Source: an uncultured Flavobacteriales bacterium
GTDB lineage: Bacteria; Bacteroidota; Bacteroidia; Flavobacteriales_F; PHOS-HE28
Length of the DNA: 64,000 bases
Reading direction: 5' to 3'
Assembly (NCBI GenBank): GCA_937872175.1
Contig: CALMPI010000017.1
Span: 62,001 to 126,000, forward strand
Shown: positions 1 through 64,000 of the stretch, in pieces
Position numbering within the stretch: the stretch's first letter is position 1
How the letters are laid out: each line of letters opens with the position of its first letter
Translations under genes and position numbers: made by a program
The notes under the pieces: generated by a model
Seen by the model: the letters and a program-made list of their open reading frames with translations, nothing else
Told to the model about the DNA's origin: nothing
The model's database searches: none

Positions 1-47
1 ACAACGATCGGCCCCGTTCCGCGTTAGGTGAGCGCCCGTTCCCGACC

Positions 48-2417
48 ATGAGCCTGCTCCGAACCCTGCTGCTGCTGTCCCCCGTCCTGTTCATCGCGCC
101 CAGTGCGGCGCAGCTGGCCATCGGGGAATGGCGCGACCACTTCCCCTACCGGCAGACGCTGGCGGTGGCCGAAGGGGAGGGGAAGGCGTGGTGCGCCACG
201 CGCAATGCGGTGTTCACCTACCACCGTCCTTCCGGGGAGATCGAGCGCTTCACGAAAGTGAACGCCCTGAGCGATGTGGATGTGAGCGTGCTGAACTACA
301 ACACGGCCGTGGGCGGCCTGCTGGTGGCCTACCGCAACGGGAACCTCGACCTGCTGCGGGGCGGCACGGCCAGCAACCTCAGCGACATCAAGCGCAGCAA
401 CGTCATCGGCGACAAGGGCATCTACGACATCCACTTCGAGGGATCGGTGGCCTACCTGGCCTGCGGCTTCGGCATCGTGGTGGTGGACCTGGAGGCCCTG
501 GAGGTGCGCGAGACCTGGTTCATCGCCCCGGGCGGCACGCAGGTGAAGGTGAACGATGTGGCCTTCGTGGGCGACTCGATCTACGCCGCGACCAACGCGG
601 GCCTGTTCGCCGCCTACCGCTTCGCCCCCAACCTGGCCGCGTTCACCTCCTGGCAGCAGCGCACCGAACTGCCCACCCCTGCGGGTCCGTTCAACGCGGT
701 GGTGGAGGTGGGCGGCCGCCTGGTGGTGAACTACCACAACGCCGGGGCCACCGACCGCGATACGGTGTTCTACCGGGACGCCGGTGTGTGGCAGCGGCTC
801 ACCCACGCCTTCGGTCATCAGAACACCGATGTGGCCACCAGCATGGACGGATCGACCCTCCTGCTCTGCCAGAACGACGCCGTGGCGCGCTATGATGCCG
901 CGCTCGCCTTCGTGGGCGTGTACAGCGGTTACGACAACAACGAGCCCATGTCGCCCGCCATGGCCATCCCGGCCGCTGATGGAACGGGCATCTGGGTGGC
1001 CGACCGCGCCCGTGGGCTCGTGTTCCAGACCGTCGGCATCTCCGGTATGCCGGTGTTCCCGCCGGGCCCGGCCACGGTCTCCACCCAACGCATGTCGGCC
1101 GCCAAGGGCGCTTTATACGTCGCCACCGGGGGTGTGCAGGGCAACTGGACGAACCAGTTCCGCAAGGAAGGGGTGCATCGGTTCCTGGGCGGCACCTGGA
1201 CCACCATCGACAAGTCCAACGACCCCCTGATGGCCACGGGGGAGAACCCCTACGGCGGCGCGGTGAACGACCCCATGGCGGTGGCCACCGACCCGGAGGA
1301 TCCGGACCACGCCTTCGTGGGCGTCTGGGATGACGGGGTGCTGGAACTGCGGGGCGGCGTGGTGCAGACGATCTTCAACGAAGGGAACAGCAGCCTGCAG
1401 GTGAATCCCGGGTTCGGCACCGAGAACGCCGTGCAGGTGGCCGGTGTGGCCTACGATGCCGAAGGCGACCTGTGGGTGACCAACAGCAATTGCGCAGCGC
1501 CCATCAGCGTGCGCACCGCCGGCGGCACCTGGCGCTCGTTCGCCCCGGGGGCCGTGCTCAACAACAACACCCTGCTCGGCGACATCCTGCCCTCCCGCGA
1601 GAACCGCCTCAAGTGGGTGATCCGTCCCCGCAGCAACGGCATGCTCGTGTTCACCGACAACGGCACCCTGAGCGACCCGGGCGACGACCAGTACAAGGTG
1701 CTTTCCACCGCGGAGGGCTCGGGCGGCCTGCCGTCCCTCGATGTGTACAGCATGGCCGAGGACCTCGACGGCGAGATCTGGATCGGCACGGGCAAGGGGG
1801 TCGCGGTGTTCTACACGCCGGACGCGGTGTTCGGTGGCGGCGATTTCGACTGCCAGCAGATCTTGATCGAGCAAGGCGGCAATGTGCAGATCCTGCTGGA
1901 GACCGAGGCGGTGAGCGCCATCGCGGTGGACGGGGCGGACCGCAAATGGCTCGGCACCCAGAGCAGCGGGGTGTTCCTGGTATCGCCCGACGGCACCGAG
2001 CAGCTCTTCCACTTCACCGCCGAGAACAGCCCGCTGCCCAGCAACACCATCACCAGCCTGGCCATCGACGGCGAGAGCGGCGAGGTGTTCTTCGGCACGG
2101 ACCAGGGCATCGTGAGCTACCGTGGCACGGCCACCGAAGGTGGTTTCACCAATGCCTGTGCGAAGGTGTTCCCCAATCCGGTGCGCGAAACATACAGCGG
2201 CCCCATCGCCATCACCGGCCTGGTGCGCGACAGCGACGTGAAGGTGACCGACGTGGCCGGCAACCTGGTGTACCGCACCACCTCCGATGGCGGACAGGCC
2301 ATCTGGCCGGGCACCGACATGAGCGGCAACCGCGTGAGCACGGGCGTGTACCTGGTGTTCGCCTCCGATGCGGACGGCAATACCAAGTGCAACACCAAGG
2401 TGCTGGTGGTTCGCTGA
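48..2417 (+). CDS. porZ: PorZ-like T9SS surface beta-propeller protein
   Basis: 789 residues. A signal peptide (about residues 1-21) is followed by repeated propeller blades resembling two-component-regulator propellers (for example WCATRNAVFTY near residue 47). A C-terminal type A sorting domain starts near residue 705 (VFPNPV) and ends with KVLVVR. In Porphyromonas gingivalis, PorZ is an outer-membrane-surface part of the type IX secretion system and works with the sortase PorU in attaching A-LPS to cargo. The match rests on architecture, length and the neighbouring recO, 7 nt downstream, a pairing I know from other Bacteroidota. No promoter is visible in the 47 nt available upstream. It fits the many T9SS cargo genes in the window. 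Confidence 0.85.
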   Translation: MSLLRTLLLLSPVLFIAPSAAQLAIGEWRDHFPYRQTLAVAEGEGKAWCATRNAVFTYHRPSGEIERFTKVNALSDVDVSVLNYNTAVGGLLVAYRNGNLDLLRGGTASNLSDIKRSNVIGDKGIYDIHFEGSVAYLACGFGIVVVDLEALEVRETWFIAPGGTQVKVNDVAFVGDSIYAATNAGLFAAYRFAPNLAAFTSWQQRTELPTPAGPFNAVVEVGGRLVVNYHNAGATDRDTVFYRDAGVWQRLTHAFGHQNTDVATSMDGSTLLLCQNDAVARYDAALAFVGVYSGYDNNEPMSPAMAIPAADGTGIWVADRARGLVFQTVGISGMPVFPPGPATVSTQRMSAAKGALYVATGGVQGNWTNQFRKEGVHRFLGGTWTTIDKSNDPLMATGENPYGGAVNDPMAVATDPEDPDHAFVGVWDDGVLELRGGVVQTIFNEGNSSLQVNPGFGTENAVQVAGVAYDAEGDLWVTNSNCAAPISVRTAGGTWRSFAPGAVLNNNTLLGDILPSRENRLKWVIRPRSNGMLVFTDNGTLSDPGDDQYKVLSTAEGSGGLPSLDVYSMAEDLDGEIWIGTGKGVAVFYTPDAVFGGGDFDCQQILIEQGGNVQILLETEAVSAIAVDGADRKWLGTQSSGVFLVSPDGTEQLFHFTAENSPLPSNTITSLAIDGESGEVFFGTDQGIVSYRGTATEGGFTNACAKVFPNPVRETYSGPIAITGLVRDSDVKVTDVAGNLVYRTTSDGGQAIWPGTDMSGNRVSTGVYLVFASDADGNTKCNTKVLVVR

Positions 2418-2424
2418 GGCCGCG

Positions 2425-3144
2425 ATGCTGCACACCACCAAGGCCCTGGTGCTGCGCACCATCCGCCACACGGACAGCACCCTGGTGCTGAAGGCCTACA
2501 CCGAGGCGTTCGGGCTGCGGAGCTATCTGGTGCGCACCCCAAGAAGCACGCGTCGACCCGGCACCGCTGCGCTTCTGCAGCCCCTCACCCGTCTGGAACT
2601 GGTGGTGGACGAGCGGGCCGACCGCGACCTGCATCAGGTGCGCGAGATGAGGCTCCGCCGGCCCTACCTGCGCGTGCCCGGGGATGCCCTGCGCACCGCC
2701 CTGCTGCTCTTCATGCAGGAGCTGCTCGCCCGCACCCTGCGCGAGGAGGCCGGTGATGTCGGGCTCTGGTCCTTTCTGGAGGAGGCATTGGAGCTGCTGG
2801 ACACGGCCCTCGAGGTGCGCGACCTGCCGGTGCGCTTCGTGCTCGGCTACGCCGCCGTCCTGGGCTTCGCCCCTGCACCGCCGGAGGAGGAGGCGCCCTA
2901 TTTCGACCTGGTCGAAGGACGCTTTGCAGGGCAGCTGCCCCTGCATGCCCAGGCGATCGCCCCGCCGCTCACCGCCGTGTTCGCGGCGTGGCTGCCAGGT
3001 TCATTGGACGAGCCCGCGCCGATGGCCATGGCCGCCGGTCAACGCCGGGAGCTGTTGGATGTGCTGCTGCGCTATGTGCGGCTGCACGTACCTGGCGCCC
3101 AGGAGCTGCGCTCGCCGGATGTGCTGCACCAGGTGCTTGGGTGA
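2425..3144 (+). CDS. recO: DNA repair protein RecO
   Basis: 239 residues. The N-terminal OB-fold strand pattern (TTKALVLRTIRHTDSTLVLK) and the helical C-terminal region are typical of RecO, which loads RecA onto SSB-coated DNA in the RecFOR pathway. The start at the ATG 7 nt after the porZ stop is preferred over an upstream in-frame ATG inside porZ because the RecO motif begins here. The gene is almost certainly co-transcribed with porZ. The cysteine zinc cluster of some RecO proteins is not seen. Confidence 0.9.
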   Translation: MLHTTKALVLRTIRHTDSTLVLKAYTEAFGLRSYLVRTPRSTRRPGTAALLQPLTRLELVVDERADRDLHQVREMRLRRPYLRVPGDALRTALLLFMQELLARTLREEAGDVGLWSFLEEALELLDTALEVRDLPVRFVLGYAAVLGFAPAPPEEEAPYFDLVEGRFAGQLPLHAQAIAPPLTAVFAAWLPGSLDEPAPMAMAAGQRRELLDVLLRYVRLHVPGAQELRSPDVLHQVLG

Positions 3145-3152
3145 GCCTCGGG

Positions 3153-3160
3153 TATCTTCG
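3153..3160 (+). promoter_or_regulatory. -7 box (TATCTTCG) for the S9 peptidase
   Basis: One mismatch to the Bacteroidota -7 consensus TAnnTTTG. It lies 16 nt before the peptidase ATG, within the recO-peptidase spacer. Confidence 0.5.
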
Positions 3161-3176
3161 GCCCGGCCGTTCGTCC

Positions 3177-5366
3177 ATGTCCACGCACCCGCTCCTGCTC
3201 ATGGGAGGCCTGCTGGCGCTGGCCGGTTGCGCCGATGCCCCACCGATGACCGCACCCCGACCGCCCGTCGCCGACCGCGAACCGCACGCCATCACCACGC
3301 ACGGCCATACGCGCCAGGACCCCTACTTCTGGATGCGCCTTTCCGAGGCCCAGCGTGAAGCGGCCGCGCCCGATGCCCACACACGCCGTGTGGTGACCCA
3401 CCTGGAGGCGGAGAACGCCTACACCGACGCGATGCTCGGCCCGGTGAACACCCTGCGCGAGGACCTCTTCAGGGAGATGAAGGCCCGCATCAAGGAGACC
3501 GACCTCAGCGTGCCCTATCGGGAGAACGGCTACTGGTACAACCATCGCTACGAGGAGGGGCGGGAATATGCGATCCACATGCGGGCGCCGGTGGGGCCCG
3601 ATCGCGACCGCGTGCCGGAGACGTTCACCGACATCTTCGACGAGAACGCGATGGCCGAGGGCCACGAGTACTTCGATCTGGGCGACTATGAGCCAAGCCC
3701 GGACAACCGGCTTGCGGCCTACAGCGTGGATACCGTGGGACGGCGGCAGTACGGCATCCGGTTCCGCGACCTCAGCAACGGAGACGACCTGCCCGACGTG
3801 ATCACCAACACCAGCGGTGGCGGGGCCTGGGCCGATGGCCGCACCTTCTTCTACACACGCAAGGACCGCACCCTGCGCAGCTACAAGGTGTTCCGGCATG
3901 TCCTGGGCACCGATCCCGCGCAGGATGTGGAGGTATACCACGAGAAGGACCCGGCCTTCAGTTGCGAAGTGTACCGCAGCCGCAGCGACCGCTTCGTGAT
4001 CATCACCACCGAGAGCACGCTGACCAGCGAACACTGGCTGCTGCCGGTGGACCGTCCGCTGGAGGCCTTCGCGCCCTTCCTGCCGCGCGAGGAGGAGCAC
4101 GAGCACAGCGTCTTCCATGTGCCAGCGCACGATGGCACAAGAGGCCATTGGTACATCCTCACCAACTGGGAGGCCAGGAACTTCCGGCTGATGCGCTGTG
4201 CCGAGGCCGACCACGCGAACAAGGAGCGCTGGACCGAGGTGATCCCGCACCGCGAGGCGGTGCTGCTGGAGGATGTGGACCTGTTCAGGGACCATCTGGT
4301 GGTGAGCGAACGCCGCGAGGGCCTCACCCACCTGCGTGTGCGCCGTCTGAGCACGGGCGCCGAGCACGAGATCGCGTTCCATGATCCGGCCTACGTCACC
4401 TACACGGGCACCAACCCGGAGTGGGACACCCATCTGTTGCGGTACGGCTACACGAGCCTGACCACGCCGAGCGGGGTGTACCAGCACGACATGAACGCCG
4501 GCACGGACACCCTGCTCAAGCAGCAGGAGGTGCTGGGCACCTTCCACGCGGAGGAGTACACCAGCGAACGCACCTGGGCCACCGCGTCGGACGGCACGCG
4601 CGTGCCGGTGAGCCTCGTGTACCACAAGGGCACCGCACGCGACGGCACCGCGCCCACGCTCCTTTACGGTTACGGCAGCTACGGCATCAGCATGGAGCCC
4701 ACCTTCAGCAGCGCCCGCCTCAGCCTCTTGGACCGGGGGTTCGTGTTCGCCATCGCCCATGTGCGCGGAGGCGAGGAGCTCGGCCGCGCGTGGTACGAGA
4801 ACGGCCGTATGGAGCACAAGATGAACACCTTCACGGACTTCATCGCCTGCGCGGAGCACCTGGTGCAGGAACGTTACGCCGACCCGGCGCGCCTGTTCGC
4901 CATGGGCGGCAGCGCCGGAGGGTTGCTCATGGGCGTGGTGGTGAACCTGCGGCCCGAGCTGTGGAAGGGCATCGTGGCCGAGGTGCCCTTCGTGGACGTG
5001 GTGACCACGATGCTCGATGACAGCATCCCGCTCACCACCGGTGAGTTCGACGAGTGGGGCGATCCCAAGGAGGAGGTGGCCTACCGGCGGATGCTCTCCT
5101 ATTCACCCTACGATAATGTGAAGGAGGCGGCCTTCCCCGCCATGCTCGTCACCACGGGCTTCCACGACAGTCAGGTGCAGTACTGGGAGCCCGCCAAGTG
5201 GGTGGCCCGTCTGCGCGAACATCAGCAGGGCGCTGCGCCGATCCTGTTGCACACCAACATGGACGCCGGCCACGGCGGGGCCAGCGGGCGGTTCGAGCGG
5301 CTGAAGGAAGTGGCCCTGGACTACGCGTTCGTCCTCTGGCAGGCCGGGCTTGCGGAAGCGAAGTGA
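3177..5366 (+). CDS. S9A oligopeptidase B / prolyl oligopeptidase, lipoprotein
   Basis: 729 residues. The start at the ATG 32 nt after recO gives a lipoprotein signal with lipobox LAGC (Cys18). An N-terminal beta-propeller half is followed by an alpha/beta-hydrolase half with the catalytic triad Ser579 (GGSAGG), Asp664 (GFHDSQ) and His699 (AGHGG). Family S9A enzymes cleave short peptides after basic residues or proline. The overall similarity is to protease II (oligopeptidase B). The lipobox suggests a periplasmic, membrane-anchored enzyme. Substrate preference cannot be read from the sequence. Confidence 0.9.
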   Translation: MSTHPLLLMGGLLALAGCADAPPMTAPRPPVADREPHAITTHGHTRQDPYFWMRLSEAQREAAAPDAHTRRVVTHLEAENAYTDAMLGPVNTLREDLFREMKARIKETDLSVPYRENGYWYNHRYEEGREYAIHMRAPVGPDRDRVPETFTDIFDENAMAEGHEYFDLGDYEPSPDNRLAAYSVDTVGRRQYGIRFRDLSNGDDLPDVITNTSGGGAWADGRTFFYTRKDRTLRSYKVFRHVLGTDPAQDVEVYHEKDPAFSCEVYRSRSDRFVIITTESTLTSEHWLLPVDRPLEAFAPFLPREEEHEHSVFHVPAHDGTRGHWYILTNWEARNFRLMRCAEADHANKERWTEVIPHREAVLLEDVDLFRDHLVVSERREGLTHLRVRRLSTGAEHEIAFHDPAYVTYTGTNPEWDTHLLRYGYTSLTTPSGVYQHDMNAGTDTLLKQQEVLGTFHAEEYTSERTWATASDGTRVPVSLVYHKGTARDGTAPTLLYGYGSYGISMEPTFSSARLSLLDRGFVFAIAHVRGGEELGRAWYENGRMEHKMNTFTDFIACAEHLVQERYADPARLFAMGGSAGGLLMGVVVNLRPELWKGIVAEVPFVDVVTTMLDDSIPLTTGEFDEWGDPKEEVAYRRMLSYSPYDNVKEAAFPAMLVTTGFHDSQVQYWEPAKWVARLREHQQGAAPILLHTNMDAGHGGASGRFERLKEVALDYAFVLWQAGLAEAK

Positions 5367-5376
5367 GGACCGCCGT

Positions 5377-5652
5377 TCAGATGGCGATGCGCTCGGCGTG
5401 CACGATCTCCTCGGGCACCATGGGGATCACCGATACGGGCTGCTGCGGGTCGCGCTGGAAGCGCTCGTAATCGCGTACGCTGGCGAAGAAGATGCGTTGC
5501 GCACCGCCGCTGTCCACCTCCCACACCACACCGAAGACCTCCTTTCCGGAGCGCAGCTTGAAGCGGCAGTGCTTGTGATAGAGGGAGCGGATGTCAGGGC
5601 GTTCCATGCGGTCGGAGAGCACCCGAAAAGTAGCGGGATCGGCAGGGGCCAT
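5377..5652 (-). CDS. Conserved hypothetical protein, small beta-rich
   Basis: 91 residues, no signal peptide. The core (FKLRSGKEVFGVVWEV) looks like an SH3/Sm-like beta barrel. I do not recognise a named family. The gene converges on the S9 peptidase (10-nt gap). An internal ATG (MERPDIRSLYHKH, residue 16) is an alternative start. The upstream DNA lacks a clear -7 box but carries a CTGTTGATAA motif. Confidence 0.6.
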   Translation of the reverse strand: MAPADPATFRVLSDRMERPDIRSLYHKHCRFKLRSGKEVFGVVWEVDSGGAQRIFFASVRDYERFQRDPQQPVSVIPMVPEEIVHAERIAI

Positions 5653-5743
5653 GGGACGCGTTTTTTGAACAGGAGCGGCCTTCCTGTTGATAAAACGCCG
5701 GCCTCGCCCGTGCTAGTACTTGGCCGTCAAGCGCATGCGCCGA

Positions 5744-7267
5744 TCAGCCTTGTTGTTTGGCCACCTTGATCTTTCTGCCCGGGGCCAGCTGCTTGGAGTT
5801 GAGCCCCTGATTGAGCCGCCGGAGGTCCTCCACGGTCACCCCCGGATACCGTTGTGCGATGCCCCAGAGCGTATCGCCCGGTTGCACGGTGTGGTAGATG
5901 TAATCCTCCACCGAAGGCTTGCGCGGTGCTTCCGCCTGTGCCGGTGCGGCCGGGGTGGGGCGCTGTTCGGCGGTGGCCGTCACCCTGCGTTCGATCCGGA
6001 GCCGCTGCCCGGGCTTGATCCGGTCGCTGCGCAGGTCGTTCCAGGCTTTCAACTGCGCCACGGTGACCCCGTTCCGCGAGGCGATCAGCCCCAGGGACTC
6101 GCCGCTGCGGACCACATGGGTGCGCACCACGAGCTCCTGTGGCGGGGCCGCTGCGGCCTGCGGCGCCATGGGCGTGGCCATGCCCGCGAGGTAGCGGTAC
6201 CGCAGGCTGTCCTCGCGGTCGATGAAGGCGCCCACGATGTCGCGCGGCATGTACAGCGTCACCGGCTGATCGGGGTCGGGCACGAAGCCCTGCTTGAACA
6301 CCGGGTTCAGCTCGCGCAGCATCGTTTCGTCCGAGCCGGTGAACCGCGCCAGGTCGGCCATGGTCAGCGGGTAGCACACCTGCACGGTGTCCACCTCGTA
6401 GGCGCAGAAGTTGGGTGCGATCGGATAGAGATTGTGGTCGGCCGCGTGCTCGAAGATGTAGTTGACGGCGATGAAGGCCGGCACATAGCCGCGTGTCTCG
6501 CGCGGCAGGTGGTCGTACACCTCCCAGTAGTCCATGCGGCCGCCGCTGCGGCGGATGGCCTTGTTCACGTTGCCGGGCCCGCAGTTGTAGGCGGCCAGGG
6601 CCATCTCCCAGTCGCCGAAGATGCGGTGGAGGTCCTTCAGGTAGCGGCAGGCGGCCTCGGTGCTCTTGTACACGTCGCTGCGTTCATCCACGTAGCTGTC
6701 CACGCGCAGGCCGTAGAGCTTGCCGGTGCCGACGATGAACTGCCAGAGGCCCACGGCGGCGGCACGGCTGCGGGCGCCGGGGTGCAGGGCGCTCTCCACC
6801 ACGGCCAGGTACTTCAGCTCGTGCGGCAGGCCGTGCCGCTCCAACGCCTCCTCGAACACCGGGAAGTAGAGCTGCGCCAAACCCAGCATGCGGCTCGTCT
6901 GCTCCCGCTTGCGCACGGCGTACAGGTCGATGTACGACTGCACCACGCTGTTGTACGTGAGGGCGAACGGGGTGCGGTGGTCCAGCACGGTGAGCCGACG
7001 CCGCATCTCCTCGGGCGGGTAGCTGGGCACCGCGTGGGCGGGGAAGCCATGATGGTTGAGGGCGGCGGTGTCGGCCGTGAAGCGGTCGTTCATCACCCAG
7101 GGCAGGTGGGCCAGATCATCCAAGCGCTGCATCACCGGGTCGTCCGTCGGCAGTGGAGGGGCATCCTGGTCCGGTTGGGCGGCGGTCGCCAGGGGCAGGG
7201 CCGCGCACAGCAGCGCCGCCAAGTGCAGGGCGATGCCGGATCCCGTCAATAGGCGGAAGGCGTTCAT
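5744..7267 (-). CDS. mltD: Membrane-bound lytic murein transglycosylase with two LysM domains (MltD type)
   Basis: 507 residues. A signal peptide (MNAFRLL...LPLATAA) leads to a Slt-type transglycosylase domain near residues 125-260, with the catalytic glutamate in VVESALHPGA and the motif AAAVGLWQFI. Two LysM peptidoglycan-binding modules follow at the C-terminus (HVVRSGESLGLIA and YHTVQPGDTLWGIAQ). It cleaves glycan strands to 1,6-anhydromuropeptides in the periplasm. The start is set by the signal peptide and by a TTACTTTG -7 box 9 nt upstream; longer in-frame extensions read into the intergenic region. Confidence 0.9.
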   Translation of the reverse strand: MNAFRLLTGSGIALHLAALLCAALPLATAAQPDQDAPPLPTDDPVMQRLDDLAHLPWVMNDRFTADTAALNHHGFPAHAVPSYPPEEMRRRLTVLDHRTPFALTYNSVVQSYIDLYAVRKREQTSRMLGLAQLYFPVFEEALERHGLPHELKYLAVVESALHPGARSRAAAVGLWQFIVGTGKLYGLRVDSYVDERSDVYKSTEAACRYLKDLHRIFGDWEMALAAYNCGPGNVNKAIRRSGGRMDYWEVYDHLPRETRGYVPAFIAVNYIFEHAADHNLYPIAPNFCAYEVDTVQVCYPLTMADLARFTGSDETMLRELNPVFKQGFVPDPDQPVTLYMPRDIVGAFIDREDSLRYRYLAGMATPMAPQAAAAPPQELVVRTHVVRSGESLGLIASRNGVTVAQLKAWNDLRSDRIKPGQRLRIERRVTATAEQRPTPAAPAQAEAPRKPSVEDYIYHTVQPGDTLWGIAQRYPGVTVEDLRRLNQGLNSKQLAPGRKIKVAKQQG

Positions 7268-7276
7268 GGTCAAGGA

Positions 7277-7284
7277 CAAAGTAA
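7277..7284 (-). promoter_or_regulatory. -7 box (TTACTTTG) for the lytic transglycosylase
   Basis: On the minus strand, one mismatch to TAnnTTTG, 9 nt before the ATG. The same 8-mer occurs before the MntA antitoxin gene. Confidence 0.5.
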
Positions 7285-7374
7285 GGTTAATACGCAGGGC
7301 TCCCCGGCTTGTTATCCGGGCCGGTCGTCCACGGTGCGCTGTGGATGGCACAAGGACCGGGCCGATGATCCGGA

Positions 7375-8448
7375 TCAGGCCCTCTCCTTCCTCTCCTTCT
7401 CGCGCTTCTGCGGCTGCAGGGGGTTGACGCCGATGGTCTTGTACTGCTCGCGGGCGCGCAGCACGTCCACGGCGAGCCACACCGCATGGCGGAAACTGCC
7501 TTCATCGGCCACACCCTGGCCGGCGATGTCCAGCCCGGTGCCGTGGTCGGGGCTGGTGCGCACGATGGGCAGGCCGGCCGTGTAGTTGACCCCATGGCCG
7601 AAGCTCAGCGCCTTGAAGGGCGCGAGCCCCTGGTCGTGGTACATGGCCAGCACGCCATCGAAGTGCCGGTACGCGCCGCTGCCGAAGAAGCCGTCGGCGG
7701 CGTAGGGGCCCATGGCGGTGATGCCCTCGGCCACCAGCTGGCGCACGGCGGGCAGGATGCGCTCGCGGTCCTCGCTGCCCAGGGTGCCGCCATCGCCCGC
7801 GTGCGGGTTCAGGCCCAGCACGGCCAGGCGCGGGGTGGCGATGCCGAAGTCGCGCAGCAGGCTCTGGTGGAAGAGGCGGGCCTTGGCGAGGATGCGGTCG
7901 GTGGTGATGGCCGCGGCCACGTCCTTCAGCGGGATGTGGCCGGTGACCGTGCCCACGCGCAGGCCGTCGGCCACCAGCACCATCAGCACCTGGTCCACCC
8001 CGGCCACGTGGGCCAGGAATTCGGTGTGGCCGGGATGGGCGAAGCCGGCGGCCTCCATGCTGTTCTTGTCGATGGGTGCGGTGACCAGCACGTCCACCTT
8101 CCCGCCGGCCAGGTCCTGGGTGGCGGCCTCCAGGCTGCGGATGGCATAAGAGGCCAGCGGGCCACTGGGGCGGCCCAGTTCCAGGGGGAGCTCATCGTCC
8201 CACAGGTTCACCAGGTTCAGCTTGCGGGGCAGCGCGTCGGCCGCGTCGTTCACGCGGTGGAACTGCACCTCCTCCAGGCCGAGCTGTTTGCGGTGCAGGC
8301 TCACGGCCTTGGCCGAAGCATAGAGCACGGGTGTCAGTTCCTGCAGCATCCGGGCATCCTCGAAGGTCTTCAGCACCACTTCGATGCCGATGCCCTGCAG
8401 ATCGCCACAGCTGATGCCCACGCGGACGGGGCGGCGTTCGGTGCTCAT
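7375..8448 (-). CDS. pdxA: 4-hydroxythreonine-4-phosphate dehydrogenase
   Basis: 357 residues. It begins RVGISCGDLQGIGIEV and has the metal-binding histidines typical of PdxA (HPGHTEF, LNPHAGDGG, MYHDQGLAPFK). It oxidises 4-phosphohydroxy-L-threonine in pyridoxal 5'-phosphate biosynthesis, in the cytoplasm. Its ATG overlaps the pepA stop by 4 nt (ATGA), so it is translationally coupled to the upstream aminopeptidase gene. Confidence 0.93.
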   Translation of the reverse strand: MSTERRPVRVGISCGDLQGIGIEVVLKTFEDARMLQELTPVLYASAKAVSLHRKQLGLEEVQFHRVNDAADALPRKLNLVNLWDDELPLELGRPSGPLASYAIRSLEAATQDLAGGKVDVLVTAPIDKNSMEAAGFAHPGHTEFLAHVAGVDQVLMVLVADGLRVGTVTGHIPLKDVAAAITTDRILAKARLFHQSLLRDFGIATPRLAVLGLNPHAGDGGTLGSEDRERILPAVRQLVAEGITAMGPYAADGFFGSGAYRHFDGVLAMYHDQGLAPFKALSFGHGVNYTAGLPIVRTSPDHGTGLDIAGQGVADEGSFRHAVWLAVDVLRAREQYKTIGVNPLQPQKREKERKERA

Positions 8449-9875
8449 GCCTTGGCGCGGCGTTGGAGGAAGTCCACCAGCAGGCGCACGCCCGTGCCGG
8501 TGCCGCCCTTGGGGCGGTAGCCATCGCGACGGGTGAGGAAGGCCGGGCCGGCGATGTCCAGGTGGATGAAGGGCCGCGTGGTGAAGCGCGCCAGGAACTT
8601 ACCGGCGGTGATCATGCCGGCGCTGTCGCTGCCCAGGTTCTTCATGTCCGCGATGTCGCTGTCCAGCTCGCGGTCGTACTCCTTCCAGAACGGGAAGTGG
8701 GCGATGCGCTCATGCACATGGTCCCCGGCCGCCTTCAGACGGTCGAAGGTGCGGTCGTCGGCGGTGCCCATGGCCACGATGCCCTGGGTGCCGATGGCGC
8801 GTGCGGCGGCCCCGGTGAGGGTGGCCACCGTGACGATGGTCTCGGCCTCGTAGCGTTCGGCATAGCTCAGCGCATCGGCCAGCAGCATGCGGCCCTCGGC
8901 GTCGCTGTTCATCACCTCCACGGTGAGGCCGCTGTGCATGCGCACCACGTCGCCGGGGGCGAAGGCGTTGCCGCCGGGCCGGTTGTCGGTGGCGGGCACC
9001 AGGGCCACCACGTGCACGGGCAGCTCCAGCAGGGCGGCCGCGGCGATGGCGCCGGCAACGCACGCTCCGCCCGCCATGTCGCACTTCATGTAATCCATGC
9101 TGTTGGGCGTGGGCTTCAGGCTGAGGCCGCCGGTGTCGTACACCACCCCCTTGCCCACGAGCACGATGGGCTTGGTGTTCACGGCTTTCTTCGGCTTGTG
9201 CTCCAGGATGCTGAAGGTGGGCGGGTCCACGCTGCCCTTGTTGACGGCGAGCAGGCCGCCCATGCCGAGGGCCTCGATCTGGGCCTTGTCCAGCACCTGG
9301 AACTTCACCTGCGCATTGCGGCTGAGGGTGCGCAGTTCGCTGGCGAGCTGCACGGCGTTCAGCGAGCTTGCGGGTTCGTTCACCAGATCGCGCACGGTGC
9401 ACACGGTGGCCACCAGGTCGTTGAGGCGCTCCACGGCCCGGCGGTCGACGTGCGGGTGCACCAGGCGGATGCGCTCGGGACCCACAGGGGCTTTGCCGGT
9501 CTTGAACTTGCGGAAGCTGTAGGCGCCCAGGGCCAGCCCTTCGGCCAGGGCCAGCAGAAGCTCCACATCCTCGTGGAGCCCCAGCAGCTGGGCCTCGGTC
9601 CGTTTGGCGGCGGCCAGCCGCTCGGCCATCAGGGCCCCGGCGCGGCGGGCGTTCTCCAGCACTTCGGTGCGCGCGGCCTTGGCCGGGTTGTGGGCCAGCA
9701 CCAGGCGGCCGCCGATGTCCAGGGCGGCCAGGCCGTCCTCATTGGCGAGCTGCTCACCGAGGTAGTGCTGGTCGATGCGCTCCAGCGCCAGCTCGCGCAG
9801 GCGGGTCTTGCCGGCCACCAGCGCCAGCGTGTCGGCGCCGGCGGTGGGTTTGGTGGCCTTCTCGAAGGTGATCAT
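8445..9875 (-). CDS. pepA: Leucyl aminopeptidase (M17, PepA family)
   Basis: 476 residues. The C-terminal catalytic domain carries the M17 signature NSDAEGRMLLADAL and the metal ligand blocks GKGVVYDTGG and MKCDMAGGA. The enzyme is a two-metal cytosolic hexamer that removes N-terminal residues from peptides. The start MITFEKATKP is preceded 33 nt upstream by a perfect TATCTTTG -7 box. It is the first gene of the pepA-pdxA operon. Confidence 0.92.
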   Translation of the reverse strand: MITFEKATKPTAGADTLALVAGKTRLRELALERIDQHYLGEQLANEDGLAALDIGGRLVLAHNPAKAARTEVLENARRAGALMAERLAAAKRTEAQLLGLHEDVELLLALAEGLALGAYSFRKFKTGKAPVGPERIRLVHPHVDRRAVERLNDLVATVCTVRDLVNEPASSLNAVQLASELRTLSRNAQVKFQVLDKAQIEALGMGGLLAVNKGSVDPPTFSILEHKPKKAVNTKPIVLVGKGVVYDTGGLSLKPTPNSMDYMKCDMAGGACVAGAIAAAALLELPVHVVALVPATDNRPGGNAFAPGDVVRMHSGLTVEVMNSDAEGRMLLADALSYAERYEAETIVTVATLTGAAARAIGTQGIVAMGTADDRTFDRLKAAGDHVHERIAHFPFWKEYDRELDSDIADMKNLGSDSAGMITAGKFLARFTTRPFIHLDIAGPAFLTRRDGYRPKGGTGTGVRLLVDFLQRRAKA

Positions 9876-9908
9876 GGGCGGGGGATGACCGCACAACGGC
9901 GGTGCGGC

Positions 9909-9916
9909 CAAAGATA
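9909..9916 (-). promoter_or_regulatory. -7 box (TATCTTTG) for pepA-pdxA
   Basis: Perfect match to the Bacteroidota TAnnTTTG element on the minus strand. Confidence 0.6.
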
Positions 9917-10019
9917 GCCGACGCCCTTCCGGCACACCCGGCCGCGCACCAAGCGCCGCCCTTGCACGTTCCATTCCCACCGGCCGTCGCTCCGCACGCG
10001 CGCGCGGCCCGGAAATGGC

Positions 10020-10027
10020 GACCTTTG
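10020..10027 (+). promoter_or_regulatory. -7 box (GACCTTTG), 7 nt before ATG
   Basis: One mismatch to TAnnTTTG. The short gap predicts a leaderless or nearly leaderless mRNA for the T9SS adhesin at 10035. Confidence 0.45.
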
Positions 10028-10034
10028 ACCGACG

Positions 10035-12659
10035 ATGCCCCGCCTGCGTCCGTTCCTCCTCCTCTTCGCCCTGCTCACAGCACTGGGCGCCCGGGCCACG
10101 CACAACAGGGCGGGCGAGATCGTGTACTGCGTGGACCCGGCGAACCCGCTGCGCTACTTCGTGCAGATCATCACGCACTCCAAGACGAGCGCGCCCGCCG
10201 ACCGGCCCGAGCTGGAGATCAACTGGGGCGATGGCAGCAGCGACACGCTTCCGCGCATCTCCATCACCGCCATCATCGGGGCGGACGCCCAACGCAACGT
10301 GTATGAGGGGGTCCACGTGTACAACGGACCGGGCCAGTACATCCTGAGCTTCGAGGACCCCAACCGCAACGAGGGGGTGCTCAACATCCCCAACTCGGTG
10401 AACCAGACCTTCTGTGTGAAGTCGATGCTCACCATCGGTCCGCTCACCGGGGGCAACTGCAGCGTGAACTTCCTGAACAGCCCCCTGCAGGACGCCTGCC
10501 TCAACACGCTGTGGGCGCACAATTCGGTGGCCTTCGACGCCGATGGCGACAGCCTGAGCTACGAGCTATTGGTATGCGCCGGACTGGGTTGCGATCCCAT
10601 CCCGGGCTACGAGTACCCGCAGGAGGTATCGCCCGCTCCGGACATCTTCCAGATCGATGGCTTGAACGGCACCCTGTTCTGGGATGCGCCGCAGATCACC
10701 GGGGAGTACAACATCGCCTTCCGCGTGCGGGAGTGGCGCAAGGTGAGCGGCATCTATTACGAGGTGGGCTGGGTGGTGCGCGACATGCAGGTCACCGTGG
10801 GCCCCTGCAGCAACCAGCCGCCGGTGGTGGAGCCGGTGCCCGACACCTGCGTGGTGGCCGGCACCGTGCTCACCGTCAACGTGCAGGCCAGCGACCCCGA
10901 TGCCGCGCAGAACGTGACGCTTTCGGCCCTGGGCGGCCCCATGGTGCTGCAGCAGAGCCCCGCCACCTTCCTGGCCGGCGCACCGGACAATCCCGTGAGC
11001 GGCGTGTTCTCCTGGAGCACGGTGTGCGCCCACGTGCGGCTGCAGCCCTACCAGGTGGTGTTCCGCGCCAGCGACAACGGCAGCCCGGTGGTGCTGGAGG
11101 ACTATGAGCCGATGAACATCACCGTGGTGGCGCCCGAGCCGGAGAACCCCACCGCCACGCCGGTGGTGGACGCCATCCAGGTGGGCTGGGATGCCAGCGT
11201 GTGCACCAACGCCGAAGGCTACCGCATCTACCGAAGGGTGGGCCCCTTCCCCTTCACCCCGGCGCATTGTGAGACCGGCGTGCCGGCCTACACCGGCTAT
11301 CAGTTCATCGGCAGCGTGGCCGGCAGCGGCACCACCAGCTTCGTGGACGACCAGGTGCTCTTCGGCGTGCAGTACTGCTACCGCATCACCGCGTTCTTCA
11401 GCGACGGCGCCGAGAGCTACAGCAGCGAGGAGGTCTGCGCCTTCCTGGAGCGCACCGTGCCGCTGATCACCAAGGTGAGCGTGGGCATCACCGACGGCAC
11501 CACCGGACAGGACACCGTGCAGTGGACCAACGCGCTCGACCTGGACAGCATCGCCAACCCCGGACCGTATCAGTTCCAGCTCTATCGGGGCGATGGCTTC
11601 GGAGCGGCCAGCACGCTGGTGCACACCAGTGCACTGCACCCCTTCCTTCTGCACCCGGACACGGCGTTCGTGGACAACGGGCTCAACACCGCAGGTCAGC
11701 CCCACACCTACCGGGTGGAGCTGTTCGGCTCGGGCGGCACGGTGCGCATCGGCAGCAGCGACCCCGCATCCAGCGTGTTCCTGAGCCTGGCGCCGGATGA
11801 TGAGCGCATCGACCTGAGCTGGCAGGCCAACGTGCCGTGGACGAACGCGAGCCATGCGGTGGACCGCTTCAACGGCACCCAATGGGTGCAGATCGCCACC
11901 ACCACCGAACCGCTGTACACGGACACCGGCCTGGTGAACGGGCAGACCTACTGCTACCGCGTGCGCACCATCGGGGCGTACGGCGACCCGTCCGTCATCG
12001 CGCCGCTGATCAACTTCAGCCAGGAGGCCTGCGCCGAGCCGCTGGACCTGACGCCGCCCTGCGCCCCCACGCTCACGCTCGACAGCGACTGCGAAGCCCT
12101 GCTCAACAGCCTGGCCTGGAACAACCCCAACAACAGCTGCGCGGACGACACGTGGTCGTACACCATCTGGTTCACCGACTCGCTCGGCGGCACCCTGGTG
12201 CCCATCGCCACCCTCTTCGGCGCCACGGACACCACCTTCACCCATGTGAACGGCAACAGCGTGGCGGGTTGCTATGCGGTGACGTCCACCGACAGCGTGG
12301 GCAATGAGAGCCTGTTGAGCGACACCCTGTGCGCGGACAACTGCCCGCTGTACACGCTGCCCAACGTGTACACCCCCAACGGCGACCGCACGAACGACTT
12401 CTTCGTGCCCTTCCCCTACCGTGGGGTGGAGCGGATCGACCTCCAGGTGTTCAACCGCTGGGGCAATGTGGTCTTCACCACCGAGGATCCGGCCATCGGC
12501 TGGGACGGCACCAATCAGAACAGCGGGGAGACCTGTCCCGACGGGGTGTACTTCTACATCTGCACGGTCACCTTCGCGCGGCTCAGCGGGCCCGAGCAGA
12601 TCCAGTTGAACGGCTACGTGCACATCCTGCGCGGGCGGGGCAGCGGCAACGTGAACTGA
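10035..12659 (+). CDS. T9SS type B sorted surface protein with fibronectin III-like domains
   Basis: 874 residues. A signal peptide (MPRLRPFLLLFALLTALGARA) is followed by an N-terminal domain common in gliding-associated proteins (THNRAGEIVY, LEINWGDGSSD). Several fibronectin III-like modules follow, with paired motifs such as YCYRI and YCYRV. The C-terminal type B sorting domain (LPNVYTPNGDRTNDFF, FNRWGNVVF, YFYICTV) directs export through T9SS. The likely role is adhesion or gliding at the cell surface. The stop codon overlaps the ribE start (TGATG). Confidence 0.85.
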   Translation: MPRLRPFLLLFALLTALGARATHNRAGEIVYCVDPANPLRYFVQIITHSKTSAPADRPELEINWGDGSSDTLPRISITAIIGADAQRNVYEGVHVYNGPGQYILSFEDPNRNEGVLNIPNSVNQTFCVKSMLTIGPLTGGNCSVNFLNSPLQDACLNTLWAHNSVAFDADGDSLSYELLVCAGLGCDPIPGYEYPQEVSPAPDIFQIDGLNGTLFWDAPQITGEYNIAFRVREWRKVSGIYYEVGWVVRDMQVTVGPCSNQPPVVEPVPDTCVVAGTVLTVNVQASDPDAAQNVTLSALGGPMVLQQSPATFLAGAPDNPVSGVFSWSTVCAHVRLQPYQVVFRASDNGSPVVLEDYEPMNITVVAPEPENPTATPVVDAIQVGWDASVCTNAEGYRIYRRVGPFPFTPAHCETGVPAYTGYQFIGSVAGSGTTSFVDDQVLFGVQYCYRITAFFSDGAESYSSEEVCAFLERTVPLITKVSVGITDGTTGQDTVQWTNALDLDSIANPGPYQFQLYRGDGFGAASTLVHTSALHPFLLHPDTAFVDNGLNTAGQPHTYRVELFGSGGTVRIGSSDPASSVFLSLAPDDERIDLSWQANVPWTNASHAVDRFNGTQWVQIATTTEPLYTDTGLVNGQTYCYRVRTIGAYGDPSVIAPLINFSQEACAEPLDLTPPCAPTLTLDSDCEALLNSLAWNNPNNSCADDTWSYTIWFTDSLGGTLVPIATLFGATDTTFTHVNGNSVAGCYAVTSTDSVGNESLLSDTLCADNCPLYTLPNVYTPNGDRTNDFFVPFPYRGVERIDLQVFNRWGNVVFTTEDPAIGWDGTNQNSGETCPDGVYFYICTVTFARLSGPEQIQLNGYVHILRGRGSGNVN

Positions 12660-13255
12660 TGTTCACCGGCATCGTGGAGGAGGTGGGGCGAGTGCTGGCC
12701 GTGCGGCCCGAGGGCGGCAACCTGCATCTCGACATCGCCGCGCGCATGGCGCCCGAGCTCCGGGTGGACCAGAGCGTGGCCCACAATGGCGTCTGCCTCA
12801 CCGTGGTGGCGCTGGCGGGCGATCGGTACACGGTGACCGCCGTGCAGGAGACCCTGGCGCGCACCACCCTGGGCACCCTGCGGCCCGGTGATGGCGTGGA
12901 CCTGGAGCGCAGCATGCGCCTCGGCGACCGGATCGACGGCCACCTGGTGCAAGGCCATGTGGACGCGGTGACGACCTGTCTCGAGGTGCACGAGGAGGAC
13001 GGCAGCTGGCGCTTCACCTTCGCGCTGGACCCTGCACACCGTCGGTTGGTGGTGGCCAAGGGCAGCATCTGCCTCAACGGGGTCAGCCTCACCGTGGCCG
13101 CTTTGCACGAGGACCGCTTCGCGGTGGCCGTCATCCCCTACACCTACCACCACACGGTGTTCCACACCCTGCGCCCCGGCGACAGGGTGAACGTGGAGTT
13201 CGACGTGCTGGGCAAGTACGTGGAGCGCATGTTGGCCGGGCGGGTGACGGCGTGA
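12659..13255 (+). CDS. ribE: Riboflavin synthase alpha subunit
   Basis: 198 residues. Two tandem lumazine-binding halves are seen: MFTGIVEEVG with AHNGVCLTVV, and the second half with LNGVSLTVAAL. The enzyme dismutates two 6,7-dimethyl-8-ribityllumazine molecules to riboflavin. The ATG shares its A with the TGA of the preceding adhesin gene, so translation is coupled to a surface-protein gene, an unusual partner for a riboflavin gene. No FMN riboswitch is seen upstream. Confidence 0.95.
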   Translation: MFTGIVEEVGRVLAVRPEGGNLHLDIAARMAPELRVDQSVAHNGVCLTVVALAGDRYTVTAVQETLARTTLGTLRPGDGVDLERSMRLGDRIDGHLVQGHVDAVTTCLEVHEEDGSWRFTFALDPAHRRLVVAKGSICLNGVSLTVAALHEDRFAVAVIPYTYHHTVFHTLRPGDRVNVEFDVLGKYVERMLAGRVTA

Positions 13256-13617
13256 CCCCGATCAGTGAACGAAGCCCGTGGATCCCGGATGCGGGCGGCG
13301 GGGTTGTGGATCCTTTTGCAGAGGGTTTGCCGGCCTGCTGTGCCGAGGATCCCAATGACCGAAGGATCGGCCGGTGTGCAGCCCGCCGGTACGCCGGCGC
13401 ACCCGGATCACCGCGCGCATGCGCTGGGCGTAACGCACCAAGGACAACACGGCGGTGACTTACGGCCTTGGCCTGCTCCAGGAGTTCGGTGCAAGCCTCA
13501 CGCGCTGATCGACCGGAGGTGCGGCCACCCGGATCGCGAGAGCGGAAGCGGATGCCGCATTCCGTGCGTCATCCGCCGAATACCCCGGAAACTCCACCGC
13601 CTTGTGGCCGTCGCTCG
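13256..13617. other. Intergenic region with dispersed repeat, no gene seen
   Basis: A GC-rich spacer after ribE. It contains copy A of a 76-bp dispersed repeat (13329-13404). The frames that remain open here are compositional and show no protein-like features. Confidence 0.5.
13329..13404 (+). repeat. 76-bp dispersed repeat, copy A
   Basis: Matches 32520-32595 at 65 of 76 positions, same orientation, no gaps. The core ACCGAAGGATCGGCC and the segment GGTACGCCGG are identical in both. It has short inverted repeats (GATC...GATC, GCCGG...CCGGC), so it can fold. It lies just outside the surface-protein region. Confidence 0.75.
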
Positions 13618-13650
13618 CCGGATCCTTGTTCCGAACGGTCCCGGATCCTT
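13618..13650 (+). promoter_or_regulatory. Direct repeat pair, possible LytTR operator
   Basis: Two copies of CCGGATCCTTG start at 13618 and 13641 (23-bp period), upstream of the LytTR regulator at 13718. The core equals that of the 21-bp-period repeats before 28113 and 31703. Autoregulation is inferred. Confidence 0.4.
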
Positions 13651-13704
13651 GGGATGGAACACGGAAAAAACTCCTCGGAACACGCCTTATTCAACGAACA
13701 TGGA

Positions 13705-13712
13705 TAGTTTTC
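13705..13712 (+). promoter_or_regulatory. -7 box (TAGTTTTC), 5 nt before ATG
   Basis: One mismatch to TAnnTTTG. It supports ATG 13718 rather than the in-frame ATG at 13700, and a leaderless message. Confidence 0.45.
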
Positions 13713-13717
13713 CAGCG

Positions 13718-14449
13718 ATGAACCCCACCGCCTACATCGTGGAGGATGAGCCGCAGGCCCGCGAGCTGATCCGCGCGCTGTTGACGAAGCGGCATCCGCG
13801 CTTCAAGCTGGTGGGGGAGGCGGGCGATGTGCATACCGCCGCGGATGCGATCCGCGCCGCCGCGCCGCAGCTGCTCTTTCTGGATGTGGACCTTGGCGGA
13901 CCGGACGGGTTCGACCTGTTGCGTCGCATCGCTCCGGTGGAGCCGCTGGTGATCTTCACCACGGGCAAGGTCGAGCATGCCGTGCAGGCCTTCGATGTGC
14001 GGGCGGTGGACTTTCTGGTGAAGCCCATCAGCGGTCCGCGCTTCGACGAGGCCGTGCTGCGCGCCTTGGAACTGTTGAAGCGCCGTGCGCCGCAGGTGCC
14101 ACCGGGCATGGTGGTGAGCGACCGCCGCATCGCGCTGCCCGACGCGCATGGGCTGCCGCTGCCGCCGCTGGACGAGCTGCTGTACTGCACCAGCGACAAC
14201 AACTACATGCTGGTGCACCGGCGCGGCGAGGCGCGTCCGCTGGTGGTGAGCCGCGGCATCGTGGCCTTCGACGAGGCGCTGCGCGACCAGGGCTTCGTGC
14301 GCATCCACCAGCGGCACCTGGTGAACCGCAAGCACATCCAGCGCTACATCAAGGGCGAGGGCGGCGGGGTGATCATGAGCGATGGCGCCAACCTGCCCGT
14401 GCGCCGCCGCCAGAAGGCCGACCTGATGGAGGCCCTGGAGCGGCTCTGA
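13718..14449 (+). CDS. LytTR-family response regulator, paralogue 1
   Basis: 243 residues. An N-terminal receiver domain has its phosphoacceptor at Asp56 (LLFLDVDLGG) and a conserved Lys in FLVKPI. A C-terminal LytTR DNA-binding domain (about 140-243) contains LLYCTSDNNY, GFVRIHQRHLVNRKHI and MSDGANLPV. It is closely related to the regulator at 27224, near-identical over the last 60 residues. LytTR proteins bind paired direct repeats as activators. No kinase gene adjoins it, so it may be served by the LytS-type kinase at 24816. It heads cassette 1 (beta-helix and EYWFD genes downstream). Confidence 0.88.
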   Translation: MNPTAYIVEDEPQARELIRALLTKRHPRFKLVGEAGDVHTAADAIRAAAPQLLFLDVDLGGPDGFDLLRRIAPVEPLVIFTTGKVEHAVQAFDVRAVDFLVKPISGPRFDEAVLRALELLKRRAPQVPPGMVVSDRRIALPDAHGLPLPPLDELLYCTSDNNYMLVHRRGEARPLVVSRGIVAFDEALRDQGFVRIHQRHLVNRKHIQRYIKGEGGGVIMSDGANLPVRRRQKADLMEALERL

Positions 14450-14457
14450 ACCGAATT

Positions 14458-14486
14458 CACGATCACATCCGCCACGAACACGATCA
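14458..14486 (+). promoter_or_regulatory. CACGATCA direct repeats with 21-bp period
   Basis: CACGATCA occurs at 14458 and 14479, with the same 21-bp period and GATC offset as the CCGGATCCTC pairs. A CACCTTCG -7-like box follows at 14513-14520. This is a possible LytTR site for the beta-helix gene; the sequence match is weaker than at 28004 and 31592. Confidence 0.3.
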
Positions 14487-14543
14487 TCCATCCGGCCTCG
14501 ACCGGCTCCAGCCACCTTCGGCCCACGAACAACACACGAACCC

Positions 14544-15623
14544 ATGAGAACAATCTTGACCCTGGCCCTTGCGCTCGGTACGAGCGTGCTGGCGAACGCC
14601 CAAGGCGTGATCACAAGGCAGCTGAACGGGCAATCCTTCTTCTACTATGCCGGAGAACTGCAGCAGGTCTTCGATGACGCGGAGACCTCCATCGGCCAGG
14701 ATACGGTGATCCTCGCCGGGGGGCAGTACGTGACGGCCACGGACCTCTTCATCCGCACCCCGATCGTGCTGATGGGCAGTGGGGTCTTCCCGGACAGCGT
14801 AACGGCCTATGGTGGGCGCACCACGATCTCCGGCAGCGGGTTTCGGCGGGTCAATATCATGGAAGATGCGGATGGTACCGAACTCCACGGGATCGCCTTT
14901 GTGGGGAGCATCGCCGTTCGATTGGGTACTGATGTGCCCACCTCTGACGCGGACGACGTGGTGATATCCCGCTGTGAGCTCGACGCGCTCATTCTTGGAT
15001 CGGGTTCGTTCGGGTCTTTGGTGAACGACCCTCTTGTGGAACAGTGCATCATCACCAGCTTGAATCTGAACCAATCCACGGATCCGGTGGTCCGCAATTG
15101 TGTGATCGCCGACCTGGATGGCGGCAGTGCCACCACCAACGCGCAGATCGAGCAGTGCATGTTCTTCAACTTCGCGCTGAACAGCAACATTGGCAACGAG
15201 TACACCAATTGCATCTTCATCCGCAACCAATCGAACGCCCTCGTGGCCAATGAAACCGATGCCATCTTCCGCAACAACCTCTTCGTGGGCCAGAGCGGAT
15301 TCTCGTTCAGCATCGGCCCCAATGCCACAGATGCGGGCGGGAATGTGAGCGACAGCCCGATCAATACCGTGAACGGCGCCTTTCCTCTGCTGACCTCGAC
15401 GAGCTACACGGTCTTCGACCACGGGAATGACTACACCCCGGCCGCACAGTGGTTGACCGCAGGCCTGGGCGGTACCCAGGTCGGGATCTACGGAGGAGCG
15501 CGTCCGTGGAAGGACGGTCTCCTGCCGTTCAACCCGCACTGGATCGAGCTGATCGCCCCGAGCACCACCGTGAACGGCACCTTGCAGGGAGTACAGGTCA
15601 AGGCCAGCGCACAACAGCCCTGA
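14544..15623 (+). CDS. Secreted right-handed beta-helix protein (cassette 1)
   Basis: 359 residues. A signal peptide (MRTILTLALALGTSVLANAQ) is followed by an N-terminal segment ending in DTVILAGGQYV. Short repeating strands follow (ISRCELDALIL, VEQCIITSLNL, VRNCVIADLDG, IEQCMFFNFAL), the pattern of a right-handed parallel beta-helix such as seen in pectate-lyase-like folds. No catalytic residues can be assigned and no C-terminal sorting domain is visible. The gene is 3 nt upstream of the EYWFD-repeat gene and is matched in order and architecture by 29537-30544. Confidence 0.7.
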   Translation: MRTILTLALALGTSVLANAQGVITRQLNGQSFFYYAGELQQVFDDAETSIGQDTVILAGGQYVTATDLFIRTPIVLMGSGVFPDSVTAYGGRTTISGSGFRRVNIMEDADGTELHGIAFVGSIAVRLGTDVPTSDADDVVISRCELDALILGSGSFGSLVNDPLVEQCIITSLNLNQSTDPVVRNCVIADLDGGSATTNAQIEQCMFFNFALNSNIGNEYTNCIFIRNQSNALVANETDAIFRNNLFVGQSGFSFSIGPNATDAGGNVSDSPINTVNGAFPLLTSTSYTVFDHGNDYTPAAQWLTAGLGGTQVGIYGGARPWKDGLLPFNPHWIELIAPSTTVNGTLQGVQVKASAQQP

Positions 15624-15626
15624 GCC

Positions 15627-16877
15627 ATGGGACGCGCGCTTCTGTTCGTGTTGCTGTTGGTCCCGACAGGGGCCAACGCACAGGTGCCGGACCTCTCCGG
15701 ATATGAGTACTGGTTCGATCAGGCGGACGCGGACAACGAACGGGTGCTGGTGCCCTTCACCTCGCCCGGCCAGACGGTGAGCTTGAGCAACGAGCAACTG
15801 GTGGCGGCGGCGCTCAGCGTCGGTCAGCATCGCCTGCATATCCGCCTGCGCGATCAAGCGGGCCGATGGAGCAGCACCTTGTTCCGCTCCTTCCTGATCC
15901 ACCGGTCAGGCCCCTTCCAGGTGATCTCCGGCGAGTACTGGTTCGACCAGGACGATGCGAACCGCCAGCCGTTCACCCTGACCCCGGGGGGTAGTGTGTC
16001 CATCACCCTGAACACGCCGGCCGCTGGGCTTTCCGTGGGTCAACACCGCGTTCATTACCGCTTGCGTGATGACCAGGGGGCGTGGAGCAGCGTGCTGGCG
16101 CGGAAGTTCCTGGTGACCGCCGAAGGCCCCCATGAGCTCGTGCTCCTGCGTTACTGGAGCGAACCCGTTCCACAGAACCCCAGCGACATGACCGAGGTGC
16201 CCATCACACCGGCCGTGCAGGTGCTGGACATCGTCGATGACGTGCTCTTCTGCAACTGGAGCAGCACGGGGCAGACCGATGTGTACTTCCAACTGCAGGA
16301 CAACCACGGGCAGTGGAGCTCGGTGATCACGCGCGGCATCGATGTGGATGCGGTGAGCGCGCCGCCTGCGGCGACCGCGGTGTCGGGCGCTGCCGTGGTG
16401 CTGGACAACAGCGCGCAGACCTACACGACCACCGCGGTGCCGGGCGCCTCATACTATGTATGGACCCTGCCTGCGGGCTGGTCGGGCACGAGCACGGGTA
16501 ACACGATCAACGTGACGACGGGTGCGCCCGGAGAGGACGGATGGGTGATCGTAACGGCCGGGAACGGATGTGGTATCGGGGAGCCCGACAGCGTCTTCGT
16601 CACCATCACCGGCACAGGCGTGCCGACGGATGGTACGACGGGCATCCTGCTCTTCCCCAACCCCTCCACCGGCCTTGTCACCATCGCGCTGCCGGATGCG
16701 GCGGGTGCGGAGCGCCTCCAGGTGTTCAACGCGCAGGGCGTCATGGTGCGCGACGAACGCCCGATCCCTGGCGATCGCCTGTCCCTTGATCTCATCGGAT
16801 CGGCCGAGGGCCTCTACACCGTCCGCCTGCACCGTCACGCGAAGATCACCGACCTGCGGGTGATGCTGCGGCGATGA
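15627..16877 (+). CDS. EYWFD-repeat T9SS type A sorted protein (cassette 1)
   Basis: 416 residues. After the signal peptide (MGRALLFVLLLVPTGANA) come three units of about 80 residues. Each starts near EYWFDQ (third unit RYWSEP) and ends near LRDQAGRWSS, LRDDQGAWSS or LQDNHGQWSS. An Ig-like segment (about 250-335) and a type A sorting domain (LFPNPSTGLVTIALP to LRR) follow. The same three-unit layout occurs in 30549-31547. I know such repeats from other Bacteroidota cargo proteins but not a function. Probably displayed at or released from the cell surface. Confidence 0.75.
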   Translation: MGRALLFVLLLVPTGANAQVPDLSGYEYWFDQADADNERVLVPFTSPGQTVSLSNEQLVAAALSVGQHRLHIRLRDQAGRWSSTLFRSFLIHRSGPFQVISGEYWFDQDDANRQPFTLTPGGSVSITLNTPAAGLSVGQHRVHYRLRDDQGAWSSVLARKFLVTAEGPHELVLLRYWSEPVPQNPSDMTEVPITPAVQVLDIVDDVLFCNWSSTGQTDVYFQLQDNHGQWSSVITRGIDVDAVSAPPAATAVSGAAVVLDNSAQTYTTTAVPGASYYVWTLPAGWSGTSTGNTINVTTGAPGEDGWVIVTAGNGCGIGEPDSVFVTITGTGVPTDGTTGILLFPNPSTGLVTIALPDAAGAERLQVFNAQGVMVRDERPIPGDRLSLDLIGSAEGLYTVRLHRHAKITDLRVMLRR

Positions 16878-16904
16878 AGAAGTTCCCGACCGGATGCACT
16901 CCCC

Positions 16905-18482
16905 ATGACCCGCCTACTGCCGCCCCTGCTCTTCGCCGCCGCGCTGGCCTGCCTCTTCCTGGGCTTCGCCGAACTGCGCACGGCCGAGGGTCCTGTGGGG
17001 CAGCAGAGCGGCTGGGACCGGCTGCTGGGCCGGGTGCCCGACCTGAGCGCGTGGGCCACCGGAGAAGCGGTGGTGGAGGACGTGGCGCGCGAAGCCGCTC
17101 CGGAGGTCGTGCCTCCGCCCGAAGCGGACGAAAGCCCCGCCGACCGGGCCCGGCGCCTGTTGCGTGAGCAGCGGTCCGGGACTTCACAAGATCCGGTCAC
17201 GGCTTCCCCGGACGTGTTGAATGAGGAGCCGGGTGTGCCGATGGACCCGTGGACCGCGGTAGCGGTGCTGTGCGCAGTGCTCGGCCTGGTGGGTGCGGCG
17301 CTTCGAGCGACCTGGGTGCCGGTGGCCTCTTCGGCGCTGGGCATCGTGGGCGCTGGTGCGCTGGCGATCGGCCATTGGCAATGGGCCACGCAGCTGGCGG
17401 AACAGGGATCGTCCGCGTTGCGCATCGACGCCGGGGTGGTGGAGGCCCTGCCGGCCACGGGCCTCTGGGCCGCCGTGGGCTTTCTGGTGGCCGCCGCCAT
17501 CGCCGGTCTTGTGCCCCTGGTGCTGCACGAACGTCCGTCCGCTACCTCACCTGCGCCACGCCCAACTTCCGGTCCACCGCCCGCCGCCCCACCGCCCCGC
17601 CCTGTTCCACACGCGGCGCCTGTGGCCCGTCCGCTGCCCGATCCGCCGAAGGCCCCTGCGACCTCCGCACCGCTGCGTGAGGCCAGCGGTCCCTCCACGA
17701 GCGCAGGCGCGCCCCCGCCGCCCGCCGCCCGTACCACTGTGCCCTCTTCGGAAGAAGCCCCTCGCCCTGCGTCCTCCGCGCCTCTGCGTGAGAGCAGACC
17801 CGAAGGTTCCTCTTCAGCTCGTACCTCTTCCTCCGTCCCCAATCCGCCTCGCATGGATTCTCCGCACGCCCCCCACAGCACACCGCCGCCGCACGTTGCC
17901 TCGCCGCTGGACCTCTTCACCGGCTTCGCACGGCCCTACTTCGCCCTGATCGACGGCGGGGCCCTCTTCCGCAAACCCTTCCGCATCCTGTACATGGTGC
18001 TGGCCGCTCTCAACCTGCTGGCCATCCTCGGGGTGTTGGCCGTGATGTTCAAGGGCGGTGTGGGCGGCATCCTCATCGGCCTGTTCGGCATCTTCGGGCT
18101 GTGGATCGGTTTCCAGTTGTGGTGGGACCGCAAGGACCGCATCAACACCTTTGTGAGCCCGGGGTCGGAGTTCGTGGCGCTGCCGGTGTTCGCGCATTTC
18201 TTCCAGACCTGTGGGGAGTGGTTCGGCACCCTGATGGCCATTGTGGGCGCGGGGGCCTCGTTGGTGATGGCGCTGCTGGGCCGAAGCGGTGGGCATGGCC
18301 GCAGCCCCCTGGACCTGTTCACGGCCGTGGCGGGTGATGCGCCGCTGGTGGGGTTGATCGCCAGCCCGCTGCTCGGCTTCCTGATCATCATCCTCACCCG
18401 CGCCATCGCCGAGCAGATCCGGGCGCTGGTGGCCGTGGCCAACAACACCAAGGCCATCGAGGTGAACACCCGCAAGGGCTGA
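16905..18482 (+). CDS. Multi-pass membrane protein with Pro/Ala-rich linker
   Basis: 525 residues. Hydrophobic segments lie near residues 3-21, 113-150 (two), 185-207, 360-408 (two), 442-460 and 482-505. A low-complexity Pro/Ala/Ser linker (about 208-345) separates the two membrane blocks and contains a repeated SAPLRE(A/S) motif. No enzyme motif is seen. It lies 27 nt after the EYWFD gene, so could be co-transcribed. Family unknown to me; a membrane protein role is the only safe call. Confidence 0.6.
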   Translation: MTRLLPPLLFAAALACLFLGFAELRTAEGPVGQQSGWDRLLGRVPDLSAWATGEAVVEDVAREAAPEVVPPPEADESPADRARRLLREQRSGTSQDPVTASPDVLNEEPGVPMDPWTAVAVLCAVLGLVGAALRATWVPVASSALGIVGAGALAIGHWQWATQLAEQGSSALRIDAGVVEALPATGLWAAVGFLVAAAIAGLVPLVLHERPSATSPAPRPTSGPPPAAPPPRPVPHAAPVARPLPDPPKAPATSAPLREASGPSTSAGAPPPPAARTTVPSSEEAPRPASSAPLRESRPEGSSSARTSSSVPNPPRMDSPHAPHSTPPPHVASPLDLFTGFARPYFALIDGGALFRKPFRILYMVLAALNLLAILGVLAVMFKGGVGGILIGLFGIFGLWIGFQLWWDRKDRINTFVSPGSEFVALPVFAHFFQTCGEWFGTLMAIVGAGASLVMALLGRSGGHGRSPLDLFTAVAGDAPLVGLIASPLLGFLIIILTRAIAEQIRALVAVANNTKAIEVNTRKG

Positions 18483-18575
18483 GCCGCCGCGTTCCCGATC
18501 GGGGCCGCCACCTTCACAGCGGGGCATGCCGAGGGCGCCCAGGGTCCGGTGCTTTGGGGCATCAACACGAACGCC

Positions 18576-18668
18576 ATGAACCCCAAGCCCCTCCTCGCCA
18601 TCCTGCTGCTGACCACCGGCCTCTCTGCCGCCGCCGAAGCGCCCCTCCACGCCCGCCGCGAACGGTGA
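18576..18668 (+). CDS. Possible 30-residue signal-peptide-like small protein
   Basis: MNPKPLLAILLLTTGLSAAA followed by ten mostly polar residues and a stop. It reads as a signal peptide with almost no mature part, so it may be a secreted micropeptide or the remnant of a truncated secreted protein. No promoter box is clear. Confidence 0.25.
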   Translation: MNPKPLLAILLLTTGLSAAAEAPLHARRER

Positions 18669-18728
18669 TACACGGTGAACTGTGGATCAAGTCCCGCGGG
18701 AACCCGGTTCGAGGTGGAATGATCCCGC

Positions 18729-18736
18729 GAACTTTG
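18729..18736 (+). promoter_or_regulatory. -7 box (GAACTTTG), 5 nt before ATG
   Basis: One mismatch to TAnnTTTG. It supports ATG 18742 for the giant adhesin and a leaderless mRNA. Confidence 0.45.
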
Positions 18737-18741
18737 GCCGG

Positions 18742-21700
18742 ATGTGGCGTTCCGCGTTCCTCCGCACCATTCTGGTGTTCGTGCTGCTCCTGGTCGGTGC
18801 GGCGAGGGAGGTGGAGGCGCAATGCAATGTGACGATCAACAACCCGGTGGTGGCGCCGTGTTTGGGCGATACACTGGCCCTTTCGGCATCGGCCAACGGC
18901 CAGAACGGACCGTTCATCTTCGCGTGGACCATCTCCGCTGGGTCCGGAGTGTTCTCCTCGACGAACACGTCCACCACGCTCTTCAGTCCCTCCACATCCG
19001 GAACGGTGACCGTGCAGGTGAGCGTAACGGACACCAATGGAACAGTTTGCGCCACGGACCTCCAGAGTTGGAATGTGACCAATGCCTCGGTGGCTTCGTT
19101 GACCTGCACGAACGCACCATCAGTGACCTTCGATGGCCTGACGACGTTCAGGAACTGTACGCCACAGAACCAGTTCCTGTTCAATTTCCAAGAGAACGGG
19201 TCCATCCTGGGCAACGCGCAGGTGACCATCGATTGGGGCGATGCGAGCCCGGTGTTCACCTCGAACGGAGCATGGGCACCGCAGGGGCACCTGTACTCGC
19301 CGCCGGGCCTGTACACCATCACCTACACGGTGGACGATGGCGTGTGCGAGGACACGCAGTTCTACAACGTGTTCCTTGGGGTGAATCCCGGTGCCCAGTT
19401 CGGCCGCCCCAACAACGCCCCGGTCTGTGACGGGGCCACGGTCGATTTCCTGATCACGCCGGACGCCACCAATGTGCCGGGCACCACATACACGGTGTAC
19501 TATGGTGATGGGTCGAGCGCGGTGTTCACCCACCCGCCGCCCGCCACGGTGAGCCACACGTACACGTCCAGTTCGTGCACCGGCGGGTCCTACACAGTGA
19601 CCTGTGGCGGCAGTCAGTTCCCGGTGGTGCCTGCGGCCAACACGTTCACCGCGTGCCTGTGCGTGGAGACCCCCTGCGGTGGGTTCCCGCCGACGGCGCC
19701 GAACATCATCGTGCACGAGGCGGCCGATGCCGGTTTCTCTGCTCCGACAACCGCATGCACCACGAGCGGGGTGACCTTCACCAGCACCAGCACCGGCGGC
19801 GTCATCGGGGCGCCCTGTGGCACGCCCTATCACACCTGGTCCATCACTGGTCCTGGCGCGTACACCCTTCAGTCGGGCAACCTGGGACCGTTCGGCAGCA
19901 CGGCCCTCTCGGTGCAGTTCCCGGTGCCCGGGGTGTACACCGTGTCATTGACGGCCGAGGGCGAGATCTGCCCTGCGGACACCTACGATCAGCAGCTCTG
20001 CATCGAGCCACCGTTGGTTCCCACCTTCGACACCACGCAGGTGGGCTTGTGCAACCCGGTGACGGTGAACCTGCAGAACACCACGGACCTGACGGACAAC
20101 TGCAGTGTACAGTGGGACTGGGTGGTGAGCGGCTCGGGCTTCTGCGGGGCCGCGGCCGCCTGGCAATGGACCAACGGCAATACCACGAGCGCATCGCCGA
20201 GCCTGCAGTTCACCGCGCCGGGCACCTACACCATCCGGCTGCGGGCATTGAACAGCTGCGGCTGGCAGCAGAGCGCGCCGGTCACCGTGACGGTGTTCGA
20301 TGACCCGCAGGTCCAGATGGGCGCCGCGCTCTCGCTCTGCGAAGGGGATGGGGCCAACCCCATAGCCACCTACACTACTTGCGGCACACCGATCACCAGC
20401 TACCTGTGGAGCATGCCCACGGCCACGCCCTCGAGCTCCAACCTGCCGCTCCCCGGTCCGGTGACGATCAACGCGAGCGGAACGATCTCCGTCACCGTGA
20501 CGAGCGTGTGTGGATCGGTGACGGCCAGCAACCCGGTCGTCGCTAACCCGGACCCACCGGCGAGCACGGTGCCGCCCGGGCCGATCTCCATCTGCCAGGG
20601 ACAGCCGCTCACCCTCGGCGCCACGAATGTGCCTGGTGCCACCTTCGTGTGGACCTCTCCCTTGGGCGTCACCTATGCCATGGATACGGTGGTGATCCCG
20701 GCCGCAGGACCGGCAGAGGACGGGCTGTGGACCGTGGTCGCGTTCCTGGGCGTGTGTGAGGGGCCGCCCGCCACAGTCGACGTGAACATCATCCTGGCAC
20801 CCGTGCTCGGCGTGGTGGCGAACCCATCGTCGATCTGCGTGGGTGACAGCAGCACGTTGGTCGCAGTGAACGCCACCAGCTACGCATGGTCCATCGGCAC
20901 CACGCCCGTGGGTACGGGCAGCACCTTGGTGGTGGCGCCGACAAGCACCACGATCTACACGGTGGAAGGTGATGTCGGTGGTTGCATCAGTGAGCTCGAT
21001 GTCACCGTCACCGTGAACCCGCTGCCCGTCGTGAACGCCGGCCCGGACCTCAGCCTCTGCGATCAACCCATGCCCGAAGTGCTGCAACCGGTGACCGCGG
21101 GCGGCACGTGGGGCGCACCGGTGGTGGGCGGCCAGTACACGCCCAATGGGCAGGGCGTGTTCGAGGTGGCCTACGGCATCACGGACCTCAATGGCTGCGT
21201 CAACAGCGACACCATCACCATCACCGTTGGTCCGCCTCCCGCGCCGGTCACCGCCGGTCCGGACACGCTCATCTGCCTCAACAGCGGCGACCTGCAATTG
21301 GTGGCCGACCAACCCGGCGGAACGTGGAGCAACAGCGTGTGGGTGAACAGCACGGGCGAGTTCACCCCGGGCGCGGTGTCCACGGAACTCGTGGTGTACA
21401 CGGTGGGCGTCGGCACCTGTGCGGTGGACGATACGGTGCAGGTGCAGGTGGTGCCCGGCGCGTCGGTGGATGCCGGGCTCGACGACCAGCTGTGCGTGAA
21501 CGACCCGGCGCTGCAGCTCGTGCCGAATCCGCCGGGCGGTACGTGGGGCGGCACTGGTGTGTCCCTTGCAGGTCTCTTCGATCCCGCACTGGCCCTGATC
21601 GGGCCCAACGTGCTCACCTACACCTTCCCTGATCCGAACGGCTGCATCGTGATCGACCAGCTCACCGTCCAAGTGGACCCGCTGCCTGTGCTCACCGTCA

Positions 21701-24700
21701 CGAGCGACACCACCTTCTGTGTATCGCCGATCGCGCAGCAGATCACGCATGCCCCGATCGGTGGCACCTGGAGCGGACCCAACGTGGATCCCGTGACCGG
21801 CCAGTACACGCCGGTGGCCACCACCCCCATCGGTTCGCCGGACGTGCTGGTGTACACCTACACCGACGGCAATGGTTGCACGAACACCGCCTCCGTCCAG
21901 GTGACGGTGATCGATCCGCCCTTCGTCGCCTTCGCGGGCAACGATACGGCGGCCTGCGTCGGCGATGCGCCCTTCCCGCTGGTGGGTGATCCACCGGGCG
22001 GCGACTGGAGCGGTTCGTTCGTGCTGCCGGGTTACGCCTTCGATCCCGCCGTGGTGGGCACCTATACGCTCACCTACACCGTCGGCACCGCCTCATGTGA
22101 AACGCAGGACCAGGTGGACATCACCGTGGACCCGCTGCCGCCCAGCTTCGCCGGCGCACCGCTCACGGTGTGCGTGTACGATCCCGTGCAGACGCTGCAA
22201 GGCACGCCCGCCGGTGGCTTGTGGGACCGGCCCAACACCTTCGACCCGGACACGATGCAGCTTGGGCCCACCACCTTCTGCTACACCTACACCGATCCGA
22301 CCACCGACTGCGACAGCACGCACTGCACCACCGTCACCGTGGAGCCTATCCCGGTGGCGGACTTCAGCCTGCCCGACAGCGCGTGCGTGAACACGCTGGT
22401 GAACTTCACCAACATCACCGCCTGCGGCTGCACCTGGACCTGGGACTTCGGCGACCTCAGCCCACCCAGCACGCAGCAGGATCCGCAGCACGCGTACGCC
22501 GCCGTCGGCCCATACACGATACAGCTGGTGGCCACCTCCACCGCCGGATGCAGCGACACCATCACGCACCCGTTGGTGATCACGGAGGCGCCCACCGCCC
22601 AGCTCACCTGGACCGTGGCCGATAGCTGCGGCGATGGCCTGGTGCAGGTCACCAACGACCTGGTGATGGCCAACACCACGCACACGTGGTGGGTGAACGG
22701 CGTGGTGGTGAGCAATGCGGTGCAGCCGGTCTCCTTCGCCCTGCCGGGCCCTTTGCTGGCCGACACGCTGTACACGCTGGTGTATGAACAGGCCAACTTC
22801 TGCGGCGCCGATCGTGATACGCTGCTGGTGACCCTGTACCCACTACCCGTGGCCTCCTTCGGCACCGACCAGCTGATCTACTGCCTGGCGGACACGGTCT
22901 TCATCGGCAACGACAGCTACGGCCTGGTGGACTCGGCCTTCTGGCAGCTCGGCGACGGCACCGTCAGTACCAACGGCTCGCCCACCTGGTTCCACCAGTA
23001 CGTGCAGGACAGCACCTGGACGATCACCCTGGAAGTGTACAACGAGTGCGGTGCGGACACCGCAAGCTGGAGCGTGACGGTGCTGCCCAACCAGGTGACG
23101 GCCTTCTTCAGCACCGACACGGTGATCGGCTGCGCCCCCCTCACCAGCACCTTCACCAACTTCAGCGTGGGCGACACGGCCAGCATCTGGTACTTCGGCG
23201 ATGCGAACAATACCACGAGCATCAGCACGAACACCGGCTTCACCTACACCGATCCGGGCACCTACACCGTGCAGCTGGTGGCCCTGGGCTGCGGGGTGGA
23301 CACGGCCACGCAGGTGATCGAGGTGCTGGCCCTGCCGGTGGTGGACGCGCTGAGCGACCCCACCGTGTGCCTGGGCGATGCGGTGAGCTTCAGCGCGAGC
23401 GGCGCTGGCCTCGTGGGTCTGCTGTGGTCCTTCGGCGACGGCAGCTTCGACTCGATCCCCAACCCCACGCACACTTACGCCAACGCCGGCACGTACAACG
23501 TGATCCTCACGGTGGTGAGCAACATCACGCTGTGCCCTTCGGCGGACACGATCCAGGTGGAGGTGGTGGAGGCGCCGGTGCTGGCCCTGAGCGTGGCCGA
23601 CACCGTGTTCTGCGTGCCCTTCGACCTCTCGCTCAGCTCGGCCGGCACCACGGGCAGCAACCTGAGCTATGTGTGGACGCTCGGCGGCGACACCGTGTCG
23701 TACAGCCCCAACCCGCTGCCGCAGACCATCACCGCAACGGGCGGCCAGCTGATCACCGTCACCGTGGAGGACCTGCTCACCGGCTGCAGGGACAGCACGG
23801 CCCTGACCGTGGTGGGCCTGGAGACGCCGGTGAGCGGCCTGCTGCTCGATCCCTACGACCCCTGCGGCGACCCCGCCCAACTGGTGGCCACCAGCACGAG
23901 CAGCCCGCCGCAGGCCACCCTGGCCTGGAGCGTCAACGGGCAGCTGGTGGGGCAGGGGCCCGTGCTCGCCACCGCCTACAGCACGCCCGGCACGCACACC
24001 CTGGCGCTGGTGGCCGAGCTGCCGGGCCCCTGCGCGGACACGGCCACCACGACCTTCACCCTGTTGGAGCGCCCGCTGGCCGGTTTCGACACCGGACCCG
24101 CCTGCCTGGGGCAGGCCATCCCCATCACCGACACCAGCAGCAACGCAGTGGCCTGGTGGTGGTACTTTAACGGGGCCTTCGTGGGCAATGATCCCGGCGG
24201 CAGCGGCATCGTGCCTTCCTTCCTGGGCAACGACACCATCGCGCTGGCGGTCACCAGTCCCGATGGCTGCCGCGACAGCACCTGGGTGGTGGTGGATGTG
24301 AACGCTCCACCGCTGGCCGAGCTGCTGGCCGAGGCGCAGGCCGATTGCGAGACCGTGCTGCTCACCGCCGCCTTCGCGCCGAACAGCACCTATGTGTGGT
24401 ACGTGAACGGCCAACCGTACAGTGAGGAGCGTTCCCCGCCCTACTACCTGCCGCCCGATGCCACGGACGACGTGGAGTTCACCCTGGTGGTCACGAACAC
24501 GGACAGCTGCAGCAGCACCGACATGGCCACGGTGTATCCGCCCACCTGCGTCAACGTGCCGAACGCCTTCACGGTGAACGGCGACGGCAACAACGAGCTC
24601 TTCTTCCCGGTGGTGTATCCGGCGGTGCGCTTCCGCGAGTTCCGGATCTTCAACCGCTGGGGCGAGGTGATCCATGAGTGCGCGGGCACCGTGGTGCCGT

Positions 24701-24819
24701 GGGACGGCATGGTGGCGGGCGTGCGCGCGCAGGACGGCGTGTACGTGTGGAAGCTGCGCTACAGCGACGGCAACAACAACGAGCTGGAGAAGGTGGGGCA
24801 CGTGACCTTGCTGCGATGA
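18742..24819 (+). CDS. Giant PKD/Ig-repeat adhesin with T9SS type B sorting domain
   Basis: 2025 residues. A signal peptide (MWRSAFLRTILVFVLLLVGA) starts at the ATG favoured by the -7 box. The body is repeats: PKD-type domains (IDWGDASP, WDFGDLSPP, WSFGDGSFDSI, HTYANAGTYNV) and a run of six Cys-GGTW modules between about residues 765 and 1210 (GGTWGA, GGTWSN, GGTWGG, GGTWSG, GGDWSG, GGLWDR). The end is a type B sorting domain (VPNAFTVNGDGNNELFF, FNRWGEVIH, DGVYVWKLRY). It is probably a long surface adhesin exported by T9SS. Its TGA overlaps the ATG of a histidine kinase gene. Confidence 0.85.
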   Translation: MWRSAFLRTILVFVLLLVGAAREVEAQCNVTINNPVVAPCLGDTLALSASANGQNGPFIFAWTISAGSGVFSSTNTSTTLFSPSTSGTVTVQVSVTDTNGTVCATDLQSWNVTNASVASLTCTNAPSVTFDGLTTFRNCTPQNQFLFNFQENGSILGNAQVTIDWGDASPVFTSNGAWAPQGHLYSPPGLYTITYTVDDGVCEDTQFYNVFLGVNPGAQFGRPNNAPVCDGATVDFLITPDATNVPGTTYTVYYGDGSSAVFTHPPPATVSHTYTSSSCTGGSYTVTCGGSQFPVVPAANTFTACLCVETPCGGFPPTAPNIIVHEAADAGFSAPTTACTTSGVTFTSTSTGGVIGAPCGTPYHTWSITGPGAYTLQSGNLGPFGSTALSVQFPVPGVYTVSLTAEGEICPADTYDQQLCIEPPLVPTFDTTQVGLCNPVTVNLQNTTDLTDNCSVQWDWVVSGSGFCGAAAAWQWTNGNTTSASPSLQFTAPGTYTIRLRALNSCGWQQSAPVTVTVFDDPQVQMGAALSLCEGDGANPIATYTTCGTPITSYLWSMPTATPSSSNLPLPGPVTINASGTISVTVTSVCGSVTASNPVVANPDPPASTVPPGPISICQGQPLTLGATNVPGATFVWTSPLGVTYAMDTVVIPAAGPAEDGLWTVVAFLGVCEGPPATVDVNIILAPVLGVVANPSSICVGDSSTLVAVNATSYAWSIGTTPVGTGSTLVVAPTSTTIYTVEGDVGGCISELDVTVTVNPLPVVNAGPDLSLCDQPMPEVLQPVTAGGTWGAPVVGGQYTPNGQGVFEVAYGITDLNGCVNSDTITITVGPPPAPVTAGPDTLICLNSGDLQLVADQPGGTWSNSVWVNSTGEFTPGAVSTELVVYTVGVGTCAVDDTVQVQVVPGASVDAGLDDQLCVNDPALQLVPNPPGGTWGGTGVSLAGLFDPALALIGPNVLTYTFPDPNGCIVIDQLTVQVDPLPVLTVTSDTTFCVSPIAQQITHAPIGGTWSGPNVDPVTGQYTPVATTPIGSPDVLVYTYTDGNGCTNTASVQVTVIDPPFVAFAGNDTAACVGDAPFPLVGDPPGGDWSGSFVLPGYAFDPAVVGTYTLTYTVGTASCETQDQVDITVDPLPPSFAGAPLTVCVYDPVQTLQGTPAGGLWDRPNTFDPDTMQLGPTTFCYTYTDPTTDCDSTHCTTVTVEPIPVADFSLPDSACVNTLVNFTNITACGCTWTWDFGDLSPPSTQQDPQHAYAAVGPYTIQLVATSTAGCSDTITHPLVITEAPTAQLTWTVADSCGDGLVQVTNDLVMANTTHTWWVNGVVVSNAVQPVSFALPGPLLADTLYTLVYEQANFCGADRDTLLVTLYPLPVASFGTDQLIYCLADTVFIGNDSYGLVDSAFWQLGDGTVSTNGSPTWFHQYVQDSTWTITLEVYNECGADTASWSVTVLPNQVTAFFSTDTVIGCAPLTSTFTNFSVGDTASIWYFGDANNTTSISTNTGFTYTDPGTYTVQLVALGCGVDTATQVIEVLALPVVDALSDPTVCLGDAVSFSASGAGLVGLLWSFGDGSFDSIPNPTHTYANAGTYNVILTVVSNITLCPSADTIQVEVVEAPVLALSVADTVFCVPFDLSLSSAGTTGSNLSYVWTLGGDTVSYSPNPLPQTITATGGQLITVTVEDLLTGCRDSTALTVVGLETPVSGLLLDPYDPCGDPAQLVATSTSSPPQATLAWSVNGQLVGQGPVLATAYSTPGTHTLALVAELPGPCADTATTTFTLLERPLAGFDTGPACLGQAIPITDTSSNAVAWWWYFNGAFVGNDPGGSGIVPSFLGNDTIALAVTSPDGCRDSTWVVVDVNAPPLAELLAEAQADCETVLLTAAFAPNSTYVWYVNGQPYSEERSPPYYLPPDATDDVEFTLVVTNTDSCSSTDMATVYPPTCVNVPNAFTVNGDGNNELFFPVVYPAVRFREFRIFNRWGEVIHECAGTVVPWDGMVAGVRAQDGVYVWKLRYSDGNNNELEKVGHVTLLR

Positions 24820-27134
24820 GGAGGGGGGCCTTGGTGCGATGGATGTTCGCCGGGGCGCTTTCGACCGCTGCGGTGGCATGCTCGATCACCGATCGATCGC
24901 GTGAGCCAGGGTCGACCGATCAGAAAAAAAACGCGGTCGATCCCGAACGCCTCGTTCTGGCCGACCCACGGGCCGCCTTCGCCCTGATCGACTCCCTGGA
25001 TCGCGAGGCGATGCGCATGTCGGACACGGACGCGCTTATCCTCGCACGGCTTTGGAGGGCGCGGTGTTCGGTGCTGAACGACCGGTCCGCCGAAGCATGT
25101 GATGCGTACCGCGCGGCGCTGGACCACGGTGCACGGGTACCACAGCGGACCGCTGTTGAGGTCGAGCACGCGAAGGCGTTGACCCGAGCGGGACGGTTCG
25201 CGGAGGCGGAGGCCCGTTTGGCTGAACTGGACACGGCGGCACGGAACAGGAACAACAGCATTGCGCACGTCGACGCGCTCAACGCACACGGTTCGCTCCT
25301 GCTTGCCCGGGCCAGGGCTGATGCCGGGGCGGCGCGGTACGCACAGGCCCTGGCGCTCGCCGACCGGATGAAGGTGGACACGGTGACACGGATCGCACTG
25401 CTGCTCGACCAGTGCGCAGGATACGCCTCCGCGACGCAGTACGATAGCCTGCTGCACCTTGCCTATGCGGTGCGCGGCCTTGCGCGGGCCACGCACGACA
25501 CACTGGCGGAGCTCACCGCCGAGCTCGACATCGGCCTGGTGCACGCGAACACGGCGCGGGACTATGCGGTGGCGATGGACCACACCACACGCGCCGCCGT
25601 GCTGGCCCGCGCCATGGGGATCGAGCGGCACCGGTTGCTCGCCGAGCACCGGCTCGCGTACATCGGGTGGGATATCCTGAACGACCAGGAGGTGCATGCG
25701 CGCTGGACGAGAACGCTGCAGGAGGCAGAGCTCGGAGGGTTCGATCAGATCGCCGTGCAGTCGGGCATCGGGTTGGGCATGTTCCTCATGAGCCGGGACA
25801 GTCTGCGGCTATCCGCATGGGGAGTGCCCTACGCGGTGCGGTTCGACACGGCGCGCGCATTGATCGCCATGGCCACGGACCGAGCGGAGCGTCTCGGCAG
25901 TGAGGAACTGCTCAATGATTGTCTGAGCGCAGCCGCTTCGGTGGAGAACTACGCTGGTGATCCGCGCGCCTCGATCCGGATCCAGGAGCACCAGCTGGCC
26001 CTTGCACGAGCAGGTGGACGTGTCCGACAACAGGTCAACGCGTACCAGGGGATCGGCTCCAACCTGATCCAGCTGCAGGAATGGCGGAAGGCCATTGCCA
26101 TGCTGGACAGTGGATCGGTGCTGGCCCGGGCGCATGGCATGCTGCAATCCATGAACACCCTGCTGTACCGGCTCTTCTACTGCCATGAGCGGTTGGGTGA
26201 TCATGCCACGGCGCTGAACTATGTGCTGCAGCGCGACACCCTGCGCGACCGCATCGGCGGGGTTGATATGGCCGCGCGGATGGGAGAGCAGCTGGCCCGC
26301 CACGCCGCACAGCTGGACAGCCTCGCCCACGTTCAGCAGCTCGCTCTGGAGCGCGCCGAGGCCCAGGCCCGCATCGACCGCCAACGCACGCGCACCGTGG
26401 CCGCCTTGGGCGGAGGAGCCGTGTTGCTCATGGGTGGCGCTGTGGCGTTCGCGATGGACCGCCGCCGCCGGCAGGCCCGCTTCGCCCAGCAGGCCGCCGA
26501 GCTGGAGCGCGAGGCCGCCCGCTTCGAGACGCAGGCGCTGCGCAGCCAGATGAACCCGCACTTCATCTTCAACGCGCTCAACTCCATCGCCGGCTATGTG
26601 CAGGGCAACGACCCCGACCGTGCGCAGAGCTTCCTGGCCCGCTTCGCCAAGCTGATGCGGGCGGTGCTGGAGAACAGCCGCTTCGCCGAGGTGCCGCTGG
26701 CCCGGGACCTGGAGGTGCTGCGCGCCTACATGGAGCTGGAGCGCGTGCGTGCCCAGGGGAAGTTCAGCTACACCATCGCCGTGGCCCCCGACCTGGACGC
26801 GGAGGCCGTGCTGGTGCCGCCGCTGCTGGCGCAGCCCTTCGTGGAGAACGCCATCTGGCACGGGGTGGCGGGCAAGCAGGGCGATGGGCACATCGCGGTG
26901 CACGTGGAACAGGCCGACGGTCAATTGCGCATCCGGGTGGAGGACGACGGCGTGGGCCGTGCGCAGCAGCGCAGCGCGGTGAGCAAGGAGAAGACCAGCC
27001 TGGGCACGGCCATCACGCGCAGCCGGCTGGACCTGGTGGAGAAGCAGAAGGGCGCCCCGGCGGGCTTCCGCTACGTGGAGGTGCCGGTGGGCACGCGCGT
27101 GGAGATCCACCTGCCGCTGGAAATGGCGGCGTAA
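24816..27134 (+). CDS. LytS/YehU-type sensor histidine kinase with TPR-like sensor region
   Basis: 772 residues. The start overlaps the adhesin stop (ATGA). The N-terminus has a lipobox-like AVACS (Cys22). A helical TPR-like region (about 60-500) precedes one membrane segment (about 528-548) and a short coiled coil. The His_kinase domain has QMNPHFIFNALNSI with phosphoacceptor His582, and a HATPase domain follows with PFVENAIWHG and a DDGVGRAQQ G-box. This is the kinase class that partners LytTR regulators; one lies 89 nt downstream. A combined lipoprotein signal and inner-membrane helix is unusual. The signal sensed is unknown. Confidence 0.87.
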   Translation: MRRGALVRWMFAGALSTAAVACSITDRSREPGSTDQKKNAVDPERLVLADPRAAFALIDSLDREAMRMSDTDALILARLWRARCSVLNDRSAEACDAYRAALDHGARVPQRTAVEVEHAKALTRAGRFAEAEARLAELDTAARNRNNSIAHVDALNAHGSLLLARARADAGAARYAQALALADRMKVDTVTRIALLLDQCAGYASATQYDSLLHLAYAVRGLARATHDTLAELTAELDIGLVHANTARDYAVAMDHTTRAAVLARAMGIERHRLLAEHRLAYIGWDILNDQEVHARWTRTLQEAELGGFDQIAVQSGIGLGMFLMSRDSLRLSAWGVPYAVRFDTARALIAMATDRAERLGSEELLNDCLSAAASVENYAGDPRASIRIQEHQLALARAGGRVRQQVNAYQGIGSNLIQLQEWRKAIAMLDSGSVLARAHGMLQSMNTLLYRLFYCHERLGDHATALNYVLQRDTLRDRIGGVDMAARMGEQLARHAAQLDSLAHVQQLALERAEAQARIDRQRTRTVAALGGGAVLLMGGAVAFAMDRRRRQARFAQQAAELEREAARFETQALRSQMNPHFIFNALNSIAGYVQGNDPDRAQSFLARFAKLMRAVLENSRFAEVPLARDLEVLRAYMELERVRAQGKFSYTIAVAPDLDAEAVLVPPLLAQPFVENAIWHGVAGKQGDGHIAVHVEQADGQLRIRVEDDGVGRAQQRSAVSKEKTSLGTAITRSRLDLVEKQKGAPAGFRYVEVPVGTRVEIHLPLEMAA

Positions 27135-27187
27135 GGCATACTTCCGCCCGGACAGCCACGTTCCTTGCCCGGTGATGTGAGGTCCGC

Positions 27188-27195
27188 TAGCTTCG
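27188..27195 (+). promoter_or_regulatory. -7 box (TAGCTTCG) for the LytTR regulator
   Basis: One mismatch to TAnnTTTG, 28 nt before ATG 27224. It gives the regulator its own promoter besides read-through from the kinase. Confidence 0.4.
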
Positions 27196-27223
27196 GATCC
27201 TCAGCCGCCGGAACCGCCATCCC

Positions 27224-27979
27224 ATGTCCAGCAACGCCCCCACCGCCGTCATCATTGACGATGAGGCCATCTGCATCACGGCGCTCCAGGCCATGCTCAC
27301 GCGCCGGCATCCGGAGCTGGTGCTGGTGGGCACCGCCGCGGACGTGCCTTCCGGCGTGACGTTGGTGAAGGACAAGCGGCCGGACCTGCTCTTCCTGGAC
27401 GTGGAACTGGGCGACATGACGGGCTTCGACCTGTTGAAGGCCATCGCCCCCCTGCGGCCGCAGGTGATCTTCACCACGGCCCACGAGAGCTACGCCGTGA
27501 AGGCGATCCGCTTCAACGCGCTCGACTACCTGTTGAAGCCCATCGACCCCGAGGAGCTGGACGACGCGGTGAACAAGGCCGTGCGCGAGCGGGGCGGTCA
27601 TGCCGCTTCACCGGACCGCATCGCGCCGCTGCTGGGCACCCTGATGAGCGACCGCCAGCTGGCGCTGCCCGATTCGGGCGGCCTGGTGGTGGTGCATCTG
27701 GACGACATCCTGTACTGCACCAGCGACAACAACTACACTTCGGTGCACGTGCGGGGCGACAAGAAGCCGACGGTGGTGAGCCGTCCGCTGAGCGAGTTCG
27801 ACGCCTTCCTCGGCGGGCAGGGCTTCGTGCGCATCCACCAGAGCCACCTGATCAACCGCAAGCACATCCGCCGCTATGTGAAGGGTGAGGGTGGCGAGGT
27901 GATCATGAGCGATGGCGCCAACCTGCCCGTGAGCCGCCGGCAGAAGGCCGAGCTGATGGAGGTGTTGGAGCGCTTGTAG
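27224..27979 (+). CDS. LytTR-family response regulator, paralogue 2
   Basis: 251 residues. The receiver domain has Asp59 (LLFLDVELGDMTGFDLL) and the switch Lys in YLLKPI. The LytTR domain (about 150-251) has ILYCTSDNNYTSVHV and GFVRIHQSHLINRKHIRRY, and ends VSRRQKAELMEVLERL. It is the likely cognate partner of the LytS-type kinase just upstream. The strong match to the regulator at 13718 in the DNA-binding half suggests the two recognise similar operators. The promoter of the next gene carries such a candidate operator. Confidence 0.9.
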   Translation: MSSNAPTAVIIDDEAICITALQAMLTRRHPELVLVGTAADVPSGVTLVKDKRPDLLFLDVELGDMTGFDLLKAIAPLRPQVIFTTAHESYAVKAIRFNALDYLLKPIDPEELDDAVNKAVRERGGHAASPDRIAPLLGTLMSDRQLALPDSGGLVVVHLDDILYCTSDNNYTSVHVRGDKKPTVVSRPLSEFDAFLGGQGFVRIHQSHLINRKHIRRYVKGEGGEVIMSDGANLPVSRRQKAELMEVLERL

Positions 27980-28003
27980 GGCGGGCTGAACAGACGTCCT
28001 CCG

Positions 28004-28034
28004 CCGGATCCTCGGTGCGCACCGCCGGATCCTC
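28004..28034 (+). promoter_or_regulatory. Candidate LytTR operator: CCGGATCCTC pair, 21-bp period
   Basis: CCGGATCCTC occurs at 28004 and 28025. Exactly 34 nt later comes TTTTG (28069), then CCGTCAC; the whole spacing is repeated before 31703. Two direct repeats about two helical turns apart are the known LytTR binding geometry (for example AgrA, AlgR-type sites). Confidence 0.6.
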
Positions 28035-28065
28035 GATCCCCATGGGCCGGGCCCTGCGGTCACTG

Positions 28066-28073
28066 GACTTTTG
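28066..28073 (+). promoter_or_regulatory. -7 box (GACTTTTG), shared promoter module
   Basis: One mismatch to TAnnTTTG (first T is G), the same deviation as in the twin promoter at 31654-31661. The ATG follows 39 nt after the box. No -33 element is seen, which suits an activator-dependent promoter. Confidence 0.5.
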
Positions 28074-28112
28074 GTCCGTCACCGCACGATCAACCCGTCA
28101 ACCCGACCCGCC

Positions 28113-28916
28113 ATGAACACCATCGCCCGACCCATCGGCACCCGCCTCGCCTGTGTCCTTTCGATCCTGTGGCTGCTGGGCAGCACCTCGGTCCTTGCGC
28201 AGGCCGAAGGCCTGGATGCGCACATCCGGCAGCTGGACCGCCTGATCGCCCAGGCCGCGGCCGAGCAGGACTACGCCGCCGCCGCCGGCCTCCAACGCGA
28301 CCGCGCCAACTGGGTCGCCCTGCAGGAGGCCATCGCGCACAACGATGCCGCCCGCATCCTGTCCCTGCAACAGGCGCTGGCCAACCCATATGTGTACACC
28401 GCCGCCGGCGCCGCACAGCGCCCGGCGGCGCCCGCACCCACCACCGGCGGGCCCGAGTTCCTGCACCAGGTGTACACCCAGGAGGCCGATGGCAGCTACC
28501 GGCAGCTGGAGAAGGAGGAGGCCAGCTCCGCGTCCTCTGGCGGTGGTTATGGCGGTTTCGGCGGTCGGGTGTCCTCGAAGAAGATCCCCGGCGACCGTTC
28601 CAACGTGCGCTTCGCGGCCGGCGCGCTCCCGCGGTTCGTGGTGAGGACCTACCCGGGCCAGGACCCCTCCGACCTCATCGAGCTGGTGCGCTTCGAGGTG
28701 CGTGGCGCCCGCAAGGACCGCTACGTGGACATGAGCAAGAGCAGCCACGCCTTCTACCACCACAGCAGCAGCGAGGTCACCGACAACCGCGTCCGCATCA
28801 CGTTCACCCACCTCGGCGACCAGGTGTACGAGATCGGGACGGACGCACCGCTGCCCGCCGGCGAATACGCCTTCATGAACGGGCAGAAGGTATTCGCCTT
28901 TGGCGTGAACGAGTGA
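28113..28916 (+). CDS. Secreted hypothetical protein, LytTR-module regulated
   Basis: 267 residues. It has a signal peptide (ending SVLAQ), then a helical segment (LDRLIAQAAAEQDYAAAAGL) resembling a UVR-type paired helix. A Gly/Ser-rich linker (SSASSGGGYGGFGG) leads to a beta-rich C-terminal domain of about 95 residues (LPRFVVRTYPGQDPSDLIEL, then EYAFMNGQKVFAFGVNE). I recognise the last part only as a recurrent Bacteroidota domain without an assigned role. The start is set by the signal peptide; an upstream TTG would fall inside the -7 region. Its promoter carries the paired CCGGATCCTC motif. Confidence 0.65.
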   Translation: MNTIARPIGTRLACVLSILWLLGSTSVLAQAEGLDAHIRQLDRLIAQAAAEQDYAAAAGLQRDRANWVALQEAIAHNDAARILSLQQALANPYVYTAAGAAQRPAAPAPTTGGPEFLHQVYTQEADGSYRQLEKEEASSASSGGGYGGFGGRVSSKKIPGDRSNVRFAAGALPRFVVRTYPGQDPSDLIELVRFEVRGARKDRYVDMSKSSHAFYHHSSSEVTDNRVRITFTHLGDQVYEIGTDAPLPAGEYAFMNGQKVFAFGVNE

Positions 28917-28940
28917 GGAGAGGAACGCATGGATCCATCC

Positions 28941-28963
28941 GGAAGCCCGATGGCCGGGCTTCC
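28941..28963 (+). terminator. Hairpin after 28113 gene
   Basis: GGAAGCCC and GGGCTTCC form an 8-bp stem with a 7-nt loop, 25 nt after the stop codon. There is no T-tract. Confidence 0.35.
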
Positions 28964-28983
28964 ACCAACACCGACCACGAACC

Positions 28984-29532
28984 ATGAGCACACTTCGACA
29001 CCTCGCCAGGAGCGCTGCCTTCCCGTTCACGGCATCGTCCTCCACCGCACAGCATCAGCGTGTGGGTCGGCCGGAGCGTGCCACCTCCGGATCGTGGGAC
29101 GCGCTCGGGCGATACACCCATGACCGCGACGCCCAAGGCCGCGTCACGGAGCTCAGCATGGCCCGCAAGGACCCTTGGAGCGGTGATCGGATCCCCTTCG
29201 CGCGGTTGAACATCACGTACACCGCCCGCGGGCACGAAGCCTCCTGGACCTGCCGGATCACTTATGATGCCGCACCGACCGGCATGCCGGGACCGACGGG
29301 GGCGCTCGTGCTGCTCGCCCATCCCGACCCGGCGACCGACCCGGTGATGCTGCCCGACCTCGGCGCAGGCGTCGTGGTGGACCCGATCGCCCCGGATGGA
29401 CGGATGATCACCGGCAAGCGCACGGAGGCGCGGGGTGTGCTGGATATCCGCGACCTTGCGCCCGGCCACTATGTGGCCAGCTTCGTCACAACGACCGGCT
29501 CATCCGCCACTACCACCCTCCTCAAACACTGA
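28984..29532 (+). CDS. Hypothetical protein with T9SS type A-like tail, possibly degenerate
   Basis: 182 residues. The middle (HDRDAQGRVTEL, ARLNITYTARG) resembles the YD-like repeats of secreted Bacteroidota proteins. The last 35 residues (DIRDLAPGHYVASFVTTTG) look like the end of a type A sorting domain. There is no convincing signal peptide, so the protein as read could not reach T9SS. It may be a truncated relic or the start may be elsewhere. The stop is 4 nt before the beta-helix gene, which suggests it is still part of that operon. Confidence 0.5.
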   Translation: MSTLRHLARSAAFPFTASSSTAQHQRVGRPERATSGSWDALGRYTHDRDAQGRVTELSMARKDPWSGDRIPFARLNITYTARGHEASWTCRITYDAAPTGMPGPTGALVLLAHPDPATDPVMLPDLGAGVVVDPIAPDGRMITGKRTEARGVLDIRDLAPGHYVASFVTTTGSSATTTLLKH

Positions 29533-29536
29533 TCCC

Positions 29537-30544
29537 ATGCGACCTGTCCTGCACCTCCTCTTCCTGCTGCTGTGTCCGGCCATGCTCCATGCCCGGATCC
29601 TGCGGGTGAACAACAATGCCGTGCTCGCCACCACCTGCATCACCTGCTACCCGTCGCTTCAGAACGCCTTGTCGGCAGCGCAGGATGGTGACACGATCCA
29701 TATGGAAGGTTCCAGCGCCGCTTACGGTTCCGGCACCGTCACGGTGCCGAACCTCGTCATCATCGGTCCGGGCTACAAGCTGTCCGGCGCGGGAAGCAAC
29801 CCGGACCTGCAGGCCAATACCTGGCCCGCCACCATCGCTGGCACCTTGACGTTCGGGGCCGGCTCGCAGGGAGGCACGGTCATGGGGATCCGGTTCGCGG
29901 GCACCAACGCCGCGTTGGACATCACGTCCACATCGAACATCACCGTGCGCAGGAACTTCTTCGAGATCACCGAGATCACCCTGGCCGGCACCACCACCAA
30001 CGTGCTGATCGCGGAGAACTATGCCTACCGCATCACCCAGAACGTCAACGCACAGACGATCAACAACCTCACCGTGCGCAACAATGTGTTCACCAACACC
30101 CTTTCGCTCAACGATAGCGGCGACCAGATGGCGGGGCTGGTGGTGGTGCACAACACCTTCACCCATGCCGGCACACAGGCCGTGCGCGATGCCGAAGTGG
30201 CGTACAACGTGTTCGTTCAAGGCACGATCGCCGGCAGCAACAACACCGTGCATGACAACCTGGTCACGCAGGTGATCCCCGGCTTCCCGGACAACCTCGT
30301 AGTGCCCATGGCCAACGTGGGGATCCCCGTGGTGGGTGCTTCGGACGACGCGCAATGGGACATCCCTGCCCATCCGGTCTATGCACCGGGCGGAGCGGAT
30401 GCCTATGGCATTTTCAGCGGCATCAGCCCCTACCGCCTGAGCGGCATCCCAGGCACACCTACGATCTATGCGCTCAGCTCCACGGTGAACGCGTTGCCGG
30501 GCGGCCAGGTGCAGGTGACCCTGAGCACACGTGCCAACCCCTGA
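29537..30544 (+). CDS. Secreted right-handed beta-helix protein (cassette 2)
   Basis: 335 residues. The signal peptide (MRPVLHLLFLLLCPAMLHA) is followed by YPSLQNALSAAQDGDTIHME, the usual entry of right-handed beta-helix proteins. Repeating strands follow (ITVRRNFFEITEI, NLTVRNNVFTNTL, LVVVHNTFTHAG). No catalytic site is evident. It is the positional and architectural counterpart of 14544-15623 and sits 4 nt upstream of the EYWFD-repeat gene. No sorting domain is visible, so release or retention in the periplasm is possible. Confidence 0.7.
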   Translation: MRPVLHLLFLLLCPAMLHARILRVNNNAVLATTCITCYPSLQNALSAAQDGDTIHMEGSSAAYGSGTVTVPNLVIIGPGYKLSGAGSNPDLQANTWPATIAGTLTFGAGSQGGTVMGIRFAGTNAALDITSTSNITVRRNFFEITEITLAGTTTNVLIAENYAYRITQNVNAQTINNLTVRNNVFTNTLSLNDSGDQMAGLVVVHNTFTHAGTQAVRDAEVAYNVFVQGTIAGSNNTVHDNLVTQVIPGFPDNLVVPMANVGIPVVGASDDAQWDIPAHPVYAPGGADAYGIFSGISPYRLSGIPGTPTIYALSSTVNALPGGQVQVTLSTRANP

Positions 30545-30548
30545 TCGC

Positions 30549-31547
30549 ATGCGGCGACTCCTGTTCGTTCTTGCGCTCGCGCACCCGCCATGCGATGCCT
30601 TCGCGCAGCTCGTCGTCCACGGGGAATATTGGATCGACGAGGACCTCGGCTTCGGTCAGAACCAGTCGTTCCTCGTTCCGGCCACCGCGGATACGACCCT
30701 GACGTTGAACCTGGACCTCAGCGGTCGCCCACCCGGCCACCACCTGCTCGGGTTGCGTACGCGCGATGCCGGGGGACGATGGGGCCATACCCAGTTCACG
30801 CCGGTGCTGATCACCGAGGCGCCGAGCGTTCCGGACCTGGACCGCACCGAGGCGTTCCTCAACAACGACCCTGGCTTCGGTGCAGGAGAGGTGCTGTGGG
30901 CGGGCGGTGTGCAGGATGTGGCGGACACCATGGTGCTGCCCGACCTGTCCACGGCGCTCATCGGCCACAACACGCTTTTCCTGCGCACGCGTTCGGCCGA
31001 TGGCCATTGGGGGCATACGAACACCGTCCCTGTTCTGATCATCCCGGCGCCCCCCACTGCAGCGGTGGATGCCGTGGAGGCTTTCGTGCTCGACGGTGGC
31101 CCCGACCCCGGCTTCGGCCAGGCCCAGCCGTTCACCGGCTTTATCGCGGCGGTCGACCTGGTCGACACGCTCACCTCCGACGCGCCCTTCGCGCTCACCA
31201 CCGGGCAGCGCTTGGCGCTCCGCAGCCACGACGATCAAGGCCGATGGGGGCACACCAATTTCATCGATTCGATCATCGTGGAGTTCCACAACGACCAGGG
31301 GTCGCTATGGAACGCGGTGGGCTTATCCGTGCATCCGAACCCGTTCACGGAGACCCTCACCCTGCGGTCCGATGATCCGCGGCCCGTGCGGGTCGTGCTC
31401 TACGGGCCGACGGGCGGGAAGGTGTTCGACCGGATGCTGACCGGAGACTCCTCCATCGACTTGCATGGGATGGCCAGTGGCGTGTACACCGCGTTCTTCT
31501 GGCAGGAGGCCGCCCTGCTGCATCGGGTGACCCTCATCAAGCGATGA
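30549..31547 (+). CDS. EYWFD-repeat T9SS type A sorted protein (cassette 2)
   Basis: 332 residues. The signal peptide is MRRLLFVLALAHPPCDAFA. Three repeat units begin at EYWIDEDLGFGQ, EAFLNNDPGFGAG and EAFVLDGGPDPGFG, and end at LRTRDAGGRWGH, LRTRSADGHWGH and LRSHDDQGRWGH. A type A sorting domain (VHPNPFTETLTL to LIKR) ends the protein. The three-unit plan equals that of 15627-16877, though the intervening Ig-like segment is missing. The start 4 nt after the beta-helix stop indicates one operon. Function unknown. Confidence 0.75.
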   Translation: MRRLLFVLALAHPPCDAFAQLVVHGEYWIDEDLGFGQNQSFLVPATADTTLTLNLDLSGRPPGHHLLGLRTRDAGGRWGHTQFTPVLITEAPSVPDLDRTEAFLNNDPGFGAGEVLWAGGVQDVADTMVLPDLSTALIGHNTLFLRTRSADGHWGHTNTVPVLIIPAPPTAAVDAVEAFVLDGGPDPGFGQAQPFTGFIAAVDLVDTLTSDAPFALTTGQRLALRSHDDQGRWGHTNFIDSIIVEFHNDQGSLWNAVGLSVHPNPFTETLTLRSDDPRPVRVVLYGPTGGKVFDRMLTGDSSIDLHGMASGVYTAFFWQEAALLHRVTLIKR

Positions 31548-31591
31548 AGGGCCCTCGGCCACAGGGGCCAAGGTGACGCTTCGAGGTCCCA

Positions 31592-31622
31592 CCGGATCCT
31601 CACCACCCGCCGCCGGATCCTC
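31592..31622 (+). promoter_or_regulatory. Candidate LytTR operator: CCGGATCCTC pair, 21-bp period
   Basis: CCGGATCCTC at 31592 and 31613, then 34 nt to TTTTG at 31657. Spacing is identical to the module at 28004. Confidence 0.6.
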
Positions 31623-31653
31623 AGCCGGGCAGGGAATGCGCGTACTGCCAGGG

Positions 31654-31661
31654 GAGTTTTG
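31654..31661 (+). promoter_or_regulatory. -7 box (GAGTTTTG), shared promoter module
   Basis: Same deviation from TAnnTTTG as the twin at 28066; both continue into CCGTCAC. The ATG lies 41 nt downstream. Confidence 0.5.
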
Positions 31662-31702
31662 ACCCGTCACGAACGACGAACCACACGAACACCCTGGTCA
31701 TC

Positions 31703-32347
31703 ATGAACACGCAAGCAACCTTCCGGCTCCTTCTCATCGGGTTCACCCTTTGCCTGGCCATCAACCGCGTGCAGGCGCAGGACGCGGATCCCGCACCGGC
31801 CTTCGGCAAAGGCAACGTCGCCCTCAACGCCGGCATCGGCCTGGGCGGTGTGCGCCCCGGCTACTACGGCAGCTACAACGACAGTTACAGCAACAGCCCC
31901 ACGTTCTGCCTCAGCGCGGAGGGGGGTGTGGCCAAGGCAGGCCCGGGCGTCATCGGTGTGGGCGGCTTCCTGTCCCACCGCTGGACGCGTCACGTGGATG
32001 AGGACAGCTACGGCAGCGTCACGTACACCTTCGACGAGCGCTGGACCCGCACCACCATCGGTGCGCGGGTGGCCTGGCATCTCAGCGAGTACGTCCCGGC
32101 CCACAATCTGGACCTCTACGCCGGCGTGATGCTCGGATACGCCATTGTGGGCTACCGCAACGAAAGCACCCGCACGGTGAACGGCGAGACCACCACCTAT
32201 GCCGACACCAAGCCGCCCCGCAAGGGCTACGGCGATTGGAGCACCTTCGTGGGCGCCCGCTACCTCTTCACCCGCAACGTGGGCGCCTATGCCGAACTGG
32301 GCTACGGTGTCAGCATCATCAACCTCGGCGCGACCTTCCGTTTCTGA
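31703..32347 (+). CDS. Outer-membrane beta-barrel protein
   Basis: 214 residues. A signal peptide (ending RVQAQ) is followed by alternating amphipathic strands (NVALNAGIGLGGVRPG, YAGVMLGYAIVGYRN, GAYAELGYGVSIINLG) and a terminal aromatic pair region ending FRF, as in small OmpA/OmpW-like barrels. It is preceded by the same operator and promoter module as 28113, so both are likely under one LytTR regulator. A strong hairpin follows the stop. Confidence 0.75.
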   Translation: MNTQATFRLLLIGFTLCLAINRVQAQDADPAPAFGKGNVALNAGIGLGGVRPGYYGSYNDSYSNSPTFCLSAEGGVAKAGPGVIGVGGFLSHRWTRHVDEDSYGSVTYTFDERWTRTTIGARVAWHLSEYVPAHNLDLYAGVMLGYAIVGYRNESTRTVNGETTTYADTKPPRKGYGDWSTFVGARYLFTRNVGAYAELGYGVSIINLGATFRF

Positions 32348-32358
32348 GGATCACGATG

Positions 32359-32383
32359 GGTCCGTTCCCGCTGGGAACGGACC
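32359..32383 (+). terminator. Perfect hairpin after the barrel gene
   Basis: GGTCCGTTCCC and GGGAACGGACC form an 11-bp perfect stem with a 3-nt loop, 11 nt after the stop. No T-tract follows. Confidence 0.5.
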
Positions 32384-32519
32384 AGGGCGGCGCCCCGGCG
32401 TTCTGCGGAACGGCCGGGGCGTTCGCGCGGGTGGAGGCTCCCCTAAGTTCAGGTGCGGGGATGGTGGGACCTGGATCGCGCACCTGATGGACGTGCGGCG
32501 GCGTTCGTGGGTTGGGCGA

Positions 32520-32595
32520 GCCGGCCTGGTGTGTGGAAGATCCCGATCACCGAAGGATCGGCCGAAATGCAGCCGGCCGGTACGCCGGCCCACCC
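32520..32595 (+). repeat. 76-bp dispersed repeat, copy B
   Basis: Same orientation as copy A (13329-13404), 65 of 76 identical. Together they bracket the surface-protein region. Confidence 0.75.
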
Positions 32596-32654
32596 ACCGG
32601 TCCGGAGCCCGAACAACCCGGCACCCTGTCCGTTCCTTCCAGCGGACGCCACGC

Positions 32655-32662
32655 TACCTTCG
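32655..32662 (+). promoter_or_regulatory. -7 box (TACCTTCG) for the redoxin gene
   Basis: One mismatch to TAnnTTTG, 29 nt before the ATG. Confidence 0.5.
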
Positions 32663-32691
32663 TGCGTCCTAGCTGACAACATCCCCCGACC

Positions 32692-33321
32692 ATGAAGACC
32701 GCGATCGCACTTTCCGCCCTGGCCCTGCTGGGCATGGCCCCCCACGGCGAACTGAAGGACCTGAACCTCGGCGATGCCCTGCCGTTGCCCGACCACCGCA
32801 TGATGGACGTGAGCGGCCAGGAGAAGAGCCTCAAGGAGCTGGCCGGCAAGAACGGCCTGCTGGTGATCTTCAGCTGCAACACCTGCCCCTTCGTGGTGGG
32901 TGATGACGACAGCGAGGGCTGGGAGGGGCGCTATCCGGAGCTGGGCGTCTTCGCCCGCAAGCACGGCGTGGGCATGGCGCTGGTGAACAGCAACGAGGCC
33001 AAACGCGCCATGGGCGACAGCTTCGACGACATGAAGAAGCGCTACACCGAGAAGGGCTACAACCACTACTACCTGCTGGACAAGGGCCACCAGGTGGCCG
33101 ATGCCTTCGCGGCGCGCACCACCCCGCACGTGTTCCTGTTCGACAAGGACCTGAAGCTGGTGTACAAGGGGGCGGTGGACGACCGGATGGAGAAGGCGGC
33201 TGACGTGAAGCAGCCCTTCGTGCGCAATGCCATCACCAACCTCACCGAGGGCAAGGCGATCGATCCGGCGGTGACGCGCAACATCGGCTGCAGCATCAAG
33301 CGCGTGGAGCATACGCACTGA
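32692..33321 (+). CDS. Thioredoxin-fold redoxin (AhpC/TSA-like), exported
   Basis: 209 residues. A short hydrophobic N-terminus (MKTAIALSALALLGMA) is consistent with export. The thioredoxin fold has the active-site motif CNTC in FSCNTCPFVVGDD, a cis-proline loop (TTPHVFLFD) and the order seen in periplasmic TlpA/ResA-like redoxins. It is likely a thiol-disulphide or peroxide-handling protein in the cell envelope. The partner is unknown. Monocistronic: own -7 box upstream and hairpin downstream. Confidence 0.8.
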   Translation: MKTAIALSALALLGMAPHGELKDLNLGDALPLPDHRMMDVSGQEKSLKELAGKNGLLVIFSCNTCPFVVGDDDSEGWEGRYPELGVFARKHGVGMALVNSNEAKRAMGDSFDDMKKRYTEKGYNHYYLLDKGHQVADAFAARTTPHVFLFDKDLKLVYKGAVDDRMEKAADVKQPFVRNAITNLTEGKAIDPAVTRNIGCSIKRVEHTH

Positions 33322-33344
33322 ACCGCTCTGTGAACAACCCGCGT

Positions 33345-33369
33345 GCGGCCGCTCCACCGGGGCGGCCGC
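33345..33369 (+). terminator. GCGGCCGC hairpin between redoxin and purD
   Basis: Two GCGGCCGC blocks pair around a 9-nt loop, 23 nt after the redoxin stop. Confidence 0.4.
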
Positions 33370-33410
33370 GCTGTTGATAAGAGGCGCCGGGCGGCAGCGG
33401 CGAAGCTTCG

Positions 33411-33418
33411 TTCCTTTG
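33411..33418 (+). promoter_or_regulatory. -7 box (TTCCTTTG) for purD
   Basis: One mismatch to TAnnTTTG, 19 nt before the ATG. Confidence 0.45.
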
Positions 33419-33437
33419 TGCGAAAGGGGAAGCGGAC

Positions 33438-34745
33438 ATGAACGTGCTGCTGATCGGAAGCGGGGGCCGCGAGCATGCCCTGGCTTGGAAACTGGCCCAG
33501 AGCACGCTGCTCGACGCGCTGTACATCGCCCCGGGCAACCCCGGCATGGCACGCCATGGGCGCCTGGTGGACCTGGACCTGCATGACGGCAAGGCGCTGC
33601 GGCGCTTCCTGCTGGACAACAGGATCCGCATCGTGGTGGTGGGACCCGAAGGCCCGCTGGTGGACGGCCTGCACGACCGCATCGCCGATGATCCGAAACT
33701 GGCGGACATCACGGTGATCGGCCCGCGGGCCGCGGCCGCGCGCCTGGAGGGCAGCAAGGACTTCGCCAAGGAGTTCATGTTCCGCCACCACATCCCCACG
33801 GCCGTGCACCGTACGTTCCGGCAGGGCGAACTGAAGGAGGCCGTGGCGCACCTGGACCGCGTGAAGCCGCCGTACGTGCTGAAGGCCGATGGCCTGGCCG
33901 CCGGCAAGGGCGTGGTGATCACGAGCGATCGCAAGGAGGCCGAGAAGGTGCTGCGCGACATGCTGGAGAAGGGCCGCTTCGGCAGTGCCGGTGAGCGTGT
34001 GGTGATCGAGGACCACCTGTCGGGCATCGAGGTCAGCGCCTTCCTGATCACCGACGGCCGCTCCTTCAAGATGCTGCCCGCGGCCAAGGACTACAAGCGG
34101 ATCGGCGATGGCGACACGGGACCCAACACCGGGGGCATGGGCGCCGTGAGCCCCGTGCCCTTCGCCGACAAGGACTTCATGCAGAAGGTGCATGACCGCA
34201 TCGCCGCGCCCACCATCCGCGGGCTGCAGCAGGAGGGGATCGCCTACCAGGGCTTCCTGTTCATGGGTCTGATGAACGTGGGCGGCGAGCCCTACGTGAT
34301 CGAGTACAACGTGCGCCTGGGCGACCCGGAGGCCGAGGCCATCCTGCCCCGGCTGCGCAGCGACCTGATGGACCTCTTCGAGGGCATCGCCACCGGCACC
34401 CTCAGCGAGCGCCATGTGGATGTGGACGACCGCACCTGCGTGAGCGTGGTGCTGGCCAGTGAGGGGTATCCCGGGGAAGTGACCAAGGGGCGTGCGATCA
34501 CCGGGTTGCAGGAGGTGCGCGACGCCCTGGTGTTCCACGCCGGCACCGCCGAAGGCGCGCAGGGCCTGGTGACCGCGGGCGGTCGTGTGCTGGTGGTCAC
34601 CGCCATGGGCAAGGACCTGGAGCATGCCATCCTGAACACCTACACGCAGGCGGCGGGCGTCACCTTCCAGGGGCGGCAACTACGCACGGACATCGGGCAC
34701 GACCTGGTGCGGCAGCCGGCGAAGAGCGGCGCGGTGCAGGCCTGA
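33438..34745 (+). CDS. purD: Phosphoribosylamine-glycine ligase
   Basis: 435 residues. ATP-grasp enzyme with the PurD N-terminus (VLLIGSGGREHALAWKL), the ATP-binding segment PPYVLKADGLAAGKGVV and the signature YNVRLGDPEAEAILPRL. It makes glycinamide ribonucleotide in de novo purine synthesis. Length is close to the family norm (about 420-430). purQ of the same pathway lies 1.3 kb downstream, separated by two membrane-protein genes. Confidence 0.96.
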   Translation: MNVLLIGSGGREHALAWKLAQSTLLDALYIAPGNPGMARHGRLVDLDLHDGKALRRFLLDNRIRIVVVGPEGPLVDGLHDRIADDPKLADITVIGPRAAAARLEGSKDFAKEFMFRHHIPTAVHRTFRQGELKEAVAHLDRVKPPYVLKADGLAAGKGVVITSDRKEAEKVLRDMLEKGRFGSAGERVVIEDHLSGIEVSAFLITDGRSFKMLPAAKDYKRIGDGDTGPNTGGMGAVSPVPFADKDFMQKVHDRIAAPTIRGLQQEGIAYQGFLFMGLMNVGGEPYVIEYNVRLGDPEAEAILPRLRSDLMDLFEGIATGTLSERHVDVDDRTCVSVVLASEGYPGEVTKGRAITGLQEVRDALVFHAGTAEGAQGLVTAGGRVLVVTAMGKDLEHAILNTYTQAAGVTFQGRQLRTDIGHDLVRQPAKSGAVQA

Positions 34746-34755
34746 TGGGGGGCGA

Positions 34756-34938
34756 TCAGAGCATGCCGCCCTGTTCCTTCGCCTTCCGGTTGTACCGGCC
34801 CTGCAGACGCATCCAGTAGATGGCCCCGAAACCCAGCACGCACGAGAAGAGCACCGGCGGCAGCCAGCCGAACGGCGTCAGGAACCAGTCGAAGGTCTTC
34901 TGGATGAAATGACCGATGCCGAACCAGATCTGTTGCAT
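34756..34938 (-). CDS. Small membrane protein (DUF6341-like)
   Basis: 60 residues with one hydrophobic segment (LPPVLFSCVLGFGAIYWM) and a basic, polar C-terminus. It matches my memory of a small Flavobacteriales family found beside purD and a DUF6427 gene. The start is supported by a perfect TATCTTTG -7 box 22 nt upstream. It converges on purD (10-nt gap) and diverges from the next gene. Function unknown. Confidence 0.65.
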   Translation of the reverse strand: MQQIWFGIGHFIQKTFDWFLTPFGWLPPVLFSCVLGFGAIYWMRLQGRYNRKAKEQGGML

Positions 34939-34960
34939 GGTGCGCGTGCTTAGGACCCGC

Positions 34961-34968
34961 CAAAGATA
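34961..34968 (-). promoter_or_regulatory. -7 box (TATCTTTG) for the small membrane protein
   Basis: Perfect TAnnTTTG on the minus strand. Confidence 0.55.
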
Positions 34969-34986
34969 GGATCCCGCTCCATCCGC

Positions 34987-35961
34987 ATGCTCGTCCGCGC
35001 CTACCGCAGCTACCAGCCGGCGCTCCTGTTGGGGCTGCTGGTGCTGGCCCCTGCGGTGTGGTCGGGCCTCTTCGTGCAGGGCACGCCGGTGCCGGATGGG
35101 CCCCACATGCCGGGCTACCGGCCCTTCGCCCTTGCCTTCGCGCGATGGCCCTGGACCGCCTCGCTGACGGGGGTCCTGGCGACCCTGGCACTGGGCCTCC
35201 AGCTGGACCGCCTGGCCAACGACCGTGAGCTCTTCGAGCGGCACCATCACCTGCCGGCGCTGCTGTTCCCGCTGCTGCTGGCGGCGGGGCCGTTGCGCAT
35301 GGCGCCCGATCCCGCGCTGCTGGGCATGCCGGCCGCGCTGCAGGCACTGCGCATCGCCTGGGGCACGCAGGGTCGCACCCGTGCCCTGGGGTCCTTGTTC
35401 GACGCGGGCTGCCTGGTGGGCATGGCGGCCCTGCTGTACTTCCCGTACGTGTTCCTGGTGGTGGTGCTGTGGGCCTCGGCGGCCGTGATGCGCCCGTATG
35501 CCTGGCGCGATTACGTGATGCCCCTGCTGGGCGCCGTGGTGGTGCTGATGCTGGCCTGGGGCGTGGTGGCGCTCACGCAGGCCGGCGGATGGGCCCCCAT
35601 GGGCACCCTGGCCGTGCGCACCCTCGATGCTCCGCCCACGCACTGGTTGCGCGACCGGGCTGCACCGGCGGTGGTGGCCGCGCTCCTGGTGGTGGCCGTG
35701 CCCGTGCTCGCAGGGGTGTACCAGCGAAGTGTCATGCGAGAGAAGAACGCCCGCGCCTCCTTCCTGGCCTTCACCTTCGCCTGCCTGTTGCTGCTGGGCT
35801 TCTCCGCCGTGCTGGGCCATGCGCTGCCCGCGGTCCTGGTGGCCTGCCCGCTGGCCGTGGTGCTCAGTTATCCCCTGCAGGTCACGCGCCGCCTGTGGCT
35901 CGCCGAGCTGGCCGTGTACGCCCTGGTGATCGCGGCCGTGGCCGGCCCATGGTGGGGCTGA
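34987..35961 (+). CDS. Multi-pass membrane protein (DUF6427-like)
   Basis: 324 residues with about nine hydrophobic segments spread over the full length (for example AALLYFPYVFLVVVLWASAA). It begins MLVRAYRSYQPALLLGLLVL. Position beside purD and the DUF6341-like gene, plus size, suggest DUF6427 of Flavobacteriales. No catalytic motif is visible. The 48-nt divergent spacer to the DUF6341-like gene shows a -7 box only for the other strand. Confidence 0.65.
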   Translation: MLVRAYRSYQPALLLGLLVLAPAVWSGLFVQGTPVPDGPHMPGYRPFALAFARWPWTASLTGVLATLALGLQLDRLANDRELFERHHHLPALLFPLLLAAGPLRMAPDPALLGMPAALQALRIAWGTQGRTRALGSLFDAGCLVGMAALLYFPYVFLVVVLWASAAVMRPYAWRDYVMPLLGAVVVLMLAWGVVALTQAGGWAPMGTLAVRTLDAPPTHWLRDRAAPAVVAALLVVAVPVLAGVYQRSVMREKNARASFLAFTFACLLLLGFSAVLGHALPAVLVACPLAVVLSYPLQVTRRLWLAELAVYALVIAAVAGPWWG

Positions 35962-35962
35962 A

Positions 35963-35970
35963 TACCTTTG
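35963..35970 (+). promoter_or_regulatory. -7 box (TACCTTTG) for purQ
   Basis: Perfect TAnnTTTG, just after the upstream stop and 33 nt before the purQ ATG. Confidence 0.6.
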
Positions 35971-36003
35971 GGGCCCCTGCGCACAGGCGCAGCCCCAACG
36001 GCC

Positions 36004-36693
36004 ATGAAGTGCGGCGTCGTCATCTTCCCCGGGTCCAATTGCGACGAGGACATGATCCAGGTGCTGGAGGCCCAGGGCGGGGGCCCGGTGGAGCGGCTGT
36101 GGCACAAGGAGCACGACCTGCGCGGCTGCGATCTGGTGGTGCTGCCCGGCGGCTTCAGCTACGGCGATTACCTGCGCAGCGGGGCCATCGCCCGCTTCTC
36201 GCCCATCATGCAGGAGGTGGCGGCGCATGCCAGGAAGGGGGGGCTTGTGCTGGGGGTGTGCAACGGGTTCCAGGTGCTGTGCGAAGCGGGTCTGCTGCCG
36301 GGCGCCTTGCTGCACAACAGCGGGCAGCGCTTCATCTGCCGCAACGTGCACATCGCCCCCGCCACCAAGCGAACGCCGATCACGGCGGCGATCACGCGCA
36401 AGGCGCTCACCATCCCCATCGCCCATGGCGAGGGCCGCTACCACATCGACGCTGCGGGCCTCAAGCGGCTGAAGGAGGAGGACCAGGTGCTGTTCCGCTA
36501 CTGCGACGCCGAAGGACGCCTCACCGATGAGGCCAACCCCAACGGCAGCCTGGACCACATCGCGGGGGTGTGCAACGCGGGCCGCAACGTGTTCGGCATG
36601 ATGCCGCACCCGGAGCGGGCGGCCTCGGCCATCCTGGGCAACACCGATGGGGTGGCGCTCTTCACCGGGCTATTGCAGGCCGTTCCCGCCTGA
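36004..36693 (+). CDS. purQ: Phosphoribosylformylglycinamidine synthase, glutaminase subunit
   Basis: 229 residues. Class I glutamine amidotransferase with nucleophile Cys86 (LVLGVCNGFQ) and the His/Glu pair in MPHPERA. The N-terminus (CGVVIFPGSNCDEDM) is that of PurQ. It supplies ammonia to PurL in purine synthesis. A free PurQ implies the small, separate PurL form elsewhere in the genome. The 3' end overlaps the convergent CotH-like gene by 24 nt. Confidence 0.93.
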   Translation: MKCGVVIFPGSNCDEDMIQVLEAQGGGPVERLWHKEHDLRGCDLVVLPGGFSYGDYLRSGAIARFSPIMQEVAAHARKGGLVLGVCNGFQVLCEAGLLPGALLHNSGQRFICRNVHIAPATKRTPITAAITRKALTIPIAHGEGRYHIDAAGLKRLKEEDQVLFRYCDAEGRLTDEANPNGSLDHIAGVCNAGRNVFGMMPHPERAASAILGNTDGVALFTGLLQAVPA

Positions 36694-38727
36694 GCCGACG
36701 GGGGCGAAGAGGGGCCGCACCGGACCGCCATCCGCCGGGTCCACCCACAGTTCCGTGGCCGTGTCCGCACGGCCTTTCCAGCCCACCAGCCGGATGCCGC
36801 CCGCGGGGAGGGCCTGGACGCGCAGGGGGGCTCCGGCGAAGCCGGTGATGCCGTTCGCCCCGGGCGCCAGGGCGATCCCGTCCACCAGCAGCAGGCCCTC
36901 GCGCGCCTCGGGGGCATGCAGCACCACCTGATGAAGATCCGTCCCGGTGTGTCGGGCCAGGTCGCGCAGCACATGGCGCGAGCGCTGTAGGGCGTGGTCG
37001 CGCAGGCCGGCATGGCTCTCCTCCGGGGAGGGCATCACCATGCGTTCGTGCCACAGGGCATGGTCGGTGCGCATCAGATCGGCATGGGCATCGTAGAGGC
37101 TGTCGGCCAGTGCGGCCGCGGCGCGGGGCTCCAGCACGGTGGCGGCCAGGGTGGCCAGGCGCGCGAGCACCAGCGGCCGCAGTTCAGGATGGTCCAGCAA
37201 TGCGGACAGATAGGGCGCCGCAGGCAGCGGGGCCTCTGCGATGCGGTCCACGCTCGGGTCGTCCGGCGGTGCCCACAGGTCCATGTCGTACAGCACCCAG
37301 CGCCAGCGCCCGCCGGGCTGTGCAGGTCGCCAGCAGCGCATGTTGAGGTCGTGGTCGGCGCGTCCGGTCCACAGGTCGAAACAGGCCAGTTCCACCAGGC
37401 TCTCCACGTCGATCACCGCCTGCAGGCTGTCCAACGGCGCGCGCCGGGCGAGCAGGTCCAGGGCATGGTCATAAGGGGCGCGATCGCCTTTCACCACCCG
37501 TCCTTCAGGGCCTTCCACGATGTCCAGGTGCTCGGCCTCCGCGCGCGTCAGCAGGAAGTCCTCGTTCTTCGCCGGCAGCAGGCGGTAGGCGCCCTGGGGC
37601 TCGCCGTTCAGCGTGAGCGGTACGGGAACGCCGGGCTGCACCTCGAGCCTGTCGCCGGCGCGGTGCACGGCCACCTCGGCGAACAGGTTGCGGAGCAGGG
37701 CATGCGGCGTGGCGTCGGCGCGGAGCACCACGTTGCGCCAGGTGGTCGCTCCGGGCAGGGGCAGATGCGGCTCACCGTCCGACGTGCTGAGGTTGAAGGA
37801 GCGTTTGGGCAGGCTGCGCGACCCGGAGCCCGAGAGGCGCAGGCGGACGGCCGTTGCGGCGCTATCCGCCATTCCGGGCAGGACCACATGCGCGGGACGT
37901 ACCCAGGCCTCGCCGGTCCGGGTGTGGTTGGCCCGCTGGCCCGTGCTCAACAGTCCGCGCTCCGGATCGTGCAACTCGTCGGGGTCGATGCACAGCATCA
38001 CCCCCGCGCGGGGTCCTTCGTGGGCCACCCAGCGCTCGGCGCTGGGCAGCAGGTCGTTCCTCCAGGCCACGGCGCGCAGGGTGCGGCCCTTCGGCACGGT
38101 CACCGGTCCGGTGGCCACAGTGCCCTGTTCCGGCGTCGGCGGGCTGCCGTCCAGCGTGTAGCGCACGGTGCAGCCGGTACAGGCGACGAGTCGCACTCCA
38201 TCCGTGCCGGCTTCGGCCACCGGGGCCGGGGCGCGGCCCTGGATCACCGGGTCGGTGTGGTTGGGGGCACCGGGGCCGGGCACGGGCAGGTAGCTCCACG
38301 TACCGGACCCGTCCGGCAGGCGGCCGATGGATATGCCGGGGGGGACCGCCGGCCAGCTGAAGGCGTCGAGCAGGCGGCTTCCACCGGAACCGAAGAGCAG
38401 CAGATCGCCGCCGGAAGCGGGCAGGTGCAGCAGGGGGGGATCGTGTGGGGACGTGGCCCCGCGGGAGCCCTGCACGCGCACCACGCGCCGTTCGCCCGGC
38501 GCAAGCAGGGGCTGTGGGGGCAGGGTGCTGCGATATCCGCCCCGCACCAGCTGAAGCCCGGTCAGGTCCACCGGCCGCGCTCCGGCATTGAAGAGCTCCA
38601 CCCAGCCGGAGTCCCGCGGGTGCACCATGGGGCACAGTTCGTTGATGCGCACCTGCTGGCCCCTGGCGTGGGAAGTGGCCATGAACGCCAACAGCACGAG
38701 CACGGGGGTGGCGCACCGGCGGGACAT
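36670..38727 (-). CDS. Secreted CotH-kinase-like protein with lamin-tail domain
   Basis: 685 residues. After a signal peptide (MSRRCATPVLVLLAFMATSHA) come a lamin-tail domain (VRINELCP, GWVELFNAGARPVDLTGLQL), an Fn3-associated/chitobiase-like segment (VRYTLDGSPPT) and a CotH-like kinase region (GAYRLLPAKNEDFL, DHDLNMRCWRPAQ, WVLYDMDLWA). CotH proteins are atypical kinases that can phosphorylate secreted proteins. No T9SS tail is seen. The start is fixed by a CACCTTTG box 4 nt upstream. The gene overlaps the end of purQ tail to tail. Confidence 0.75.
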   Translation of the reverse strand: MSRRCATPVLVLLAFMATSHARGQQVRINELCPMVHPRDSGWVELFNAGARPVDLTGLQLVRGGYRSTLPPQPLLAPGERRVVRVQGSRGATSPHDPPLLHLPASGGDLLLFGSGGSRLLDAFSWPAVPPGISIGRLPDGSGTWSYLPVPGPGAPNHTDPVIQGRAPAPVAEAGTDGVRLVACTGCTVRYTLDGSPPTPEQGTVATGPVTVPKGRTLRAVAWRNDLLPSAERWVAHEGPRAGVMLCIDPDELHDPERGLLSTGQRANHTRTGEAWVRPAHVVLPGMADSAATAVRLRLSGSGSRSLPKRSFNLSTSDGEPHLPLPGATTWRNVVLRADATPHALLRNLFAEVAVHRAGDRLEVQPGVPVPLTLNGEPQGAYRLLPAKNEDFLLTRAEAEHLDIVEGPEGRVVKGDRAPYDHALDLLARRAPLDSLQAVIDVESLVELACFDLWTGRADHDLNMRCWRPAQPGGRWRWVLYDMDLWAPPDDPSVDRIAEAPLPAAPYLSALLDHPELRPLVLARLATLAATVLEPRAAAALADSLYDAHADLMRTDHALWHERMVMPSPEESHAGLRDHALQRSRHVLRDLARHTGTDLHQVVLHAPEAREGLLLVDGIALAPGANGITGFAGAPLRVQALPAGGIRLVGWKGRADTATELWVDPADGGPVRPLFAPVGSGGNGLQ

Positions 38728-38731
38728 GCCC

Positions 38732-38739
38732 CAAAGGTG
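38732..38739 (-). promoter_or_regulatory. -7 box (CACCTTTG), 4 nt before ATG
   Basis: One mismatch to TAnnTTTG on the minus strand; predicts a leaderless mRNA for the CotH-like gene. Confidence 0.5.
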
Positions 38740-38823
38740 GGAACGCCGCGGATGTGTCCGCCGGGGGACCGAAGGTGGAGCGACGAACGGCTGATCCGCC
38801 GCCCATGGCCGCTGTGGTCTGCT

Positions 38824-38831
38824 TACCTTGG
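38824..38831 (+). promoter_or_regulatory. -7 box (TACCTTGG)
   Basis: One mismatch to TAnnTTTG, 24 nt before ATG 38856. Confidence 0.45.
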
Positions 38832-38855
38832 CGCACCTCAATCCGAACCGCGACC

Positions 38856-40247
38856 ATGCGCCATTCGACCCTTCTGCTCCTGACCGGCCTCTCGCTGAGC
38901 GCCATGGGCCAGGGCACCATCACCAACGTGCAGATCACGCCCAATCCGATCACCGAGTGCACGTTCATGAACGTGACCGTGATCGGCACCATCCCGGGCA
39001 ACGCCCAGGTGACGGGGTTCACGCCCGGGCAGACCGGCAACACGATCACGATCGTGATGAACGCCTCGGGCACCGGCGGGGGCACGGGATCGTTCAACCA
39101 GCCCCTGCCCCCATTGGGGCCGTACCCGGCGGGCACGTATACCATCCAGGTGTCACTGGACCTCAACGGCACGGTGGTGGACACCGAGACGCTGCAGCGC
39201 ACCGTGCAACCCGGCGTGAACCCGGATGCGGGCATCGATGCCTCGGTGTTCGGCGTGTGCGATACGGACCCGAACTTCCTGCTCATCAACGAGCTGGGCG
39301 GATCGCCCGATCCGGGCGGGGTGTGGACCAACCCGCTGAACCAGCCGCACAACGGCAACTTCAACCCGGGCACCGATCCCGGCGGGTTCTACCTGTACAC
39401 CATCGAGGCCCTTGCACCGTGCAGCACCGTGCAGAGCAGCGTGTACATCGAGTATGCGCCGAACGGCGATCCCGGTGACGATGGCGCGGTGACCGTGTGC
39501 GTGACCGGAGCCCCGGTGGACCTGTTCGCCAACCTGCAGGGCACACCGCAGACCGGCGGGACGTGGAGCGGACCCAGCCCGGTGGTGAACGGCCAGTACG
39601 ACCCGGCCACCATGACCCCTGGCGCGTACGTGTACACCGTGCCGGGCATCGGCAACTGCGGCGACCCCTCGGCCACCGTCACGGTCACCGAGGCCAACCT
39701 GCCCAACGCGGGCACCGCCGTGCCCATCACCGCCTGTGAAACGGACACCAGCATGACCCTGAGCGCCGGGCTCACCGGCAACCCGCTGCAGACCGGAGTG
39801 TGGCTCGATCCGCAGGGCTTCCCGCTCGGTGCCTACAACGTGGTCATCAACCCGTCCATCTATGGCGCGGGCAACTTCACGTTCCGCTATGTGGCCATCA
39901 ACACCTTCTGCCCGAACGACACCACGAGCGTTCCGGTGACCTTGCTGGCGGCCCCGTGCGACATCAGCGTGCAGGAGAACGCCGCCGGGGTGACGCGCTT
40001 CACGGTGATGCCGAACCCGGCCCGCGACCGTGCGACCATTGAAGTGGCCCTCACCGCCGGCCTGGGCAGCGTGCAGTTGGAGCTGCTGGGCACCGATGGC
40101 CGCCTTGCACGCCGTGACCGCTTGTCGGGTAGCGGCCGTACGGACCTGCGCCATGAGCTGGACCTCTCGGGCCTGGAGGCCGGGGCCTACCTGCTGCGCC
40201 TCATCACCGATCGCGGCAGCGTGTCGCGCACCCTGGTGGTGGAGTAG
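38856..40247 (+). CDS. T9SS type A sorted protein with GGTW modules
   Basis: 463 residues. The signal peptide (MRHSTLLLLTGLSLSAMG) is followed by a beta-sandwich start (ITNVQITPNPITECTFMNV). Three Cys-GGTW-type modules follow (PGGVWTNP, GGTWSGPSPVV, QTGVWLDPQ) like those in the giant adhesin at 18742. The type A sorting domain (VMPNPARDRATIEV) ends SRTLVVE. A surface or released protein of unknown ligand. A strong bidirectional hairpin follows the gene. Confidence 0.8.
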   Translation: MRHSTLLLLTGLSLSAMGQGTITNVQITPNPITECTFMNVTVIGTIPGNAQVTGFTPGQTGNTITIVMNASGTGGGTGSFNQPLPPLGPYPAGTYTIQVSLDLNGTVVDTETLQRTVQPGVNPDAGIDASVFGVCDTDPNFLLINELGGSPDPGGVWTNPLNQPHNGNFNPGTDPGGFYLYTIEALAPCSTVQSSVYIEYAPNGDPGDDGAVTVCVTGAPVDLFANLQGTPQTGGTWSGPSPVVNGQYDPATMTPGAYVYTVPGIGNCGDPSATVTVTEANLPNAGTAVPITACETDTSMTLSAGLTGNPLQTGVWLDPQGFPLGAYNVVINPSIYGAGNFTFRYVAINTFCPNDTTSVPVTLLAAPCDISVQENAAGVTRFTVMPNPARDRATIEVALTAGLGSVQLELLGTDGRLARRDRLSGSGRTDLRHELDLSGLEAGAYLLRLITDRGSVSRTLVVE

Positions 40248-40267
40248 GCAGCGACGCCATCGAGCCT

Positions 40268-40303
40268 CGCGGGGCGGCGCATCGACCGATGCGCCGCCCC
40301 GCG
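40268..40303. terminator. Bidirectional terminator hairpin
   Basis: A 16-bp perfect stem (40268-40283 with 40288-40303) with a 4-nt loop sits between convergent genes. The plus strand continues into TTT. Confidence 0.7.
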
Positions 40304-40307
40304 CGTT

Positions 40308-40451
40308 TCACAGGGCATTGCGCGTCACCCAGTAGCGCCAGGCCACCAGCAGCTTCTGTGCCTTGCTGAGGCGGGTGAGGTCCTTGTCCCACAGCGTGGG
40401 CAGCACCGCCTTGTTCAGGCGGGCCAGCAGGCGGAAGGCGGCGCGTCGCAT
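40308..40451 (-). CDS. Conserved small basic protein, 47 residues
   Basis: Starts MRRAAFRLLARLNKAVLPTL and ends WRYWVTRNAL. The pattern (basic N-terminus, ARLNK, LPTL, and a W-x(5)-T-R-N-A-L end) recalls a roughly 50-residue Flavobacteriales protein that is sometimes misannotated; I cannot name a function. The start is 6 nt after the CDF transporter stop, so the two form an operon. Codon use matches neighbours. Confidence 0.55.
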   Translation of the reverse strand: MRRAAFRLLARLNKAVLPTLWDKDLTRLSKAQKLLVAWRYWVTRNAL

Positions 40452-40457
40452 ACCGGA

Positions 40458-41378
40458 TCAGGAGCAGTTGGTGCCGCAATCCTCGCCCTCCCACTCCAGT
40501 TCGATGGTGGCATGGTGGATGCCGAGCGCGCGCAACACCTCCCGGGCGCGGCACTTGATGTCGAGGGCCTCCCGGTGCTCCACATCGGCCACGACGAGAT
40601 GGACCGTGTGGACCACGAAACTGCCATCCAGGCTCCAGGTGTGCTGGTCGTGCAGGTCGCGCACATGGGGGATCGTCAGCAGGCGTTCGCGCACGGCGGC
40701 CAGGTCGATGCCCTCGGGCACATGCTGCATCAGGATGGCGGTGCCGCGCCGCAGGGTGCCCACGGCGTTGAACAGGATGTAGCCGCTGATGCCCACGCTC
40801 AACAGCGGGTCCAGCACCACCCAGCCGGTGAAGTGGATCAGCACGGCGCCGACCAGCACGGCGGCCCAGCCCAGCACATCCTCCAGCAGATGCAGGTAGG
40901 CCCCGCGTTCATTGAGGGTGGAGCCCGCGTGCAGGCGCCAGGCGGCCAGCCCGTTCATGGCCAGCCCGAAAAGGGCGATGCCCATCATGCCCGTGGTGTG
41001 CGGGGCTTCCGGGTGCAGGACCTTGGGCACGCTCACCACCAGCATGCCCACCGCCCCGGCGATGAGGACCAAACTGGTGAGCCAGCCTCCCAGCATGCTG
41101 AAGCGGCCATAGCCGTAGCTGTACTGTGCATCGCGGCCCTTCAACGCCACGCGTTGCAGGTACCACGCGGTGCCCAGCACCAGGCAGTCACCCGCGTCGT
41201 GCAGCGCATCGGTGAGCACGGCGATGCTGCCCGTCCACCAGCCGCCGGCCACCTCCACCAAGGTGAAGGCCAGGTTGATGAGGAAGGCCATGCGCAAGGC
41301 CCGCGCCCCGTCCGCGTGAACATGGCCGTGCGGGTGCGCATGGTCATGATGCGTGTGGCCGGCGTGCGCATGTCCCAC
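40458..41378 (-). CDS. CDF-family zinc/cation efflux transporter
   Basis: 306 residues with a GTG start. The N-terminus is His-rich (GHAHAGHTHHDHAHPHGHVH), followed by six membrane segments. The metal site is in TM2 (LTDALHDAGD) and in TM5 near LHLLEDVLGWAAVL, and a cytoplasmic C-terminal domain has LHDQHTWSLDG. It is the CzcD/ZitB type that exports Zn or Co in exchange for protons. There is no in-frame ATG upstream of the His-rich part. The GTG lies 4 nt after a TACCTTTC box, the same geometry as the divergent gene at 41472. Confidence 0.88.
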   Translation of the reverse strand: MGHAHAGHTHHDHAHPHGHVHADGARALRMAFLINLAFTLVEVAGGWWTGSIAVLTDALHDAGDCLVLGTAWYLQRVALKGRDAQYSYGYGRFSMLGGWLTSLVLIAGAVGMLVVSVPKVLHPEAPHTTGMMGIALFGLAMNGLAAWRLHAGSTLNERGAYLHLLEDVLGWAAVLVGAVLIHFTGWVVLDPLLSVGISGYILFNAVGTLRRGTAILMQHVPEGIDLAAVRERLLTIPHVRDLHDQHTWSLDGSFVVHTVHLVVADVEHREALDIKCRAREVLRALGIHHATIELEWEGEDCGTNCS

Positions 41379-41382
41379 GGTG

Positions 41383-41390
41383 GAAAGGTA
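41383..41390 (-). promoter_or_regulatory. -7 box (TACCTTTC), 4 nt before GTG start
   Basis: One mismatch to TAnnTTTG. It decides the non-ATG start of the CDF transporter. Confidence 0.55.
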
Positions 41391-41459
41391 GGGCGCGTGC
41401 CAGGCTCGTTCCGGAGGAGCGACCAGGGGTGGGCGGCTCCGTTCCCCACGCCGCCCTCC

Positions 41460-41467
41460 TACCTTTC
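41460..41467 (+). promoter_or_regulatory. -7 box (TACCTTTC), 4 nt before ATG
   Basis: Identical 8-mer and gap to the divergent promoter at 41383. Confidence 0.55.
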
Positions 41468-41471
41468 GGCC

Positions 41472-41939
41472 ATGTCCACACCTGCCGTCCCCGCGTCGCG
41501 CACCTTCGGTCAGAAGGTGGGGCGCTTCACGATCCGGTTGCTGCTCCTGGCCCTGGCCGTGCTGCTGGCCTGGCTGCTGTTCATCTACTTCGCGGTGTAC
41601 AGTGAGGGCAGCCGCAGCGGCATGGTCATCAAGCTCAGCAAGCGGGGCGTGGTCTTCAAGACCTGGGAGGGGCAGTTGAACATGCAGAGCTTCGGGGCGA
41701 TGGACCCCTCCGGTGCATCGCTCAATGAGGTGTTCAACTTCAGCGTGCAGAAGGGCGATGGTGTGCTCTACCGCGAGCTGGAGGAGGCCAGCCTGAGCGG
41801 CGAGCGCGTGAACCTGCACTACGTGGAGCGCTATGCCAGGCTGCCGTGGCGGGGCGAGACGACCTACTTCGTGACGCGGGTGGAGCGCAACGGCGCGCCG
41901 GCGGCCTCGGACCTGGACAAGTCGCCCGTGGGGCACTGA
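41472..41939 (+). CDS. Conserved single-pass membrane protein
   Basis: 155 residues. One membrane segment (about 20-43) is followed by YSEGSRSGMVIKLSKRGVVF and KTWEGQLNMQSFG. This is a widespread Bacteroidota family, sometimes wrongly called 6-phosphogluconate dehydrogenase; its role is unknown. The TGA stop abuts the dnaG stop on the other strand with no gap. Confidence 0.7.
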   Translation: MSTPAVPASRTFGQKVGRFTIRLLLLALAVLLAWLLFIYFAVYSEGSRSGMVIKLSKRGVVFKTWEGQLNMQSFGAMDPSGASLNEVFNFSVQKGDGVLYRELEEASLSGERVNLHYVERYARLPWRGETTYFVTRVERNGAPAASDLDKSPVGH

Positions 41940-43889
41940 TCAGCCCACCACCACACGGCCGGTCTTCCGGGAGAGGGCCACTTTGGCGGTGTTGAGGCGC
42001 ATTTTCTCGCGGAGGATGCCGGCCTGCTCCTCGGCCTCCTCGGCGGTGCGCAGACGATCATCGAGATCTTCCAGCATGCGGTCCAGGCGGCGTTCGCGCA
42101 GGATGTCGATGCCCTCCTCCAGCGCGTCCAGCAGCTTGTCGCGCTCGTGGGTGGTGTGGATGCGGTGGCGCTCCTTCCAGTTGGGGCTCAGCAGATGGCG
42201 CTCGGTGAGCAGGTCGATGGCCAGGTCGCGCCAGCCGGGCTGCTCATGGCCGGCATAGCGGGCGGCGTCCACCGCCTGGCCCAGGTTGCTGGCGTGGCGG
42301 TAGTCCAGGTAGATCTCCTTGAAGAGCGGTTCGTCGAACAGGATGTCGTCCAGTGCCAGCAGCTCGAACATGAGCTCGGCCACGCTGGTCTCCCCTTCGC
42401 TGGTGCTGCCATCCTCGTTCTGGAAGGGCACCAGAAGCCGCTCGTGCCCGTAGTTGAGCAGCATGCGGAGCAGGTCGCGCTCCTGGGCGTTGGTGCCTTT
42501 GATCGGCGCGGGTGGCGGCTGGGGCGGCTGCAGTTCGGGCGCCATGGACTCGGGCGCATCGCCGGCGCCCTGCTGCTTGCGGTAGGCGCGGCGCAGCACC
42601 TTGTTCAGCTCGCTGATCAGGGCCTGTTCGCTCACCTCCAGCAGGCGACCGCATTGCTGGATGTACAGTTGGCGCAGCACCTGGTCGGGGATGCGGGCGA
42701 TGCTCTCCACGATGTCGTGGATGGCGGCGGCCTTGAGCACGGGATCGCCACCGGTGTCGCGCACCAGCAGCTCGGTCTTGAAGGCCAGGAAATCCTTGGC
42801 GCTGTCGCGCAGGAAGGCCTCCACCTCGCCGCTCGGGCGGCTGCGCGCGAAGCTGTCGGGGTCCTCCCCGTCGGGGAAGAGCACCACCTTCACCCCCAGG
42901 CCCTCGGCCAGGATGAGGTCGATGCCGCGCAGGCTGGCCTTGATGCCGGCGGGGTCGCCATCGTACAGGATGGTGACCTGCCGGGCGTAGCGCTTGATCA
43001 GCCGCACCTGGTCCTCGGTGAGGCTGGTGCCGCTGCTGGCCACTACGTTGTGGATGCCGGCCTGGTGCAGGCTGATCACATCGGTGTAGCCCTCCACCAG
43101 CAGGCAGGTGCCGCTGTCGGCGATGGCCTTCTTGGCGAAGTGGATGCCGTAGAGCGAGCGGCTCTTGATGTAGAGGGTGCTCTCCGGGCTGTTGAAGTAC
43201 TTGGGCAGCTTCTTGTCGCTGCGCAGGGTGCGGGCGCCGAAGGCGATCACCTGCCCACCGAGCCCATGCACGGGGAAGGTGACGCGGCCGGCGAAGAAGT
43301 CCCACGCGGTGCCGTCCTCGCGGCGCTTGATCCATCCGGCCTTCTCCAGCAGCTCGGGGTCGAAGCCCTGGGCCTGGGCGGCGGTGGCGAAGGCGGCGCC
43401 CTGCTCGGGCACGTAGCCCAGCTGGAAGGTGCGGATCACCTCGTCGCGGAAGCCGCGTTCGCGGAAGTAGGCCAGGCCGATGCGGCGGCCCTCATCGGTG
43501 TCCCACAATTGCGCCACGCTCCAGTCGGTGGCGAAGCGCTGGATGGCGGCCAGGCTCTCGCGTTCGCTGTGCTCCAGCTGCTGTTCGGGCGTGGCCTCGG
43601 CCTCGGGAAGGTCGACGTTGTAGCGTTTGGCCAGCCAGCGGATGGCCTCCACGTAGCTGAGGTGCTCGTGCTTCTGGAGGAAGGTGATGGCATCGCCGGC
43701 CTCGCCGCAGCCGAAGCACTTGAAGATGCCCAACGCCGGGCTGACGTTGAAGCTGGGCGTCTTCTCGTTGTGGAAGGGGCACAGGCCCAGGTAGCGGGGC
43801 CCCTTGCGCTTCAGGGCCACGAAGTCGCCCACGACCTCCTCGACGCGGACGGCGTCCTTGACGCGTTGGATGGCATCGGGGGCGATCAC
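41940..43889 (-). CDS. dnaG: DNA primase
   Basis: 649 residues. The N-terminal zinc-binding domain (GLCPFHNEKTPSFNV, KCFGCGEAGD) is followed by the TOPRIM catalytic core (LLVEGYTDVISLHQAG, VTILYDGDPAGIKA) and a C-terminal helicase-interaction region. It makes RNA primers at the replication fork. The TACCTTCG -7 box lies 27 nt upstream. Length is normal for the family. Confidence 0.96.
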   Translation of the reverse strand: MIAPDAIQRVKDAVRVEEVVGDFVALKRKGPRYLGLCPFHNEKTPSFNVSPALGIFKCFGCGEAGDAITFLQKHEHLSYVEAIRWLAKRYNVDLPEAEATPEQQLEHSERESLAAIQRFATDWSVAQLWDTDEGRRIGLAYFRERGFRDEVIRTFQLGYVPEQGAAFATAAQAQGFDPELLEKAGWIKRREDGTAWDFFAGRVTFPVHGLGGQVIAFGARTLRSDKKLPKYFNSPESTLYIKSRSLYGIHFAKKAIADSGTCLLVEGYTDVISLHQAGIHNVVASSGTSLTEDQVRLIKRYARQVTILYDGDPAGIKASLRGIDLILAEGLGVKVVLFPDGEDPDSFARSRPSGEVEAFLRDSAKDFLAFKTELLVRDTGGDPVLKAAAIHDIVESIARIPDQVLRQLYIQQCGRLLEVSEQALISELNKVLRRAYRKQQGAGDAPESMAPELQPPQPPPAPIKGTNAQERDLLRMLLNYGHERLLVPFQNEDGSTSEGETSVAELMFELLALDDILFDEPLFKEIYLDYRHASNLGQAVDAARYAGHEQPGWRDLAIDLLTERHLLSPNWKERHRIHTTHERDKLLDALEEGIDILRERRLDRMLEDLDDRLRTAEEAEEQAGILREKMRLNTAKVALSRKTGRVVVG

Positions 43890-43916
43890 GGGGCGGCCCG
43901 CGCGTTCAGCGGGGAT

Positions 43917-43924
43917 CGAAGGTA
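43917..43924 (-). promoter_or_regulatory. -7 box (TACCTTCG) for dnaG
   Basis: One mismatch to TAnnTTTG on the minus strand. Confidence 0.5.
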
Positions 43925-43943
43925 CGGAGCGGGTGCACGACGG

Positions 43944-44390
43944 TCACCGTTCGGCGGTCACCGTGCCGGTGCTGTCGTACACCACGGTCTTGATGAGGGC
44001 CCCCGCCTCGTCGTGGAAGCGCCATTCGCCCACGGGGGTGCCCTTGTGATGCTCGCCCTGGTAGCGCACCGATCCGTTGGGGTGGAAGACCACCACGGGT
44101 CCCTGGGCCTTGCCGTCCCGGTATTCCGTCTGGCTCAACAGGCGGCCCTGGGGGGTGAAGCTGCGCCAGATGCCCTGGCGTTGCCCGTCGCGCAGCACAC
44201 CGCGCAGGGTGGTGCCGTCCGGCAGCTGCTGCACCTGGGGGCCGTTGAGCGTGTCGCGGGGGAGGCCGGCGGGGGTCGTCACCTCGTTGGCGGCCGGAGC
44301 GGGAGCGGGGCTGCCGCAGCCGGGTGCAAGCGCAAGGACCGAGAGGGCGGCGGCGAAGGGGAGGGATCGGAGGCGCATCGGGCGGATCAT
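43944..44390 (-). CDS. Lipoprotein with MORN-like repeats (YwqK-type)
   Basis: 148 residues. A lipoprotein signal ends in LAPGCGS, followed by MORN-like repeats (DGQRQGIWRSFTPQGRLL, DGKAQGPVVVFHPNGSV, KGTPVGEWRFHDEAG). Such proteins are often labelled YwqK-family antitoxins, but the lipobox argues for an envelope role. The ATG overlaps the stop of the polyprenyl synthase gene (ATGA), so the two are translated together. An internal ATG (MRLRSLPF) is an alternative start. Confidence 0.7.
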   Translation of the reverse strand: MIRPMRLRSLPFAAALSVLALAPGCGSPAPAPAANEVTTPAGLPRDTLNGPQVQQLPDGTTLRGVLRDGQRQGIWRSFTPQGRLLSQTEYRDGKAQGPVVVFHPNGSVRYQGEHHKGTPVGEWRFHDEAGALIKTVVYDSTGTVTAER

Positions 44391-45373
44391 TTCTCGCGGT
44401 CCACGGTGAGCTGCACGAGCCCTTCGAGGGCGCGGCGTGCGGGGGTGTCGGTGAAGGTGTGCAGCACGGCCAGGGCCTGGTCGCGGTGTTCCAGCATGCG
44501 GTGGCGGGCATGGTCCACGCCTCCGGCCTCCACCACCCGGCGCACCAGGCGGTCCACGGCGGCGGGGTCCTGCTGGCGGGCCTTCACGGTGCGCACCATC
44601 CAGCGCCGCTCATCGGCGGACACCTGACGGAGGGCGTGGATCAGGGGCAGGGTGAGCTTGCGCTCCTTGATGTCGAGCCCGGTGGGCTTGCCGGTGCGCG
44701 CGCTGCCCTGGCCACCGATGGGGTAGTCGAAGAGGTCGTCCTTGATCTGGAACGCGATGCCGGCCAGTTCGCCGAAGCGGCGCATGCGCTCCACCTCCTC
44801 GGCGGTGGCGCCAGCGGCCGCGGCCCCGCTGGCGCAGCAGGCGGCGATGAGGCTCGCGGTCTTCTGGCGGATGATGTCGAAGTAGACCTCCTCGCTGAAG
44901 TTGAGCGAGCGGGCCTTCTCCAGCTGCAGCAGCTCGCCCTCGCTGATCTCGCGCACGGCGCGGCTCACGATGCGCAGCAGCTCGAACTGGCCCTTGTCGA
45001 CGGCGAGCAACAGGCCGCGGCTCAAGAGGTAGTCGCCCACCAGCACGGCGATCTTGTTCTTCCACAGGGCGTTGATGCTGAAGAAGCCGCGGCGCAGCGG
45101 GCTGCCGTCGACCACATCGTCGTGCACCAGGGTGGCGGTGTGCAACAGTTCGATGAGGCTGGCGGCCACGAAGCCGTCGTCGTTCACCGGGCCGAAGTGG
45201 CGGGCGCTGAGCAGGGTGAACATGGGCCGCATCTGCTTGCCCTTGCGCTTCACGATGTAGTGCATCACCCGGTCCAGCAGCGCGACGCGGCTGCGCATGG
45301 CCTCGCGGAAGCGGCCTTCGAACACGCGCATCTCCTCCGCGATCGGTCGCTGGATCTCCTCGAGGCTGGGCAT
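44387..45373 (-). CDS. Polyprenyl diphosphate synthase
   Basis: 328 residues. Both aspartate-rich motifs are present (FARM LVHDDVVDGSPLRR, SARM QIKDDLFDYPIGG), with GKQMRPMFTLLSA near the start. This is a trans-type long-chain prenyl synthase, probably supplying the menaquinone side chain. IspD of the MEP pathway is encoded 3.4 kb away. The start MPSLEEIQRPI fits the family; an ATCTTTG box lies 18 nt upstream. Confidence 0.92.
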   Translation of the reverse strand: MPSLEEIQRPIAEEMRVFEGRFREAMRSRVALLDRVMHYIVKRKGKQMRPMFTLLSARHFGPVNDDGFVAASLIELLHTATLVHDDVVDGSPLRRGFFSINALWKNKIAVLVGDYLLSRGLLLAVDKGQFELLRIVSRAVREISEGELLQLEKARSLNFSEEVYFDIIRQKTASLIAACCASGAAAAGATAEEVERMRRFGELAGIAFQIKDDLFDYPIGGQGSARTGKPTGLDIKERKLTLPLIHALRQVSADERRWMVRTVKARQQDPAAVDRLVRRVVEAGGVDHARHRMLEHRDQALAVLHTFTDTPARRALEGLVQLTVDREK

Positions 45374-45391
45374 GTTCCGGGGGCGGGGTGG

Positions 45392-45399
45392 CAAAGATG
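45392..45399 (-). promoter_or_regulatory. -7 box (CATCTTTG) for polyprenyl synthase operon
   Basis: One mismatch to TAnnTTTG. Confidence 0.45.
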
Positions 45400-45441
45400 C
45401 GCATGGACCGGGCGGTGGCCGCGCGGATCGGTGCGGCGCCT

Positions 45442-45449
45442 TACATTCG
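45442..45449 (+). promoter_or_regulatory. -7 box (TACATTCG), 6 nt before ATG
   Basis: One mismatch to TAnnTTTG; predicts a leaderless or near-leaderless mRNA. Confidence 0.5.
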
Positions 45450-45455
45450 TGGGGC

Positions 45456-46187
45456 ATGCGCACCCCCCCGTTCCGCGTCGCCCCCCTCCTCGCCGTGGTC
45501 GCCGCCCTGTTGCTGGCCGTTCCGGTCCGGGCCCAGGGAAAACCGGCCAAGAAGAAGACCGGCGTGGTGCTGTACCGCGACATGGTGGCGGCCAAGTGGG
45601 ACACGGTGAAGTGCGTGAAGAACGCCATCAAGCTCAACCCGCTGCTCTTCTTCCGCGGCGAGATCCCGCTGCTCTACGAGCGCGCCCTGTCCCACCGCCT
45701 CAGCATGGAGCTGGGCGTGGGCTTCACGTGGCGCAACTACCTCAACCTGAGCGTGGGGAACAACGATGCGGACGACTATGGGGCGGGCACCAACATCATC
45801 GCCAAGCCCACCTATCACCTGGGCATCCGCTGGTACCACACGGACGACATCGAGCCGCAAGGCTGGTACACCCAGCTGGGTTTCGCGCACATCGAGTACG
45901 TCAAGGACATCAAGGAGAAGAACCCGGACGGTTCGTTCAGCACCGTGAAGAACCGGGATGAGCGGATCTACAACGACATCCGGCTGTTGAGCGGGTACCA
46001 GCTCCTCAGCGCCAGCAGCAACTGGCTGTTCGACGTGTACGGCGGTGTGGCCCTGCGCAACCGCAGCCTGCAGATCGTCAACGAATCGCTGGACCTGGTC
46101 ACCGACAAGTGGACCTACACCGTGGAGGAGAAGAACGACATCGTGCCGGCCTTCTTCCTGGGCGTGAAGGTGGGCTTGGGCTTCTAG
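45456..46187 (+). CDS. Outer-membrane beta-barrel protein
   Basis: 243 residues. After the signal peptide (ending PVRAQ) come strand-turn repeats (IKLNPLLFFRGEIPLLYERA, LSMELGVGFTWRNYLNLSVG, WLFDVYGGVALRNRSLQIV) and a terminal GVKVGLGF, as in DUF3575-like barrels. Probably a small outer-membrane protein of unknown role. It is followed by a long palindrome shared with the convergent rlmN. Confidence 0.72.
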   Translation: MRTPPFRVAPLLAVVAALLLAVPVRAQGKPAKKKTGVVLYRDMVAAKWDTVKCVKNAIKLNPLLFFRGEIPLLYERALSHRLSMELGVGFTWRNYLNLSVGNNDADDYGAGTNIIAKPTYHLGIRWYHTDDIEPQGWYTQLGFAHIEYVKDIKEKNPDGSFSTVKNRDERIYNDIRLLSGYQLLSASSNWLFDVYGGVALRNRSLQIVNESLDLVTDKWTYTVEEKNDIVPAFFLGVKVGLGF

Positions 46188-46316
46188 TGAGCGTGAGTGG
46201 TGGGTCCTAAGTAGCGAGTGGCGAGTACCGAGTGGCGAGTGAATGCCCCAAGGGGACATCACTCGCCACTCGGTGCGTTGGCCCCGTGGGGGCACTCGTC
46301 GCTCACCACTCGTCGT
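46188..46316. repeat. Long imperfect palindrome of GAGTGGCG units
   Basis: The core CCGAGTGGCGAGTGA (46228-46242) pairs perfectly with 46259-46273 around a CCCCAAGGGG inner hairpin. Outer GTGAGTGGTG-like and CACCACTCGTC-like segments extend the symmetry over the whole spacer. It lies between convergent genes and could end transcription both ways. Confidence 0.65.
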
Positions 46317-47390
46317 TCACTTCATCACCCGTTCCCCTTCCTTCAACGCCGGCTCGTTCTTGTTGGCGAGCTGCCCGCAGGCGGCGTCGATGTCGCGCCC
46401 GCGGCTGCGGCGGATCCGCGCGATGATGCCCTTCCGGTCGAGGTATTGCTGGAAGGCCTCGGCATCCTGCGCATCGGTGCGTCCGAAGCCGCCGGCATCG
46501 ATGGGGTTGTACTCGATGAGGTTCACCTTGGCATGCACGTCGCTGGCGTACTTCACCAGTTCCTGGGCATCGGCCAGTGAATCGTTGAAGCCGCGCAGCA
46601 GAATGTACTCGAAGGTGACCGGCTGGCGCGTGGTGCGCGTGTAGTAGCGGAGCGCCTCCTTCAGTTCGCTGAGGGAGTTCTGCTCGTTGATGGGCATGAT
46701 GCGGTCGCGCTTCGCATCGTTGGCCGCATGCAGGCTCAGCGCGAGGTTGAACTTGGTGCCATCGTCGGCCAGCTTGCGGATCATCTTGGCGATGCCCGCG
46801 GTGCTCACCGTGATGCGCCTGGCGCTCATGCCCAGGCCGTCCTCCGCAGTGATGCGCTCGGCGCTGCGCAGGGTGTTGGCGTAGTTGAGCAGCGGCTCGC
46901 CCATGCCCATGTACACGATGTTCGTGAGCCCCTGCTGGTAGTACTTCCGTGCAAGCTGATCGATCAGCACCACCTGGTCCACGATCTCGCCGGCATCGAG
47001 GTTGCGGATGCGCTTGAGCTTGCCCGTGGCGCAAAAGCTGCACGTGAGGCTGCAGCCGATCTGGCTGCTGATGCAGGCCGTGAGGCGCGTGGGCGTGGGG
47101 ATGAGCACGCCCTCCACCACATGGCCGTCCCAGGTGCGGAAGGCGCACTTCACCGTGCCGTCCGCGCTACGCTGCTCTTCAGCAAGTACGAGCGGACGCA
47201 GCACGCAACGCTCCGCCAGCCGGGTCCGGAAGGCTTTGGGCAGGTCGCTCATGTCGTCCCAGCTCCGCGCCTTCTTCTTCCACAGCCACTCCCAGAGCTG
47301 CTTCGCCCGGTAGGGCTTCTCACCCAGTTCGGCCACCAGGGCCTGCACCTCCTCCTGGGAGAGGGAGCGGATGTCGGTGGAGGAGGCCAT
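46317..47390 (-). CDS. rlmN: 23S rRNA (adenine-2503-C2) methyltransferase
   Basis: 357 residues. Radical-SAM enzyme with the CxxxCxxC cluster motif in GCSLTCSFCATG, the RlmN block GMGEPLLNY and FEYILLRGFND. It methylates A2503 of 23S rRNA and A37 of some tRNAs. The start MASSTDIRSLSQEEV is preferred over an upstream ATG because a GACCTTTG box lies 33 nt before it and the upstream part reads as spacer. Confidence 0.95.
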   Translation of the reverse strand: MASSTDIRSLSQEEVQALVAELGEKPYRAKQLWEWLWKKKARSWDDMSDLPKAFRTRLAERCVLRPLVLAEEQRSADGTVKCAFRTWDGHVVEGVLIPTPTRLTACISSQIGCSLTCSFCATGKLKRIRNLDAGEIVDQVVLIDQLARKYYQQGLTNIVYMGMGEPLLNYANTLRSAERITAEDGLGMSARRITVSTAGIAKMIRKLADDGTKFNLALSLHAANDAKRDRIMPINEQNSLSELKEALRYYTRTTRQPVTFEYILLRGFNDSLADAQELVKYASDVHAKVNLIEYNPIDAGGFGRTDAQDAEAFQQYLDRKGIIARIRRSRGRDIDAACGQLANKNEPALKEGERVMK

Positions 47391-47423
47391 CGCGTCGCGG
47401 CCGGTCCGAGGGGCCAAGCGGCG

Positions 47424-47431
47424 CAAAGGTC
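47424..47431 (-). promoter_or_regulatory. -7 box (GACCTTTG) for rlmN
   Basis: One mismatch to TAnnTTTG on the minus strand; same 8-mer as before the adhesin at 10035. Confidence 0.4.
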
Positions 47432-47445
47432 GGACGATCACCTAC

Positions 47446-47453
47446 TTACTTTG
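47446..47453 (+). promoter_or_regulatory. -7 box (TTACTTTG), 5 nt before ATG
   Basis: One mismatch to TAnnTTTG, placing the likely transcription start at the mntA start codon. Confidence 0.5.
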
Positions 47454-47458
47454 CAGCC

Positions 47459-47755
47459 ATGTCGATGCGGAACGAAGTCCTGCAGAAGCTCAGCGCCGCA
47501 CTGCCTGAACTGCGCTCCCGATTCCCCATCCGCTCCATGGCCCTCTTTGGTTCGGTGAGCAGGGGCGAAGATGGTCCAGGGAGCGATGTGGACGTGTTGG
47601 TGGAGTTCGATGGGCCGGTCGGGATGCGGTTCCTTCATCTGTCCCACGAACTGGCCGCGTTGCTCGGCAGGAGAGTGGATCTAGTCTCACGCGGCGGGAT
47701 CAAGCCGCGGTACTTTAAGGCCATTCAACCGGATCTGCTGCATGTCCAAGCGTGA
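47459..47755 (+). CDS. mntA: MntA-like nucleotidyltransferase antitoxin
   Basis: 98 residues. Minimal nucleotidyltransferase with GSVSRGE and the acidic pair SDVDVLVEF. In type VII toxin-antitoxin pairs MntA adenylylates a tyrosine of the HEPN toxin HepT. The gene overlaps hepT by 14 nt, the usual arrangement. Confidence 0.88.
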   Translation: MSMRNEVLQKLSAALPELRSRFPIRSMALFGSVSRGEDGPGSDVDVLVEFDGPVGMRFLHLSHELAALLGRRVDLVSRGGIKPRYFKAIQPDLLHVQA

Positions 47756-48080
47756 CGACCGCCTTCTGCTGCAGGACATGGCCGAAGCGGTTGACAAGAT
47801 CCTGCGGTACACCGAAGGCCGATCCTTCGACCAATGGCAAGGCGACGAGTTCCTGCAGGATGCGGTGATCCGGAATTTCGAGGTGATCGGTGAGGCCTGC
47901 AGGCATCTGTCGCATGCATTGACCCGCGAACACCCGGACATCGACTGGGGCGGCATCCGCGACTTTCGCAACCTGCTGGTGCACGAGTACTTCGGGGTGG
48001 ATGCGACGATCGTGTGGGAGATCCTCTCCACCGACCTGCCGAAGCTTCGCACCCGGCTTCACGAACTGGTGGGCCGGTAG
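47742..48080 (+). CDS. hepT: HepT-like HEPN toxin (DUF86)
   Basis: 112 residues, all-helical. The HEPN RNase motif R-x4-H-x-Y is intact in RNLLVHEYFG, and the tyrosine is the expected AMPylation site. It starts inside mntA, so antitoxin and toxin are co-translated. Both genes look complete, so the module may be functional in plasmid/phage defence or stress response. Confidence 0.88.
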   Translation: MSKRDDRLLLQDMAEAVDKILRYTEGRSFDQWQGDEFLQDAVIRNFEVIGEACRHLSHALTREHPDIDWGGIRDFRNLLVHEYFGVDATIVWEILSTDLPKLRTRLHELVGR

Positions 48081-48163
48081 TGGGCCCAGGAGGGTCAGCC
48101 GATCATGGCCGCATCGCCTCCAGGGAGGAGCAGATGTCCACTAGCATGCCATCACACATGTCA

Positions 48164-48667
48164 TTACCATGGTTCCTGCCTAACCAAAGTGACTGTATGT
48201 GGGGTGTTCTCGGGGCGTGTGGGAGTACCCTCAACCACGCGCACCACCTCGAACGTTGCGATCGGAAGACGCTTGACGAACAAGGTCATGTACGATCTGT
48301 CCCATCGCTTCACGATCTTCCATTTCATGTTTGTCCCGATTCCCTTGATCACACCTACCGGGGGCTCCTGGCACCGAGATCCTTCGGACACGTTCAGGCG
48401 GGAACGACCACGAAAGGCCCATATCGCGGTGTGGCAAGGATCGTCCGGCCGGTAGCCGTAGGGATAAGAATACAAGGTCAAGGTGTCCGGTAGGATCCCT
48501 CGGTTATCGTATGGAGCATGCCAGTCATCGATGCCAGAACCAGCCTCGGAGCGAAGGAGCCTGTTCAACTGCTTTCGACCAGGATCGCCTTGGGTGGACG
48601 TGACCGACACAACAAGCACCATGGCGAGGATCACGAAAGGGCGCAACCAATTGTTACATCCAAGCAT
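48164..48667 (-). CDS. Hypothetical secreted protein
   Basis: 167 residues. An N-terminal hydrophobic stretch (FVILAMVLVVSVTSTQG) fits a signal peptide. The mature part has Cys58-like and other scattered cysteines and a basic segment (NMKWKIVKRWDRSYMTLFVK). Base composition is visibly lower in GC than the neighbours, which suggests recent acquisition, as for the adjoining toxin-antitoxin pair. No family recognised and no promoter box seen. Confidence 0.5.
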   Translation of the reverse strand: MLGCNNWLRPFVILAMVLVVSVTSTQGDPGRKQLNRLLRSEAGSGIDDWHAPYDNRGILPDTLTLYSYPYGYRPDDPCHTAIWAFRGRSRLNVSEGSRCQEPPVGVIKGIGTNMKWKIVKRWDRSYMTLFVKRLPIATFEVVRVVEGTPTRPENTPHTVTLVRQEPW

Positions 48668-48740
48668 GGCTCATCATCCAGTGTTGGTTCATGCTCGACG
48701 CGCGATCACCTCGGGGACAGCGCTACGTGAAGATATTGGC

Positions 48741-49403
48741 TCAACCCAGCACCAGCTCCACCAGCCGCATGTCCATCGCCGTGGTCACCTTGATGTTGTT
48801 CTCCTCGCCCTCCACCAGCGCCACCTTCACGCCCATGCGTTCCACCAGCGCGGCCTCATCGGTGAAGGCCGGGTCGTAGGGCTGCTCGAAGGCCTTGCGC
48901 AGCAGGTCGGCGTGGAAGCACTGCGGCGTTTGCACGGCGAGTAATCGGGAGCGGTCGAGCGCGCGGCTCCCCTCGGGTGTGGTCTCGCGGATGCTGGGCA
49001 CCACGGGCACCACGGGGATCGCGGCGGCGGTGGCCTCCGCCGCATCGAAGCAGCGCGCGATCAGCCCGGCGCTCACCAGCGGACGCACGCCGTCGTGCAC
49101 GGCCACCAGGCCATCGCCCCGCACCCTGTCCAGGCCGGCCTTCACGCTGTGCCAGCGCTGTTCGCCACCGGCCACCACCTCATGCGGGATGAAGAAACGG
49201 TGGCCCATGCACAGCGCCTTCCAGATGTCGAAGTGTTCCAAGGACAGCACCACGATCAGCGCCATGTCCGGATCGAAGTGATGGAACGCGTCGATGGTCC
49301 ACATCAGCAGCGGCCGTCCCTTCACGGTCTGGAACTGCTTGGGCACGGGCCCGCCCAGGCGTTTGCCGCTTCCGCCGGCGACGATGATGGTACTGCGCTG
49401 CAT
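48741..49403 (-). CDS. ispD: 2-C-methyl-D-erythritol 4-phosphate cytidylyltransferase
   Basis: 220 residues. It starts with the CTP-binding loop IIVAGGSGKRLGGPVPKQF and has VAVHDGVRPLVS and the LAVQTPQCF block. It catalyses the third step of the MEP isoprenoid pathway. The start is set by the loop motif; a GTCCTTTG box lies 18 nt upstream. The gene shares a large palindrome with the queA 3' end. Confidence 0.94.
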   Translation of the reverse strand: MQRSTIIVAGGSGKRLGGPVPKQFQTVKGRPLLMWTIDAFHHFDPDMALIVVLSLEHFDIWKALCMGHRFFIPHEVVAGGEQRWHSVKAGLDRVRGDGLVAVHDGVRPLVSAGLIARCFDAAEATAAAIPVVPVVPSIRETTPEGSRALDRSRLLAVQTPQCFHADLLRKAFEQPYDPAFTDEAALVERMGVKVALVEGEENNIKVTTAMDMRLVELVLG

Positions 49404-49460
49404 TGTTCGACCGCAACGACGCAAAGGACGCAACGAATGCGCGACAGTGGCAACAATAAG

Positions 49461-49491
49461 AAGGGGCCGCAACAGAACGTTGCGGCCCCTT
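49461..49491. terminator. Terminator hairpin between queA and ispD
   Basis: AAGGGGCCGCAAC pairs with GTTGCGGCCCCTT (13 bp, 5-nt loop), ending in TTT on the plus strand and usable on the minus strand after queA. A wider imperfect palindrome (49407-49514) surrounds it. Confidence 0.65.
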
Positions 49492-49523
49492 TGCGTTCGT
49501 CGCGTCCTTGCGGTCTTGTGGGC

Positions 49524-50573
49524 TCAGATGATGAGCATCGCATCCCCGTAGCTCAGGAAGCGGTACTTCTCCTTGAGGGCCACCTTGTAGGCGTTCCACA
49601 CATGGTCGTAGCCCCCGAAGGCGGCCACCTGCATCAGCAGGGTGCTTTCGGGCATGTGGAAGTTGGTGATCATGCGGTCGGCGATGCTGAAGTCGTACGG
49701 CGGGAAGATGAACTTGTTGGTCCAGCCGTTGAAGGGCTTCAGGTGGTTCTGGGTGCTGACGCTGCTCTCGATGGCGCGCATGGTGGTGGTGCCCACGCAG
49801 CACACCTTCCTGCGGGCGTCCTTGGCGCGGTTCACGATGTCGCAGGCCTCCCGGGTGATGATGGCCTGTTCGCTGTCCATCTTGTGCTTGGTGAGGTCCT
49901 CCACCTCCACGGGGCGGAAAGTGCCCAGGCCCACGTGCAGGGTGACGTGGGCGAAGTGGATGCCCTTGAGCTCCATGCGCTTCATCAGCTCGCGGCTGAA
50001 GTGCAGGCCGGCGGTGGGGGCGGCCACGGCGCCCTCGTGCCGGGCGAAGATGGTCTGGTAGCGCTCCGCGTCGCTGGGCTCGGTGTCGCGCTTGATGTAG
50101 CGCGGCAGGGGCGTTTCGCCCATCTCGGTGATGGCCTGCTTGAACTCCTCGTAGGTGCCGTCGAAGAGGAAGCGCAGCGTGCGGCCGCGGCTCGTGGTGT
50201 TGTCGATCACCTCCGCCACCAGCTCGTCGTCCTTGCCGAAGTAGAGCTTGTTGCCGATGCGGATCTTCCGCGCCGGGTCCACGATCACATCCCAAAGCAG
50301 GCTGTCGCGGTTCAGCTCGCGCAGCATGAACACCTCGATCTTGGCGCCCGTCTTCTCCTTGTTGCCCCACATGCGCGCGGGGAACACTTTCGTGTCGTTC
50401 AGGATGAAGGTGTCGCCCTCGTCGAAGTAGTTGATGATGTCCTTGAACTTCTTGTGCTCGATCTTGCCGTCCTTGCGGTGCAGGACCATCAGCTTGCTGC
50501 CGTCGCGGTCCTTGGTGGGGTAGAGGGCGATCTGCTCCTTGGGCAGGTTGAACTTGAACGAAGTGAGCTTCAT
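49524..50573 (-). CDS. queA: S-adenosylmethionine:tRNA ribosyltransferase-isomerase
   Basis: 349 residues. QueA motifs include [39 protein letters not shown] and the C-terminal [15 protein letters not shown]. It forms epoxyqueuosine in tRNA from 7-aminomethyl-7-deazaguanine-modified tRNA and AdoMet. The start [19 protein letters not shown] matches the family; a TATCTTCG box lies 45 nt upstream. Confidence 0.95.
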
Positions 50574-50618
50574 GGGTTTGGCGTGGCTTACGGGCCCGTC
50601 GTTGAGTGGAAGGGGCGG

Positions 50619-50626
50619 CGAAGATA
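50619..50626 (-). promoter_or_regulatory. -7 box (TATCTTCG) for queA
   Basis: One mismatch to TAnnTTTG, in an unusually AT-rich spacer. Confidence 0.45.
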
Positions 50627-50699
50627 ATGTGATCGTTAAGGAATCGTCAAAGTATCTGAAAAACAGTGAATTAGGCTGTTGATAACCGCTTCGCACCCC

Positions 50700-51398
50700 T
50701 CAGCGGGGGGCGATGCGCTGGGCGAGCTCCACCGGGGGCAGGGCGTCGGCCACGTCCAGCTCGGCGATGCGGGTGCGGCGCAGGGCGCTGAGCCACGCCC
50801 CGCAGCCCAGGGCCTGGCCGATGTCGTGCGCCAGGGTGCGGATGTAGGTGCCCTTGCTCACGGTGGTGGCGAAGGTCACGCGGGGCCCTTCCATGTCCAG
50901 CAGGGTCAGCGCGTGCACGGTCACCTGCACAGGCTCCATCTCCACGGACCGGCCGTCCCGGGCCAGGAAGTAGGCGCGCTCGCCCTTGTGGTGCTTGGCG
51001 CTGTACATCGGCGGCCGTTGCAGGAGGGCACCGGTGAAGCGGGGCAGCACGGCCTCCACCGCCGCCCGGTCCAGGTGCTCCCACGGCAGGGCGCCGCTCA
51101 CCGGGGTCTCCCCGTCCTGCGAGGGGGTCACCTCGCCGAGGGTGAGCGTGCCCACGTAGGTCTTGTCCAGGCCGGTGAGGTTGGGCAGGTCCTTGGTGCG
51201 CCGGCCGTAGGCCAGCACCAGCAGGCCGCTGGCCAGGGGGTCCAGGGTGCCGGCATGGCCCACCTTCACGCGGCGTCCGGCCAGCGAGTTGAGCGCACCG
51301 CGCAGCTTGCCCACCACATCGAAGCTGGTCCAGCCCACGGGCTTGTCCACCAGCAGCAGGCCGCCACCCTCCAGGTCGATGGGGTCCGTGTTGGCCAT
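50700..51398 (-). CDS. truB: tRNA pseudouridine-55 synthase
   Basis: 232 residues. The catalytic aspartate is Asp53 in GHAGTLDPLASGLL; KPVGWTSFDVV and KTYVGTLTLGEVT are further TruB blocks. It forms pseudouridine 55 in the T-loop of tRNAs. The start is 4 nt downstream of the uppP stop, consistent with the ftsX-DUF3098-uppP-truB operon. Confidence 0.95.
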   Translation of the reverse strand: MANTDPIDLEGGGLLLVDKPVGWTSFDVVGKLRGALNSLAGRRVKVGHAGTLDPLASGLLVLAYGRRTKDLPNLTGLDKTYVGTLTLGEVTPSQDGETPVSGALPWEHLDRAAVEAVLPRFTGALLQRPPMYSAKHHKGERAYFLARDGRSVEMEPVQVTVHALTLLDMEGPRVTFATTVSKGTYIRTLAHDIGQALGCGAWLSALRRTRIAELDVADALPPVELAQRIAPR

Positions 51399-51402
51399 GG
51401 GC

Positions 51403-52197
51403 TTACACCAGATGCAGCGGCACGCCGAGGGCCATGAGGAGCAGCAGCACGCCGCCCACCGCGATGCGGTACCAGCCGAAGGCGGCCAGGCCGCGCTGTT
51501 GCAGGTAGGCGATGAAGCCCTTGATGGCCAGCACGGCCACCACGAAGGCCACGGCATTGCCGATGGCGAACAGCTGCAGGTGCTCGGTGGTGAAGGCCCC
51601 GCCATCCTTCAGGTAGTCGTAGAGGCTCTTGGCGGTGGCGGCGAACATGGTGGGCACGGCCAGCAGGAAGCTGAACTCCGCGGCGTGCTTGCGGGTGAGG
51701 CCCTGGGCCATGCCGCCGATGAGGGTGGCCGCCGAGCGGGACACGCCGGGCACCATGGCCAGGCATTGGAAGCAGCCGATGATCACCGCCTGGCGGTAGC
51801 TCACCGTCTGCGGGCCGGTGCCGGTGCCGCCGGGCGCCCAGCGCTCGATGAACAGGAACACCACGCCGCCGGCCAGCAGCGCCAGGGCCACCACGGTCAC
51901 GTTCTCCAGCAGCGCGTCGATGTGGTCCTTGAACAGCAGGCCCATGATCACGGCGGGGATGAAGCCGGCCAGCAGCTTCAGGTACAGGTCGAAGCTCTGG
52001 AAGAAGCGCTTCCAGTAGAGCACCACCACGCTGAGGATGGCGCCGAACTGGATGGCCACGGTGAAGAGCTTCACGAAATCGTCCTGCGCGATGCCCATCA
52101 GCGTGGAGCCGATGATCATGTGACCGGTGCTGCTCACGGGCAGGAACTCCGTGAGGCCTTCGATGATGGCCAGGACGATGGCCTCCAGGATGCCCAT
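51403..52197 (-). CDS. uppP: Undecaprenyl-diphosphatase (BacA family)
   Basis: 264 residues, multi-pass. Both signature blocks are present: [14 protein letters not shown] (about 13-26) and [10 protein letters not shown]. It recycles the lipid carrier for peptidoglycan and O-antigen synthesis and confers bacitracin tolerance. It lies 9 nt after the DUF3098 gene. Confidence 0.95.
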
Positions 52198-52206
52198 GCC
52201 TGCCGA

Positions 52207-52446
52207 CTACCGCGCCGGGCGCTTCAGGATGGCGTAGAAGATGAAGAGGTAGCCGGCCAGGGCCACGAGCGGGGCCACGGTGATGCGGCGCGGGCTGAAG
52301 ATGGCCTCGGGATCGAAGGTGTTGGGATCGCCGGTGCCGCCGCCGGCCATCAGGATGAAGCCCAGCACCACGATGCCCAGACCGATCACCAGCAGGCGGT
52401 AGTTCTCGCGGGTGAAGGGCATCTCGTTGTCGTTGTGCGCGGCCAT
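52207..52446 (-). CDS. DUF3098 family membrane protein
   Basis: 79 residues with two hydrophobic segments (LLVIGLGIVVLGFILMAGG and ITVAPLVALAGYLFIFYAIL). The motif PFTRENYRLL and the position between ftsX and uppP are those of DUF3098, a Bacteroidota-specific family of unknown role. Confidence 0.85.
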   Translation of the reverse strand: MAAHNDNEMPFTRENYRLLVIGLGIVVLGFILMAGGGTGDPNTFDPEAIFSPRRITVAPLVALAGYLFIFYAILKRPAR

Positions 52447-52460
52447 GCGGGTCGGGGGGT

Positions 52461-53336
52461 TCAGCTCCAGTGGATGTCCTCGGCGGACATGCGAAGGTAG
52501 CGCCGCACGGCGAACCAGGTGCTGGCCAGGGAGATCAGCAGGCCCAGCAGCAGCACGGCGGCGAAGAGCAGCGCCAGGGTGGTGGCGTTGGTGAAGGCCA
52601 GCAGGTCGGGCACCGTGCGCAGCACCAGGCGCAGGGTGAGCACCAGCAGGCCGATGGCCAGCACGGCGCTGATCACGCCCTGCCACAGGCTCTGCCCCAG
52701 GAAGGGCCGCTGGATGAACCACCGCGTGGCGCCCACCAGGTGCATGGTGCGGATCAGGAAGCGCTGGCTGTACACCGCCAGGCGGATGGTGTTGTTGATG
52801 AGCGCCACGGCGATGATGAGCAGCAGCACGCTGAAGCCCAGCACGGCCAGCCCCAGCTTGTTCATGTTCGCCTGGATGTTGCGCACCACGGCGGCGTTGT
52901 AGGCCACCTCGTGCGTGCGCGGGTCCTGCTGAAGTTGCTCCACGATCCACTGCACGCTGTCCGGGTGCGCGTGGGTGGCCGCCAGCCGCAGCTCGATGCT
53001 CGCCAGCAGCGGGTTGCTGCCCAGCACGCCCAGGAAGTCCTCGCCCAGGTCCTGCTTCAGCTGCTCGGCCGCCTCATCCGCCGTCACGTGCCGCGTTTCC
53101 AGCACCCACGGCTCGGTGTCCAGCGCCTTGCGGTATTGCATCACATCCGTCTCCTTCAGCCCCCGCTTCAGGAAGACGTCCACGCGGACATGCTCCTTGA
53201 AGTAGCGGTCCAGGGCGCGGGCGTTCAGCACCAGGAAGCCCAGCACCCCCAGCATGAAGAGCACCAGCGCGATGCCCACCACGGTGCCCACCGTGGCCGT
53301 GCGCGTGCGTCGCCGGGTGGGTCGCTCCATCGACAT
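52461..53336 (-). CDS. ftsX: Cell division protein FtsX
   Basis: 291 residues. One N-terminal membrane segment (about 15-38), an extracytoplasmic domain, then three C-terminal membrane segments with the FtsX pattern (LIRTMHLVGATRWFIQRPFL). FtsX works with the ATPase FtsE to control cell-wall hydrolases at division; ftsE is not adjacent. The start is fixed by a TACCTTCG box 5 nt upstream. Confidence 0.92.
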   Translation of the reverse strand: MSMERPTRRRTRTATVGTVVGIALVLFMLGVLGFLVLNARALDRYFKEHVRVDVFLKRGLKETDVMQYRKALDTEPWVLETRHVTADEAAEQLKQDLGEDFLGVLGSNPLLASIELRLAATHAHPDSVQWIVEQLQQDPRTHEVAYNAAVVRNIQANMNKLGLAVLGFSVLLLIIAVALINNTIRLAVYSQRFLIRTMHLVGATRWFIQRPFLGQSLWQGVISAVLAIGLLVLTLRLVLRTVPDLLAFTNATTLALLFAAVLLLGLLISLASTWFAVRRYLRMSAEDIHWS

Positions 53337-53341
53337 GGCCG

Positions 53342-53349
53342 CGAAGGTA
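53342..53349 (-). promoter_or_regulatory. -7 box (TACCTTCG), 5 nt before ATG
   Basis: One mismatch to TAnnTTTG on the minus strand; drives the ftsX operon, probably as a leaderless mRNA. Confidence 0.55.
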
Positions 53350-53368
53350 GCCCCCGGGGCCGGTCCGC

Positions 53369-53376
53369 TACTTTCG
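53369..53376 (+). promoter_or_regulatory. -7 box (TACTTTCG) for leuS
   Basis: One mismatch to TAnnTTTG, 18 nt before the leuS ATG, in a divergent spacer with ftsX. Confidence 0.5.
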
Positions 53377-53394
53377 CACAGCGAACGAGCGGAC

Positions 53395-56300
53395 ATGGCC
53401 TACGAGCACACGGACATCGAGAAGAAGTGGCAGGACGAATGGCGGAAGCGCGGCACCTACCGCGTGGCCAACGACCCCTCCAGGCCCAAGTACTACGTGC
53501 TCGACATGTTCCCGTATCCCAGCGGCGCCGGCCTGCACGTGGGGCACCCCCTGGGCTACATCGCCAGCGACATCGTGGCGCGCTACAAGCGGCACAGCGG
53601 CTTCAATGTGCTGCACCCCATGGGCTACGACAGCTTCGGCCTGCCCGCCGAGCAGTACGCCATCCAGACCGGCCAGCACCCCGCCAAGACCACTGCGATC
53701 AACCTGGCCCGCTACCGCGAACAGCTGGACCGCATCGGCTTCAGCTTCGATTGGAGCCGCGAGGTGCGCACCAGCGATCCGTCCTTCTACAAATGGACGC
53801 AGTGGATCTTCCTGCAACTCTTCGACAGCTGGTACGACGCCAAGACGGACAAGGCGCGTCCCATCGGCGAGCTCATCGCACGGTTCGAGGCCCAGGGTTG
53901 CACCGGCCAGGATGCCAGCGTGCTCACCGGCGACATCGAGCAGTTCGTGGGCGGCTTCACCGCGGCGGAATGGAACGCCTTCGATGAGCGCACCAAGCAG
54001 TTGGTGCTGCAGCATTTCCGCCTGGCCTATCTCAGCGATGCCTGGGTGAACTGGTGCCCCGCGCTGGGCACCGTGCTCGCCAACGACGAGGTGAAGGACG
54101 GCGTGAGCGAGCGCGGCGGCCATCCCGTGGAGCGCAAGCGCATGAAGCAGTGGAGCCTGCGCATCACCGCCTACGCCCAGCGCCTGCTCGATGGGCTCGA
54201 GGGGCTGGACTGGAGCGAGAGCATCAAGGAGGCCCAGCGCAACTGGATCGGTCGCAGCGAAGGCGCCACCGTGCGCTTCCCCATCGGCGAGGACTTCATC
54301 GAGGTCTTCACCACGCGCCCCGACACCCTCTTCGGCGTCACCTTCATCACCCTGGCACCGGAGCATGTGCTGGTGGGCAAGTTCACCACGCCCGACCGCC
54401 AGGCCGAGGTGGAGGCCTACGTGAACACCGCCAAGAACCGCAGCGAGCGCGAGCGGCAGGCCGAGGTGGACAAGGTGAGCGGCGTGTTCACCGGCAGCTA
54501 CGCGAAGCACCCCTTCACCGGCGCTGATGTGCCTGTGTGGGTGGGCGATTACGTGCTGGCTGGCTATGGTACCGGTGCTGTGATGGCCGTGCCCGGCGGC
54601 GACCAGCGCGATTGGCGCTTCGCGAAGCACTTCGGGCTGCCCATCATCGCGGTGACCGAAGGTGCCGAAATTGATAAGGAGGCCGACGAGCGCAAGGATG
54701 CCACCATCTGCAGCGAGGGCTTCTTGAAAGGCTTGAAGGTGCCGCAGGCCATCACCCGCGCCATCCAGGAGCTGGAGAAGCTGGGTGCCGGCGAAGGCCG
54801 CATCAACTTCCGCCTGCGCGACGCCGCCTTCGGCCGCCAGCGCTACTGGGGCGAGCCGATCCCCATCTACTACAAGGACGGCATCCCGTACCCGCTGCCC
54901 GAGAGCGAGCTGCCGTTGAAGCTCCCCGAGGTGGACAAGTTTCTGCCCACGGAGGATGGCGAACCCCCGCTGGCCCGCGCCGCCGACTGGAGCTACAAGG
55001 GCCACCCGCTGGAGACGACGACCATGCCCGGCTGGGCCGGCAGCAGCTGGTACTTCCTGCGCTACATGGATCCCGGCAACGCGGAGCGCTTCGCTTCACC
55101 CGAGGCCATCCACTACTGGCAGCAGGTGGACCTCTACGTGGGCGGCAGCGAGCACGCCACCGGCCACCTGCTCTACTTCCGCTTCTGGACCAAGTTCCTC
55201 TTCGATCGCGGCTGGATCCCCTTCGATGAGCCAGCGAAGAAGTTGGTGAACCAGGGGATGATCCAGGGGGTGAGTGCTTTGGTCTATCGTCTTGACCCGG
55301 TATGGAATTCTGGCGGGCTTGACATCTCAGATGCCCTGTCGATCATTGAGCCGTTCGCTCTGCTCGTTTCAACGGATGTCGCTGAAGACTGGATGTCTGG
55401 TGATATGGATCGACAATCATCGGCATCGCAACTACTCGAAGATGGACTGAGGTCAATTGAAAAGACGTTGAACGAAGATGTTGAACCGGCAACGTTTCGT
55501 TGTGCGCTTCCGGCGCTTAGGAGACTGTCCTCCACGCTGGTTCCTGTGAATCTCGTGGACGGTGAGGTTTTAGTAGACGAGCCGGGCTTGCGAATGAGTA
55601 GACGCGATTTTGAACGAGCACATCTGACAAAGAGAGGTGCCGAATTCAAGGTTCGACGTGAAGTCGAGAAAATGTCCAAGTCGAAGTTCAACGTGGTGAA
55701 CCCCGACGACATCATCGCCAAGTATGGCGCCGACACGCTGCGGCTGTACGAGATGTTCCTGGGCCCCTTGGAGCAGAGCAAGCCCTGGGACACCAACGGC
55801 ATCGAGGGCACCTTCCGCTTCCTGCGGAAGTTCTGGAATCTCTTTCACGCCACGGATCCATCTTCCCCGACCGGATCATCGGACAACGCACCTGCACGGT
55901 CGACCCTCCGGGTGGACGTCCTGCACGTGACCGACGACGCCCCCACCAAAGCCGAACTGAAGATCCTGCACGCCACCCTGAAGAAGGTGACCGAGGACAT
56001 CGAAAAGATGTCGTTCAACACCAGTGTCGCGCAGTTCATGATCGCCGTGAACGAGCTGGGCAGCCTGAAGTGCAGCAAGCGCGCGGTGCTGGAGCCGCTG
56101 GTGATCGCCCTGGCGCCCTTCGCACCGCACATCGCCGAGGAGTTGTGGGAGAAGCTGGGCCACAATACCAGCGTCACCACCGCCCCCTGGCCGCAGTGGA
56201 GCGCCGAGCATCTGGTGGAGGACAGCTTCAGCTACCCCATCAGCTTCAATGGCAAGACCCGCCTGCAGCTGGAGTTCCCCATCGCGCTGGACCCCAAGAG

Positions 56301-56409
56301 CGTGGAGGAGCAGGTGCTGGCCAACCCCGAGGTGCAGGCCCGCCTGGAGGGCAAGGCCCCCAAGAAGGTGATCGTGGTGCCCAAGCGCATCGTGAACATC
56401 GTGGTGTAG
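53395..56409 (+). CDS. leuS: Leucyl-tRNA synthetase with an atypical insertion
   Basis: 1004 residues. Class I synthetase with a HIGH-type motif (GLHVGHPLGY), the CP1 editing domain (about 230-430), and KMSKS at 759-763. The stretch between GMIQGVSALVYRL (residue 622) and KMSKS is about 137 residues, some 50 longer than I recall for Bacteroidota LeuRS. Its DNA is distinctly lower in GC (183 of 360 bases G/C at 55321-55680). The frame is intact throughout and the catalytic motifs are kept, so the enzyme should work. Confidence 0.95.
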   Translation: MAYEHTDIEKKWQDEWRKRGTYRVANDPSRPKYYVLDMFPYPSGAGLHVGHPLGYIASDIVARYKRHSGFNVLHPMGYDSFGLPAEQYAIQTGQHPAKTTAINLARYREQLDRIGFSFDWSREVRTSDPSFYKWTQWIFLQLFDSWYDAKTDKARPIGELIARFEAQGCTGQDASVLTGDIEQFVGGFTAAEWNAFDERTKQLVLQHFRLAYLSDAWVNWCPALGTVLANDEVKDGVSERGGHPVERKRMKQWSLRITAYAQRLLDGLEGLDWSESIKEAQRNWIGRSEGATVRFPIGEDFIEVFTTRPDTLFGVTFITLAPEHVLVGKFTTPDRQAEVEAYVNTAKNRSERERQAEVDKVSGVFTGSYAKHPFTGADVPVWVGDYVLAGYGTGAVMAVPGGDQRDWRFAKHFGLPIIAVTEGAEIDKEADERKDATICSEGFLKGLKVPQAITRAIQELEKLGAGEGRINFRLRDAAFGRQRYWGEPIPIYYKDGIPYPLPESELPLKLPEVDKFLPTEDGEPPLARAADWSYKGHPLETTTMPGWAGSSWYFLRYMDPGNAERFASPEAIHYWQQVDLYVGGSEHATGHLLYFRFWTKFLFDRGWIPFDEPAKKLVNQGMIQGVSALVYRLDPVWNSGGLDISDALSIIEPFALLVSTDVAEDWMSGDMDRQSSASQLLEDGLRSIEKTLNEDVEPATFRCALPALRRLSSTLVPVNLVDGEVLVDEPGLRMSRRDFERAHLTKRGAEFKVRREVEKMSKSKFNVVNPDDIIAKYGADTLRLYEMFLGPLEQSKPWDTNGIEGTFRFLRKFWNLFHATDPSSPTGSSDNAPARSTLRVDVLHVTDDAPTKAELKILHATLKKVTEDIEKMSFNTSVAQFMIAVNELGSLKCSKRAVLEPLVIALAPFAPHIAEELWEKLGHNTSVTTAPWPQWSAEHLVEDSFSYPISFNGKTRLQLEFPIALDPKSVEEQVLANPEVQARLEGKAPKKVIVVPKRIVNIVV

Positions 56410-56410
56410 G

Positions 56411-56433
56411 GTCCCACAGGCATCTTGCCTGTG
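56411..56433 (+). repeat. REP-type hairpin after leuS
   Basis: GTCC followed by a 19-nt palindrome (CACAGGCA-TCT-TGCCTGTG), the same layout as the GTCG REPs at 59363 and 61586, with a compensatory G-C to A-T change in the stem. Confidence 0.6.
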
Positions 56434-56771
56434 GCGTGCTGAACATGATGGCCAGGCGCTGGCTGCGGGCTCGGCACCGGAAGCGCATTTCCCCGAACTG
56501 CGTTGTCCGCCTACCATGGACGGTATCCTGGTCCACAAGGACAGCAAGCGCACAGGCATGCGGAAGGCAGGGGCGATCCGCAAGAAGGTGGCCGGGCGAT
56601 CGCGCAAGAACGAGGGTGCGCGTTCCGGCTGATCCTGGCAGATACCCGGTGCGCCTGGATCCGCGATGGTCATCCTCCTTCCACCGGCCGGTCCCCTGCT
56701 CGTGTTAAAGTCTGTTGCAGCCGCCCGGGGGCATGGTCGTGCGCACCACCTTCGGGGAAACGCACCGGGCC
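56434..56771. other. Spacer with no confident gene
   Basis: Between leuS and the next gene. Apart from the REP hairpin and one short basic frame (56516-56632) I see nothing convincing. Confidence 0.4.
56516..56632 (+). CDS. Possible 38-residue basic protein
   Basis: Starts MDGILVHKDSKRTGMRKAGA and is very rich in Lys/Arg. It could be a nucleic-acid-binding micropeptide or a chance frame. No promoter box precedes it. Confidence 0.25.
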   Translation: MDGILVHKDSKRTGMRKAGAIRKKVAGRSRKNEGARSG

Positions 56772-57125
56772 ATGATCATCACCGGCTTCCTCGCCCCCTA
56801 CCTGCTGTGCATGGGGCTCGCGTTCCCCTGCGGACCCACGGAACAGCTACCGCCCGTGGCGGCAACACCGAGGGTGAACGTGCAACGGCTCATCCGCGCA
56901 GTGCCGGTGCCCAAGGACCTTGCGGCTGTGGACCTGGTGCAGCGCACCTGTGCGCTCTATGTGGCCATGCGTTCCCATGCCCTGCGCGACCCGATTGCCT
57001 TCAGGCGCGAGCTGGAGAGCGCCGCCGTGCGGTGGAACTACTGCCCGGGTGGCACCATGGTGGCCTGCGCGGTGGTGCCCACGGCGGACGGGGATAGTGT
57101 GGTCACCGGGATCCCGCTGCCTTGA
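56772..57125 (+). CDS. Hypothetical exported protein
   Basis: 117 residues from the ATG that gives a signal-like N-terminus (MIITGFLAPYLLCMGLAFPC). An ATG 39 nt upstream (56733) is an alternative. The mature part contains a helical segment (AVDLVQRTCALYVAMRSHAL) and a C-terminal cysteine pair region (WNYCPGG, MVACAVV). No family recognised. Followed by a copy of a 38-bp repeat. Confidence 0.45.
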   Translation: MIITGFLAPYLLCMGLAFPCGPTEQLPPVAATPRVNVQRLIRAVPVPKDLAAVDLVQRTCALYVAMRSHALRDPIAFRRELESAAVRWNYCPGGTMVACAVVPTADGDSVVTGIPLP

Positions 57126-57138
57126 GCGGCCGGTGCGG

Positions 57139-57176
57139 GATCCACGCCAGCGGCATGGATCATTCGCGCCGGCGGG
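57139..57176 (+). repeat. 38-bp dispersed repeat, copy 1
   Basis: Aligns without gaps to 59219-59256; shared blocks include GCCAGC and CATTCG, from GATCC to GCGGG. Confidence 0.6.
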
Positions 57177-57200
57177 ACGTGCCCATGCAGGAGCCCCGGT

Positions 57201-57791
57201 TCACTGCCCCGGGCACCGGTAGTTCTTCACGTACTTGAACATCCGGTCGGCTTCGTGGTCCATGCTGTTGTACTTCCCCGCGTAGCCCTCCTCCAAGCCT
57301 TTCTCCATGGCTGCGATCGCCTCTGCGCAATCCTTGCCGAAGTACTTCTTGATCTCCCGCAGCATCTCGCGGTCCTTGGCCTCGCGCCATGAATGCATCT
57401 CCTTCTTCAGCACGTATTTCCCGGCGGCCTTGTCGATGATGTACATGAAGGAGAAGCTATCCCAGTAGCTCGTCAGGATGTACTGGTCGCTTTCCATGAT
57501 CACCTCGTGCAGTCGGTCCATGCCCAGGCTCCCGATGGACATGTTGACCCACCTGCGGCCCCCGAAATGCAGCTCGGAGACCTTGCCTTGGCCGACCTGC
57601 CGTTCGCGTTTATCCTCCTTCACATGGTAGCGCAGGTATTGACCCGTCATGCTGCACGTGCTGCTCTGTGAGCTCTGCGACTCGTACATCCACACGGTAT
57701 CTCCTTTCTCAATGAAGAAGCCCACGGGATCCTGGGCCAGGGATGGCAGGGTGCACAGGACGGGCACAAGAAGGAAGGCGCGAAGGCTCAT
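57201..57791 (-). CDS. Hypothetical secreted protein
   Basis: 196 residues. Signal peptide MSLRAFLLVPVLCTLPSLAQ, then a mixed alpha/beta protein with a helical C-terminal third (REMLREIKKYFGKDC, MFKYVKNYRCPGQ). Two cysteines near the C-terminus may pair. It shares no motif I know. A TAGCTTGG box (57814-57821) precedes it inside the end of the next gene. Confidence 0.65.
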   Translation of the reverse strand: MSLRAFLLVPVLCTLPSLAQDPVGFFIEKGDTVWMYESQSSQSSTCSMTGQYLRYHVKEDKRERQVGQGKVSELHFGGRRWVNMSIGSLGMDRLHEVIMESDQYILTSYWDSFSFMYIIDKAAGKYVLKKEMHSWREAKDREMLREIKKYFGKDCAEAIAAMEKGLEEGYAGKYNSMDHEADRMFKYVKNYRCPGQ

Positions 57792-57818
57792 GGTCGCTGC
57801 GGATGATGGTGCGCCAAG

Positions 57819-58268
57819 CTAGCGGATCGTCGCCACGCGGAACCCATATGCGCCGTTCGCGAACACGACCCCCGGGTTCTGATGGAAACCGCCCGGGATG
57901 TTCGTGGCGATCGTGACGGCCCCGATCGTGTCCGTGTGGTCATAGGTGACGACCGGCTGCGGGTCGGTCACCGAGAAGGGCAGCTCGTTGAACAGGGTAT
58001 CGTCCACCGTGACCTCGTAGTGATGCACGCGCACGAAGCCGTTCAGGAGCACATCCTGGGTGAGCGAGGGAACGGAGAGCGTGGTGCGGTAGCTCGTCGT
58101 ACCGCTTCCGCTCCATTGGCCCTGCGCCGGGAACGGATGGTACGATACCTCCACGTTGAGACTTCCACCAGGCCCTGCTGGACCCGGAGGACCTTGTTCA
58201 CCTTCCTTGGTGCAGCCCGCGAGGAAGGCCAGCGCACCAGCGATCACCGCGAGGGCGTACGCGTGCAT
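57819..58268 (-). CDS. Lipoprotein with short collagen-like segment
   Basis: 149 residues. The lipobox is LAGC (Cys19) in ALAFLAGCTKEG, followed by a collagen-like GPPGPAGPGG and then a beta-rich domain (LPFSVTDPQPVVTYDH to GAYGFRVATIR). This layout is common in Bacteroidota surface lipoproteins. The start is set by the lipoprotein signal; a TACATTCG box lies 20 nt upstream. Confidence 0.7.
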   Translation of the reverse strand: MHAYALAVIAGALAFLAGCTKEGEQGPPGPAGPGGSLNVEVSYHPFPAQGQWSGSGTTSYRTTLSVPSLTQDVLLNGFVRVHHYEVTVDDTLFNELPFSVTDPQPVVTYDHTDTIGAVTIATNIPGGFHQNPGVVFANGAYGFRVATIR

Positions 58269-58288
58269 GGGATGGATGGAATATGGAC

Positions 58289-58296
58289 CGAATGTA
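58289..58296 (-). promoter_or_regulatory. -7 box (TACATTCG) for the collagen-like lipoprotein
   Basis: One mismatch to TAnnTTTG; identical to the box before the barrel gene at 45456. Confidence 0.45.
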
Positions 58297-58359
58297 GAGC
58301 GGGATCCGTTGGCGCGACCCGACGAACCGCGCCAACCCGGTCCGCGCATGCCGCCCTGC

Positions 58360-58367
58360 TACCTTCA
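58360..58367 (+). promoter_or_regulatory. -7 box (TACCTTCA), 4 nt before ATG
   Basis: Two mismatches to TAnnTTTG but the same position as other close-spaced boxes. Confidence 0.4.
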
Positions 58368-58371
58368 CCAC

Positions 58372-58671
58372 ATGCTCCGTCGCTGGCCCCTCCTGCTCAT
58401 CAGCTCTTTGCTCGCCTGCCGAACGCCGCACTACGAGCAAGGCATGCTGCGGAACGCGACCATCCGGGACCATGTGTTCCTTGAAGCCCTGCACACCGAC
58501 GCGCGCTACACGGGCGACGTGGCCAACAAGCTTGAGGGGCTGCTGCTGCATCTCTGCTTCGCCATCGAGGCCGAGGAAGTGAGGACCGCGGAACAATTCC
58601 TTCCCTCGCTCGCGCCGATGTTCGCTGGCGCGGATCTGCGATCCGTGCCATCCCCTAGCTTTCCCTCGTGA
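58372..58671 (+). CDS. Small lipoprotein-like hypothetical
   Basis: 99 residues. The N-terminus (MLRRWPLLLISSLLACRTP) has a lipobox-like SLLAC. The rest is short and helical (KLEGLLLHLCFAIEAEEV). It ends overlapping the GTG start of the transposase gene. Its last codons contain the transposase promoter box, so it could be a truncated gene whose tail was replaced when the RAYT locus arrived. Confidence 0.5.
   Translation: MLRRWPLLLISSLLACRTPHYEQGMLRNATIRDHVFLEALHTDARYTGDVANKLEGLLLHLCFAIEAEEVRTAEQFLPSLAPMFAGADLRSVPSPSFPS
58656..58663 (+). promoter_or_regulatory. -7 box (TAGCTTTC), 4 nt before GTG start
   Basis: One mismatch to TAnnTTTG. It decides the GTG start of the RAYT gene. Confidence 0.5.
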
Positions 58672-59198
58672 GCCGGAAATACAAGATCCACGACCAGGCC
58701 GACGCCCATTTCATCACCTATGCCGTCGTGGGTTGGGTGGACGCGTTGAGCAGGCCGCTCTACAAGGACGTCGTGGTCGACAGCCTGGCCCACTGCCAGC
58801 GCGAGAAAGGCCTCGAGCTGTTCGCGTGGTGCATCATGAGCAACCATGTGCACCTGATCGCCCGGGCCGCCGAAGGCAAGCAGCTGCAGGAACTCCTGCG
58901 CGACCACAAGAAGTTCACCGCCAGGAAGGTGGTCGAAGCCATCATCAGCAACCAACAGGAGAGCCGGCGGGAGTGGTTGCTGCCCTTGCTGCGCCGACCG
59001 GATGGCAGCATCCGGTTCTGGCAGCACGACCTGCACCCCATCTGGCTGCGCACACCTGCGGTGATCGACCAGAAACTCGACTACATCCACATGAACCCGG
59101 TGAACGAAGGGCTCGTGGATGAACCGCAGCACTATCCGTACTCGAGCGCAGCTGCCTATGCGGGCATGCCTTCGGTGCTGAGCGTGGAGATCATCTGA
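58668..59198 (+). CDS. REP-associated tyrosine transposase (RAYT, IS200-like Y1)
   Basis: 176 residues, GTG start. The HUH motif is in MSNHVHLIAR, and the RAYT signature in LDYIHMNPVNEGLVD followed by PYSSAAAY; the catalytic tyrosine is in this C-terminal half. RAYTs are domesticated single-copy Y1 transposases that act on REP hairpins. Consistent with this, two composite REP elements lie 0.2 and 2.4 kb downstream. There are no terminal ends of a standard IS200 element. Confidence 0.85.
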   Translation: MSRKYKIHDQADAHFITYAVVGWVDALSRPLYKDVVVDSLAHCQREKGLELFAWCIMSNHVHLIARAAEGKQLQELLRDHKKFTARKVVEAIISNQQESRREWLLPLLRRPDGSIRFWQHDLHPIWLRTPAVIDQKLDYIHMNPVNEGLVDEPQHYPYSSAAAYAGMPSVLSVEII

Positions 59199-59218
59199 CG
59201 TGGGAGGCACGGATCACA

Positions 59219-59256
59219 GATCCGCGCCAGCAGCACGGAACATTCGGGCTAGCGGG
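59219..59256 (+). repeat. 38-bp dispersed repeat, copy 2
   Basis: 20 nt after the transposase stop; aligns to 57139-57176. The GCGCCAGC...TTCGG part also recurs just after REP element A (59422-59445). Confidence 0.6.
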
Positions 59257-59339
59257 TGGCTGCGCTGTACCGCATCGAAGCGTACATCCTCGCCCACGAG
59301 GCGCAAGGGGCGCTCGTGGAGCGCAGGGACCTCCTCTAG
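59256..59339 (+). pseudogene. Possible gene remnant between two repeats
   Basis: A 27-residue frame (VAALYRIEAYILAHEAQGAL, then VERRDLL) with protein-like composition lies exactly between the 38-bp repeat and the REP element. It may be the end of a deleted gene. Confidence 0.2.
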
Positions 59340-59427
59340 CGTCGCACCGGTATTCCGATAACGTCGCACAGGCGTCCCGCCTGTGTTCACCCTTCACAGG
59401 CGGGACGCCTGTGCGACGCCATGCGCC
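59337..59427. repeat. Composite REP element (BIME-like), copy A
   Basis: 91 bp. It contains REP GTCG + 19-nt palindrome at 59363-59385 and its reverse complement at 59395-59417, plus an upstream partial GTCGCAC repeat. It aligns end to end with 61560-61650. Confidence 0.85.
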
Positions 59428-59599
59428 AGCGACATTGAACGTTCGGACGAGTCCAGGACCGGTTCGCACCGGACACGTGCGCTACCCGCTGGCCGGCGTA
59501 TCCCGTGTCCCAGCCCGATGTCCGGATCCAGTTGTGCCGCGAACCCCTAACCTACGGGCTGGCGGGCACGTTCAAGGGCGCTCAACCATACCGGAGAAG

Positions 59600-61345
59600 A
59601 TGACCTCACTCGCCAAGTCGGCACTGATCGGGGGATGTGTTCGCACCGTACTGATCCTCTCCACTCCTGAGGCCGTTTGCCAGGATCTTCTCTGGTATAA
59701 CACCTGGGAGTATCAGGCCCAAGGTCCCCACATTCATTCCTTCCGGGATGGGCCTTTGGCCATCAATGCGCTCGGGGAGACCTACATGGCCTCGCAACTT
59801 CGGGGATCCATCGATGTGGATCCCGGCCCAGGCATTTCGGTGCTCAGCTCTGGAACAGGTTCATCGACCAGCTCCACGTGCCTGAGCAAGTTCGACCAGA
59901 ACGGCACGTGGATCTGGACAAAGCGGATCGGGAACTCCATCAGCCAGCCGCATGCGATCGCACTGGACCCCGCTGGCAACGTGTACATGAGCGGGATGTT
60001 CAAAGGGACGGTCGACTTCGACCCCGGGCCCGGCGTTGTCAACCACACTTCCGCTGGCGAGGACGACATCTTCGTGATGAAGCTCGATCCGGACGGAGAG
60101 CATATGTGGTCCTGCAGCTTCGGCACGACCGAAGGCGTGGAAGGTGGTTGGGACCTTGCCGTGGATGCCAGTGGCAATGCCTTTGTCATGGTGAGCGCGC
60201 GGGGAACCATCGACGTCGATCCCGGACCGGGTGTGGAGCCGTTCACCCCGGCAGGTCAGCTCACCAGCATCGTCAAACTGGATGCGCAAGGCGAACTTGT
60301 TTGGGCCCGTTCGGTCGATCTCAACGGGTCGTCGTACAGCAACTGGCACATCGCCGTTGATGGGAGCGGGAGCGTCCTGATGACCGGCCAATACGCGGGC
60401 GCTTCCGTGGACGTGGACCCCGGACCCGGAGTGACGTATCTGCCGCACGATCCCCTTCGACCCAACAGCGTCTTCATCGTGAAATGGGACGCCCAAGGCG
60501 AACTCCTTTGGGCGCGCGCGATCGCCGGCGCGATCCCGGGACACCTGGCCTGTGATGCGGATGACCATGTGCTCGTGACCGGGAACGCGATCGAGGACAT
60601 CGACCTTGACCCCGGGCCGGGCGTGCAGCTGTGCGACCCGGGCAATGCGCTCAACACGAGCTGGGTGCTGAAGCTGGATCCCCTGGGTACACATGTCTGG
60701 TCCACCATGTGGACCACGAACAGCATCGTTCAGGCACAGGATGTGGTGGCGGACCAGAACGGGAATGTGATCGTCGGTGGCCTCTATGACTCAGCGATGG
60801 ACCTGGCACCCGGACCGTTGGTCGTGCCGGGACCTTCGGTAAGCTCCGGTCATAGCAGCTTCATCACCGCGTTGGATCCCTCTGGTGCCTATCTATGGTC
60901 CGGCGAATTGGGCGGTGGTCAGCACGATGCGTACGTGGAGCACATGGCCATCGCTCCGGACAATGGTCTGCGCATCAGCGGGTGGTTCTTTGGCGCCATG
61001 GATATGGATCCCGGTCCCGGTTCCACCACCTATTCGGGACCGCTCACGCGGCAGAGCACCATGTTGCTCGGTCTCGCTGGAATGAACGGCCCTTCGGGAA
61101 TGCCCACCACCATCAAGAGCGCTGCCAACCTGTATCCCGTTCCCACGGATGGACCGCTGACCATCACTCATCCGGAAGCCATCGCGTTCATCAACATCCG
61201 TGACCTTCGTGGCCGGTCGGTCCATACCGTTCGGCCAGGGATGGAGCGCACATCGATCGACCTCGCCGCACTCCCGGCCGGATGCTACATGGTGGAGATC
61301 ATGGGCACGACGTTCAGGGAACAGCACACGATCGTGAAGCGGTGA
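59600..61345 (+). CDS. SBBP-type beta-propeller protein with T9SS type A sorting domain
   Basis: 581 residues. The start MTSLAKSALIGGCV is chosen because the longer frame reads through the REP element. The body is at least seven beta-propeller (SBBP-like) repeats, each with a D(V/F/L/M)DPGPG motif (VDVDPGPG, VDFDPGPG, IDLDPGPG, MDMDPGPG) and blocks such as LDPAGNVYMSG and VDASGNAFVM. The type A sorting domain (LYPVPTDGPLTITHP to HTIVKR) ends it. Probably a secreted or surface-attached propeller. DPGPG loops resemble calcium-binding turns, but this is not proven. Confidence 0.8.
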   Translation: MTSLAKSALIGGCVRTVLILSTPEAVCQDLLWYNTWEYQAQGPHIHSFRDGPLAINALGETYMASQLRGSIDVDPGPGISVLSSGTGSSTSSTCLSKFDQNGTWIWTKRIGNSISQPHAIALDPAGNVYMSGMFKGTVDFDPGPGVVNHTSAGEDDIFVMKLDPDGEHMWSCSFGTTEGVEGGWDLAVDASGNAFVMVSARGTIDVDPGPGVEPFTPAGQLTSIVKLDAQGELVWARSVDLNGSSYSNWHIAVDGSGSVLMTGQYAGASVDVDPGPGVTYLPHDPLRPNSVFIVKWDAQGELLWARAIAGAIPGHLACDADDHVLVTGNAIEDIDLDPGPGVQLCDPGNALNTSWVLKLDPLGTHVWSTMWTTNSIVQAQDVVADQNGNVIVGGLYDSAMDLAPGPLVVPGPSVSSGHSSFITALDPSGAYLWSGELGGGQHDAYVEHMAIAPDNGLRISGWFFGAMDMDPGPGSTTYSGPLTRQSTMLLGLAGMNGPSGMPTTIKSAANLYPVPTDGPLTITHPEAIAFINIRDLRGRSVHTVRPGMERTSIDLAALPAGCYMVEIMGTTFREQHTIVKR

Positions 61346-61726
61346 TCGGAACGTAGCAGAGCCCTTGCGGCTGACCACAGGCTGACAGGGTCCGGTTCTC
61401 GGTGAGCGTAGCCGGTGGCATGGCCACGCGACGCGGCCGGGGTATTGACCAAGAGGCCGTCACCCCTTGAACGGCCGCATGTGTTCCCGCGCCCTGTGAT
61501 CGCCCGGATCACTTCTGTGTGACATGATCCAGCCACAGGAGGAAAGGAAGGATCTCCAATAGCGTCGCACAGGCGTTCCGATAAAGTCGCACAGGCGTCC
61601 CGCCTGTGACCACGCCACACAGGCGGGACGCCTGTGCGACGCCAAGCGCCGTCCTCCCCCGCTTCGCCTGCTCCACCCCCTCCTTCACCGCCGCGATGAT
61701 CGTGGCCAGGTTCGACCGGCGCAGGC
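61346..61726. other. Spacer with composite REP element
   Basis: Holds REP element B. The minus-strand part 61651-61726 encodes a coding-like stretch (SNLATIIAAVKEGVEQAKRG) in a different frame from the following gene. Confidence 0.5.
61560..61650. repeat. Composite REP element (BIME-like), copy B
   Basis: 91 bp, same layout and orientation as copy A: REP at 61586-61608 and inverted REP at 61618-61640. Confidence 0.85.
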
Positions 61727-62587
61727 TTACCCACCGGCCAAGCGCCCCAGGTTCACCACCAAGTTCTGCGCGAACCAACCATCACCGGTCCTGAACACTT
61801 GCGGCTTGGCGGTTTGAGCGTCGCGTACGAACCCGAACCCGTCATCGAACGGAAGGAAGGCCACGATCTTGGTGTACGGTACCCTAAAGCTCTTTTGCGG
61901 CCCCGTGAAGTAGATGTGCTTGTCGGTGACGACCACGGTGCCCGTGTCCACATGGACCCGGTGAGTGGTGTACACCGGTGTGCCTTTGAAGGCGCCCACC
62001 CGGTAGTACACACCCTTCATCACGCGGATGCTCGCTCCTTGCGATGCGCCCTGCAACTCCCTCTTCGTCTTGTCTTCCAGGTAGTGGCACCGAGGGAACA
62101 TCCACACGACTTTCTCGCCCTTTTGCAGGTTCACCGGAACCGGTCCGTCTAGAAGGATGCGTTGAGGAACAATGTCGTTCAGCAGGTCGCGGATCACAGC
62201 GGCATGCACCACCCGGGTATGCGCACCGTTCACATCGAGGTCCTCCTCGGTGAGCTCGTACGCGGACTTCAGGCGCATCAGCTGCCGCTCTTCGGTAGCA
62301 TCCAGGATCCCATCCTCCAGGCAGCGCTCCACGCTGCGGCGCCAACCCTCTGCGATGGCGCCCCGGATGGTGTGTGCATCCAGGTCCCCGGCTCCGGTCT
62401 CCTTCTCCACCAGTGCGCGCAACGCCTCGTGTTGGGTCGGATCCACGATCGCGGCCGCCACCTGGCGTTGGAGGTCGACCTTGCGCTGTAGCAGTTCCGC
62501 CTGGCGGCGCTGTGCCCGCGCCTCACAGGCATCATGTCTGGACCGGAAGAGGCCGGCCGGCTTGCCGCAGTGGATGCAGGTACCCAT
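61727..62587 (-). CDS. Hypothetical protein with zinc ribbon and PH-like domain
   Basis: 286 residues. The N-terminus CIHCGKPAGLF plus RHDACEAR resembles a short zinc-binding knuckle. A helical middle (about 25-150) precedes a beta-rich C-terminal region (GVYYRVGAF, TTHRVHVDTGTVVVTDKHIYF, FRVPYTKIVAFLPF) typical of short bacterial PH-like domains. No signal peptide. The 3' end may be frameshifted (see findings). A TACCTTCA box lies 18 nt upstream. Confidence 0.65.
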   Translation of the reverse strand: MGTCIHCGKPAGLFRSRHDACEARAQRRQAELLQRKVDLQRQVAAAIVDPTQHEALRALVEKETGAGDLDAHTIRGAIAEGWRRSVERCLEDGILDATEERQLMRLKSAYELTEEDLDVNGAHTRVVHAAVIRDLLNDIVPQRILLDGPVPVNLQKGEKVVWMFPRCHYLEDKTKRELQGASQGASIRVMKGVYYRVGAFKGTPVYTTHRVHVDTGTVVVTDKHIYFTGPQKSFRVPYTKIVAFLPFDDGFGFVRDAQTAKPQVFRTGDGWFAQNLVVNLGRLAGG

Positions 62588-62605
62588 CAGGCTGTCGTGA
62601 CCGGC

Positions 62606-62613
62606 TGAAGGTA
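62606..62613 (-). promoter_or_regulatory. -7 box (TACCTTCA)
   Basis: Two mismatches to TAnnTTTG; same 8-mer as at 58360. Confidence 0.35.
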
Positions 62614-62748
62614 ATCAGCTCGGAGTTTCAGGCACACGCCGCGCCGCGGGAAGCCCGGACGCGATCCGTTGGTTGGCCACCGTTCATCGTGGAGTACAGA
62701 AGTCATCCCCCACATTTGAACACCTGAATTCCGAATGGTCAACAGTTT

Positions 62749-62756
62749 TATTTTCG
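62749..62756 (+). promoter_or_regulatory. -7 box (TATTTTCG), 4 nt before ATG
   Basis: One mismatch to TAnnTTTG within an AT-rich promoter region; predicts a leaderless mRNA. Confidence 0.5.
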
Positions 62757-62760
62757 TGGC

Positions 62761-63273
62761 ATGCGCGTGCTGCTCTATCTGTCCTCCGCCGTGGTGCTGT
62801 CCTCCTGCGCCTCCACAGTGTCCACCCGCACCACCAAGACCATGGACATCTACGGTCCCGGGGTGATCCATCATCCGGTGCTTGTGGATCTGGATGTGAA
62901 GGAGACCAAGGTGACCGGGAGCACGACGGTGATCAACTCGTCATCCGAAGAGAACGGGAAGCGCCTGGCGGTGATCGAGGCCTTGAAGGACTCGGGCGCC
63001 GATGTGCTGGTGCAGCCGGTTTACCAGATCGAGACGAAGGGCTCTCGCACGACCTATACCGTCACCGGTTTCCCGGCCACCTACAAGAACTTCCGACGTA
63101 TGGCCCCTGAGGATATCCCGTTGGTGCAGGCGGGGGTGCTACAGCGGGCGGAGGTCGCCGAACCCAAGGTGGCCAGCAAGCCGAAGGGGCGTGGCGCGGC
63201 CATCTTCTTCTCGGTACTGCTTTCCGTCGGGCTGGCGGTCGCCTTGGTGCTGGCCAGTCAGCCGGGGGGTTAA
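62761..63273 (+). CDS. Lipoprotein with C-terminal membrane segment
   Basis: 170 residues. The lipobox is LSSC (Cys16). A compact alpha/beta domain follows (LAVIEALKDSGADVLVQPVY, TYTVTGFPATYKNFRRM). A hydrophobic segment near the C-terminus (AAIFFSVLLSVGLAVALVLA) is preceded by KPKGRG. The domain resembles lipoproteins of Bacteroidota of unknown role. The TAA overlaps the convergent gene's stop (TTAA). Confidence 0.65.
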   Translation: MRVLLYLSSAVVLSSCASTVSTRTTKTMDIYGPGVIHHPVLVDLDVKETKVTGSTTVINSSSEENGKRLAVIEALKDSGADVLVQPVYQIETKGSRTTYTVTGFPATYKNFRRMAPEDIPLVQAGVLQRAEVAEPKVASKPKGRGAAIFFSVLLSVGLAVALVLASQPGG

Positions 63274-63599
63274 TCCCGGGGCACGAGCGCCTGTGGGTGT
63301 GTGCTTAGCGGTGGTCCCAAGCGAGCATTGCATTGCACTTCCGCTTCATGGAAGATCTGTTCCAGCTTTTCGTGCAAGTGTCCATTGGCCGCACACGGAA
63401 GGACATACGTTGCTTGGCTTGATGAAATGACCCAAGCGCCATCGTCCTTTCGGACCACATCCCAGCCATCGATCACCCCGCCGATGCGGATGTGATCCTT
63501 GGACCCGGTGATGCGATCGTCTGCGAAGACCAAGTCATCACGGTATCGCCAGAAGTGATTCAAATACGTCCCTAGTTCGGTGAGTGTGTGCTGGTGCAT
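63270..63599 (-). CDS. Hypothetical cytoplasmic protein
   Basis: 109 residues, no signal. It starts MHQHTLTELGTYLNHFWRYR and is mixed alpha/beta. A perfect TACGTTTG -7 box 4 nt upstream supports both the gene and its start. No family recognised. Confidence 0.6.
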   Translation of the reverse strand: MHQHTLTELGTYLNHFWRYRDDLVFADDRITGSKDHIRIGGVIDGWDVVRKDDGAWVISSSQATYVLPCAANGHLHEKLEQIFHEAEVQCNARLGPPLSTHPQALVPRD

Positions 63600-63603
63600 C
63601 GGA

Positions 63604-63611
63604 CAAACGTA
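63604..63611 (-). promoter_or_regulatory. -7 box (TACGTTTG), 4 nt before ATG
   Basis: Perfect TAnnTTTG on the minus strand. Confidence 0.6.
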
Positions 63612-63755
63612 GACCTAGGCGAACGGTGCGCGTTCCCTTAGTTGGTGGCTTTGATACCTACCATTCACGCGGGGGTCCATGTTCGTGCGCTGGGCCGGGC
63701 GCAGGTAGTTGCCACGCGAGTGGTCGCTCGCGCTAAATGGGGGCAGTGCTTGTGC

Positions 63756-64000
63756 TTAGCCGTTGAGCAGCAAATCCTCCAATCCTGTTCGGCTGCTGAT
63801 CTGGCGCACGGGTTCGGCTGCGCGAACTCGCATTGAGCCATCCTGGGTTCGCAACACAGCGTTCAATGTGGCCCGCACCTCTTCGTTGGCATGCTCCACG
63901 GTGCTCAGAACGCCCCTCGCCGACTGGAAGGCCAAGCGCTCTCGCAGCAATTCATCGGCGAAGCCACGCGAGATGAACTCCACCCCTGAGAAATCGAGGA
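63756..64000 (-). CDS. STAS-like (DUF4325) protein, cut by the window edge
   Basis: Only the C-terminal part is present; the frame is open to base 64000. The stretch LDFSGVEFISRGFADEL is characteristic of STAS-like DUF4325 domains (strand, then conserved Ser/Phe-Ala-Asp-Glu-Leu). These often accompany a histidine-kinase-like ATPase in regulatory pairs. The GTG at 63983 is internal and probably not the start. Confidence 0.6.
   Translation of the reverse strand, partial: LDFSGVEFISRGFADELLRERLAFQSARGVLSTVEHANEEVRATLNAVLRTQDGSMRVRAAEPVRQISSRTGLEDLLLNG

Follow-up and report, generated by a model that had tools for sequence, protein, structure and literature searches.

A secreted beta-helix protein and an EYWFD-repeat protein encoded side by side in Bacteroidota: a candidate two-subunit surface pair with a predicted split domain

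The closest described counterparts of the locus reported here are the SprB-SprF-type adhesins of the type IX secretion system (T9SS); the donor-strand or fold complementation found in bacterial surface fibres, e.g. in Mfa fimbriae (PMC4789730); the LytS/LytTR systems, for which the published LytTR layout consists of 9-bp direct repeats 12 bp apart, with spacings ranging from 11 to 13 bp (PMC6193735); and the grappling-hook protein GhpA of Aureispira. Our locus lies in a window of 64,000 nt, by which we mean the whole stretch of DNA that was analysed, from contig CALMPI010000017.1 of a 4.3-Mb genome (GCA_937872175.1). It carries two cassettes, in each of which a gene for a beta-helix protein (BH) is followed by a gene for an EYWFD-repeat protein (EY).

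With each of these systems, the locus shares some features and differs in others. Like the SprB-SprF-type adhesins, EY has a T9SS sorting domain (CTD), and in Cyclobacteriaceae EY proteins can have the very combination that marks the SprB/SprF type, namely a type B CTD (CHU_C) and a PorP/SprF gene nearby, following EY. By contrast, EY1 and EY2, the two EY proteins of the window, have tails with matches to type A alone, we found no PorP/SprF gene adjoining their cassettes, and the conserved neighbour of EY is not a shuttle but an upstream, CTD-less beta-helix protein. The likeness to Mfa-type complementation is that a domain is completed by the strands of another subunit, here by prediction; the difference is that the BH tail is predicted to contribute two strands, and that these would dock a head onto a stalk rather than polymerise a fibre. 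As in LytS/LytTR systems, there are a kinase, REC-LytTR regulators and 9-bp direct repeats 12 bp apart (PMC6193735), but the repeat unit is GGATCCTYR instead of the usual ACC-CTTA type, one site has a 14-bp spacing, and the putative targets are T9SS surface genes. The likeness to GhpA, finally, is one of fold only: its Ig-like modules are Foldseek's top matches to our fusion model (see below), but GhpA consists of one giant chain, and a beta-helix partner is not implied. In the open-access literature that we searched, we found no paper that connects type IX secretion to both beta-helix and LytTR, none that connects it to parallel beta-helix, operon and adhesin, and no occurrence of the motif EYFFDTDPG.

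We put the chance at roughly 55% that BH and EY are the two subunits of a surface structure, a head on a stalk, joined by a split domain and, in this window, switched by LytTR regulators. Such a reading would propose a function for two poorly described families that range from Flavobacteriaceae to Hymenobacter, Bacteroidales and Ignavibacteriales, and it provides a Bacteroidota LytTR system with a concrete candidate regulon. Furthermore, the link between a conserved protein lacking a CTD and a partner that has one suggests that the T9SS may carry complexes too, and searches for CTDs could therefore miss some Bacteroidota surface proteins.

The window and its two cassettes

The features of the locus are collected in Table 1. 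A preliminary description of this DNA had given the gene order, coordinates and spacing of both cassettes correctly, with RR1-BH1-EY1 in the first and RR2, X2, Y2, BH2-EY2 in the second; 94 nt separate RR1 from BH1, 3 nt BH1 from EY1 and 4 nt BH2 from EY2. Profile searches (Pfam/NCBIfam) also bear out its LytTR regulators, both of which have the REC+LytTR architecture, and its LytS-type kinase, a His_kinase/HATPase protein (Pfam) preceding RR2. The same is true for the beta-helix proteins, as BH1 and BH2 strongly match one family profile and the AF2 model of BH1 shows a right-handed beta-helix. The LytTR domains, however, are not near-identical as had been stated, but 69% identical, and the receivers 47%.

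The cassettes themselves are far more diverged. EY1 and EY2 share ~25% identity (E 9e-13), and BLASTP hardly picks up the similarity between BH1 and BH2 (E 0.014; shuffle z 5.9). Since the nearest relatives of each cassette sit in other genomes, the recent tandem duplication that the preliminary description implied is rejected, and the RR1-side and RR2-side cassettes are, as far as sequence comparison can tell, old paralogues. Among the remaining genes, Y2 has no significant family match in a Pfam/NCBIfam profile search, and the barrel gene has no match in Pfam. The membrane protein gene starts 27 nt past EY1, and the two might be co-transcribed.

Table 1. Genes and sequence elements of the locus (positions in the window)
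Feature	Position	Strand	Evidence or remarks
Putative LytTR operator 1	13620..13651	+	GGATCCTTG-14 bp-GGATCCTTG; RR1 start 98 nt downstream
RR1, response regulator, REC + LytTR	13718..14449	+	Pfam PF00072 1.6e-17, PF04397 9.5e-12
BH1, secreted right-handed beta-helix protein without T9SS tail	14544..15623	+	family profile; AF2 fold
BH1 C-terminal tail (last 38 codons), proposed docking element	15507..15620	+	two predicted strands
EY1, signal peptide, three EYWFD repeats, PKD-like domain, T9SS type A CTD	15627..16877	+	
EY1 first repeat, proposed acceptor half of a split fibronectin/Ig-like domain	15690..15899	+	models
Uncharacterised membrane protein	16905..18482	+	ORF alone; no Pfam match
Giant PKD-repeat protein, type B T9SS CTD (CHU_C)	18742..24819	+	
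LytS-type histidine kinase	24816..27134	+	PF06580 2.7e-22, PF02518 7.3e-07
Single operator half-site upstream of RR2	27195..27203	+	GGATCCTCA
RR2, response regulator, REC + LytTR	27224..27979	+	PF00072 5.6e-21, PF04397 4.4e-19
Putative LytTR operator 2	28006..28035	+	GGATCCTCG-12 bp-GGATCCTCG; X2 start 107 nt downstream
X2, uncharacterised secreted protein	28113..28916	+	homologues in L292, L293, L295
Y2, small secreted protein, C-terminus resembling a T9SS tail	28984..29532	+	sequence inspection by eye
BH2, beta-helix protein with conserved tail, no T9SS CTD	29537..30544	+	family profile
EY2, three EYWFD repeats, weak T9SS CTD match	30549..31547	+	
Putative LytTR operator 3	31594..31623	+	GGATCCTCA-12 bp-GGATCCTCA; barrel gene 109 nt downstream
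Predicted outer-membrane barrel-like protein, proposed regulon member	31703..32347	+	operator; homologue in L293

Occurrence of the pair across Bacteroidota

Searched with EY and BH, the genome from which the window derives yields four clusters, two of them in the window; BH precedes 4/4 EY genes, and 5/5 BH genes lie in the same clusters. The two clusters elsewhere in this genome are additions to the preliminary description: on contig C30 (L025), the genes downstream of a BH-EY cluster encode a LytS-type kinase and a LytTR regulator, and on contig C42 (L024), two BH genes and then EY adjoin an ECF sigma gene. The BH-EY order recurs in most of the fourteen genus relatives searched, often in tandem and mostly with gaps of 3, 4 or 6 nt.

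A search for adjacent BH and EY genes in other Bacteroidota had been named beforehand as a test of whether the two work as a pair. With the EY repeat as the only query, we searched 247 Bacteroidota genomes drawn without bias and obtained matches in 25 of them, from about ten families. Every fetched EY gene with a readable upstream gene had BH directly upstream on the same strand; the sole exception, L126, is a weak partial match and not a clear EY. Strong full-length BH matches were found in 21 of the 247 genomes, 20 of which are also EY-positive (Fisher p 1.6e-24), and in a genome found by BH alone (G277), EY adjoins both BH loci (2/2). Random control regions, comprising 313 genes, gave no BH match.

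For a scan of named genomes, the query was a six-row EY alignment, the phylum-wide EY alignment being too diverse. It returned at least 538 relatives. Among the matches listed, 79 loci were kept, from Cyclobacteriaceae, Hymenobacter, Chitinophagaceae, Flavobacteriaceae, Bacteroidales, Ignavibacteriales and others. Within the same listed matches, gene calls place BH directly upstream of 75 of the 81 testable EYs, with a median gap of 21 nt in these 75 pairs, and a six-frame search recovered BH for the remaining six (81/81 in total), in one case frameshifted and with a gap of several hundred nt. A plasmid search gave a single weak match, in Hymenobacter.

BH and EY are thus neighbours wherever EY was examinable, they co-occur, and they diverge together, as the idea of a working pair had predicted. 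For 24 cassettes of the genus, BH distances correlate with those of the partner EY at a Mantel r of 0.80, which none of 2000 within-genome partner shuffles reached; across the phylum, r is 0.44 (94 pairs), and the distance comparison revealed no reshuffling of BH and EY partners between classes. As linkage alone could yield such co-divergence, it shows inheritance as a unit rather than contact. Judged by these sequence data, the BH-EY pair is real, old and phylum-wide, and the two genes very likely act together.

Protein architecture, a predicted split domain and its alternatives

EY proteins mostly have two to five N-terminal repeats of ~70 residues each and, in those checked, a T9SS domain at the end, which is of type A (Por_Secre_tail) or type B (CHU_C; 7.9e-22 in the EY protein of L098). 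The three repeats described for EY1 and EY2 are there, but 'exactly three' is not a rule of the family. Likewise, the assignment to the T9SS stands for EY1, whose tail scores 24.8 bits against TIGR04183 (cut-off 23), whereas the EY2 tail, with 18.7 bits, stays under the family cut-offs. In BH proteins, a signal peptide, recognised by inspection, is followed by a right-handed beta-helix and a conserved tail of ~38 residues, in which one proline is invariant (P331 in BH1); Pfam/NCBIfam profiles found no CTD in BH1, BH2 and two distant BHs. In one variant (G161), the same beta-helix occurs without the tail and without an EY partner, and has LamG and a T9SS domain of its own instead, so that tail-plus-EY and an own CTD look interchangeable. 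Another genome (G357) has apparently tail-less BH genes ahead of an EY protein that starts with an alpha/beta-hydrolase; this case counts against a pair joined by the tail, but may be a sequence error.

As BH1 and EY1 are in frame, we read through the stop in silico to give one chain and modelled it with AF2 from 54 alignment rows; unpaired EY rows aligned to BH and were dropped. The model reached a pLDDT of 85 and a pTM of 0.67, with residues 697-777 matching the PorZ CTD; the BH tail is ordered (~87) and contains two predicted strands only. In a second model, built from the BH1 tail and the N-terminal 165 residues of EY1 with 33 aligned read-through relatives from several families, these strands still form without the helix (pLDDT ~81). 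Among the best Foldseek matches of this model are chains built from two fibronectin-like modules. Single fibronectin/Ig-like domains of ~95 residues align over its residues 6-133 with ~90-98 residues at 2.5-3.5 A (5x83: 92 residues, 2.8 A, Z 8.6). Since EY repeat 1 covers only ~70 of the aligned residues, the BH tail must supply the remainder of the modelled sandwich.

The tail is thus predicted to open a fibronectin-like sandwich with its two strands, and EY repeat 1 to complete it. The metrics are modest (pTM 0.61-0.67, Z 8-9) and come from an artificial, tethered read-through chain, in which the tether may favour the nearest partner; moreover, EY repeats 2 and 3 are also without obvious A and B strands, so that repeat 1 is not uniquely incomplete. 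The distances of the BH tail follow those of EY repeat 1 slightly better than those of repeat 2 (bootstrap difference 0.009-0.078), and the BH helix has no such preference, which aids the split-domain reading only a little. Read-through of the stop as a biological mechanism is not supported, because out-of-frame gaps (4 nt and others) show the same pairing.

In the head-on-stalk reading, EY would be exported by Sec, carried over the outer membrane by the T9SS via its CTD and anchored there, with its repeats forming the stalk as short fibronectin/Ig-like sandwiches. BH would be exported by Sec as well, without a T9SS signal of its own, and would dock onto EY because its tail supplies strands A and B of a domain for which EY repeat 1 provides the remaining strands, so that the beta-helix would sit as a head on the stalk end distant from the anchor. 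EY could carry BH to the surface as a passenger, or BH could associate with EY there. We infer both this surface location and a binding function of the head, with glycans or surfaces as its most likely targets, and tandem diverged cassettes would provide several heads per cell. That BH is a CTD-less passenger, which crosses via the T9SS and is docked through a two-gene split domain on its CTD-bearing partner, is a more tentative proposal, and one to which we give less than even odds; a small literature search found no CTD-less, non-covalent T9SS passenger. If true, it would make the pair a T9SS substrate of two subunits, present phylum-wide, and would amount to a new means of mounting a head on a surface stalk.

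Alternatively, the two proteins could be co-transcribed and functionally linked without binding each other, BH being periplasmic or released, EY an independent surface protein, and the operon merely maintained. The gaps of 3-6 nt in the genus are those of a tight operon, and linkage can explain the co-divergence. However, the pairing has been kept over about ten families despite variable gaps, G161 replaces both the tail and EY by its own CTD, and AF2 assembles the tail with EY; as the conserved BH tail would also be left without a role, we find this explanation unlikely. A different question is what a BH protein held at the surface by EY would do there, and a polysaccharide-modifying activity, lyase or epimerase-like, comes to mind: the BH1 helix of the AF2 model has the right-handed parallel fold (VIA-align Z 17-18 against known right-handed beta-helices), and its nearest structures include the mannuronan epimerase AlgE4, a PL6 lyase and glycan enzymes of tailspikes. 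Yet BH reaches no Pfam enzyme family, and in an alignment of 64 BH proteins conservation falls mostly on Gly, Pro and Asn-ladder residues, while conserved charged positions are few and scattered along the sequence (D53, K72, R143, D312), which a divergent active site could still accommodate; on balance, an enzyme seems rather improbable. Hardly credible, finally, is a role as variable recognition or antagonism modules swapped between strains, which would suit the BH-EY-BH-EY tandem arrays and the strong divergence of paralogues within a genome, but not partners that stay within their class, nor the lack of toxin, immunity or recombination genes beside the pairs in an unsystematic look.

Candidate LytTR operators and other regulators

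According to the model, the LytS-type kinase and the LytTR regulators would switch both cassettes and the barrel gene via 21- or 23-bp direct repeats. Paired direct repeats of GGATCCTY, which the preliminary description had not reported, precede both cassettes and the barrel gene, at 13620, 28006 and 31594, i.e. 98-109 nt upstream of RR1, X2 and the barrel gene. The whole 4.3-Mb genome contains only three matches to this pattern (expected 0.00 per window), with none on the reverse strand and none to a reversed control pattern. In operators 2 and 3, the 9-bp repeats are exactly 12 bp apart, as in the published layout (PMC6193735), whereas the 14-bp spacing of operator 1 is outside the published 11-13 bp.

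As the pattern was derived from promoters of the window, a search of the genus constitutes an independent test: 45 genus genomes gave nine matches in five genomes, and the control gave none. In four loci (L241, L292, L293, L295), the site directly follows the same kind of LytTR gene and precedes BH, X2 or X2-BH-EY; one of them (L293, in G423) has a second site 109 nt upstream of a barrel homologue, the same spacing as in the window, and L294, on a short contig, has a site without a called regulator. Operator 2 recurs at the equivalent place in G422, G423 and G439, and X2 is conserved behind RR2-type regulators (L292, L293, L295). Since G422 and G423 retain the adhesin, the regulator, the operator and X2, with BH-EY not nearby, the regulon does not appear to be built around BH-EY. 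Taken as a candidate, LytTR two-component control of the cassettes in the window is well supported, and we infer that the regulators contact these putative operators.

Beyond the window, 14 of 20 fully flanked clusters, and 17 of 25 in the named set, have a regulator no more than 4 kb away, as compared to 34% of random windows (binomial p ~0.001 and ~0.0005, respectively, for clades that are not independent). These regulators are LuxR-type with kinases, lone LuxR-type or LytTR, or ECF in the genus of the window, and in other cases they are absent. A nearby regulator of some type is enriched, but LytTR is not the rule, and we rejected it as a general partner of BH-EY because regulators vary or are absent across the phylum; the two-component control proposed earlier is accordingly well supported for the window, with its operators, and is not a general property. 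As a further observation, the giant PKD-repeat gene has a similar gene adjoining the kinase/regulator locus in G422 and G423.

Variation in the beta-helix/EYWFD gene pairs

At two loci (L151 and L174), a single EYWFD-repeat (EY) gene is preceded by a run of up to four beta-helix (BH) genes. A BH-BH-EY cluster also occurs at locus L185, on a contig labelled as Rickettsiales bacterium, which is probably a misbinned Bacteroidota contig. In genome G357, two BH genes both end early ('WRR'), and the EY protein encoded after them carries an alpha/beta-hydrolase at its N-terminus; this arrangement possibly reflects a sequence error. Genome G161 lacks EY and encodes a tail-less version of the same beta-helix, which forms a single protein with LamG and a T9SS C-terminal sorting domain (CTD) of its own.

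Neighbouring genes and putative operators

In Cyclobacteriaceae (L099, L101, L102, L103), a PorP/SprF-like gene often adjoins the BH-EY pair; the EY tested from this family (L098) carries a type B CTD. At L024, L043 and L057, an ECF sigma gene adjoins the cassette and replaces the two-component regulator. The putative operator repeat of the window contains the palindrome GGATCC, which is unusual compared with published LytTR repeats.

Coordinates of the features discussed
Feature	Location	Coordinates
ECF sigma/BH-EY locus	L024, contig C42 (window's own genome)	10937-12561
Early-ending BH genes and EY	L278 (G357)	1-5035
BH-LamG-CTD fusion	L255 (G161)	1501-3468
Putative operator repeats	Window	13620-13651, 28006-28035, 31594-31623

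Follow-up and report, generated by a model that had tools for sequence, protein, structure and literature searches.

Paired LytTR-type repeats in a fixed promoter frame beside a two-component system of an uncultured Flavobacteriales bacterium

Introduction

Two promoters in a 64,000-nt stretch of DNA from an uncultured Flavobacteriales bacterium (the window, to which positions refer unless a contig or locus is named) carry the same paired direct repeat, which raises the question of which protein recognises it and to what effect. LytTR regulators are common, but they share no general binding sequence, and none of the papers searched describes an operator of a two-component LytTR regulator in Bacteroidota. 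The closest named relatives of the organism are metagenome assemblies of unclassified Flavobacteriales and Bacteroidetes. From comparative sequence analysis we consider, with a probability of about 0.85, that both sites serve as operators for 27224, the LytTR response regulator encoded next to them, whose partner would be the kinase 24816, and that they would activate genes for exported and outer-membrane proteins.

Results

Layout of the two promoters

The layout CCGGATCCTC-N11-CCGGATCCTC-N34-TTTTG-N2-CCGTCAC precedes the genes at 28113 and 31703, and is exact in both. The distal and proximal half-sites (all CCGGATCCTC, + strand) occupy 28004–28013 and 28025–28034 in promoter 1, and 31592–31601 and 31613–31622 in promoter 2. 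Half-sites of 10 bp and a spacer of 11 bp give a period of 21 bp in both promoters, in agreement with the LytTR-type operator (direct repeats of 9–11 bp, 10–13 bp apart). TTTTG follows at offset +65 (28069 and 31657), 34 nt past the second repeat, and CCGTCAC at +72 (28076–28082 and 31664–31670, + strand), with the ATG at +109 (28113) or +111 (31703), 39 or 41 nt after TTTTG. Between these fixed points the two promoters are identical at 5/11 positions of the repeat spacer and 14/34 positions of the 34-nt stretch. An earlier, sequence-only reading of this DNA had described twin promoters with identical operator geometry, and all of its positions were found exact.

With up to 3 mismatches the repeat pair has 2 matches in the window, against a mean of 0.06 in shuffled sequences. 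The genome scan proposed in the same reading returned, for the 4.3-Mb genome, exact pairs only in promoters 1 and 2, and the many coding-region matches that it had named as a refutation were absent. Looser matches genome-wide are at the level of a reversed-pattern control, and the downstream block GGASTTTTGRYCCGTCAC is matched, with up to 2 mismatches, only by promoters 1 and 2. A match at 24642 was rejected as an operator, as it falls within the upstream coding region.

The repeats could also be a mobile or structural intergenic element, copied around without a regulator, and similar intergenic stretches, possibly a repeated element, are present in the window at 13340–13405 and 32540–32600 (GACCGAAGGATCGGCCG...TGCAGCCNGCCGGTACGCCGGCNCACCC; no inverted repeat detected). 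This origin is very unlikely, given that the exact pairs are just two genome-wide, that the two promoters diverge between their fixed points, and that the copies are found ahead of genes, in sense orientation and with a −7 box.

Genes around the promoters

The gene that stops 24 bp before the first half-site of promoter 1 (27224–27979, + strand) encodes a LytTR response regulator, with a receiver domain (PF00072 Response_reg, 5.6e-21) and a C-terminal LytTR domain (PF04397, 4.4e-19); the sole match in a sequence search of the PDB was a distantly related structure of a LytTR domain, 3d6w (E 8.6e-4). A LytS-type histidine kinase, its presumed partner, is encoded at 24816–27134 (+ strand; His_kinase and HATPase_c). 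The ATG of the kinase gene and the stop of the gene before it (18682–24819) overlap. The product of this preceding gene, of 2045 aa, has a T9SS type B sorting domain, and because of the overlap the T9SS cargo, kinase and regulator genes may form one operon.

Target 1 of promoter 1 (28113–28916, + strand) is an exported protein of 267 aa without any Pfam or NCBIfam family. Its homologues come from this genus and from one related family, and a fold search gave no convincing match (best E 3.5e-3, TM about 0.2). Judging from the short gap, the next gene, for a 182-aa protein (28984–29532, + strand), probably belongs to the same transcription unit. The genes for an exported protein of 335 aa with a weak NosD-like match (29537–30544, + strand) and for a 332-aa protein with a weak T9SS type A sorting tail (30549–31547, + strand) come next. 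Target 2, behind promoter 2 (31703–32347, + strand), is an exported protein of 214 aa with no family match, and a probable outer-membrane beta-barrel.

Conservation of the operators

In front of the orthologues of gene 28113 in three related genomes (G026, G023 and G025) both half-sites are letter-identical, the distal one being kept at 10/10 positions, and the distance to TTTTG is unchanged. Between this genome (G000) and G025 the half-sites of promoter 1 agree at 10/10 and 10/10 positions, whereas the 34-nt stretch agrees at only 12/34, which bears out the earlier proposal that the spacing is conserved and does not reflect a recent copy. Promoter 2, with its distal half-site, is also retained in G026 and G025.

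A scan of 45 genomes of the genus with the composite CCGVATYCTC-N11-CCGVATYCTC-N35-TTTG (A-type, up to 3 mismatches) gave 24 matches, against 1 for the reversed pattern; these genomes had also served to refine the consensus, and the sites of the four closest species are orthologous and not independent. Of the 24, 20 look like real promoters. Behind A-type promoters lie at least seven genes, unrelated to each other, whose products are exported or envelope proteins, the targets across species being the 267-aa protein, the barrel, and NosD-like, CsgG-like, small lipoprotein-like and T9SS-tailed proteins. In G004 and G005, homologues of the 335-aa NosD-like protein are encoded immediately downstream of A-type promoters, and in G043 the promoter stands before a gene that itself encodes a response regulator. 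CsgG/LpoB-like proteins are encoded behind A-type promoters in three species (L161 in G042, L159 in G004, and L200 in G012, the last assigned via similarity to the G004 protein), which may point to a function of the regulon at the outer membrane or in secretion. The sites of G010 have the form CCGAATTCTC-N11-CCGGATCCTC, with TTTG likewise at +35; a GGATCC palindrome, suggested as a requirement by CCGAATTCTC, is broken by CCGCATTCTC and CCGGATTCTC. Outside the genus, A-type operators occur only as 2-mismatch matches, in 6 of the genomes searched.

The spacing also holds when it is left out of the selection. Among operators at regulator loci chosen by the repeat alone (up to 1 mismatch, n = 15), TTTG is found at +35 in 14/15 and TTCG in the remaining 1/15. 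The background of TTTG is 0.0018 per position, and the binomial probability for the +35 placement is 5e-38, a value that overstates independence because several of the promoters are orthologous.

The regulator of the A-type operators

Orthologues of 27224 are present in 11 genomes (59–100% identity), every one of which has A-type sites (in G012 at 2 mismatches, with one pair at the end of a contig). G034 is the other genome with a strict site, and there the contig breaks off inside a regulator gene of the 27224 type (C-terminus). With this partial gene counted, A-type operators and a 27224 orthologue co-occur in 12/12 versus 0/33 genomes (Fisher 3e-11), which is partly plain synteny, since many sites adjoin the regulator gene. 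Additional sites in G042, G004 and G012 lie 2–6 kb off or on another contig. In G043 the sites are weaker, and of the regulator gene just the N-terminal part is present at the end of a contig, too little to place it in a clade.

The sequence-only reading had pointed to the LytTR binding geometry and to two LytTR genes in the region. The LytTR reading is supported by the geometry, by the 12/12 versus 0/33 distribution and by a sister clade with the same frame and a half-site that matches published LytTR repeats (see below), and it is 27224 that is implicated, not the second gene, 13718. Ownership by 13718, or by both LytTR genes, might be expected from the nesting of the 13718 clade within the 27224 clade, from the large part of the DNA-binding domain that the two regulators have in common, and from a CCGGATCCTT pair upstream of 13718 in this genome. 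It is nevertheless unlikely: G033 has the 13718 orthologue and no A-type sites, whereas G004, G005, G010, G011, G012, G017 and G042 have the sites and a 27224 orthologue with no 13718-type gene at the thresholds used. The pair upstream of 13718 (13618/13641, window 13618–13650) has a 23-bp period, has no TTTG at +35 and is missing from the G023 orthologue (in G026 the gene start is uncertain), and was rejected as a third promoter. We regard 13718 as the less likely owner because strict sites occur only in genomes with a 27224 orthologue, one cut-off gene counted. About 18 LytTR domains or genes are present in this genome, and another of them could bind the operators; the adjacent regulator 27224 is the owner that we favour. 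An occurrence of TCGGATCCTC at 27193, before gene 27224 itself, was rejected as a half-site, being missing from three orthologues.

A sister promoter class in the same frame

A scan that asked only for the geometry, a repeat of any 10 bp with a 21-bp period and NANNTTTG behind it, revealed further half-sites near paralogous regulators. The main one, CCACTTGCTC (RCCACTTGCTC, B-type), has 49 genus matches in the same N11/N35 frame, against 2 in controls, and its sites adjoin regulators that form a clade of their own (support 100/100). In G000, CCACTTGCTC pairs lie at C49:36198, C49:36877, C49:2346, C42:32832, C12:6281 and C12:40181, and one of its B-type promoters is upstream of a paralogous regulator on C42. 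Two single promoters in the same frame, each near a further LytTR paralogue (L188 10349, − strand, half-sites GCATAAGTGG/ACATAACTGG; L187 8301, + strand, half-sites CCATCCACAC/CCGTCCGCTC), suggest that additional half-site variants exist.

The alignment of 20 A-type and 24 B-type promoters gives a common half-site, CCR-CC-N-N-W-T-N-CTC, and the position of the −7 element is invariant across both sets. A is found at −11 in 37/44 promoters and TTTG/TTCG in 44/44, the B-type set having been pre-filtered for TTTG/TTCG, and a CCRTCRA-like sequence recurs around the predicted transcription start in many promoters of both types. The A and B half-sites differ at positions 3 (G/A), 5 (A/T) and 7 (Y/G), and the residues that separate the regulator clades include 206 (Q/H), 212 (R/V), 217 and 234–235 (LP/VA); we infer that these residues may be linked to those bases. 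On balance, we lean towards one invariant chassis (half-site, N11, half-site, N31, NANNTTTG) serving at least two paralogous LytTR regulators, in which a few half-site bases, read by a few clade-differing residues, would separate the signals, and which would offer a natural mutant series for the LytTR recognition code.

Promoter elements and proposed mechanism

The box 35 nt past the operator fits the Bacteroidota sigma-A −7 element, being NASTTTTG-like and at a fixed position. In Flavobacterium psychrophilum the TAnnTTTG −7 box spans −12 to −5 (PMC9723704), and with TTTG taken to end at −5, as in that study, the distal half-site would span −74 to −65 and the proximal one −53 to −44. The predicted −7 elements are GACTTTTG in promoter 1 (28066–28073, + strand), which matches TAnnTTTG save for the first T, and GAGTTTTG in promoter 2 (31654–31661, + strand). 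Transcription is predicted to start at about 28078 and about 31666, respectively, with CCGTCAC around the predicted start in both promoters. The first T of TAnnTTTG is not kept, being usually C or G, and no conserved TTG was found for a −33 box among the 44 A- and B-type promoters, where a weak GCW at −37 to −35 is present in the B-type only.

The proximal half-site ends at the predicted −44, just upstream of the −35/−33 region. LytTR repressors do exist, as in the case of CoxC, whose operator overlaps the −35 box (PMC11347149), and the repeats might be operators of such a repressor and not of an activator. This is very unlikely, since the operator, ending at about −44, takes the LytTR activator position upstream of that region, a good −33 TTG is lacking, and the −7 box follows at a spacing that does not vary by a single base, as one would predict if the regulator touched polymerase. 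Activation is most likely the role of the operators, because of their position and of the LytTR activator descriptions and repeats in PMC6193735. In the proposed mechanism, the kinase 24816 would phosphorylate the regulator 27224, and two LytTR domains would occupy both half-sites in tandem, on one DNA face and two turns apart. Bound just upstream of the −35/−33 region, 27224 would recruit RNA polymerase to a promoter with a good −7 box and without a good −33 TTG, and so turn on the neighbouring genes for exported and outer-membrane proteins.

Discussion

The view that these sites form an operator–promoter family of a two-component LytTR system, of a known kind, the LytTR activator promoter, is well supported in silico. 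What is surprising is that paralogous regulators with different recognition bases share one rigid frame. The promoters, about 44 in some 20 genomes, comprise two half-sites, belonging to two clades of regulators, in a single fixed frame. They make possible a geometry-based prediction of targets for uncharacterised LytTR systems in this group, and let the choice of bases by residues be probed.

The promoters have A at −11 and TTTG/TTCG at the place expected for the Bacteroidota sigma-A promoter (PMC9723704), but the first T is seldom kept and a good −33 TTG is lacking, as in an activator-dependent promoter. LytTR activators are described as using direct repeats 11–13 bp apart, with a marked preference for a position 10 bp upstream of −35 and with low sequence conservation of the repeats (PMC6193735). 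The promoters of LytTR Regulatory System (LRS) operons, S. pneumoniae spr1731/1730 among them, have such paired direct repeats about 10 bp upstream of −35, and keep the geometry while the sequence varies; for S. pneumoniae the repeat ACCACTTGC is listed (PMC6193735). The B-type core RCCACTTGC is identical to ACCACTTGC, whereas the A-type half-site differs, and the frame is here fixed at N11 and at N35 to a Bacteroidota −7 box. In an LRS the operon of the LytTR regulator encodes an inhibitory membrane protein in place of a kinase, whereas here a response regulator lies beside a His_kinase/HATPase_c kinase, which sets the present system apart from the LRS.

In the same phylum, the LRS-like promoters of B. 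thetaiotaomicron and B. ovatus have repeats starting with ACCGG/TCCGG, an 11-bp spacer and TAnnTTTG just downstream, as here; in B. thetaiotaomicron the repeats are TCCGGTATTCA/ACCGGAAATCA, before TATCTTTG (PMC6193735, Table 3). Their repeats are, however, of 11 bp with a 22-bp period, about 38 nt from TTTG, and their regulator is transmembrane, while the period and distance are 21 and 35 nt here. The A-type RCCGGATCCTC resembles ACCGGAAATCA without equalling it, in a LytTR family that has no single consensus. The YpdB operator at yhjX of E. coli (PMC4847170) differs in its half-site, GGCATTTCAT, and in its enterobacterial sigma-70 promoter, but it combines, as here, a LytTR response regulator and a LytS-type kinase with a pair of 10-bp direct repeats.
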